Source: Saccoglossus kowalevskii
Taxonomy: Eukaryota > Hemichordata > Enteropneusta > Harrimaniidae
Assembly (NCBI RefSeq): GCF_000003605.2
Contig: NW_003114628.1
Coordinates: 1-35,700, forward strand
Direction: 5' to 3'
Length of the DNA stretch: 35,700 nt
Position numbers and translations under genes: made by a program. The notes under the pieces are model-generated. The model saw nothing but the letters and a program-made list of their open reading frames with translations. It had not been told where the DNA came from and ran no database searches. Shown here piece after piece: positions 1 through 35,700 of this stretch (position 1 is the first letter of the stretch; the number at the start of each line of letters is the position of its first letter).

Positions 1-42
1 AAATACGACGCAAAACAACAAAAACTATTATATAGCACAATC

Positions 43-114
43 TGCCGAGACCAGGATTCGAACCTGGGTTATTGCGTGCACAACGCAATGTCCTAACCAC
101 TAGACGATCACGGC
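43..114 (-). tRNA. tRNA-His: Unit 1: tRNA-His(GTG), class T
   Basis: Loop TTGTGCA, so G37C and C38A; all other arms modal. Tail T5, with one extra base in the 3' flank (ctattatat). Same as units 11 and 51. Confidence 0.82.
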
Positions 115-146
115 TAGCTAGAGTCATGTTCGGATTACGTGCTACA

Positions 147-175
147 CAGTAAGCGACGAATAAGTATAGTGCATT
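147..175 (-). promoter_or_regulatory. Invariant block 33-61 nt upstream of each tRNA (example)
   Basis: The plus-strand block running from cagtaagcg to agtgcatt recurs with very few changes after nearly every tRNA copy. In the tRNA sense it reads from AATGCACTATACTTATTCG to CGCTTACTG and sits at about -61 to -33. It contains a weak TATA-like ACTATA near -55. Its constancy, compared with the variable sequence around it, could reflect a 5' element for pol III or simply recent homogenisation. Only one example is listed; each unit has its own. Confidence 0.4.
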
Positions 176-306
176 GATCTTGCATTTAATCTACAGTTTA
201 TGATGACTGCGTGATTATGTTTGCCAACCTGTTACCCTGGAAGTAAAATTGAATGTAGAATCCCAAAATACGACGCAAAACAAAAAAAACTACATATAGC
301 ACAATC

Positions 307-378
307 TGCCGAGACCAGGATTCGAACCTGGGTTATTGCGGCCACAACGCAATGTCCTAACCACTAGACGATCACGGC
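307..378 (-). tRNA. tRNA-His: Unit 2: tRNA-His(GTG), modal
   Basis: Modal sequence with the longest tail type, T8 (282-289), shared only with units 12 and 52. A and B boxes intact. Good candidate for an expressible copy. Confidence 0.93.
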
Positions 379-537
379 TAGCTAGAGTCTTGTTCGGATA
401 ACGTGATGCTCAGTAAGCGACGAATAAGTATAGTGCATTTAATCTACAGTTTATGATGACTGCGTGATTATGTTTGCCAACCTGTTACCCTGGAAGTAAA
501 ATTGAATGTAGAATCCCAAAATACGACGCAAAACAAC

Positions 538-542
538 AAAAA
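538..542 (-). terminator. Pol III type T5 terminator (example)
   Basis: AAAAA on the plus strand gives TTTTT in the transcript sense, starting 18 nt after the 3' end of unit 3. The same position holds T5 in about half of the units, T7 or T8 in some, and an interrupted run in others. The tail type is given in each tRNA entry. Confidence 0.8.
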
Positions 543-559
543 CTACATATAGCACAATC

Positions 560-631
560 TGCCGAGACCAGGATTTGAACCTGGGTTATTGCGGGCACAA
601 CGCAATGTCCTAACCACTAGACGATCACGGC
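560..631 (-). tRNA. tRNA-His: Unit 3: tRNA-His(GTG), class H
   Basis: Class H loop (C37) with an intact T stem, and G57A in the T loop, which keeps a purine. Tail T5. Copied in unit 53. Confidence 0.82.
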
Positions 632-816
632 TAGCTAGAGTCATGTTCGGATTACGTGCTATTCAGTAAGCGACGAATAAGTATAGTGCATTGATCTTGC
701 ATTTAATCTGAAGTTTATAATGACTGCGTGATTATGTTTGCTAACCTGTTACCCTTGAAACGAATTGAATGTAGAATCCCAAAATACGACTCAAAACAAC
801 GACATAACGCACAATC

Positions 817-888
817 TGCCGAGACCAGGATTCGAACCTGGGTTATTGCGGTCACAATGGAATGTCCTATCCACTAGACGATCACGGC
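817..888 (-). pseudogene. Unit 4: tRNA-His-like, class D
   Basis: Broken anticodon stem with C29-C41 and A31-C39 mismatches; T20A. D stem is modal. Tail T4. Unlike other class D units, its 5' flank is the ctagctagagtc type, so it is a D/G hybrid at its 5' edge. Confidence 0.72.
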
Positions 889-1079
889 TAGCTAGAGTCA
901 TGTTCGGATTACGTGTTACGCGGTAAGCGACGAATAAGTATAGTGCATTGAACTTGCATTTAAACTACAGTTTATAATGACTGCGTGATTATGATTCGTA
1001 ACCTGTCACTCTGAAATGGAATTGAATGTAGAATTCCAAAATACGACGCAAAACAACAAAAACTACATATAGCACAATC

Positions 1080-1151
1080 TGCCGAGACCAGGATTCGAAA
1101 CTGAGTTATTGCGGGCACAACGCAATGTCCTAACCACTAGACGATCACGGC
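1080..1151 (-). tRNA. tRNA-His: Unit 5: tRNA-His(GTG), class H, B box G53T
   Basis: C37 loop. G53T breaks the conserved 53-61 pair of the B box; C49T adds a wobble. Tail T5. Copy at unit 45 lacks C49T. Probably weak or inactive. Confidence 0.62.
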
Positions 1152-1347
1152 TAGCTAGAGTCATGTTCGGATAACGTGATGCTCAGTAAGCGACGAATAA
1201 GTATAGTGCATTTATTTTGCATTTAATCTTCAGTTTATGATGACTGCAGTGCGTTATTATGTTTGCTAACATGTTAACCTGGAAAAGAATTGAAAGTAGA
1301 ATCCCAAAATACGACTCAAAACAACAAAAACTACATATCGCACAATC

Positions 1348-1419
1348 TGCCGAGACCAGGATTCGAACCTGGGTTATTGCGGCCACAACGCAATGTCCTA
1401 ACCACTAGACGATCACGGC
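1348..1419 (-). tRNA. tRNA-His: Unit 6: tRNA-His(GTG), modal
   Basis: Modal sequence. Tail T5, 3' flank of the tatcgcac type. The 5' flank has catattcgg. Copied in unit 46. Confidence 0.93.
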
Positions 1420-1611
1420 TAGCTAGAGTCATATTCGGATAACGTGATGCTCAGTAAGCGACGAATAAGTATAGTGCATTGATCCTGCATTTAATCTACA
1501 GTTTATGATGACTGCGTGATTATGTTTGCCAACCTGTTACCCTGGAAGTAAAATTGAATGTAGAATCCCAAAATACGACTCAAAACAACAAGAACTACAT
1601 ATAGCACAATG

Positions 1612-1683
1612 TGCCGAGACCAGGATTCGAACCTGGGTTATTGCGGCCACAACGCAATGTCCTAACCACTAGACGATTACGGC
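1612..1683 (-). tRNA. tRNA-His: Unit 7: tRNA-His(GTG), G6A
   Basis: G6A gives a second acceptor mismatch (A6-C67) next to U5-U68. Otherwise modal. Split tail; 3' flank reads caatg rather than caatc. Copied in unit 47. Confidence 0.82.
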
Positions 1684-1870
1684 TAGCTAGAGTCATGTTC
1701 GGATAACGTGATGCTCAGTAAGCGACGAATAAGTATAGTGCATTTATTTTGCATTTAATCTACAGTTTATAATGATTGCGTGATTATGATTCGTAACCTC
1801 TTACCCTTGAAACGAATTGAATGTAGAATCCCAAAATAAACGACTCAAAACAACGACATAACGTACAATC

Positions 1871-1942
1871 TGCCGAGACCAGGATTCGAACCTGGGTTAT
1901 TGCGGTCACAATGGAATGTCCTATCCACTATACGATCACGGC
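1871..1942 (-). pseudogene. Unit 8: tRNA-His-like, class D, C12A
   Basis: Class D anticodon stem, plus C12A giving A12-G23 in the D stem. Tail T4. 3' flank has cgtac for cgcac. Copied in unit 48. Confidence 0.72.
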
Positions 1943-2131
1943 TAGCCAGTCATGTTCTGATTACGTGTTACGCTGTAAGCGACGAATAAGTATAGTGCAT
2001 TGAACTTGCATTTAATCTACAGTTTATAATGACTGCGTGATTATGATTCGTAACCTGTAACTCTGAAATGGAATTGAATGTAGAATCCCAAAATACGACT
2101 CAAAACAACAAGAACTACATATAGCACAATC

Positions 2132-2203
2132 TGCCGAGACCAGGATTCGAACCTGGGTTATTGCGGCCACAACGAAATGTCCTAACCACTAGACGATCAC
2201 GGC
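2132..2203 (-). tRNA. tRNA-His: Unit 9: tRNA-His(GTG), G29T
   Basis: G29T leaves a T29-C41 mismatch in the anticodon stem. Class G loop. Split tail. Copied in unit 49. Confidence 0.8.
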
Positions 2204-2395
2204 TAGCTAGAGTCATGTTCGGATTACGTGCTACTCAGTAAGCGACGAATAAGTATAGTGCATTGATCTTGCATTTAATCTACAGTTTATGATGACTGCG
2301 TGATTATGTTTGCCAACCTGTTACCCTGGAAGTAAAATTGAATGCAGAATTCCAAAATACGACGCAAAACAACAAGAACTACATATAGCACAATC

Positions 2396-2467
2396 TGCCG
2401 AGACCAGGATTCGAACCTGGGTTATTGCGGCCACAACGCAATGTCCTAACCACTAGACGATCACGGC
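2396..2467 (-). tRNA. tRNA-His: Unit 10: tRNA-His(GTG), modal
   Basis: Modal sequence. Split tail. The 5' flank lacks the agagt pentamer (ctagctcatg), a marker shared only with unit 50. Confidence 0.92.
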
Positions 2468-2654
2468 TAGCTCATGTTCGGATTACGTGCTACTCAGTAA
2501 GCGACGAATAAGTATAGCGCATTGATCTTGCATTTAATCTACAGTTTATGATGACTGCGTGATTATGTTTGCCAACCTGTTACCCTGGAAGTAAAATTGA
2601 ATGCAGAATTCCAAAATACGACGCAAAACAACAAAAACTACATATAGCACAATC

Positions 2655-2726
2655 TGCCGAGACCAGGATTCGAACCTGGGTTATTGCGTGCACAACGCAA
2701 TGTCCTAACCACTAGACGATCACGGC
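2655..2726 (-). tRNA. tRNA-His: Unit 11: tRNA-His(GTG), class T
   Basis: Loop TTGTGCA, other arms modal. Tail T5. Matches unit 1 (offset 2,612) and unit 51. Confidence 0.82.
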
Positions 2727-2918
2727 TAGCTAGAGTCATGTTCGGATTACGTGCTACACAGTAAGCGACGAATAAGTATAGTGCATTGATCTTGCATTTA
2801 ATCTACAGTTTATGATGACTGCGTGATTATGTTTGCCAACCTGTTACCCTGGAAGTAAAATTGAATGTAGAATCCCAAAATACGACGCAAAACAAAAAAA
2901 ACTACATATAGCACAATC

Positions 2919-2990
2919 TGCCGAGACCAGGATTCGAACCTGGGTTATTGCGGCCACAACGCAATGTCCTAACCACTAGACGATCACGGC
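2919..2990 (-). tRNA. tRNA-His: Unit 12: tRNA-His(GTG), modal
   Basis: Modal sequence with T8 tail. The 5' flank reads gtcttgttcgg, as in units 2 and 52. Confidence 0.93.
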
Positions 2991-3175
2991 TAGCTAGAGT
3001 CTTGTTCGGATAACGTGATGCTCAGTAAGCGACGAATAAAGTATAGTGCATTTATTTGCATTTAATCTGAAGTTTATAATGACTACGTGAATTATGTTTG
3101 CTAACCTGTAACCTTGAAACGAATTGAATGTAGAATCCCAAAATACGACTCAAAATAACGACATAACGCACAATC

Positions 3176-3246
3176 TGCCGAGACAGGATTCGAACCTGGG
3201 TTATTGCGGTCACAATGGAATGTCCTATCCACTATACGATCACGGC
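3176..3246 (-). pseudogene. Unit 13: tRNA-His-like, class D, 71 nt
   Basis: Class D with C12A and a one-base deletion in the 3' strand of the T stem (gagacagg), which breaks the T arm. Tail T4. Confidence 0.75.
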
Positions 3247-3435
3247 TAGCCAGTCATGTTATGATTACGTGTTACGCTGTAAGCGACGAATAAGTATAGT
3301 GCATTGAACTTGCATTTAATCTACAGTTTATAATGACTGCGTGATTATGATTCGTAACCTGTTACTCTGAAATGGAATTGAATGTAGAATCTCAAAATAC
3401 GACTCAAAACAACAAAAACTACATATCGCACAATC

Positions 3436-3507
3436 TGCCGAGACCAGGATTTGAACCTGGGTTATTGCGGCCACAACGCAATGTCCTAACCACTAGACGA
3501 TCACGGC
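3436..3507 (-). tRNA. tRNA-His: Unit 14: tRNA-His(GTG), G57A
   Basis: Class G with G57A, a purine-for-purine change in the T loop. Tail T5. Confidence 0.9.
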
Positions 3508-3698
3508 TAGCTAGAGTCATGTTCGGATTACGTGCTACTCAGTAAGCGACGAATAAGTATAGTGCATTGATCTTGCATTTAATCTACAGTTGATGATGAC
3601 TGCGTAATTATGTTTGCTAACCTGTCACTCTGAAATGGAATTGAATGTAGAATTCCAAAATACGACGCAAAACAACAAAAACTACATATAGCACAATC

Positions 3699-3770
3699 TG
3701 CCGAGAACAGGATTCGAAACTGGGTTATTGCGGGCACAACGCAATGTCCTAACCACTAGACGATCACGGC
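3699..3770 (-). tRNA. tRNA-His: Unit 15: tRNA-His(GTG), class H, damaged T stem
   Basis: C37 loop; G53T and G65T break both ends of the T stem. Tail T5. The 5' flank has catgttcgtat, shared with unit 55. Confidence 0.58.
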
Positions 3771-3961
3771 TAGCTAGAGTCATGTTCGTATAACGTGATG
3801 CTCAGTAAGCGACGAATAAGTATAGTGCATTTATTTTGCATTTAATCTACAGTTTATGATGACTGCGTTATTATGTTTTCTAACCTGTTACCCTGGAAAA
3901 GAATTGAAAGTAGAATCCCGAAATACGACTCAAAACAACAAAAACTACATATCGCACAATC

Positions 3962-4033
3962 TGCCGAGACCAGGATTCGAACCTGAGTTATTGCGGTCAC
4001 AATGGAATGTCCTATCCACTAGACGATCACGGC
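3962..4033 (-). pseudogene. Unit 16: tRNA-His-like, class D
   Basis: Class D anticodon stem with C49T (T49-G65 wobble). D stem modal. Tail T5. Confidence 0.7.
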
Positions 4034-4216
4034 TAGCCAGTCATGTCCTGATTAGGTGCTACTCAGTAAGCGACGAATAAGTATAGTGCATTGATCTTGC
4101 ATTTAATCTGAAGTTTATAATGACTGCGTGATTATGTTTGCTAACCTGTTACCCTTGAAACGAATTGAATGTAGAATCCCAAAATACGACTCAAAACAAC
4201 GACATAACGCACAATC

Positions 4217-4288
4217 TGCCGAGACCAGGATTCGAACCTGGGTTATTGCGGCCACAACGCAATGTCCTAACCACTAGACGATCACGGC
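4217..4288 (-). tRNA. tRNA-His: Unit 17: tRNA-His(GTG), modal
   Basis: Modal sequence. Tail T4 in a cgacataacgcac 3' flank. Confidence 0.92.
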
Positions 4289-4480
4289 TAGCTAGAGTCA
4301 TGTTCGGATTACGTGCTACTCAGTAAGCGACGAATAAGTATAGTGCATTGATCTTGCATTTAATCTACAGTTTATGATGACTGCGTGATTATGTTTGCCA
4401 ACCTGTTACCCTGGAAGTAAAATTGAATGCAGAATTCCAAAATACGACGCAAAACAACAAGAACTACATATAGCACAATC

Positions 4481-4552
4481 TGCCGAGACCAGGATTCGAA
4501 CCTGGGTTATTGCGGCCACAACGCAATGTCCTAACCACTAGACGATCACGGC
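4481..4552 (-). tRNA. tRNA-His: Unit 18: tRNA-His(GTG), modal
   Basis: Modal sequence. Split tail. The 5' flank has cagtaagtgacg, a rare change in the otherwise constant upstream block, shared with unit 115. Confidence 0.92.
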
Positions 4553-4744
4553 TAGCTAGAGTCATGTTCGGATTACGTGCTACTCAGTAAGTGACGAATA
4601 AGTATAGTGCATTGATCTTGCATTTAACCTACAGTTTATGATGACTGCGTGATTATGTTTGCCAACCTGTTACCCTGGAAGTAAAATTGAATGTAGAATC
4701 CCAAAATACGACGCAAAACAACACAAACTACATATAGCACAATC

Positions 4745-4816
4745 TGCCGAGACCAGGATTCGAACCTGGGTTACTGCGGGCACAACGCAATGTCCTAACC
4801 ACTAGACGATCACGGC
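4745..4816 (-). tRNA. tRNA-His: Unit 19: tRNA-His(GTG), class H, A43G
   Basis: C37 loop with intact T stem; A43G gives a T27-G43 wobble. The tail run is broken to TTT (cacaaac), leaving a distal TTTT. Copied in unit 116. Confidence 0.82.
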
Positions 4817-5008
4817 TAGCTAGAGTCATGTTCGGATTACGTGCTACACAGTAAGCGACGAATAAGTATAGTGCATTGATCTTGCATTTAATCTACAGTT
4901 TATGATGACTGCGTGATTATGTTTGCCAACCTGTTACCCTGGAAGTAAAATTGAATGTAGAATCCCAAAATACGACGCAAAACAACAAAAACTACATATA
5001 GCACATTC

Positions 5009-5080
5009 TGCCGAGACCAGGATTCGAACCTGGGTTATTGCGGCCACAACGCAATGTCCTAACCACAAGACGATCACGGC
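5009..5080 (-). tRNA. tRNA-His: Unit 20: tRNA-His(GTG), A14T
   Basis: A14T removes an almost universal base of the D loop and A box. Other arms modal. Tail T5. Its copy, unit 117, is truncated. Confidence 0.78.
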
Positions 5081-5273
5081 TACCTAGAGTCATGTTCGGA
5101 TAACGTGATGCTCAGTAAGCGACGAATAAGTATAGTGCATTTATTTTGCATTTAATCTACAGTTTATGATGACTGCGTTATTATGTTTGCTAACCTGTTA
5201 CCCTGGAAAAGAATTGAAAGTAGAATCCCAAAATACAACTCAAAATAACAAAACAACGACATAACGCACAATC

Positions 5274-5345
5274 TGCCGAGACCAGGATTCGAACCTGGGT
5301 TATTGCGGCCACAACGCAATGTACTAACCACTAGACGATAACGGC
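5274..5345 (-). tRNA. tRNA-His: Unit 21: tRNA-His(GTG), G6T and G23T
   Basis: G6T adds T6-C67 beside U5-U68; G23T gives C12-T23 in the D stem. Tail: two TTTT runs. Unit 118 is the related copy. Confidence 0.72.
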
Positions 5346-5536
5346 TAGCTAGAGTCATGTTCGGATTACGTGCTACTCAGTAAGCGACGAATAAGTATAG
5401 TGCATTGATCTTGCATTTAATCTACAGTTTATGATGACTGCGTAATTATGTTTGCTAACCTGTCACTCTGAAATGGAATTGAATGTAGAATTCCAAAATA
5501 CGACGCAAAACAACAAAAACTACATATAGCACAATC

Positions 5537-5608
5537 TGCCGAGACCAGGATTCGAAACTGGGTTATTGCGGGCACAACGCAATGTCCTAACCACTAGACG
5601 ATCACGGC
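5537..5608 (-). tRNA. tRNA-His: Unit 22: tRNA-His(GTG), class H, B box G53T
   Basis: C37 loop, G53T. Tail T5. The 5' spacer has the private marker cagtaagttacg shared with unit 62, although unit 62 has an intact T stem. Confidence 0.63.
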
Positions 5609-5799
5609 TAGCTAGAGTCATGTTCGGATATCGTGCTACTCAGTAAGTTACGAATAAGTATAGTGCATTGATCTTGCATTTAATCTACAGTTTATGATGA
5701 CTGCGTTATTATGTTTTCTAACCTGTTACCATGGAAAAGAATTGAAAGTAGAATTCCAAAATACGACTCAAAACAACAAAAACTACATATCGCACAATC

Positions 5800-5871
5800 T
5801 GCCGAGACCAGGATTCGAACCTGGGTTATTGCGGTCACAATGGAATGTCCTATCCACTAGACGATCACGGC
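5800..5871 (-). pseudogene. Unit 23: tRNA-His-like, class D
   Basis: Plain class D, modal D stem and T arm. Tail T5. Copied in unit 63. Confidence 0.72.
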
Positions 5872-6054
5872 TAGCCAGTCATGTCCTGATTAGGTGCTAC
5901 TCAGTAAGCGACGAATAAGTATAGTGCATTGATCTTGCATTTAATCTGAAGTTTATAATGACTGCGGTATTATGTTTGCTAACCTGTTACCCTTGAAACG
6001 AATTGAATGTAGAATCCCAAAATACGACTCAAAACAACGACATAACGCACAATC

Positions 6055-6126
6055 TGCCGAGACCAGGATTCGAACCGGGGTTATTGCGGCCACAACGCAA
6101 TGTCCTAACCACTAGACGATCACGGC
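6055..6126 (-). tRNA. tRNA-His: Unit 24: tRNA-His(GTG), A51C
   Basis: A51C gives a C51-T63 mismatch in the middle of the T stem. Tail T4. Unit 64 is the intact counterpart. Confidence 0.82.
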
Positions 6127-6319
6127 TAGCTAGAGTCATGTTTGGATAACGTGATGCTCAGTAAGCGACGAATAAGTATAGTGCATTTATTTTGCATTTA
6201 ATCTACAGTTTATGATGACTGCGTTATTATGTTTGCTAACCTGTTACCCTGGAAAAGAATTGAAAGTAGAATCCCAAAATACGACTCAAAATAACAAAAC
6301 AACGACGTAACGCACAATC

Positions 6320-6391
6320 TGCCGAGACCAGGATTCGAACCTGGGTTATTGCGGCCACAACGCAATGTCCTAACCACTAGACGATCACGGC
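6320..6391 (-). tRNA. tRNA-His: Unit 25: tRNA-His(GTG), modal
   Basis: Modal sequence. Tail: two TTTT runs, 3' flank with acgacgtaac. Copied in units 65 and 135. Confidence 0.92.
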
Positions 6392-6582
6392 TAGCTAGAG
6401 TCATGTTCGGATTACGTGTTACTCAGTAAGCGACGAATAAGTATAGTGCATTGATCTTGCATTTAATCTACAGTTTATGATGACTGCGTAATTATGTTTG
6501 CTAACCTGTCACTCTGAAATGGAATTGAATGTAGAATTGCAAAATACGACGCAAGACAACAAAAACTACATATAGCACAATC

Positions 6583-6654
6583 TGCCGAGACCAGGATTCG
6601 AAACTGGGTTATTGCGGGCACAACGCAATGTCCTAACCACTAGACGATCACGGC
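6583..6654 (-). tRNA. tRNA-His: Unit 26: tRNA-His(GTG), class H, B box G53T
   Basis: C37 loop, G53T. Tail T5; the distal run is lost (gcaagacaac). Copied in units 66 and 136. Confidence 0.63.
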
Positions 6655-6846
6655 TAGCTAGAGTCATGTTCGGATAACGTGATGCTCAGTAAGCGACGAA
6701 TAAGTATAGTGCATTTATTTTGCATTTAATCTACAGTTTATGATGACTGCGTTATTATGTTTGCTAACCTGTTACCCTGGAAAAGAATTGAAAGTAGAAT
6801 CCCAAAATACGACTCAAAACAACAAAAAAATACATATCGCACAATC

Positions 6847-6918
6847 TGCCGAGAGCAGGATTCGTACCTGGGTTATTGCGGTCACAATGGAATGTCCTAT
6901 CCACTAGACGATCACGGC
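6847..6918 (-). pseudogene. Unit 27: tRNA-His-like, class D, T-arm changes
   Basis: Class D with G65C and T55A, the latter replacing the invariant T-loop T55 in the B box. Tail T7. Copied in unit 67. Confidence 0.75.
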
Positions 6919-7101
6919 TAGCCAGTCATGTCCTGATTAGGTGCTACTCAGTAAGCGACGAATAAGTATAGTGCATTGATCTTGCATTTAATCTGAAGTT
7001 TATAATTACTGCGTGATTATGTTTGCTAACCTGTTACCCTTGAAACAAATTGAAGGTAGAATCCCAAAATACAACTCAAAACAACGACATAACGCACAAT
7101 C

Positions 7102-7173
7102 TGCCGAGACTAGGATTCGAACCTGGGTTATTGCGGCCACAACGCAATGTCCTAACCACTAGACGATCACGGC
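7102..7173 (-). tRNA. tRNA-His: Unit 28: tRNA-His(GTG), G64A
   Basis: G64A gives C50-A64 in the T stem. Tail T4. Unit 68 is the counterpart, without this change. Confidence 0.82.
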
Positions 7174-7364
7174 TAGCTAGAGTCATGTTCTGATTACGTG
7201 TTACTCAGTAAGCGACGAATAAGTATAGTGCATTGATCTTGCATTTAATCTACAGTTTATGATGACTGCGTAATTATGTTTGCTAACCTGTCACTCTGAA
7301 ATGGAATTGAATGTAGAATTGCAAAATACGACGCAAGACAACAAAAACTACATATAGCACAATC

Positions 7365-7436
7365 TGTCGAGACCAGGATTCGAAACTGGGTTATTGCGGG
7401 CACAACGCAATGTCCTAACCACTAGACGATCACGGC
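7365..7436 (-). tRNA. tRNA-His: Unit 29: tRNA-His(GTG), class H, G53T and G71A
   Basis: C37 loop, G53T, and G71A giving C2-A71 in the acceptor stem. Tail T5. Counterpart unit 69 keeps G53. Confidence 0.58.
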
Positions 7437-7628
7437 TAGCTAGAGTCATGTTCGGATAACGTGATGCTCAGTAAGCGACGAATAAGTATAGTGCATTTAT
7501 TTTGCATTTAATCTACAGTTTATGATGACTGCGTTATTATGTTTGCTAACCTGTTACCCTGGAAAAGAATTGAAAGTAGAATCCCAAAATACGACTCAAA
7601 ACAACAAAAAAATACATATCGCACAATC

Positions 7629-7700
7629 TGCCGAGACCAGGATTCGAACCTGGGTTATTGCGGTCACAATGGAATGTCCTATCCACTATACGATCACGGC
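7629..7700 (-). pseudogene. Unit 30: tRNA-His-like, class D, C12A
   Basis: Class D with A12-G23. Tail T7. Copied in units 58 and 70. Confidence 0.72.
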
Positions 7701-7889
7701 TAGCCAGTCATGTTCTGATTACGTGTTACGCTGTAAGCGACGAATAAGTATAGTGCATTGAACTTGCATTTAATCTACAGTTTATAATGACTGCGTGATT
7801 ATGATTCGTAACCTGTTACTCTGAAATGGAATTGAATGTAGAATCTCAAAATACGACTCAAAACAACAAAAACTACATATCGCACAATC

Positions 7890-7961
7890 TGCCGAGACCA
7901 GGATTCGTACCTGGGTTATTGCGGCCACAACGCAATGTCCTATCCACTAGACGATCACGGC
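7890..7961 (-). tRNA. tRNA-His: Unit 31: tRNA-His(GTG), T20A and T55A
   Basis: Class G anticodon arm with T20A from the class D lineage, and T55A in the B box. Tail T5. Copied in units 59 and 71. Confidence 0.72.
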
Positions 7962-8152
7962 TAGCTAAAGTCATGTTCGGATTAGGTGCTACTCAGTAAG
8001 CGACGAATAAGTATAGTGCATTAAACTTGCATTTAATCTACAGTTTATAATGACTGCGTGATTATGTTTCGTAACCTGTTACTCTGAAATGGAATTGAAT
8101 GTAGAATCTCAAAATACGACTCAAAACAACAAGAACTACATATAGCACAATC

Positions 8153-8224
8153 TGCCGAGACCAGGATTCGAACCTGGGTTATTGCGGCCACAACGCAATG
8201 TCCTAACCACTAGACGATCACGGC
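8153..8224 (-). tRNA. tRNA-His: Unit 32: tRNA-His(GTG), modal
   Basis: Modal sequence. Split tail. Copied in unit 60; unit 72 is a mutated counterpart. Confidence 0.92.
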
Positions 8225-8416
8225 TAGCTAGAGTCATGTTCGGATTACGTGCTACTCAGTAAGCGACGAATAAGTATAGTGCATTGATCTTGCATTTAAT
8301 CTACAGTTTATGATGACTGCGGGATTATGTTTGCCAACCTGTTACCCTGGAAGTAAAATTGAATGTAGAATCCCAAAATACGACGCAAAACAACAAAAAC
8401 TACATATAGCACAATC

Positions 8417-8488
8417 TGCCGAGACCAGGCTTCGAACCTGGGTTATTGCGGCCACAATGGAATGTCCTATCCACTAGACGATCACGGC
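8417..8488 (-). pseudogene. Unit 33: tRNA-His-like, G/D hybrid
   Basis: 3' half of the anticodon arm is class G (loop TTGTGGC) and the 5' strand is class D (TTCCA), with T20A. T60G in the T loop. Tail T5. Copied in unit 73. Looks like an exchange inside the tRNA. Confidence 0.7.
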
Positions 8489-8677
8489 TAGCCAGTCATG
8501 TCCTGATTAGGTGCTACTCAGTAAGCGACGAATAAGTATAGTGCATTGAACTTGCATTTAATCTACAGTTTATGATGACTGCGTAATTATGTTTGCTAAC
8601 CTGTCACTCTGAAATGGAATTGAATGTAGAATTCCAAAATACGACGCAAAACAACAAGAACTACATATAGCACAATC

Positions 8678-8749
8678 TGCCGAGACCAGGATTCGAAACT
8701 GGGTTATTGCGGGCACAACACAATGTCCTAACCACTAGACGATCACGGC
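8678..8749 (-). tRNA. tRNA-His: Unit 34: tRNA-His(GTG), class H, G53T and C30T
   Basis: C37 loop; C30T is a tolerated T30-G40 wobble, G53T damages the B box. Split tail. Copied in unit 74. Confidence 0.6.
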
Positions 8750-8945
8750 TAGCTAGAGTCATGTTCGGATAACGTGATGCTCAGTAAGCGACGAATAAGT
8801 ATAGTGCATTTATTTTTCATTTAATCTACAGTTTATGATGACTGCAGTGCGTTATTATGTTTGCTAACATGTTAACCTGGAAAAGAATTGAAAGTAGAAT
8901 CCCAAAATACGACTCAAAACAACAAAAACTACATATCGCACAATC

Positions 8946-9017
8946 TGCCGAGACCAGGATTCGAACCTGGGTTATTGCGGCCACAACGCAATGTCCTAAC
9001 CACTAGACGATCACGGC
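8946..9017 (-). tRNA. tRNA-His: Unit 35: tRNA-His(GTG), modal
   Basis: Modal sequence. Tail T5. The spacer to its left has the tgactgcagtgcg insertion and aacatgttaacc. Copied in unit 75. Confidence 0.93.
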
Positions 9018-9209
9018 TAGCTAGAGTCATATTCGGATAACGTGATGCTCAGTAAGCGACGAATAAGTATAGTGCATTGATCTTGCATTTAATCTACAGT
9101 TTATGATGACTGCGTGATTATGTTTGCCAACCTGTTACCCTGGAAGTAAAATTGAATGTAGAATCCCAAAATACGACGCAAAACAACAAAAACTACATAT
9201 AGCACAATG

Positions 9210-9281
9210 TGCCGAGACCAGGATTCGAACATGGGTTATTGCGGCCACAACGCAATGTCCTAACCACTAGACGATTACGGC
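9210..9281 (-). tRNA. tRNA-His: Unit 36: tRNA-His(GTG), G6A and G52T
   Basis: A6-C67 in the acceptor stem and T52-C62 in the T stem and B box. Tail T5. Counterpart unit 76 lacks G52T. Confidence 0.7.
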
Positions 9282-9472
9282 TAGCTAGAGTCATGTTCGG
9301 ATAACGTGATGCTCAGTAAGCGACGAATAAGTATAGTGCATTTATTTTGCATTTAATCTACAGTTTATAATGACTGCGTGATTATGATTCGTAACCTGTT
9401 ACTCTGAAATGGAATTGAATGTAGAATCTCAAAATACGACTCAAAACAACAAAAACTACATATCGCACAATA

Positions 9473-9544
9473 TGCCGAGACCAGGATTCGAACCTGGGTT
9501 ATTGCGGCCACAACGCAATGTCCTAACCACTAGACGATCACGGC
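9473..9544 (-). tRNA. tRNA-His: Unit 37: tRNA-His(GTG), modal
   Basis: Modal sequence; 3' flank has caata for caatc. Tail T5. The 5' flank has gtcaggttcgg. Copied in unit 77. Confidence 0.92.
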
Positions 9545-9735
9545 TAGCTAGAGTCAGGTTCGGATTACGTGCTACTCAGTAAGCGACGAATAAGTATAGT
9601 GCATTGATCTTGCATTTAATCTACAGTTTATAATGACTGCGTGATTATGTTTCGTAACCTGTTACTCTGAAATGGAATTGAATGTAGAATCCCAAAATAC
9701 GACTCAAAACAACAAGAACTACATATAGCACAATC

Positions 9736-9807
9736 TGCCGAGACGAGGATTCGAAACTGGGTTATTGCGGGCACAACGCAATGTCCTAACCACTAGACGA
9801 TCACGGC
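9736..9807 (-). tRNA. tRNA-His: Unit 38: tRNA-His(GTG), class H, G53T and G64C
   Basis: C37 loop; two mismatches in the T stem. Split tail. Same as unit 128; unit 78 is the other counterpart. Confidence 0.57.
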
Positions 9808-10003
9808 TAGCTAGAGTCATGTTCGGATAACGTGATGCTCAGTAAGCGACGAATAAGTATAGTGCATTTATTTTGCATTTAATCTACAGTTTATGATGAC
9901 TGCAGTGCGTTATTATGTTTGCTAACATGTTAACCTGGAAAAGAATTGAAAGTAGAATCCCAAAATACGACTCAAAACAACAAAAACTACATATCGCACA
10001 ATC

Positions 10004-10075
10004 TGCCGAGACCAGGATTCGAACCTGGGTTATTGCGGCCACAACGCAATGTCCTAACCACTAGACGATTACGGC
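10004..10075 (-). tRNA. tRNA-His: Unit 39: tRNA-His(GTG), G6A, hybrid of two units
   Basis: 3' side and left flank resemble units 35 and 79 (tatcgcac, ctgccgag); the 5' end has G6A like units 36 and 80. Block A has this one unit where block B has two, so the crossover probably fell in this tRNA. Tail T5. Copied in unit 129. Confidence 0.82.
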
Positions 10076-10266
10076 TAGCTAGAGTCATGTTCGGATAACG
10101 TGATGCTCAGTAAGCGACGAATAAGTATAGTGCATTTATTTTGCATTTAATCTACAGTTTATAATGACTGCGTGATTATGATTCGTAACCTGTTACTCTG
10201 AAATGGAATTGAATGTAGAATCTCAAAATACGACTCAAAACAACAAAAACTACATATCGCACAATC

Positions 10267-10338
10267 TGCCGAGACCAGGATTCGAACCTGGGTTATTGCG
10301 GCCACAACGCAATATCCTAACCACTAGACGATCACGGC
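10267..10338 (-). tRNA. tRNA-His: Unit 40: tRNA-His(GTG), C25T
   Basis: C25T gives a G10-T25 wobble in the D stem. Tail T5. The upstream block reads gacgactaag. Same change in units 81 and 130. Confidence 0.87.
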
Positions 10339-10529
10339 TAGCTAGAGTCATGTTCGGATAACGTGATGCTCAGTAAGCGACGACTAAGTATAGTGCATTA
10401 AACTTGCATTTAATCTACAGTTTATAATGACTGCGTGATTATGTTTGCTAACCTGTCACTCTGAAATGGAATTGAATGTAGAATTCCAAAATACGACGCA
10501 AAACAACAAAAACTACATATAGCACAATC

Positions 10530-10601
10530 TGCCGAGACCAGGATTCGAACCTGGGTTATTGCGGCCACAACGCAATGTCCTAACCACTAGACGATCACGG
10601 C
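10530..10601 (-). tRNA. tRNA-His: Unit 41: tRNA-His(GTG), modal
   Basis: Modal sequence. Tail T5. The 5' flank reads catattcgcat. Counterparts are units 82 and 131. Confidence 0.92.
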
Positions 10602-10793
10602 TAGCTAGAGTCATATTCGCATAACGTGATGCTCAGTAAGCGACGAATAAGTATAGTGCATTGATCTTCCATTTAATCTACAGTTTATGATGACTGCGGG
10701 ATTATGTTTGCCAACCTGTTACCCTGGAAGTAAAATTGAATGTAGAATCCCAAAATACGACGCAAAACAACAAAAACTACATATAGCACAATC

Positions 10794-10865
10794 AGCCAAG
10801 ACCAGGATTCGAAACTGGGTTATTGCGGCCACAACACAATGTCCTAACCACTAGACGATCACGGC
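10794..10865 (-). tRNA. tRNA-His: Unit 42: tRNA-His(GTG), discriminator changed
   Basis: A73T changes the discriminator base; C69T, C30T and G53T also present. The only class G loop copy with G53T. Tail T5. Related to unit 132. Confidence 0.6.
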
Positions 10866-11056
10866 TAACTAGAGTCATGTTCGGATAACGTGATGCTCAG
10901 TAAGCGATGAATAAGTATAGTGCATGTATTTTGCATTTAATCTACAGTTTATGATGACTGCGTTATTGTGTTTGCTAACCTGTTACCCTGGAAAAGAATT
11001 GAAAGTAGAATCCCAAAATACGACTCAAAACAACAAAAACTACATATCGCACAATC

Positions 11057-11128
11057 TGCCGAGACCAGGCTTCGAGCCTGGGTTGTTGCGACCACAACGC
11101 AATGTCCTAACCACTAAACGATCACGGC
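11057..11128 (-). tRNA. tRNA-His: Unit 43: tRNA-His(GTG), C38T variant
   Basis: Loop TTGTGGT, C12T wobble, T44C, T54C and T60G. T54C hits the B box. Tail T5. Same set in unit 85. Confidence 0.7.
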
Positions 11129-11319
11129 TAGCTAGAGTCATGTTCGGATTAGGTGCTACTCAGTAAGCGACGAATAAGTATAGTGCATTAAACTTGCATT
11201 TAATCTACAGTTTATAATGACTGCGTGATTATGTTTCGTAACCTGTTACTCTGAAATGGAATTGAATGTAGAATCCCAAAATACGACTCAAAACAACAAG
11301 AACTACATATAGCACAATC

Positions 11320-11391
11320 TGCCGAGACCAGGATTCGAACCTGGGTTATTGCGGCCACAACGCAATGTCCTAACCACTAGACGATCACGGC
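11320..11391 (-). tRNA. tRNA-His: Unit 44: tRNA-His(GTG), modal
   Basis: Modal sequence. Split tail. Copied in unit 86. Confidence 0.92.
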
Positions 11392-11582
11392 TAGCTAGAG
11401 TCATGTTCGGATTACGTGCTACTCAGTAAGCGACGAATAAGTATAGTGCATTGATCTTGCATTTAATCTACAGTTTATGATGACTGCGGGATTATGTTTG
11501 CCAACCTGTCACTCTGAAATGGAATTGAATGTAGAATTCCAAAATACGACGCAAAACAACAAAAACTACATATAGCACAATC

Positions 11583-11654
11583 TGCCGAGACCAGGATTCG
11601 AAACTGGGTTATTGCGGGCACAACGCAATGTCCTAACCACTAGACGATCACGGC
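11583..11654 (-). tRNA. tRNA-His: Unit 45: tRNA-His(GTG), class H, B box G53T
   Basis: C37 loop, G53T. Tail T5. First unit of block B, counterpart of unit 5; also matches unit 87. Confidence 0.63.
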
Positions 11655-11850
11655 TAGCTAGAGTCATGTTCGGATAACGTGATGCTCAGTAAGCGACGAA
11701 TAAGTATAGTGCATTTATTTTGCATTTAATCTTCAGTTTATGATGACTGCAGTGCGTTATTATGTTTGCTAACATGTTAACCTGGAAAAGAATTGAAAGT
11801 AGAATCCCAAAATACGACTCAAAACAACAAAAACTACATATCGCACAATC

Positions 11851-11922
11851 TGCCGAGACCAGGATTCGAACCTGGGTTATTGCGGCCACAACGCAATGTC
11901 CTAACCACTAGACGATCACGGC
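11851..11922 (-). tRNA. tRNA-His: Unit 46: tRNA-His(GTG), modal
   Basis: Modal sequence, Tail T5. Copy of unit 6 including its spacer. Confidence 0.93.
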
Positions 11923-12114
11923 TAGCTAGAGTCATATTCGGATAACGTGATGCTCAGTAAGCGACGAATAAGTATAGTGCATTGATCTTGCATTTAATCT
12001 ACAGTTTATGATGACTGCGTGATTATGTTTGCCAACCTGTTACCCTGGAAGTAAAATTGAATGTAGAATCCCAAAATACGACTCAAAACAACAAGAACTA
12101 CATATAGCACAATG

Positions 12115-12186
12115 TGCCGAGACCAGGATTCGAACCTGGGTTATTGCGGCCACAACGCAATGTCCTAACCACTAGACGATTACGGC
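12115..12186 (-). tRNA. tRNA-His: Unit 47: tRNA-His(GTG), G6A
   Basis: A6-C67 mismatch. Split tail. Copy of unit 7. Confidence 0.82.
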
Positions 12187-12373
12187 TAGCTAGAGTCATG
12201 TTCGGATAACGTGATGCTCAGTAAGCGACGAATAAGTATAGTGCATTTATTTTGCATTTAATCTACAGTTTATAATGATTGCGTGATTATGATTCGAAAC
12301 CTCTTACCCTTGAAACGAATTGAATGTAGAATCCCAAAATAAACGACTCAAAACAACGACATAACGTACAATC

Positions 12374-12445
12374 TGCCGAGACCAGGATTCGAACCTGGGT
12401 TATTGCGGTCACAATGGAATGTCCTATCCACTATACGATCACGGC
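12374..12445 (-). pseudogene. Unit 48: tRNA-His-like, class D, C12A
   Basis: Class D stem and A12-G23. Tail T4. Copy of unit 8. Confidence 0.72.
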
Positions 12446-12634
12446 TAGCCAGTCATGTTCTGATTACGTGTTACGCTGTAAGCGACGAATAAGTATAGTG
12501 CATTGAACTTGCATTTAATCTACAGTTTATAATGACTGCGTGATTATGATTCGTAACCTGTAACTCTGAAATGGAATTGAATGTAGAATCCCAAAATACG
12601 ACTCAAAACAACAAGAACTACATATAGCACAATC

Positions 12635-12706
12635 TGCCGAGACCAGGATTCGAACCTGGGTTATTGCGGCCACAACGAAATGTCCTAACCACTAGACGAT
12701 CACGGC
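12635..12706 (-). tRNA. tRNA-His: Unit 49: tRNA-His(GTG), G29T
   Basis: T29-C41 mismatch in the anticodon stem. Split tail. Copy of unit 9. Confidence 0.8.
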
Positions 12707-12898
12707 TAGCTAGAGTCATGTTCGGATTACGTGCTACTCAGTAAGCGACGAATAAGTATAGTGCATTGATCTTGCATTTAATCTACAGTTTATGATGACT
12801 GCGTGATTATGTTTGCCAACCTGTTACCCTGGAAGTAAAATTGAATGCAGAATTCCAAAATACGACGCAAAACAACAAGAACTACATATAGCACAATC

Positions 12899-12970
12899 TG
12901 CCGAGTTCAGGATTCGAACCTGGGTTATTGCGGCCACAACGCAATGTCCTAACCACTAGACGATCACGGC
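12899..12970 (-). tRNA. tRNA-His: Unit 50: tRNA-His(GTG), G65A and T66A
   Basis: Two adjacent changes at the acceptor/T-stem junction break 49-65 and 7-66. Split tail. Counterpart of modal unit 10; unit 56 carries the same double change. Confidence 0.75.
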
Positions 12971-13157
12971 TAGCTCATGTTCGGATTACGTGCTACTCAG
13001 TAAGCGACGAATAAGTATAGCGCATTGATCTTGCATTTAATCTACAGTTTATGATGACTGCGTGATTATGTTTGCCAACCTGTTACCCTGGAAGTAAAAT
13101 TGAATGCAGAATTCCAAAATACGACGCAAAACAACAAAAACTACATATAGCACAATC

Positions 13158-13229
13158 TGCCGAGACCAGGATTCGAACCTGGGTTATTGCGTGCACAACG
13201 CAATGTCCTAACCACTAGACGATCACGGC
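13158..13229 (-). tRNA. tRNA-His: Unit 51: tRNA-His(GTG), class T
   Basis: Loop TTGTGCA. Tail T5. Counterpart of units 1 and 11. Confidence 0.82.
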
Positions 13230-13421
13230 TAGCTAGAGTCATGTTCGGATTACGTGCTACACAGTAAGCGACGAATAAGTATAGTGCATTGATCTTGCAT
13301 TTAATCTACAGTTTATGATGACTGCGTGATTATGTTTGCCAACCTGTTACCCTGGAAGTAAAATTGAATGTAGAATCCCAAAATACGACGCAAAACAAAA
13401 AAAACTACATATAGCACAATC

Positions 13422-13493
13422 TGCCGAGACCAGGATTCGAACCTGGGTTATTGCGGCCACAACGCAATGTCCTAACCACTAGACGATCACGGC
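13422..13493 (-). tRNA. tRNA-His: Unit 52: tRNA-His(GTG), modal
   Basis: Modal sequence with T8 tail. Followed by the shortened spacer also seen after unit 2. Confidence 0.93.
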
Positions 13494-13674
13494 TAGCTAG
13501 AGTCTTGTTCGGATAACGTGATGCTCAGTAAGCGACGAATAAGTATAGTGCATTTAATCTACAGTTTATGATGACTGCGTGATTATGTTTGCCAACCTGT
13601 TACCCTGGAAGTAAAATTGAATGTAGAATCCCAAAATACGACGCAAAACAACAAAAACTACATATAGCACAATC

Positions 13675-13746
13675 TGCCGAGACCAGGATTTGAACCTGGG
13701 TTATTGCGGGCACAACGCAATGTCCTAACCACTAGACGATCACGGC
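13675..13746 (-). tRNA. tRNA-His: Unit 53: tRNA-His(GTG), class H
   Basis: C37 loop, G57A, intact T stem. Tail T5. Copy of unit 3. Confidence 0.82.
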
Positions 13747-13931
13747 TAGCTAGAGTCATGTTCGGATTACGTGCTATTCAGTAAGCGACGAATAAGTATA
13801 GTGCATTGATCTTGCATTTAATCTGAAGTTTATAATGACTGCGTGATTATGTTTGCTAACCTGTTACCCTTGAAACGAATTGAATGTAGAATCCCAAAAT
13901 ACGACTCAAAACAACGACATAACGCACAATC

Positions 13932-14003
13932 TGCCGAGACCAGGATTCGAACCTGGGTTATTGCGGTCACAATGGAATGTCCTATCCACTATACGATCAC
14001 GAC
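13932..14003 (-). pseudogene. Unit 54: tRNA-His-like, class D, C2T
   Basis: Class D with C12A; C2T gives T2-G71, and the 5' flank is altered (cacgacaagcc). Tail T4. Counterpart of unit 4. Confidence 0.72.
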
Positions 14004-14192
14004 AAGCCAGTCATGTTCTGATTACGTGTTACGCGGTAAGCGACGAATAAGTATAGTGCATTGAACTTGCATTTAAACTACAGTTTATAATGACTGCGTG
14101 ATTATGATTCGTAACCTGTCACTCTGAAATGGAATTGAATGTAGAATTCCAAAATACGACGCAAAACAACAAAAACTACATATAGCACAATC

Positions 14193-14264
14193 TGCCGAGA
14201 CCAGGATTCGAAACTGGGTTATTGCGGGCACAACGCAATGTCCTAACCACTAGACGATCACGGC
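14193..14264 (-). tRNA. tRNA-His: Unit 55: tRNA-His(GTG), class H, B box G53T
   Basis: C37 loop, G53T. Tail T5. The 5' flank catgttcgtat is shared with unit 15. Confidence 0.63.
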
Positions 14265-14456
14265 TAGCTAGAGTCATGTTCGTATAACGTGATGCTCAGT
14301 AAGCGACGAATAAGTATAGTGCATTTATTTTGCATTTAATCTACAGTTTATGATGACTGCGTTATTATGTTTGCAAACCTGTTACCCTGGAAGTAAAATT
14401 GAATGTAGAATCCCAAAATACGACGCAAAACAACAAAAACTACATATAGCACAATC

Positions 14457-14528
14457 TGCCGAGTTCAGGATTCGAACCTGGGTTATTGCGGCCACAACGC
14501 AATGTCCTAACCACTAGACGATCACGGA
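14457..14528 (-). tRNA. tRNA-His: Unit 56: tRNA-His(GTG), G1T, G65A, T66A
   Basis: First base pair lost (T1-C72) as well as 49-65 and 7-66. Tail T5. The following spacer has several single-base losses (near 14549, 14561, 14598). The most eroded class G unit of this region. Confidence 0.65.
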
Positions 14529-14712
14529 TAGCCAGTCATGTCCTGATTAGTGCTACTCAGTAGCGACGAATAAGTATAGTGCATTGATCTTGCATTTATC
14601 TGAGTTTATGATGACTGCGTAATTATGTTTGCTAACCTGTCACTCTGAAATGGAATGAATGTAGAATTGCAAAATACGACGCAAGACAACAAAAACTACA
14701 TATAGCACAATC

Positions 14713-14784
14713 TGCCGAGACCAGGATTCGAAACTGGGTTATTGCGGGCACAACGCAATGTCCTAACCACTAGACGATCACGGC
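14713..14784 (-). tRNA. tRNA-His: Unit 57: tRNA-His(GTG), class H, B box G53T
   Basis: C37 loop, G53T. Tail T5. Resembles unit 29 but with normal G71. Confidence 0.63.
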
Positions 14785-14976
14785 TAGCTAGAGTCATGTT
14801 CGGATAACGTGATGCTCAGTAAGCGACGAATAAGTATAGTACATTTATTTTGCATTTAATCTACAGTTTATGATGACTGCGTTATTATGTTTGCTAACCT
14901 GTTACCCTGGAAAAGAATTGAAAGTAGAATCCCAAAATACGACTCAAAACAACAAAAAAATACATATCGCACAATC

Positions 14977-15048
14977 TGCCGAGACCAGGATTCGAACCTG
15001 GGTTATTGCGGTCACAATGGAATGTCCTATCCACTATACGATCACGGC
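14977..15048 (-). pseudogene. Unit 58: tRNA-His-like, class D, C12A
   Basis: Class D, A12-G23. Tail T7. Copy of unit 30. Confidence 0.72.
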
Positions 15049-15237
15049 TAGCCAGTCATGTTCTGATTACGTGTTACGCTGTAAGCGACGAATAAGTATA
15101 GTGCATTGAACTTGCATTTAATCTACAGTTTATAATGACTGCGTGATTATGATTCGTAACCTGTTACTCTGAAATGGAATTGAATGTAGAATCTCAAAAT
15201 ACGACTCAAAACAACAAAAACTACATATCGCACAATC

Positions 15238-15309
15238 TGCCGAGACCAGGATTCGTACCTGGGTTATTGCGGCCACAACGCAATGTCCTATCCACTAGAC
15301 GATCACGGC
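15238..15309 (-). tRNA. tRNA-His: Unit 59: tRNA-His(GTG), T20A and T55A
   Basis: Class G anticodon arm with B-box T55A. Tail T5. Copy of unit 31. Confidence 0.72.
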
Positions 15310-15500
15310 TAGCTAAAGTCATGTTCGGATTAGGTGCTACTCAGTAAGCGACGAATAAGTATAGTGCATTAAACTTGCATTTAATCTACAGTTTATAATG
15401 ACTGCGTGATTATGTTTCGTAACCTGTTACTCTGTAATGGAATTGAATGTAGAATCCCAAAATACGACTCAAAACAACAAGAACTACATATAGCACAATC

Positions 15501-15572
15501 TGCCGAGACCAGGATTCGAACCTGGGTTATTGCGGCCACAACGCAATGTCCTAACCACTAGACGATCACGGC
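15501..15572 (-). tRNA. tRNA-His: Unit 60: tRNA-His(GTG), modal
   Basis: Modal sequence. Split tail. Copy of unit 32. Confidence 0.92.
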
Positions 15573-15764
15573 TAGCTAGAGTCATGTTCGGATTACGTGC
15601 TACTCAGTAAGCGACGAATAAGTATAGTGCATTGATCTTGCATTTAATCTACAGTTTATGATGACTGCGGGATTATGTTTGCCAACCTGTTACCCTGGAA
15701 GTAAAATTGAATGTAGAATCCCAAAATACGACGCAAAACAACAAAAACTACATATAGCACAATC

Positions 15765-15836
15765 TGCCGAGACCAGGCTTCGAGCCTGGGTTGTTGCGGT
15801 CACAATGGAATGTCCTATCCACTAGACGATCACGGC
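15765..15836 (-). pseudogene. Unit 61: tRNA-His-like, class D with unit-43 T arm
   Basis: Class D anticodon arm joined to the T54C, T60G, T44C set of units 43 and 85. Tail T5. A second kind of within-gene hybrid. Confidence 0.72.
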
Positions 15837-16028
15837 TAGCCAGTCATGTCCTGATTAGGTGCTACTCAGTAAGCAACGAATAAGTATAGTGCATTGAACT
15901 TGCATTTAATCTACAGTTTATAATAATGACTGCGTGATTACGTTTCGTAACCTGTTACTCTGAAATGGAATTTAATGTAGAATCCCAAAATATGACGCAA
16001 AACAACAAAAAATACATATAGCACAATC

Positions 16029-16100
16029 TGCCGAGACCAGGATTCGAACCTGGGTTATTGCGGGCACAACGCAATGTCCTAACCACTAGACGATCACGGC
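16029..16100 (-). tRNA. tRNA-His: Unit 62: tRNA-His(GTG), class H, intact T arm
   Basis: C37 loop with every other arm modal. Tail T6, unique in the window. Right junction matches unit 22. Confidence 0.84.
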
Positions 16101-16291
16101 TAGCTAGAGTCATGTTCGGATATCGTGCTACTCAGTAAGTTACGAATAAGTATAGTGCATTGATCTTGCATTTAATCTACAGTTTATGATGACTGCGTTA
16201 TTATGTTTTCTAACCTGTTACCATGGAAAAGAATTGAAAGTAGAATTCCAAAATACGACTCAAAACAACAAAAACTACATATCGCACAATC

Positions 16292-16363
16292 TGCCGAGAC
16301 CAGGATTCGAACCTGGGTTATTGCGGTCACAATGGAATGTCCTATCCACTAGACGATCACGGC
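16292..16363 (-). pseudogene. Unit 63: tRNA-His-like, class D
   Basis: Plain class D. Tail T5. Copy of unit 23. Confidence 0.72.
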
Positions 16364-16546
16364 TAGCCAGTCATGTCCTGATTAGGTGCTACTCAGTAAG
16401 CGACGAATAAGTATAGTGCATTGATCTTGCATTTAATCTGAAGTTTATAATGACTGCGGTATTATGTTTGCTAACCTGTTACCCTTGAAACGAATTGAAT
16501 GTAGAATCCCAAAATACGACTCAAAACAACGACATAACGCACAATC

Positions 16547-16618
16547 TGCCGAGACCAGGATTCGAACCTGGGTTATTGCGGCCACAACGCAATGTCCTAA
16601 CCACTAGACGATCACGGC
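16547..16618 (-). tRNA. tRNA-His: Unit 64: tRNA-His(GTG), modal
   Basis: Modal sequence; counterpart of unit 24 without A51C. Tail T4. Confidence 0.92.
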
Positions 16619-16811
16619 TAGCTAGAGTCATGTTTGGATAACGTGATGCTCAGTAAGCGACGAATAAGTATAGTGCATTTATTTTGCATTTAATCTACAG
16701 TTTATGATGACTGCGTTATTATGTTTGCTAACCTGTTACCCTGGAAAAGAATTGAAAGTAGAATCCCAAAATACGACTCAAAATAACAAAACAACGACGT
16801 AACGCACAATC

Positions 16812-16883
16812 TGCCGAGACCAGGATTCGAACCTGGGTTATTGCGGCCACAACGCAATGTCCTAACCACTAGACGATCACGGC
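16812..16883 (-). tRNA. tRNA-His: Unit 65: tRNA-His(GTG), modal
   Basis: Modal sequence. Two TTTT runs. Copy of unit 25. Confidence 0.92.
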
Positions 16884-17074
16884 TAGCTAGAGTCATGTTC
16901 GGATTACGAGCTACTCAGTAAGCGACGAATAAGTATAGTGCATTGATCTTGCATTTAATCTACAGTTTATGATGACTGCGTAATTATGTTTGCTAACCTG
17001 TCACTCTGAAATGGAATTGAATGTAGAATTGCAAAATACGACGCAAGACAACAAAAACTACATATAGCACAATC

Positions 17075-17146
17075 TGCCGAGACCAGGATTCGAAACTGGG
17101 TTATTGCGGGCACAACGCAATGTCCTAACCACTAGACGATCACGGC
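17075..17146 (-). tRNA. tRNA-His: Unit 66: tRNA-His(GTG), class H, B box G53T
   Basis: C37 loop, G53T. Tail T5. Copy of unit 26. Confidence 0.63.
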
Positions 17147-17338
17147 TAGCTAGAGTCATGTTCGGATAACGTGATGCTCAGTAAGCGACGAATAAGTATA
17201 GTGCATTTATTTTGCATTTAATCTACAGTTTATGATGACTGCGTTATTATGTTTGCTAACCTGTTACCCTGGAAAAGAATTGAAAGTAGAATCCCAAAAT
17301 ACGACTCAAAACAACAAAAAAATACATATCGCACAATC

Positions 17339-17410
17339 TGCCGAGAGCAGGATTCGTACCTGGGTTATTGCGGTCACAATGGAATGTCCTATCCACTAGA
17401 CGATCACGGC
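17339..17410 (-). pseudogene. Unit 67: tRNA-His-like, class D, T-arm changes
   Basis: Class D with G65C and T55A. Tail T7. Copy of unit 27. Confidence 0.75.
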
Positions 17411-17593
17411 TAGCCAGTCATGTCCTGATTAGGTGCTACTCAGTAAGCGACGAATAAGTATAGTGCATTGATCTTGCATTTAATCTGAAGTTCATAATTA
17501 CTGCGTGATTATGTTTGCTAACCTGTTACCCTTGAAACAAATTGAAGGTAGAATCCCAAAATACAACTCAAAACAACGACATAACGCACAATC

Positions 17594-17665
17594 TGCCGCG
17601 ACCAGGATTCGAACCTGGGTTATTGCGGCCACAACGCAATGTCCTAACCACTAGACGATCACGGC
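17594..17665 (-). tRNA. tRNA-His: Unit 68: tRNA-His(GTG), T68G
   Basis: T68G turns the usual U5-U68 mismatch into a U-G wobble, giving a fully paired acceptor stem. Everything else modal. Tail T4. Structurally the best-paired copy in the window. Confidence 0.93.
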
Positions 17666-17856
17666 TAGCTAGAGTCATGTTCGGATTACGTGTTACTCAG
17701 TAAGCGACGAATAAGTATAGTGCATTGATCTTGCATTTAATCTACAGTTTATGATGACTGCGTAATTATGTTTGCTAACCTGTCACTCTGAAATGGAATT
17801 GAATGTAGAATTGCAAAATACGACGCAAGACAACAAAAACTACATATAGCACAATC

Positions 17857-17928
17857 TGTCGAGACCAGGATTCGAACCTGGGTTATTGCGGGCACAACGC
17901 AATGTCCTAACCACTAGACGATCACGGC
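17857..17928 (-). tRNA. tRNA-His: Unit 69: tRNA-His(GTG), class H, G71A
   Basis: C37 loop, intact T stem, C2-A71 mismatch. Tail T5. Counterpart of unit 29. Confidence 0.75.
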
Positions 17929-18120
17929 TAGCTAGAGTCATGTTCGGATAACGTGATGCTCAGTAAGCGACGAATAAGTATAGTACATTTATTTTCCATT
18001 TAATCTACAGTTTATGATGACTGCGTTATTATGTTTGCTAACCTGTTACCCTGGAAAAGAATTGAAAGTAGAATCCCAAAATACGACTCAAAACAACAAA
18101 AAAATACATATCGCACAATC

Positions 18121-18192
18121 TGCCGAGACCAGGATTCGAACCTGGGTTATTGCGGTCACAATGGAATGTCCTATCCACTATACGATCACGGC
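18121..18192 (-). pseudogene. Unit 70: tRNA-His-like, class D, C12A
   Basis: Class D, A12-G23. Tail T7. Copy of unit 30. Confidence 0.72.
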
Positions 18193-18381
18193 TAGCCAGT
18201 CATGTTCTGATTACGTGTTACGCTGTAAGCGACGAATAAGTATAGTGCATTGAACTTGCATTTAATCTACAGTTTATAATGACTGCGTGATTATGATTCG
18301 TAACCTGTTACTCTGAAATGGAATTGAATGTAGAATCTCAAAATACGACTCAAAACAACAAAAACTACATATCGCACAATC

Positions 18382-18453
18382 TGCCGAGACCAGGATTCGT
18401 ACCTGGGTTATTGCGGCCACAACGCAATGTCCTATCCACTAGACGATCACGGC
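18382..18453 (-). tRNA. tRNA-His: Unit 71: tRNA-His(GTG), T20A and T55A
   Basis: Class G anticodon arm, B-box T55A. Tail T5. Copy of unit 31. Confidence 0.72.
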
Positions 18454-18644
18454 TAGCTAAAGTCATGTTCGGATTAGGTGCTACTCAGTAAGCGACGAAT
18501 AAGTATAGTGCATTAAACTTGCATTTAATCTACAGTTTATAATGACTGCGTGATTATGTTTCGTAACCTGTTACTCTGAAATGGAATTGAATGTAGAATC
18601 CCAAAATACGACTCAAAACAACAAGAACTACATATAGCACAATC

Positions 18645-18716
18645 CGCCGAGACAAGGTTTCGAACCTGGGTTATTGCGGCCACAACGCAATGTCCTAACC
18701 ACTAGACGATCACGGC
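18645..18716 (-). tRNA. tRNA-His: Unit 72: tRNA-His(GTG), A73G and G64T
   Basis: Discriminator A73G, T-stem G64T and T-loop T60A. Split tail. Counterpart of modal unit 32, so these arose after the block copied. Confidence 0.72.
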
Positions 18717-18908
18717 TAGCTAGAGTCATGTTCGGATTGCGTGCTACTCAGTAAGCGACGAATAAGTATAGTGCATTGATCTTGCATTTAATATACAGTT
18801 TATGATGACTGCGGGATTATGTTTGCCAACCTGTTACCCTGGAAGTAAAATTGAATGTAGAATCCCAAAATACGACGCAAAACAACAAAAACTACATATA
18901 GCACAATC

Positions 18909-18980
18909 TGCCGAGACCAGGCTTCGAACCTGGGTTATTGCGGCCACAATGGAATGTCCTATCCACTAGACGATCACGGC
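18909..18980 (-). pseudogene. Unit 73: tRNA-His-like, G/D hybrid
   Basis: Class G loop with class D 5' stem strand, T20A and T60G. Tail T5. Copy of unit 33, with ctagctagtc rather than ctagccagtc in the 5' flank. Confidence 0.7.
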
Positions 18981-19169
18981 TAGCTAGTCATGTCCTGATT
19001 AGGTGCTACTCAGTAAGCGACGAATAAGTATAGTGCATTGAACTTGCATTTAATCTACAGTTTATGATGACTGCGTAATTATGTTTGCTAACCTGTCACT
19101 CTGAAATGGAATTGAATGTAGAATTCCAAAATACGACGCAAAACAACAAGAACTACATATAGCACAATC

Positions 19170-19241
19170 TGCCGAGACCAGGATTCGAAACTGGGTTATT
19201 GCGGGCACAACACAATGTCCTAACCACTAGACGATCACGGC
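19170..19241 (-). tRNA. tRNA-His: Unit 74: tRNA-His(GTG), class H, G53T and C30T
   Basis: C37 loop. Split tail. Copy of unit 34. Confidence 0.6.
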
Positions 19242-19437
19242 TAGCTAGAGTCATGTTCGGATAACGTGATGCTCAGTAAGCGACGAATAAGTATAGTGCA
19301 TTTATTTTGCATTTAATCTACAGTTTATGATGACTGCAGTGCGTTATTATGTTTGCTAACATGTTAACCTGGAAAAGAATTGAAAGTAGAATCCCAAAAT
19401 ACGACTCAAAACAACAAAAACTACATATCGCACAATC

Positions 19438-19509
19438 TGCCGAGACCAGGATTCGAACCTGGGTTATTGCGGCCACAACGCAATGTCCTAACCACTAGAC
19501 GATCACGGC
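19438..19509 (-). tRNA. tRNA-His: Unit 75: tRNA-His(GTG), modal
   Basis: Modal sequence. Tail T5. The 5' flank reads cggcaagct, so the CTAGCTAG palindrome is lost here. Confidence 0.92.
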
Positions 19510-19701
19510 AAGCTAGAGTCATATTCGGATAACGTGATGCTCAGTAAGCGACGAATAAGTATAGTGCATTGATCTTGCATTTAATCTACAGTTTATGATG
19601 ACTGCGTGATTATGTTTGCCAACCTGTTACCCTGGAAGTAAAATTGAATGTAGAATCCCAAAATACGACGCAAAACAACAAAAACTACATATAGCACAAT
19701 G

Positions 19702-19773
19702 TGCCGAGACCAGGATTCGAACCTGGGTTATTGCGGCCACAACGCAATGTCCTAACCACTAGACGATTACGGC
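19702..19773 (-). tRNA. tRNA-His: Unit 76: tRNA-His(GTG), G6A
   Basis: A6-C67 mismatch, T arm intact. Tail T5. Counterpart of unit 36. Confidence 0.82.
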
Positions 19774-19964
19774 TAGCTAGAGTCATGTTCGGATAACGTG
19801 ATGCTCAGTAAGCGACGAATAAGTATAGTGCATTTATTTTGCATTTAATCTACAGTTTATAATGACTGCGTGATTATGATTCGTAACCTGTTACTCTGAA
19901 ATGGAATTGAATGTAGAATCTCAAAATACGACTCAAAACAACAAAAACTACATATCGCACAATA

Positions 19965-20036
19965 TGCCGAGACCAGGATTCGAACCTGGGTTATTGCGGC
20001 CACAACGCAATGTCCTAACCACTAGACGATCACGGC
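19965..20036 (-). tRNA. tRNA-His: Unit 77: tRNA-His(GTG), modal
   Basis: Modal sequence, caata 3' flank. Tail T5. Copy of unit 37. Confidence 0.92.
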
Positions 20037-20227
20037 TAGCTAGAGTCAGGTTCGGATTACGTGCTACTCAGTAAGCGACGAATAAGTATAGTGCATTGAT
20101 CTTGCATTTAATCTACAGTTTATAATGACTGCGTGATTATGTTTCGTAACCTGTTACTCTGAAATGGAATTGTATGTAGAATCCCAAAATACGACTCAAA
20201 ACAACAAGAACTACATATAGCACAATC

Positions 20228-20300
20228 TGCCGAGACCAGGATTCGAAACTGGGTTATTGCGGGCACAACGCAATGTCACTAACCACTAGACGATAACGGC
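20228..20300 (-). tRNA. Unit 78: tRNA-His-like, class H, 73 nt
   Basis: One inserted base in the D-stem 3' strand (gtcactaacc), G6T and G53T. Split tail. Probably inactive; counterpart of unit 38. Confidence 0.58.
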
Positions 20301-20496
20301 TAGCTAGAGTCATGTTCGGATAACGTGATGCTCAGTAAGCGACGAATAAGTATAGTGCATTTATTTTGCATTTAATCTACAGTTTATGATGACTGCAGTG
20401 CGTTATTATGTTTGCTAACATGTTAACCTGGAAAAGAATTGAAAGTAGAATCCCAAAATACGACTCAAAACAACAAAAACTACATATCGCACAATC

Positions 20497-20568
20497 TGCC
20501 GAGACCAGGATTCGAACCTGGGTTATTGCGGCCACAATGCAATGTCCTAACCACTAGACGATCACGGC
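20497..20568 (-). tRNA. tRNA-His: Unit 79: tRNA-His(GTG), G31A
   Basis: A31-C39 at the bottom of the anticodon stem. Tail T5. Together with unit 80 it occupies the place of the single unit 39 in block A. Confidence 0.8.
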
Positions 20569-20760
20569 TAGCTAGAGTCATATTCGGATAACGTGATGCT
20601 CAGTAAGCGACGAATAAGTATAGTGCATTGATCTTGCATTTAATCTACAGTTTATGATGACTGCGTGATTATGTTTGCCAACCTGTTACCCTGGAAGTAA
20701 AATTGAATGTAGAATCCCAAAATACGACGCAAAACAACAAAAACTACATATAGCACAATG

Positions 20761-20832
20761 TGCCGAGACCAGGATTCGAACCTGGGTTATTGCGGCCACA
20801 ACGCAATGTCCTAACCACTAGACGATTACGGC
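20761..20832 (-). tRNA. tRNA-His: Unit 80: tRNA-His(GTG), G6A
   Basis: A6-C67 mismatch. Tail T5. Left flank like units 36 and 76 (caatgtgccgag). Confidence 0.82.
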
Positions 20833-21023
20833 TAGCTAGAGTCATGTTCGGATAACGTGATGCTCAGTAAGCGACGAATAAGTATAGTGCATTTATTTTG
20901 CATTTAATCTACAGTTTATAATGACTGCGTGATTATGATTCGTAACCTGTTACTCTGAAATGGAATTGAATGTAGAATCTCAAAATACGACTCAAAACAA
21001 CAAAAACTACATATCGCACAATC

Positions 21024-21095
21024 TGCCGAGACCAGGATTCGAACCTGGGTTATTGCGGCCACAACGCAATATCCTAACCACTAGACGATCACGGC
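21024..21095 (-). tRNA. tRNA-His: Unit 81: tRNA-His(GTG), C25T
   Basis: G10-T25 wobble. Tail T5. Copy of unit 40 at offset 10,757. Confidence 0.87.
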
Positions 21096-21286
21096 TAGCT
21101 AGAGTCATGTTCGGATAACGTGATGCTCAGTAAGCGACGACTAAGTATAGTGCATTAAACTTGCATTTAATCTACAGTTTATAATGACTGCGTGATTATG
21201 TTTGCTAACCTGTCACTCTGAAATGGAATTGAATGTAGAATTCCAAAATACGACGCAAAACAACAAAAACTACATATAGCACAATC

Positions 21287-21358
21287 TGCCGAGACCAGGA
21301 TTCGAACCTGGGTTATTGCGGCCACAACGCAATGTCCTAACCACTAGACGATCACGGC
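21287..21358 (-). tRNA. tRNA-His: Unit 82: tRNA-His(GTG), modal
   Basis: Modal sequence. Tail T5. Copy of unit 41. Confidence 0.92.
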
Positions 21359-21550
21359 TAGCTAGAGTCATATTCGGATAACGTGATGCTCAGTAAGCGA
21401 CGAATAAGTATAGTGCATTGATCTTCCATTTAATCTACAGTTTATGATGACTGCGTGATTAGGTTTGCCAACCTGTTACCCTGGAAGTAAAATTGAATGT
21501 AGAATCCCAAAATACGACGCAAAACAACAAAAACTGCATATAGCACAATG

Positions 21551-21622
21551 TGCTGAGACCAGGATTCGAACCTGGGTTATTGCGGCCACAACGCAATGTC
21601 CTAACCACTAGACGATCTCGGC
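21551..21622 (-). tRNA. tRNA-His: Unit 83: tRNA-His(GTG), T5A and G70A
   Basis: T5A makes a Watson-Crick A5-U68 pair, the only copy where this is so. G70A introduces C3-A70 instead. Tail T5. Confidence 0.82.
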
Positions 21623-21813
21623 TAGCTAGAGTCATGTTCGGATAACGTGATGCTCAGTAAGCGACGAATAAGTATAGTGCATTTATTTTGCATTTAATCT
21701 ACAGTTTATAATGACTGCGTGATTATGATTCGTAACCTGTTACTCTGAAATGGAATTGAATGTAGAATCTCAAAATACGACTCAAAACAACAAAAACTAC
21801 ATATCGCACAATC

Positions 21814-21885
21814 TGCCGAGACCAGGATTCAAACCTGTGTTCTTGCGGCCATAACACAATGTCCTAACCACTAGACGATCACAGC
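21814..21885 (-). pseudogene. Unit 84: degenerate tRNA-His-like, anticodon ATG
   Basis: Anticodon changed to ATG (G34A), which would still read His codon CAU. Also C3T, C30T, T44G, C49A and C56T; C56 is an invariant B-box base. Tail T5. The most diverged full-length copy and probably dead. Extra unit relative to block A. Confidence 0.7.
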
Positions 21886-22073
21886 TAACTAGAGTCATGT
21901 TCGGATAACGTGATGCTCAGTAAGCGATGAATAAGTATAGTGCATGTATTTTGCATTTAATCTACAGTTTATGATGACTGCGTGATTGTGTTTGCTAACC
22001 TGTTACCCTGGAAAAGAATTGAAAGTAGAATCCCAAAATACGACTCAAACACAAAACTACATATCGCACAATC

Positions 22074-22145
22074 TGCCGAGACCAGGCTTCGAGCCTGGGT
22101 TGTTGCGACCACAACGCAATGTCCTAACCACTAAACGATCACGGC
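22074..22145 (-). tRNA. tRNA-His: Unit 85: tRNA-His(GTG), C38T variant
   Basis: Same change set as unit 43 (C12T, C38T, T44C, T54C, T60G). The tail is a closer TTTT because the run is rearranged (caaacacaaaac). Confidence 0.7.
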
Positions 22146-22336
22146 TAGCTAGAGTCATGTTCGGATTAGGTGCTACTCAGTAAGCGACGAATAAGTATAG
22201 TGCATTAAACTTGCATTTAATCTACAGTTTATAATGACTGCGTGATTATGTTTCGTAACCTGTTACTCTGAAATGGAATTGAATGTAGAATCCCAAAATA
22301 CGACTCAAAACAACAAGAACTACATATAGCACAATC

Positions 22337-22408
22337 TGCCGAGACCAGGATTCGAACCTGGGTTATTGCGGCCACAACGCAATGTCCTAACCACTAGACG
22401 ATCACGGC
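22337..22408 (-). tRNA. tRNA-His: Unit 86: tRNA-His(GTG), modal
   Basis: Modal sequence. Split tail. Copy of unit 44. Confidence 0.92.
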
Positions 22409-22599
22409 TAGCTAGAGTCATGTTCGGATTACGTGCTACTCAGTAAGCGACGAATAAGTATAGTGCATTGATCTTGCATTTAATCTACAGTTTATGATGA
22501 CTGCGGGATTATGTTTGCCAACCTGTCACTCTGAAATGGAATTGAATGTAGAATTCCAAAATACGACGCAAAACAACAAAAACTACATATAGCACAATC

Positions 22600-22671
22600 T
22601 GCCGAGACCAGGATTCGAAACTGGGTTATTGCGGGCACAACGCAATGTCCTAACCACTAGACGATCACGGC
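22600..22671 (-). tRNA. tRNA-His: Unit 87: tRNA-His(GTG), class H, B box G53T
   Basis: C37 loop, G53T. Tail T5. Third copy of the unit 5/45 type. After it, a 44-unit run (88-118 and part of the rest) has very few class H copies. Confidence 0.63.
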
Positions 22672-22862
22672 TAGCTAGAGTCATGTTCGGATAACGTGAT
22701 GCTCAGTAAGCGACGAATAAGTATAGTGCATTTATTTTGCATTTAATCTACAGTTTATAATGACTGCGTGATTATGATTCGTAACCTGTTACTCTGAAAT
22801 GGAATTGAATGTAGAATCTCAAAATACGACTCAAAACAACAAAAACTACATATCGCACAATC

Positions 22863-22934
22863 TGCCGAGACCAGGATTCGAACCTGGGTTATTGCGGCCA
22901 CAACGCAATGTCCTAACCACTAGACGATCACGGC
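22863..22934 (-). tRNA. tRNA-His: Unit 88: tRNA-His(GTG), modal
   Basis: Modal sequence. Tail T5. Upstream block reads gacgactaag. Confidence 0.93.
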
Positions 22935-23125
22935 TAGCTAGAGTCATGTTCGGATTAGGTGCTACTCAGTAAGCGACGACTAAGTATAGTGCATTAAACT
23001 TGCATTTAATCTACAGTTTATAATGACTGCGTGATTATGTTTCGTAACCTGTTACTCTGAAATGGAATTGAATGTAGAATTCCAAAATACGACTCAAAAC
23101 AACAAGAACTACATATAGCACAATC

Positions 23126-23197
23126 TGCCGAGACCAGGATTCGAACCTGGGTTATTGCGGCCACAACGCAATGTCCTAACCACTAGACGATCACGGC
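23126..23197 (-). tRNA. tRNA-His: Unit 89: tRNA-His(GTG), modal
   Basis: Modal sequence. Split tail. Same as units 91, 98 and 100. Confidence 0.92.
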
Positions 23198-23388
23198 TAG
23201 CTAGAGTCATGTTCGGATAACGTGATGCTCAGTAAGCGACGAATAAGTATAGTGCATTTATTTTGCATTTAATCTACAGTTTATAATGACTGCGTGATTA
23301 TGTTTGCTAACCTGTTACCCTGGAAAAGAATTGAAAGTAGAATCCCAAAATACGACTCAAAACAACAAAAACTACATATCGCACAATC

Positions 23389-23460
23389 TGCCGAAACCAG
23401 GCTTCGAACCTGGGATATTGCGGCCACAACGCAATGTCCTAACCACTAGACGATCACGGC
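23389..23460 (-). tRNA. tRNA-His: Unit 90: tRNA-His(GTG), C67T, A46T, T60G
   Basis: C67T is a G6-T67 wobble; A46T and T60G lie in loops. Tail T5. Followed by the net 9-bp spacer deletion catgttagatgctc. Confidence 0.85.
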
Positions 23461-23642
23461 TAGCTAGAGTCATGTTAGATGCTCAGTAAGCGACGAATAA
23501 GTATAGTGCATTTATTTTGCATTTAATCTACAGTTTATAATGACTGCGTGATTATGATTCGTAACCTGTTACTCTGAAATGGAATTGAATGTAGAATTCC
23601 AAAATACGACTCAAAACAACAAGAACTACATATAGCACAATC

Positions 23643-23714
23643 TGCCGAGACCAGGATTCGAACCTGGGTTATTGCGGCCACAACGCAATGTCCTAACCAC
23701 TAGACGATCACGGC
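23643..23714 (-). tRNA. tRNA-His: Unit 91: tRNA-His(GTG), modal
   Basis: Modal sequence. Split tail. Offset 517 from unit 89. Confidence 0.92.
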
Positions 23715-23905
23715 TAGCTAGAGTCATGTTCGGATAACGTGATGCTCAGTAAGCGACGAATAAGTATAGTGCATTTATTTTGCATTTAATCTACAGTTTA
23801 TAATGACTGCGTGATTATGTTTGCTAACCTGTTACCCTGGAAAAGAATTGAAAGTAGAATCCCAAAATACGACTCAAAACAACAAAAACTACATATCGCA
23901 CAATC

Positions 23906-23977
23906 TGCCGAAACCAGGCTTCGAACCTGGGATATTGCGGCCACAACGCAATGTCCTAACCACTAGACGATCACGGC
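23906..23977 (-). tRNA. tRNA-His: Unit 92: tRNA-His(GTG), C67T, A46T, T60G
   Basis: Same as unit 90, but its 5' spacer lacks the 9-bp deletion. Tail T5. Confidence 0.85.
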
Positions 23978-24168
23978 TAGCTAGAGTCATGTTCGGATAA
24001 CGTGATGCTCAGTAAGCGACGAATAAGTATAGTGCATTTATTTTGCATTTAATCTACAGTTTATAATGACTGCGTGATTATGATTCGTAACCTGTTACTC
24101 TGAAATGGAATTGAATGTAGAATCTCAAAATACGACTCAAAACAACAAAAACTACATATAGCACAATC

Positions 24169-24240
24169 TGCCGAGACCAGGATTCGAACCTGGGTTATTG
24201 CGGCCACAACGCAATGACCTAACCACTAGACGATCACGGC
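24169..24240 (-). tRNA. tRNA-His: Unit 93: tRNA-His(GTG), A24T
   Basis: T11-T24 mismatch in the D stem. Tail T5. Copied in unit 102. Confidence 0.82.
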
Positions 24241-24433
24241 TAGCTAGAGTTATGTTCGGATAACGTGATGCTCAGTAAGCGACGAATAAGTATAGTGCAT
24301 TTATTTTGCATTTAATCTACAGTTTATGATGACTGCGTTATTATGTTTGCTAACCTGTTACCCTGGAAAAGAATTGAAAGTAGAATCCCAAAATACGACT
24401 CAAAATAACAAAACAACGACATAACGCACAATC

Positions 24434-24505
24434 TGCCGAGACCAGGATTCGAACCTGGGTTATTGCGGCCACAACGCAATGTCCTAACCACTAGACGATC
24501 ACGGC
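24434..24505 (-). tRNA. tRNA-His: Unit 94: tRNA-His(GTG), modal, D-type 5' flank
   Basis: Modal tRNA but followed by ctagccagtcatgtcc, the flank normally linked to class D. Two TTTT runs. Copied in unit 103. Confidence 0.92.
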
Positions 24506-24694
24506 TAGCCAGTCATGTCCTGATTAGGTGCTACTCAGTAAGCGACGAATAAGTATAGTGCATTGAACTTGCATTTAATCTACAGTTTATAATGACTGCG
24601 TGATTACGTTTCGTAACCTGTTACTCTGAAATGGAATTGAATGTAGAATCCCAAAATATGACGCAAAACAACAAAAACTACATATAGCACAATC

Positions 24695-24766
24695 TGCCGA
24701 GACCAGGATTCGAACCTGGGTTATTGCGGCCACAACGCAATGTCCTAACCACTATACGATCACGGC
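24695..24766 (-). tRNA. tRNA-His: Unit 95: tRNA-His(GTG), C12A
   Basis: Class G with A12-G23, a change otherwise found only in class D. Tail T5. Confidence 0.82.
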
Positions 24767-24957
24767 TAGCTAGAGTCATGTTCGGATAACGTGATGCTCA
24801 GTAAGCGACGAATAAGTATAGTGCATTTATTTTGCATTTAATCTACAGTTTATAATGACTGCGTGATTATGTTTGCTAACCTGTTACCCTGGAAAAGAAT
24901 TGAAAGTAGAATCCCAAAATACGACTCAAAACAACAAAAACTACATATCGCACAATC

Positions 24958-25029
24958 TGCCGAGACCAGGCTTCGAACCTGGGATATTGCGGCCACAACG
25001 CAATGTCCTAACCACTAGACGATCACGGC
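24958..25029 (-). tRNA. tRNA-His: Unit 96: tRNA-His(GTG), A46T, T60G
   Basis: Like unit 90 but without C67T, so probably an earlier member of that lineage. Tail T5. Confidence 0.88.
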
Positions 25030-25220
25030 TAGCTAGAGTCATGTTCGGATAACGTGATGCTCAGTAAGCGACGAATAAGTATAGTGCATTTATTTTGCAT
25101 TTAATCTACAGTTTATAATGACTGCGTGATTATGATTCGTAACCTGTTACTCTGAAATGGAATTGAATGTAGAATCTCAAAATACGACTCAAAACAACAA
25201 AAACTACATATCGCACAATC

Positions 25221-25292
25221 TGCCGAGACCAGGATTCGAACCTGGGTTATTGCGACCACAACGCAATGTCCTAACCACTAAACGATCACGGC
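25221..25292 (-). tRNA. tRNA-His: Unit 97: tRNA-His(GTG), C12T, C38T
   Basis: Shares the 5' half changes of units 43 and 85 but has a modal T arm. Tail T5. Counterpart of modal unit 88. Confidence 0.83.
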
Positions 25293-25483
25293 TAGCTAGA
25301 GTCATGTTCGGATTAGGTGCTACTCAGTAAGCGACGACTAAGTATAGTGCATTAAACTTGCATTTAATCTACAGTTTATAATGACTGCGTGATTATGTTT
25401 CGTAACCTGTTACTCTGAAATGGAATTGAATGTAGAATTCCAAAATACGACTCAAAACAACAAGAACTACATATAGCACAATC

Positions 25484-25555
25484 TGCCGAGACCAGGATTC
25501 GAACCTGGGTTATTGCGGCCACAACGCAATGTCCTAACCACTAGACGATCACGGC
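25484..25555 (-). tRNA. tRNA-His: Unit 98: tRNA-His(GTG), modal
   Basis: Modal sequence. Split tail. Copy of unit 89. Confidence 0.92.
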
Positions 25556-25746
25556 TAGCTAGAGTCATGTTCGGATAACGTGATGCTCAGTAAGCGACGA
25601 ATAAGTATAGTGCATTTATTTTGCATTTAATCTACAGTTTATAATGACTGCGTGATTATGTTTGCTAACCTGTTACCCTGGAAAAGAATTGAAAGTAGAA
25701 TCCCAAAATACGACTCAAAACAACAAAAACTACATATCGCACAATC

Positions 25747-25818
25747 TGCCGAAACCAGGCTTCGAACCTGGGATATTGCGGCCACAACGCAATGTCCTAA
25801 CCACTAGACGATCACGGC
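25747..25818 (-). tRNA. tRNA-His: Unit 99: tRNA-His(GTG), C67T, A46T, T60G
   Basis: Copy of unit 90, again followed by the 9-bp spacer deletion. Tail T5. Confidence 0.85.
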
Positions 25819-26000
25819 TAGCTAGAGTCATGTTAGATGCTCAGTAAGCGACGAATAAGTATAGTGCATTTATTTTGCATTTAATCTACAGTTTATAATG
25901 ACTGCGTGATTATGATTCGTAACCTGTTACTCTGAAATGGAATTGAATGTAGAATTCCAAAATACGACTCAAAACAACAAGAACTACATATAGCACAATC

Positions 26001-26072
26001 TGCCGAGACCAGGATTCGAACCTGGGTTATTGCGGCCACAACGCAATGTCCTAACCACTAGACGATCACGGC
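26001..26072 (-). tRNA. tRNA-His: Unit 100: tRNA-His(GTG), modal
   Basis: Modal sequence. Split tail. Copy of unit 91, but with catattcgg in the 5' flank. Confidence 0.92.
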
Positions 26073-26263
26073 TAGCTAGAGTCATATTCGGATAACGTGA
26101 TGCTCAGTAAGCGACGAATAAGTATAGTGCATTTATTTTGCATTTAATCTACAGTTTATAATGACTGCGTGATTATGTTTGCTAACCTGTTACCCTGGAA
26201 AAGAATTGAAAGTAGAATCCCAAAATACGACTCAAAACAACAAAAACTACATATCGCACAATC

Positions 26264-26335
26264 TGCCGAAACCAGGCTTCGAACCTGGGATATTGCGGCC
26301 ACAACGCAATGTCCTAACCACTAGACGATCACGGC
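26264..26335 (-). tRNA. tRNA-His: Unit 101: tRNA-His(GTG), C67T, A46T, T60G
   Basis: Copy of unit 92. Tail T5. Confidence 0.85.
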
Positions 26336-26526
26336 TAGCTAGAGTCATGTTCGGATAACGTGATGCTCAGTAAGCGACGAATAAGTATAGTGCATTTATT
26401 TTGCATTTAATCTACAGTTTATAATGACTGCGTGATTATGATTCGTAACCTGTTACTCTGAAATGGAATTGAATGTAGAATCTCAAAATACGACTCAAAA
26501 CAACAAAAACTACATATAGCACAATC

Positions 26527-26598
26527 TGCCGAGACCAGGATTCGAACCTGGGTTATTGCGGCCACAACGCAATGACCTAACCACTAGACGATCACGGA
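26527..26598 (-). tRNA. tRNA-His: Unit 102: tRNA-His(GTG), A24T and G1T
   Basis: Copy of unit 93 with an added G1T, which loses the 1-72 pair. Tail T5. Confidence 0.75.
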
Positions 26599-26791
26599 TA
26601 GCTAGAGTTATGTTCGGATAACGTGATGCTCAGTAAGCGACGAATAAGTATAGTGCATTTATTTTGCATTTAATCTACAGTTTATGATGACTGCGTTATT
26701 ATGTTTGCTAACCTGTTACCCTGGAAAAGAATTGAAAGTAGAATCCCAAAATACGACTCAAAATAACAAAACAACGACATAACGCACAATC

Positions 26792-26863
26792 TGCCGAGAC
26801 CAGGATTCGAACCTGGGTTATTGCGGCCACAACGCAATGTCCTAACCACTAGACGATCACGGC
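26792..26863 (-). tRNA. tRNA-His: Unit 103: tRNA-His(GTG), modal, D-type 5' flank
   Basis: Copy of unit 94. Two TTTT runs. Confidence 0.92.
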
Positions 26864-27052
26864 TAGCCAGTCATGTCCTGATTAGGTGCTACTCAGTAAG
26901 CGACGAATAAGTATAGTGCATTGAACTTGCATTTAATCTACAGTTTATAATGACTGCGTGATTACGTTTCGTAACCTGTTACTCTGAAATGGAATTGAAT
27001 GTAGAATCCCAAAATATGACGCAAAACAACAAAAACTACATATAGCACAATC

Positions 27053-27124
27053 TGCCGAGACCAGGATTCGAACCTGGGTTATTGCGTGCACAACGCAATG
27101 TCCTAACCACTAGACGATCACGGC
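27053..27124 (-). tRNA. tRNA-His: Unit 104: tRNA-His(GTG), class T
   Basis: Loop TTGTGCA. Tail T5. Left flank matches unit 95 (aaaatatgac), right flank matches units 1/11/51, so the junction of two array segments falls in or near this tRNA. Confidence 0.82.
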
Positions 27125-27316
27125 TAGCTAGAGTCATGTTCGGATTACGTGCTACACAGTAAGCGACGAATAAGTATAGTGCATTGATCTTGCATTTAAT
27201 CTACAGTTTATGATGACTGCGTGATTATGTTTGCCAACCTGTTACCCTGGAAGGAAAATTGAATGTAGAATCCCAAAATACGACGCAAAACAACAAAAAC
27301 TACATATAGCACAATC

Positions 27317-27388
27317 TGCCGAGACCAGGATTCGAACCTGGGTTATTGCGGCCACAACGCAATGTCCTAACCACTAGACGATCACGGC
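27317..27388 (-). tRNA. tRNA-His: Unit 105: tRNA-His(GTG), modal, D-type 5' flank
   Basis: Modal tRNA with ctagccagtcatgtcc 5' flank. Tail T5. Confidence 0.92.
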
Positions 27389-27563
27389 TAGCCAGTCATG
27401 TCCTGATTAGGTGCTACTCAGTAAGCGACGAATAAGTATAGTGCATTGATCTTGCATTTAATCTGAAGTTCATAATGACTACGTGATTATGTTTGCTAAC
27501 CTGTTACCCTTGAAACGAATTGAATGTAGAATCCCAAAATACGACTCAAAACAACGCACAATC

Positions 27564-27635
27564 TGCCGAGACCAGTATTCGAACATGGGTTATTGCGGTC
27601 ACAATGGAATGTCCTATCCACTATACGATCACGGC
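27564..27635 (-). pseudogene. Unit 106: tRNA-His-like, class D, damaged T arm
   Basis: Class D with C12A, G52T and C61A, so both central B-box pairs are lost. A deletion in the 3' flank removes gacataac and brings TTTT to 13 nt. Confidence 0.76.
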
Positions 27636-27824
27636 TAGCCAGTCATGTTCTGATTACGTGTTACGCTGTAAGCGACGAATAAGTATAGTGCATTGAACTT
27701 GCATTTAATCTACAGTTTATAATGACTGCGTGATTATGATTCGTAACCTGTTACTCTGAAATGGAATTGAATGTAGAATCTCAAAATACGACTCAAAACA
27801 ACAAAAACTACATATCGCACAATC

Positions 27825-27896
27825 TGCCGAGACCAGGATTCGAACCTGGGTTATTGCGGTCACAATGGAATGTCCTATCCACTAGACGATCACGGC
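27825..27896 (-). pseudogene. Unit 107: tRNA-His-like, class D
   Basis: Plain class D. Tail T5. Starts the 1,313-bp duplication. Confidence 0.72.
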
Positions 27897-28079
27897 TAGC
27901 CAGTCATGTCCTGATTAGGTGCTACTCAGTAAGCGACGAATAAGTATAGTGCATTGATCTTACATTTAATCTGAAGTTTATAATGACTGCGTGATTATGT
28001 TTGCTAACCTGTTACCCTTGAAACGAATTGAATGTAGAATCCCAAAATACGACTCAAAACAACGACATAACGCACAATC

Positions 28080-28151
28080 TGCCGAGACCAGGATTCGAAC
28101 CTGGGTTATTGCGGCCACAACGCAATGTCCTAACCTCTAGACGATCACGGC
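28080..28151 (-). tRNA. tRNA-His: Unit 108: tRNA-His(GTG), T16A
   Basis: Single D-loop change (taacctctag), in the variable part of the A box. Tail T4. Copied in unit 113. Confidence 0.88.
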
Positions 28152-28344
28152 TAGCTAGAGTCATGTTCGGATTACGTGATGCTCAGTAAGCGACGAATAA
28201 GTATAGTGCATTTATTTTGCATTTAATCTACAGTTTATGATGACTGCGTTATTATGTTTGCTAACCTGTTACCCTGGAAAAGAATTGAAAGTAGAATTCC
28301 AAAATACGACTCAAAATAACAAAACAACGACATAACGCACAATC

Positions 28345-28416
28345 TGCCGAGACCAGGATCCGAACCTGGGTTATTGCGGCCACAACGCAATGTCCTAACC
28401 ACTAGACGATCACGGC
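28345..28416 (-). tRNA. tRNA-His: Unit 109: tRNA-His(GTG), A58G
   Basis: A58G replaces an invariant T-loop and B-box base that is normally methylated. Two TTTT runs. Copied in unit 114. Confidence 0.78.
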
Positions 28417-28607
28417 TAGCTAGAGTCATGCTCGGATTACGTGCTACTCAGTAAGCGACGAATAAGTATAGTGCATTGATCTTGCATTTAATCTACAGTT
28501 TATGATGACTGCGTTATTATGTTTGCTAACCTGTTAACCTGGAAAAGAATTGAAAGTAGAATCCCAAAATACGACTCAAAACAACAGAAACTACATATCG
28601 CACAATC

Positions 28608-28679
28608 TGCCGAGACCAGGATTCGAACCTGGGTTATTGCGGCCACAACGCAATGTCCTAACCACTAGACGATCACGGC
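28608..28679 (-). tRNA. tRNA-His: Unit 110: tRNA-His(GTG), modal
   Basis: Modal sequence. Tail run broken (cagaaac), with distal TTTT. The 5' flank reads ctatctagag. Confidence 0.92.
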
Positions 28680-28872
28680 TATCTAGAGTCATGTTCGGAT
28701 TACGTGCTACTCAGTAAGCGACGAATAAGTATAGTGCAGTTATTTTGCATTTAATCTACAGTTTATGATGACTGCGTTATTATGTTTGCTAACCTGTTAC
28801 CCTGGAAAAGAATTGAAAGTAGAATCCCAAAATACGACTCAAAATAACAAAACAACGACATAACGCACAATC

Positions 28873-28944
28873 TGCCGAGACCAGGATTCGAACCTGGGTT
28901 ATTGCGGCCACAACGCAATGTCCTAACCACTAGACGATCACGGC
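28873..28944 (-). tRNA. tRNA-His: Unit 111: tRNA-His(GTG), modal
   Basis: Modal sequence. Two TTTT runs. Similar to unit 134. Confidence 0.92.
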
Positions 28945-29137
28945 TAGCTAGAGTCATGTTCGGATTACGTGCTACTCAGTAAGCGACGAATAAGTATAGT
29001 GCATTGATCTTGCATTTAATCTACAGTTTATGATGACTGCGTAATTATGTTTGCTAACCTGTCACTCTGAAATGGAATTGAAAGTAGAATCCCAAAATAC
29101 GACTCAAAATAACAAAACAACGACATAACGCACAATC

Positions 29138-29209
29138 TGCCGAGACCAGGCTTCGAACCTGGGTTATTGCGGTCACAATGGAATGTCCTATCCACTAGAC
29201 GATCACGCC
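29138..29209 (-). pseudogene. Unit 112: tRNA-His-like, class D, C2G
   Basis: Class D with C2G (G2-G71) and T60G. Two TTTT runs. Counterpart of unit 107 on its right side only. Confidence 0.74.
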
Positions 29210-29392
29210 TAGCCAGTCATGTCCTGATTAGGTGCTACTCAGTAAGCGACGAATAAGTATAGTGCATTGAACTTACATTTAATCTGAAGTTTATAATGAC
29301 TGCGTGATTATGTTTGCTAACCTGTTACCCTTGAAACGAATTGAATGTAGAATCCCAAAATACGACTCAAAACAACGACATAACGCACAATC

Positions 29393-29464
29393 TGCCGAGA
29401 CCAGGATTCGAACCTGGGTTATTGCGGCCACAACGCAATGTCCTAACCTCTAGACGATCACGGC
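29393..29464 (-). tRNA. tRNA-His: Unit 113: tRNA-His(GTG), T16A
   Basis: Copy of unit 108. Tail T4. Confidence 0.88.
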
Positions 29465-29657
29465 TAGCTAGAGTCATGTTCGGATTACGTGATGCTCAGT
29501 AAGCGACGAATAAGTATAGTGCATTTATTTTGCATTTAATCTACAGTTTATGATGACTGCGTTATTATGTTTGCTAACCTGTTACCCTGGAAAAGAATTG
29601 AAAGTAGAATTCCAAAATACGACTCAAAATAACAAAACAACGACATAACGCACAATC

Positions 29658-29729
29658 TGCCGAGACCAGGATCCGAACCTGGGTTATTGCGGCCACAACG
29701 CAATGTCCTAACCACTAGACGATCACGGC
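29658..29729 (-). tRNA. tRNA-His: Unit 114: tRNA-His(GTG), A58G
   Basis: Copy of unit 109. Two TTTT runs. Confidence 0.78.
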
Positions 29730-29921
29730 TAGCTAGAGTCATGCTCGGATTACGTGCTACTCAGTAAGCGACGAATAAGTATAGTGCATTGATCTTGCAT
29801 TTAATCTACAGTTTATGATGACTGCGTGATTATGTTTGCCAACCTGTTACCCTGGAAGTAAAATTGAATGCAGAATTCCAAAATACGACGCAAAACAACA
29901 AGAACTACATATAGCACAATC

Positions 29922-29993
29922 TGCCGAGACCAGGATTCGAACCTGGGTTATTGCGGCCACAACGCAATGTCCTAACCACTAGACGATCACGGC
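29922..29993 (-). tRNA. tRNA-His: Unit 115: tRNA-His(GTG), modal
   Basis: Modal sequence. Split tail. Copy of unit 18 with the cagtaagtgacg marker. Confidence 0.92.
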
Positions 29994-30185
29994 TAGCTAG
30001 AGTCATGTTCGGATTACGTGCTACTCAGTAAGTGACGAATAAGTATAGTGCATTGATCTTGCATTTAACCTACAGTTTATGATGACTGCGTGATTATGTT
30101 TGCCAACCTGTTACCCTGGAAGTAAAATTGAATGTAGAATCCCAAAATACGACGCAAAACAACACAAACTACATATAGCACAATC

Positions 30186-30257
30186 TGCCGAGACCAGGAT
30201 TCGAACCTGGGTTACTGCGGGCACAACGCAATGTCCTAACCACTAGACGATCACGGC
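30186..30257 (-). tRNA. tRNA-His: Unit 116: tRNA-His(GTG), class H, A43G
   Basis: C37 loop, intact T stem, T27-G43. Broken tail run. Copy of unit 19. Confidence 0.82.
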
Positions 30258-30449
30258 TAGCTAGAGTCATGTTCGGATTACGTGCTACACAGTAAGCGAC
30301 GAATAAGTATAGTGCATTGATCTTGCATTTAATCTACAGTTTATGATGACTGCGTGATTATGTTTGCCAACCTGTTACCCTGGAAGTAAAATTGAATGTA
30401 GAATCCCAAAATACGACGCAAAACAACAAAAACTACATATAGCACAATA

Positions 30450-30469
30450 TGCCGAGACCAGGATTCGAA
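30450..30469 (-). pseudogene. Unit 117: truncated tRNA-His 3' end
   Basis: Only the 3' 20 nt remain (T loop, 3' T-stem strand, 3' acceptor strand and A73). The sequence jumps from gattcgaa straight into spacer (tgcatttatttt). Comparison with unit 20 shows a loss of 107 bp. Tail T5 is kept. No promoter A box. Confidence 0.9.
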
Positions 30470-30607
30470 TGCATTTATTTTGCATTTAATCTACAGTTTA
30501 TGATGACTGCGTTATTATGTTTGCTAACCTGTTACCCTGGAAAAGAATTGAAAGTAGAATCCCAAAATACAACTCAAAATAACAAAACAACGACATAACG
30601 CACAATC

Positions 30608-30679
30608 TGCCGAGACCATGATTCGAACCTGGGTTATTGCGGCCACAACGCAATGTCCTAACCACTAGACGATCACGGC
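30608..30679 (-). tRNA. tRNA-His: Unit 118: tRNA-His(GTG), C62A
   Basis: C62A gives G52-A62, in the B box. Two TTTT runs. Counterpart of unit 21 at offset 25,334. Confidence 0.78.
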
Positions 30680-30870
30680 TAGCTAGAATCATGTTCGGAT
30701 TACGTGCTACTCAGTAAGCGACGAATAAGTATAGTGCATTGATCTTGCATTTAATCTACAGTTTATGATGACTGCGTAATTATGTTTGCTAACCTGTCAC
30801 TCTGAAATGGAATTGAATGTAGAATTGCAAAATACTACGCAAGACAACAAAAACTACATATAGCACAATC

Positions 30871-30942
30871 TGCCGAGACCGGGATTCGAAACTGGGTTAT
30901 TGCGGGCACAACGCAATGTCCTAACCACTAGACGATCACGGC
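30871..30942 (-). tRNA. tRNA-His: Unit 119: tRNA-His(GTG), class H, G53T and T63C
   Basis: C37 loop; two T-stem mismatches (53-61, 51-63). Tail T5. Copied in unit 124. Confidence 0.58.
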
Positions 30943-31134
30943 TAGCTAGAGTCATGTTCGGATAACGTGATGCTCAGTAAGCGACGAATAAGTATAGTGC
31001 ATTTATTTTGCATTTAATCTACAGTTTATGATGACTGCGTTATTATGTTTGCTAACCTGTTACCCTGGAAAAGAATTGAAAGTAGAATCCCAAAATACGA
31101 CTCAAAACAACAAAAAAATACATATCGCACAATC

Positions 31135-31206
31135 TGCCGAGAGCAGGATTCGAACCTGGGTTATTGCGGTCACAATGGAATATCCTATCCACTAGACGAT
31201 CACGGC
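31135..31206 (-). pseudogene. Unit 120: tRNA-His-like, class D, G65C and C25T
   Basis: Class D plus a 49-65 mismatch and a 10-25 wobble. T55 is normal, unlike units 27 and 67. Tail T7. Confidence 0.74.
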
Positions 31207-31388
31207 TAGCCAGTCATGTCCTGATTAGGTGCTACTCAGTAAGCGACGAATAAGTATCGTGCATTGATCTTGCATTTAATCTGAAGTTTATAATTACTGC
31301 GTGATTATGTTTGCTAACATGTTACCCTTGAAACAAATTGAAGGTAGAATCCCAAATACGACTCAAAACAACGACATAACGCACAATC

Positions 31389-31460
31389 TGTCGAGACCAG
31401 GATTCGAACCTGGGTTATGGCGGTCACAATGGAATGTCCTATCCACTATACGATCACGGC
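31389..31460 (-). pseudogene. Unit 121: tRNA-His-like, class D, A42C and G71A
   Basis: Class D with C12A, a third anticodon-stem mismatch (T28-C42) and C2-A71. Tail T4. Counterpart of unit 126. Confidence 0.76.
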
Positions 31461-31649
31461 TAGCCAGTCATGTTCTGATTACGTGTTACGCTGTAAGCGA
31501 CGAATAAGTATAGTGCATTGAACTTGCATTTAATCTACAGTTTATAATGACTGCGTGATTATGATTCGTAACCTGTTACTCTGAAATGGAATTGAATGTA
31601 GAATCTCAAAATACGACTCAAAACAACAAAAACTACATATCGCACAATC

Positions 31650-31721
31650 TGCCGAGACCAGGATTCGAACCTGGGTTATTGCGGCCACAACGCAATGTCC
31701 TATCCACTAGACGATCACGGC
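31650..31721 (-). tRNA. tRNA-His: Unit 122: tRNA-His(GTG), T20A
   Basis: Like unit 31 but with normal T55. Tail T5. Copied in unit 127. Confidence 0.87.
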
Positions 31722-31912
31722 TAGCTAAAGTCATGTTCGGATTAGGTGCTACTCAGTAAGCGACGAATAAGTATAGTGCATTAAACTTGCATTTAATCTA
31801 CAGTTTATAATGACTGCGTGATTATGTTTCGTAACCTGTTACTCTGAAATGGAATTGAATGTAGAATCCCAAAATACGACTCAAAACAACAAGAACTACA
31901 TATAGCACAATC

Positions 31913-31984
31913 TGCCGAGACCAGAATTCGAACCTGGGTTATTGCGGCCACAACGCAATGTCCTAACCACTAGACGATCACGGC
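31913..31984 (-). tRNA. tRNA-His: Unit 123: tRNA-His(GTG), C61T
   Basis: C61T makes a G53-T61 wobble in the B box. Split tail. Otherwise modal. Confidence 0.83.
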
Positions 31985-32175
31985 TAGCTAGAGTCATGTT
32001 CGGATTACGTGCTACTCAGTAAGCGACGAATAAGTATAGTGCATTGATCTTGCATTTAATCTACAGTTTATGATGACTGCGTAATTATGTTTGCTAACCT
32101 GTCACTCTGAAATGGAATTGAATGTAGAATTGCAAAATACGACGCAAGACAACAAAAACTACATATAGCACAATC

Positions 32176-32247
32176 TGCCGAGACCGGGATTCGAAACTGG
32201 GTTATTGCGGGCACAACGCAATGTCCTAACCACTAGACGATCACGGC
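32176..32247 (-). tRNA. tRNA-His: Unit 124: tRNA-His(GTG), class H, G53T and T63C
   Basis: Copy of unit 119. Tail T5. Confidence 0.58.
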
Positions 32248-32439
32248 TAGCTAGAGTCATGTTCGGATAACGTGATGCTCAGTAAGCGACGAATAAGTAT
32301 AGTGCATTTATTTTGCATTTAATCTACAGTTTATGATGACTGCGTTATTATGTTTGCTAACCTGTTACCCTGGAAAAGAATTGAAAGTAGAATCCCAAAA
32401 TACGACTCAAAACAACAAAAAAATACATATCGCACAATC

Positions 32440-32511
32440 TGCCGAGAGCAGGATTCGAACCTGGGTTATTGCGGTCACAATGGAATGTCCTATCCACTAG
32501 ACGATCACGGC
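32440..32511 (-). pseudogene. Unit 125: tRNA-His-like, class D, G65C
   Basis: Class D plus a 49-65 mismatch. Tail T7. Counterpart of unit 120 without C25T. Confidence 0.73.
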
Positions 32512-32694
32512 TAGCCAGTCATGTCCTGATTAGGTGCTACTCAGTAAGCGACGAATAAGTATAGTGCATTGATCTTGCATTTAATCTGAAGTTTATAATT
32601 ACTGCGTGATCATGTTTGCTAACATGTTACCCTTGAAACAAATTGAAGGTAGAATCCCAAAATACGACTCAAAACAACGACATAACGCACAATC

Positions 32695-32766
32695 TGCCGA
32701 GACCAGGATTCGAACCTGGGTTATGGCGGTCACAATGGAATGTCCTATCCACTATACGATCACGGC
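32695..32766 (-). pseudogene. Unit 126: tRNA-His-like, class D, A42C
   Basis: Class D with C12A and T28-C42. Tail T4. Copy of unit 121 with normal G71. Confidence 0.75.
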
Positions 32767-32955
32767 TAGCCAGTCATGTTCTGATTACGTGTTACGCTGT
32801 AAGCGACGAATAAGTATAGTGCATTGAACTTGCATTTAATCTACAGTTTATAATGACTGCGTGATTATGATTCGTAACCTGTTACTCTGAAATGGAATTG
32901 AATGTAGAATCTCAAAATACGACTCAAAACAACAAAAACTACATATCGCACAATC

Positions 32956-33027
32956 TGCCGAGACCAGGATTCGAACCTGGGTTATTGCGGCCACAACGCA
33001 ATGTCCTATCCACTAGACGATCACGGC
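32956..33027 (-). tRNA. tRNA-His: Unit 127: tRNA-His(GTG), T20A
   Basis: Copy of unit 122. Tail T5. Confidence 0.87.
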
Positions 33028-33218
33028 TAGCTAAAGTCATGTTCGGATTAGGTGCTACTCAGTAAGCGACGAATAAGTATAGTGCATTAAACTTGCATTT
33101 AATCTACAGTTTATAATGACTGCGTGATTATGTTTCGTAACCTGTTACTCTGAAATGGAATTGAATGTAGAATCCCAAAATACGACTCAAAACAACAAGA
33201 ACTACATATAGCACAATC

Positions 33219-33290
33219 TGCCGAGACGAGGATTCGAAACTGGGTTATTGCGGGCACAACGCAATGTCCTAACCACTAGACGATCACGGC
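33219..33290 (-). tRNA. tRNA-His: Unit 128: tRNA-His(GTG), class H, G53T and G64C
   Basis: Copy of unit 38 (offset 23,483), not of unit 123, although unit 123 sits in the equivalent place in the local duplication. Split tail. Confidence 0.57.
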
Positions 33291-33486
33291 TAGCTAGAGT
33301 CATGTTCGGATAACGTGATGCTCAGTAAGCGACGAATAAGTATAGTGCATTTATTTTGCATTTAATCTACAGTTTATGATGACTGCAGTGCGTTATTATG
33401 TTTGCTAACATGTTAACCTGGAAAAGAATTGAAAGTAGAATCCCAAAATACGACTCAAAACAACAAAAACTACATATCGCACAATC

Positions 33487-33558
33487 TGCCGAGACCAGGA
33501 TTCGAACCTGGGTTATTGCGGCCACAACGCAATGTCCTAACCACTAGACGATTACGGC
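33487..33558 (-). tRNA. tRNA-His: Unit 129: tRNA-His(GTG), G6A
   Basis: A6-C67 mismatch. Tail T5. Copy of the hybrid unit 39. Confidence 0.82.
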
Positions 33559-33749
33559 TAGCTAGAGTCATGTTCGGATAACGTGATGCTCAGTAAGCGA
33601 CGAATAAGTATAGTGCATTTATTTTGCATTTAATCTACAGTTTATAATGACTGCGTGATTATGATTCGTAACCTGTTACTCTGAAATGGAATTGAATGTA
33701 GAATCTCAAAATACGACTCAAAACAACAAAAACTACATATCGCACAATC

Positions 33750-33821
33750 TGCCGAGACCAGTATTCGAACCTGGGTTATTGCGGCCACAACGCAATATCC
33801 TAACCACTAGACGATCACGGC
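33750..33821 (-). tRNA. tRNA-His: Unit 130: tRNA-His(GTG), C25T and C61A
   Basis: G10-T25 wobble, and G53-A61 mismatch in the B box. Tail T5. Copy of unit 40 with C61A added. Confidence 0.75.
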
Positions 33822-34012
33822 TAGCTAGAGTCATGTTCGGATAACGTGATGCTCAGTAAGCGACGACTAAGTATAGTGCATTAAACTTGCATTTAATCTA
33901 CAGTTTATAATGACTGCGTGATTATGTTTGCTAACCTGTCACTCTGAAATGGAATTGAATGTAGAATTCCAAAATACGACGCAAAACAACAAAAACTACA
34001 TATAGCACAATC

Positions 34013-34084
34013 TGCCAAGACCAGGATTCGAACCTGGGTTATTGCGGCCACAACGCAATGTCCTAACCACTAGACGATCACGGC
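34013..34084 (-). tRNA. tRNA-His: Unit 131: tRNA-His(GTG), C69T
   Basis: C69T gives a G4-T69 wobble next to U5-U68. Tail T5. Counterpart of unit 41. Confidence 0.85.
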
Positions 34085-34276
34085 TAGCTAGAGTCATATT
34101 CGGATAACGTGATGCTCAGTAAGCGACGAATAAGTATAGTGCATTGATCTTCCATTTAATCTACAGTTTATGATGACTGCGGGATTATGTTTGCCAACCT
34201 GTTACCCTGGAAGTAAAATTGAATGTAGAATCCCAAAATACGACGCAAAACAACAAAAACTACATATAGCACAATC

Positions 34277-34348
34277 AGCCAAGACCAGGATTCGAACCTG
34301 GGTTATTGCGGCCACAACACAATGTCCTAACCACTAGACGATCACGGC
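34277..34348 (-). tRNA. tRNA-His: Unit 132: tRNA-His(GTG), A73T, C69T, C30T
   Basis: Discriminator changed to T, with two wobble pairs; T arm intact, unlike unit 42. Tail T5. Confidence 0.77.
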
Positions 34349-34539
34349 TAACTAGAGTCATGTTCGGATAACGTGATGCTCAGTAAGCGATGAATAAGTA
34401 TAGTGCATGTATTTTGCATTTAATCTACAGTTTATGATGACTGCGTTATTGTGTTTGCTAACCTGTTACCCTGGAAAAGAATTGAAAGTAGAATCCCAAA
34501 ATACGACTCAAAACAACAAAAACTACATATCGCACAATC

Positions 34540-34611
34540 TGCCGAGACCAGGATTCGAACCTGGGTTATTGCGGCCACAACGCAATGTCCTAACCACTAG
34601 ACGATCACGGC
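34540..34611 (-). tRNA. tRNA-His: Unit 133: tRNA-His(GTG), modal
   Basis: Modal sequence. Tail T5. Left spacer matches that of unit 43 (gcatgtattttgc, gttattgtg); the tRNA does not. Confidence 0.93.
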
Positions 34612-34804
34612 TAGCTAGAGTCATGTTTGGATAACGTGATGCTCAGTAAGCGACGAATAAGTATAGTGCATTTATTTTGCATTTAATCTACAGTTTATGA
34701 TGACTGCGTTATTATGTTTGCTAACCTGTTACCCTGGAAAAGAATTGAAAGTAGAATCCCAAAATACGACTCAAAATAACAAAACAACGACATAACGCAC
34801 AATC

Positions 34805-34876
34805 TGCCGAGACCAGGATTCGAACCTGGGTTATTGCGGCCACAACGCAATGTCCTAACCACTAGACGATCACGGC
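34805..34876 (-). tRNA. tRNA-His: Unit 134: tRNA-His(GTG), modal
   Basis: Modal sequence. Two TTTT runs. Nearly the same 265-bp unit as unit 135, a local single-unit duplication. Confidence 0.92.
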
Positions 34877-35069
34877 TAGCTAGAGTCATGTTTGGATAAC
34901 GTGATGCTCAGTAAGCGACGAATAAGTATAGTGCATTTATTTTGCATTTAATCTACAGTTTATGATGACTGCGTTATTATGTTTGCTAACCTGTTACCCT
35001 GGAAAAGAATTGAAAGTAGAATCCCAAAATACGACTCAAAATAACAAAACAACGACGTAACGCACAATC

Positions 35070-35141
35070 TGCCGAGACCAGGATTCGAACCTGGGTTATT
35101 GCGGCCACAACGCAATGTCCTAACCACTAGACGATCACGGC
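35070..35141 (-). tRNA. tRNA-His: Unit 135: tRNA-His(GTG), modal
   Basis: Modal sequence. Two TTTT runs, with acgacgtaac in the flank as in units 25 and 65. Confidence 0.92.
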
Positions 35142-35332
35142 TAGCTAGAGTCATGTTCGGATTACGTGCTACTCAGTAAGCGACGAATAAGTATAGTGCA
35201 TTGATCTTGCATTTAATCTACAGTTTATGATGACTGCGTAATTATGTTTGCTAACCTGTCACTCTGAAATGGAATTGAATGTAGAATTGCAAAATACGAC
35301 GCAAGACAACAAAAACTACATATAGCACAATC

Positions 35333-35404
35333 TGCCGAGACCAGGATTCGAAACTGGGTTATTGCGGGCACAACGCAATGTCCTAACCACTAGACGATCA
35401 CGGC
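35333..35404 (-). tRNA. tRNA-His: Unit 136: tRNA-His(GTG), class H, B box G53T
   Basis: C37 loop, G53T. Tail T5. Copy of unit 26 (offset 28,750). Confidence 0.63.
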
Positions 35405-35596
35405 TAGCTAGAGTCATGTTCGGATAACGTGATGCTCAGTAAGCGACGAATAAGTATAGTACATTTATTTTGCATTTAATCTACAGTTTATGATGACTGC
35501 GTTATTATGTTTGCTAACCTGTTACCCTGGAAAAGAATTGAAAGTAGAATCCCAAAATACGACTCAAAACAACAAAAAAATACATATCGCACAATC

Positions 35597-35670
35597 TGCC
35601 GAGACCAGGATTCGAACCTGGGTTATTGCGGTCACAATGGAATGTCCTATCCACTATACAGATGCACGGC
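35597..35670 (-). pseudogene. Unit 137: tRNA-His-like, class D, 74 nt
   Basis: Class D with two extra bases between the D stem and acceptor stem (ctatacagatgcacggc). Tail T7. Last unit; its 5' flank runs off the window. Confidence 0.74.
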
Positions 35671-35700
35671 TAGCCAGTCATGTTCTGATTACGTGTTACG

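Follow-up and report, generated by a model that had tools for sequence, protein, structure and literature searches.

The 35,700-bp stretch of Saccoglossus kowalevskii DNA analysed here (the window, which is the whole of contig C824 in a genome of 572 Mb and 4,830 contigs) is a tandem array of tRNA-His units. Among the several single-isotype arrays of this genome, it is probably one of Pol III genes for tRNA-His(GUG), whose copies stay similar through unequal exchange or conversion. Among the points in favour of this reading, all copies lie on one strand, the GTG anticodon, A73 and a downstream T-run are kept, the tRNA part is less variable than the spacer, and sister arrays exist for other isotypes. 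The unexpected part of the array is a U68 mismatch in the acceptor stem, present in nearly every copy.

The existence of the tandem array was confirmed by several programs, and chance is not in question. A search with nhmmer located 137 tRNA-His copies, all on the minus strand, with a mean spacing of 261.4 bp (first start to last start); among the 136 start-to-start intervals, 46 were of 263 bp and 34 of 264 bp. Rfam reported 132 tRNAs at or above the gathering score (range 34.0–64.2 bits) and ARAGORN 128, every one of them His and on the minus strand, and TRF covered positions 1–35699 with two rows of period 263 (90–91% match), this being the only period found, with no short repeats. These figures bear out the initial annotation, which had described 137 copies of one isotype, in one orientation and with a period of about 261 bp. 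It had also considered the array to be unbroken and to fill the window: the whole contig is indeed filled, although one truncated unit, a 158-bp interval retaining just the 3'-terminal 20 nt of the tRNA, interrupts the regularity. Both ends of the contig fall inside the array, with no flank on the contig, and the window, being the entire contig, is therefore a cut-out of the array (Table 1).

Table 1. Position of the array and of selected copies and duplicated blocks in the window.
Feature	Position	Strand	Source
Tandem array, 137 tRNA-His copies, unit ~263 bp (72-bp tRNA + ~191-bp spacer); fills contig	1..35700	-	nhmmer, Rfam, ARAGORN, TRF
Commonest tRNA form (35/137 identical), GTG anticodon, A73, U5:U68 mismatch	307..378	-	ARAGORN, Rfam
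Sole window copy with 21/21 checked stem pairs; G68 gives U5-G68 wobble	17594..17665	-	Top Rfam score, 64.2 bits
A5 copy (A5-U68 pair); A at place 70 breaks another stem pair	21551..21622	-	Rfam, genome pattern search
Truncated tRNA copy, last 20 nt, 158-bp unit	30450..30469	-	nhmmer
Block with ~10.5-kb offset (40 units), copy 1; runs 1155-2990, 5607-7961, 8224-9544	1155..9544	.	
Block with ~10.5-kb offset, copy 2; runs 11658-13493, 16099-18453, 18716-20036	11658..20036	.	
8-unit block, copy 1, lag 9 units	22670..24766	.	
8-unit block, copy 2	25028..27124	.	

The anatomy of the unit was tallied on the 135 copies with a length of 72 nt. Of these, 133 have GTG as the anticodon, one has ATG and one, a fragment, has TAA at that place. 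A73 is found in 132/135, and the base at position -1 is A in 133/135, indicating that G-1 is not encoded. Inspection by eye found no encoded CCA in the unit, and in 137/137 copies a stretch of four or more T begins 12–26 nt past the tRNA. The GTG anticodon, A73, A-1, the missing CCA and the T-run characterise the tRNA-His genes of eukaryotic nuclei, and in eukaryotes G-1 is added to tRNA-His by Thg1 (PMC9976931). Of the properties of a functional eukaryotic tRNA-His gene, the copies possess the GUG anticodon, A73, an unencoded G-1, internal promoter boxes and the T-run, and what the window copies lack, apart from the one with G68, is a fully paired acceptor stem. The B box GGTTCGAATCC is exact in 88/135 copies. 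Each 263-bp unit would be transcribed singly from its internal A and B boxes, transcription would end at the T-run just downstream of the tRNA, and G-1 and CCA would be added post-transcriptionally.

Compared pairwise, the 135 units share a mean identity of 0.906, and 31 of all their pairs are identical. Runs of 9, 8, 7 and 5 consecutive units recur, with each unit at least 98.5% identical, and the longest run obtained in 200 shuffles of the unit order was 3, so that the satellite-like higher-order structure perceived in the initial annotation was corroborated. The duplicated runs are 99.4–99.8% alike, and blocks are duplicated on scales of about 10.5 kb and 2.4 kb; in common with satellite DNA, the window repeats head to tail over a long distance and contains duplicated blocks of a higher order. 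Local homogenisation was considered and rejected: neighbouring units share 0.903 identity versus 0.906 for distant ones, and only lags of 40 and 9 units stand out. Exchange is therefore not visibly local. The nearest relative of every unit lies inside its own array (135/135 units in C824 and 39/39 in C2500, another of the His arrays), which, together with the recurring blocks, is consistent with units being exchanged, and blocks duplicated, inside individual arrays. Unequal exchange inside the array, along with gene conversion, may be what keeps the copies alike and creates the block duplications.

Diversity in the window array was 0.058 for the tRNA versus 0.087 for the spacer, a difference that is not significant alone (circular shift 0.061; the bootstrap interval includes 0), and in the C2500 array it was 0.056 versus 0.112 (circular shifts 0.042). 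Hardly any indels fall in the tRNA part: the gap fraction was 0.0002 in the tRNA versus 0.0082 in the spacer for C824, and 0.0000 versus 0.063 for C2500. Ahead of the gene, a block of 24 nt (about -59 to -36) was found to be nearly invariant in the window array. Its candidacy as a promoter or protein site was dropped, given a diversity of 0.15 in C2500 and a value of only 0.039 by site permutation in the window array, and no upstream block common to the five tRNA families was seen by eye.

Place 68, usually A in animal tRNA-His, is T in 136/137 copies and G in the remaining one, and in most copies it stands opposite T5. The pair 5:68 is formed in 2/135 copies, versus 125–134/135 for the other six acceptor pairs, and U5:U68 is the sole broken pair of 21 in 68/135 copies (from the tallies, with the G68 copy subtracted). 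Other frequent breaks among the 135 copies are C29:C41 (23 copies), A31:C39 (24) and U52:C60 (18), and the G68 copy is the only one in the window that is fully paired (1/135). Because U5:U68 breaks an acceptor pair in nearly all of them, the tRNA-His copies may be weak or dead genes. However, a U:U in a stem need not kill a tRNA, since the elongator Met of this genome has a U31:U39 mismatch in 16/18 copies, and the functional human tRNA-Met likewise keeps it.

Intact forms were sought elsewhere in the genome. The canonical A68 3' end gave no match in the searchable genome with either a narrow or a broad pattern, and the usual animal His anticodon arm gave no genome match at up to one mismatch, these and all other genome absences being limited by N stretches: of 38 sampled contig starts, 10 were wholly N and 5 more partly N. 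An intact tRNA-His gene may therefore sit in hidden sequence. A genome pattern allowing any base but T at place 5 retrieved four copies, each with A5 and each from a contig of the His arrays; one of them lies in the window and is not fully paired, and the other three, on C2137 and C3441, are fully paired.

A clue to the direction of the change came from C343, a contig of 651 kb that carries four decayed tRNA-His units among other sequences. The first of them matches the array consensus at 70/72 positions of the tRNA and at 150/181 of the spacer (p 0.0015); the other three show no contrast in conservation between tRNA and spacer (p 0.33, 1.0 and 0.38). By eye, place 68 is T in units one and two, deleted in the third and A in the outermost. 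As this outermost relict has A68, and A68 is usual in animals, T68 is probably derived, and it probably predates the present arrays, on the thin evidence of one A68 relict copy. The A68-to-U68 change would then have spread through the copies by exchange or conversion. One may go further and propose, quite tentatively, that homogenisation carried this stem break through some 700 tRNA-His genes, overriding selection on a single essential tRNA, and that U5:U68 is now the normal form, or else that a few re-paired copies (A5 on C2137 and C3441, G68 in the window) are depended on. The published literature searched yielded no match for such a spread of U5:U68, a small search that is no proof of its being unreported. 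The shared U68 provides a clean marker for asking whether the arrayed tRNA-His copies are used, and it opens to study the possibility that homogenisation drives a mildly harmful change through an entire gene family.

The His array is not alone in this genome. A 20-mer of the array gave 472 genome matches, the 100 listed lying on C824 and C1317, and a pattern from the D arm to the anticodon gave 336, those listed falling on C824, C1317, C2137, C2206, C2500, C2577 and C3441, plus C343. There are at least seven His array contigs, summing to 192,087 bp; five of the seven were read over their first 300 bp, and 5/5 start in the repeat. Scaling from the window, the genome would contain about 687–711 tRNA-His copies, and, among the matches listed, these occur in the array contigs plus the one four-unit relict on C343. 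As for other isotypes, 88/88 exact 20-mer matches for elongator Met are on C392, C825 and C3121, spaced by multiples of about 331 bp, and initiator Met gave 243 matches at up to one mismatch, the 100 listed lying mostly on C341 (61 kb) and C3681 (81 kb), with a spacing of about 603 bp, and including a few lone-looking genes on C285 and C3574. An Rfam tRNA search of the genome produced 25,204 first-look candidates, of which 63 were scored, 29 of them on C237 and 22 on C926; from pieces of both, these arrays were identified as Arg-TCG and Cys-GCA. Two tRNA arrays appeared among the 28 readable contig starts (C825, which was chosen as a neighbour, and C2500). The initial annotation had regarded a single-isotype His array as unusual, unless all tRNA families of this species were to form equal arrays. 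The first notion did not survive, since Arg-TCG, Cys-GCA, elongator Met and initiator Met also form single-isotype arrays and the His array is consequently no peculiarity; the second situation is largely what the genome presents, in that at least four further families are arrayed, with five families seen in all. Single-isotype tRNA arrays are, therefore, a habit of this genome. Its mitochondrial contig reads well under translation table 5, with no AGG and four AGA codons in ten genes, the AGA codons standing at positions that look like serine, so that a standard vertebrate code does not apply; a lancelet was considered as the source, but the gene order does not match the one described for Asymmetron (PMC2034537).

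The unit could have lost its role as a gene and spread as a tRNA-derived satellite, tRNA-His being supplied by a few intact array copies or by a hidden gene. The near-universal U5:U68 and the single fully paired window copy would fit such a view, as would the full pairing seen in the three A5 copies of C2137 and C3441, the block duplications, the N stretches that could conceal a dispersed tRNA-His gene, and the general richness of this genome in tandem repeats (16 of the 28 readable contig starts are at least 97% tandem). It is nevertheless unlikely, given that the tRNA part varies less than the spacer and is nearly free of indels, that GTG, A73 and the T-run are retained, and that elongator Met keeps its own U:U. 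The CpG content points the same way. The CpG o/e ratio was 1.18 in the window versus 0.73 in nine non-satellite samples, which gives no sign of overall germline methylation decay, and C-to-T changes at CpG were low in the array (16/1750 versus 217/5228); contrary to this general trend, G-to-A changes at CpG were more frequent inside the tRNA part than elsewhere (33/810 versus 45/2159). This low CpG decay is mild evidence that the array is unmethylated and usable as genes, and it speaks mildly against a methylated, silent satellite.

It is also conceivable that the array acts as a chromatin element (an insulator, a boundary or a centromere-like repeat) by means of bound TFIIIC and not through a tRNA product. 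tRNA genes can serve as boundaries, and the upstream block is almost invariant in the window. In humans, CTCF binds to a tandem repeat of tRNA genes (PMC4041453). The block is not conserved in C2500, however, and reaches only 0.039 by site permutation in the window; the analysis brought out nothing that speaks for or against an insulator or boundary in particular, and a chromatin role is very improbable. Even more improbable is that the tandem order or the 10.5-kb duplication arose in assembly from misjoined alleles or collapsed reads: the contig ends do fall inside the array, and the duplicated runs are as alike as two alleles could be, but most units differ, other His contigs begin in the same repeat, and arrays recur for other isotypes. 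As regards the array of tRNA-His genes preferred here, the points against it are the U5:U68 break, the exact B box in just 88/135 copies, the C29:C41 and A31:C39 breaks, the tRNA-spacer difference that is not significant in the window array alone, the three relicts without contrast and the lack of visibly local exchange. The use of such a gene array may be the supply of tRNA-His, and a dosage role is plausible.

Arrays published for Hydractinia, Entamoeba, fish and Nematostella place the window array within a known kind. The closest likeness is to Hydractinia, where the tRNAs of every one of the 20 amino acids were described as tandemly arrayed, and whose authors also saw such arrays of non-coding RNAs in Nematostella (PMC11067881). 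The window, similarly, has even, near-identical units in one orientation (137 copies, identity 0.906) in a genome with several isotypes arrayed (n=5); Hydractinia differs in being another animal, and the available part of that report does not mention a shared acceptor-stem mismatch (PMC11067881). In Entamoeba, most tRNA genes are in tandem arrays with uniform units, at a copy number that its authors think exceeds the need, but the units can comprise as many as five tRNA genes, which in E. histolytica are separated by short tandem repeats (PMC2652664), whereas those of the window carry a single tRNA-His and no short repeats by TRF. Teleosts and Nematostella possess tRNA clusters with fifty members or more, almost all of them parallel, although the tRNA pairs of zebrafish and Nematostella are mostly of mixed isotypes, unlike the window (PMC2888827). 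The Ser-Tyr-Tyr cluster of Arabidopsis resembles it as a set of tandem tRNA repeats grown by duplication and functional outside the repeat, and differs in belonging to a plant, in combining different isotypes and in being methylated and, in most tissues, silent (PMC12308677). The human 1q23.3 repeat is likewise a tRNA tandem repeat of variable copy number, but with 7.3-kb units, 9–43 per allele, bound by CTCF (PMC4041453). Few animals are known to have tandem tRNA arrays, and the present genome joins them with no fewer than five isotypes so arranged.

Four decayed units of the tRNA-His-plus-spacer repeat lie on a 651-kb contig, C343, where they are flanked by other sequences, and the outermost of the four carries the canonical A68. 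Among the matches listed, those to initiator tRNA-Met include ones on contigs C341, C3681, C2143 and C848, and their usual spacing on the first two corresponds to steps of about 603 bp. As for the elongator tRNA-Met, 16 of the 18 copies read present a U31:U39 mismatch. It was also observed that contig C825, which has an array of this tRNA, is the one numbered directly after that of the window, C824.

Tandem repeats made up at least 97% of 16 of the 28 readable contig starts sampled, with periods of 18-75 bp in most of the tandem-repeat starts, indicating either that the genome is very rich in satellites or that the assembly includes many satellite-only contigs. Contig C4103 (122 kb) may be bacterial, because the CCA end of its tRNA-Thr is encoded. 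The mitochondrial contig displays an unusual gene order, with COX1 and ND6 opposite in strand to most of its genes, and in its codon use AGG is absent and AGA is rare.

Location of tRNA features and of the mitochondrial contig in the assembly
Feature	Location	Contig size	Period
Decayed His units (four)	~C343:639342-640368		
Initiator tRNA-Met	C341	61 kb	
Initiator tRNA-Met	C3681	81 kb	
Elongator tRNA-Met array	C825:1-10000		~331 bp
Elongator tRNA-Met arrays	C392, C3121		~331 bp
Arg-TCG and Cys-GCA tRNA arrays, whole or partial	C237, C926, C682, C1937, C3006, C4368		
tRNA-Thr with encoded CCA end	C4103:95950-96100		
Mitochondrial contig	C4830	17,037 bp
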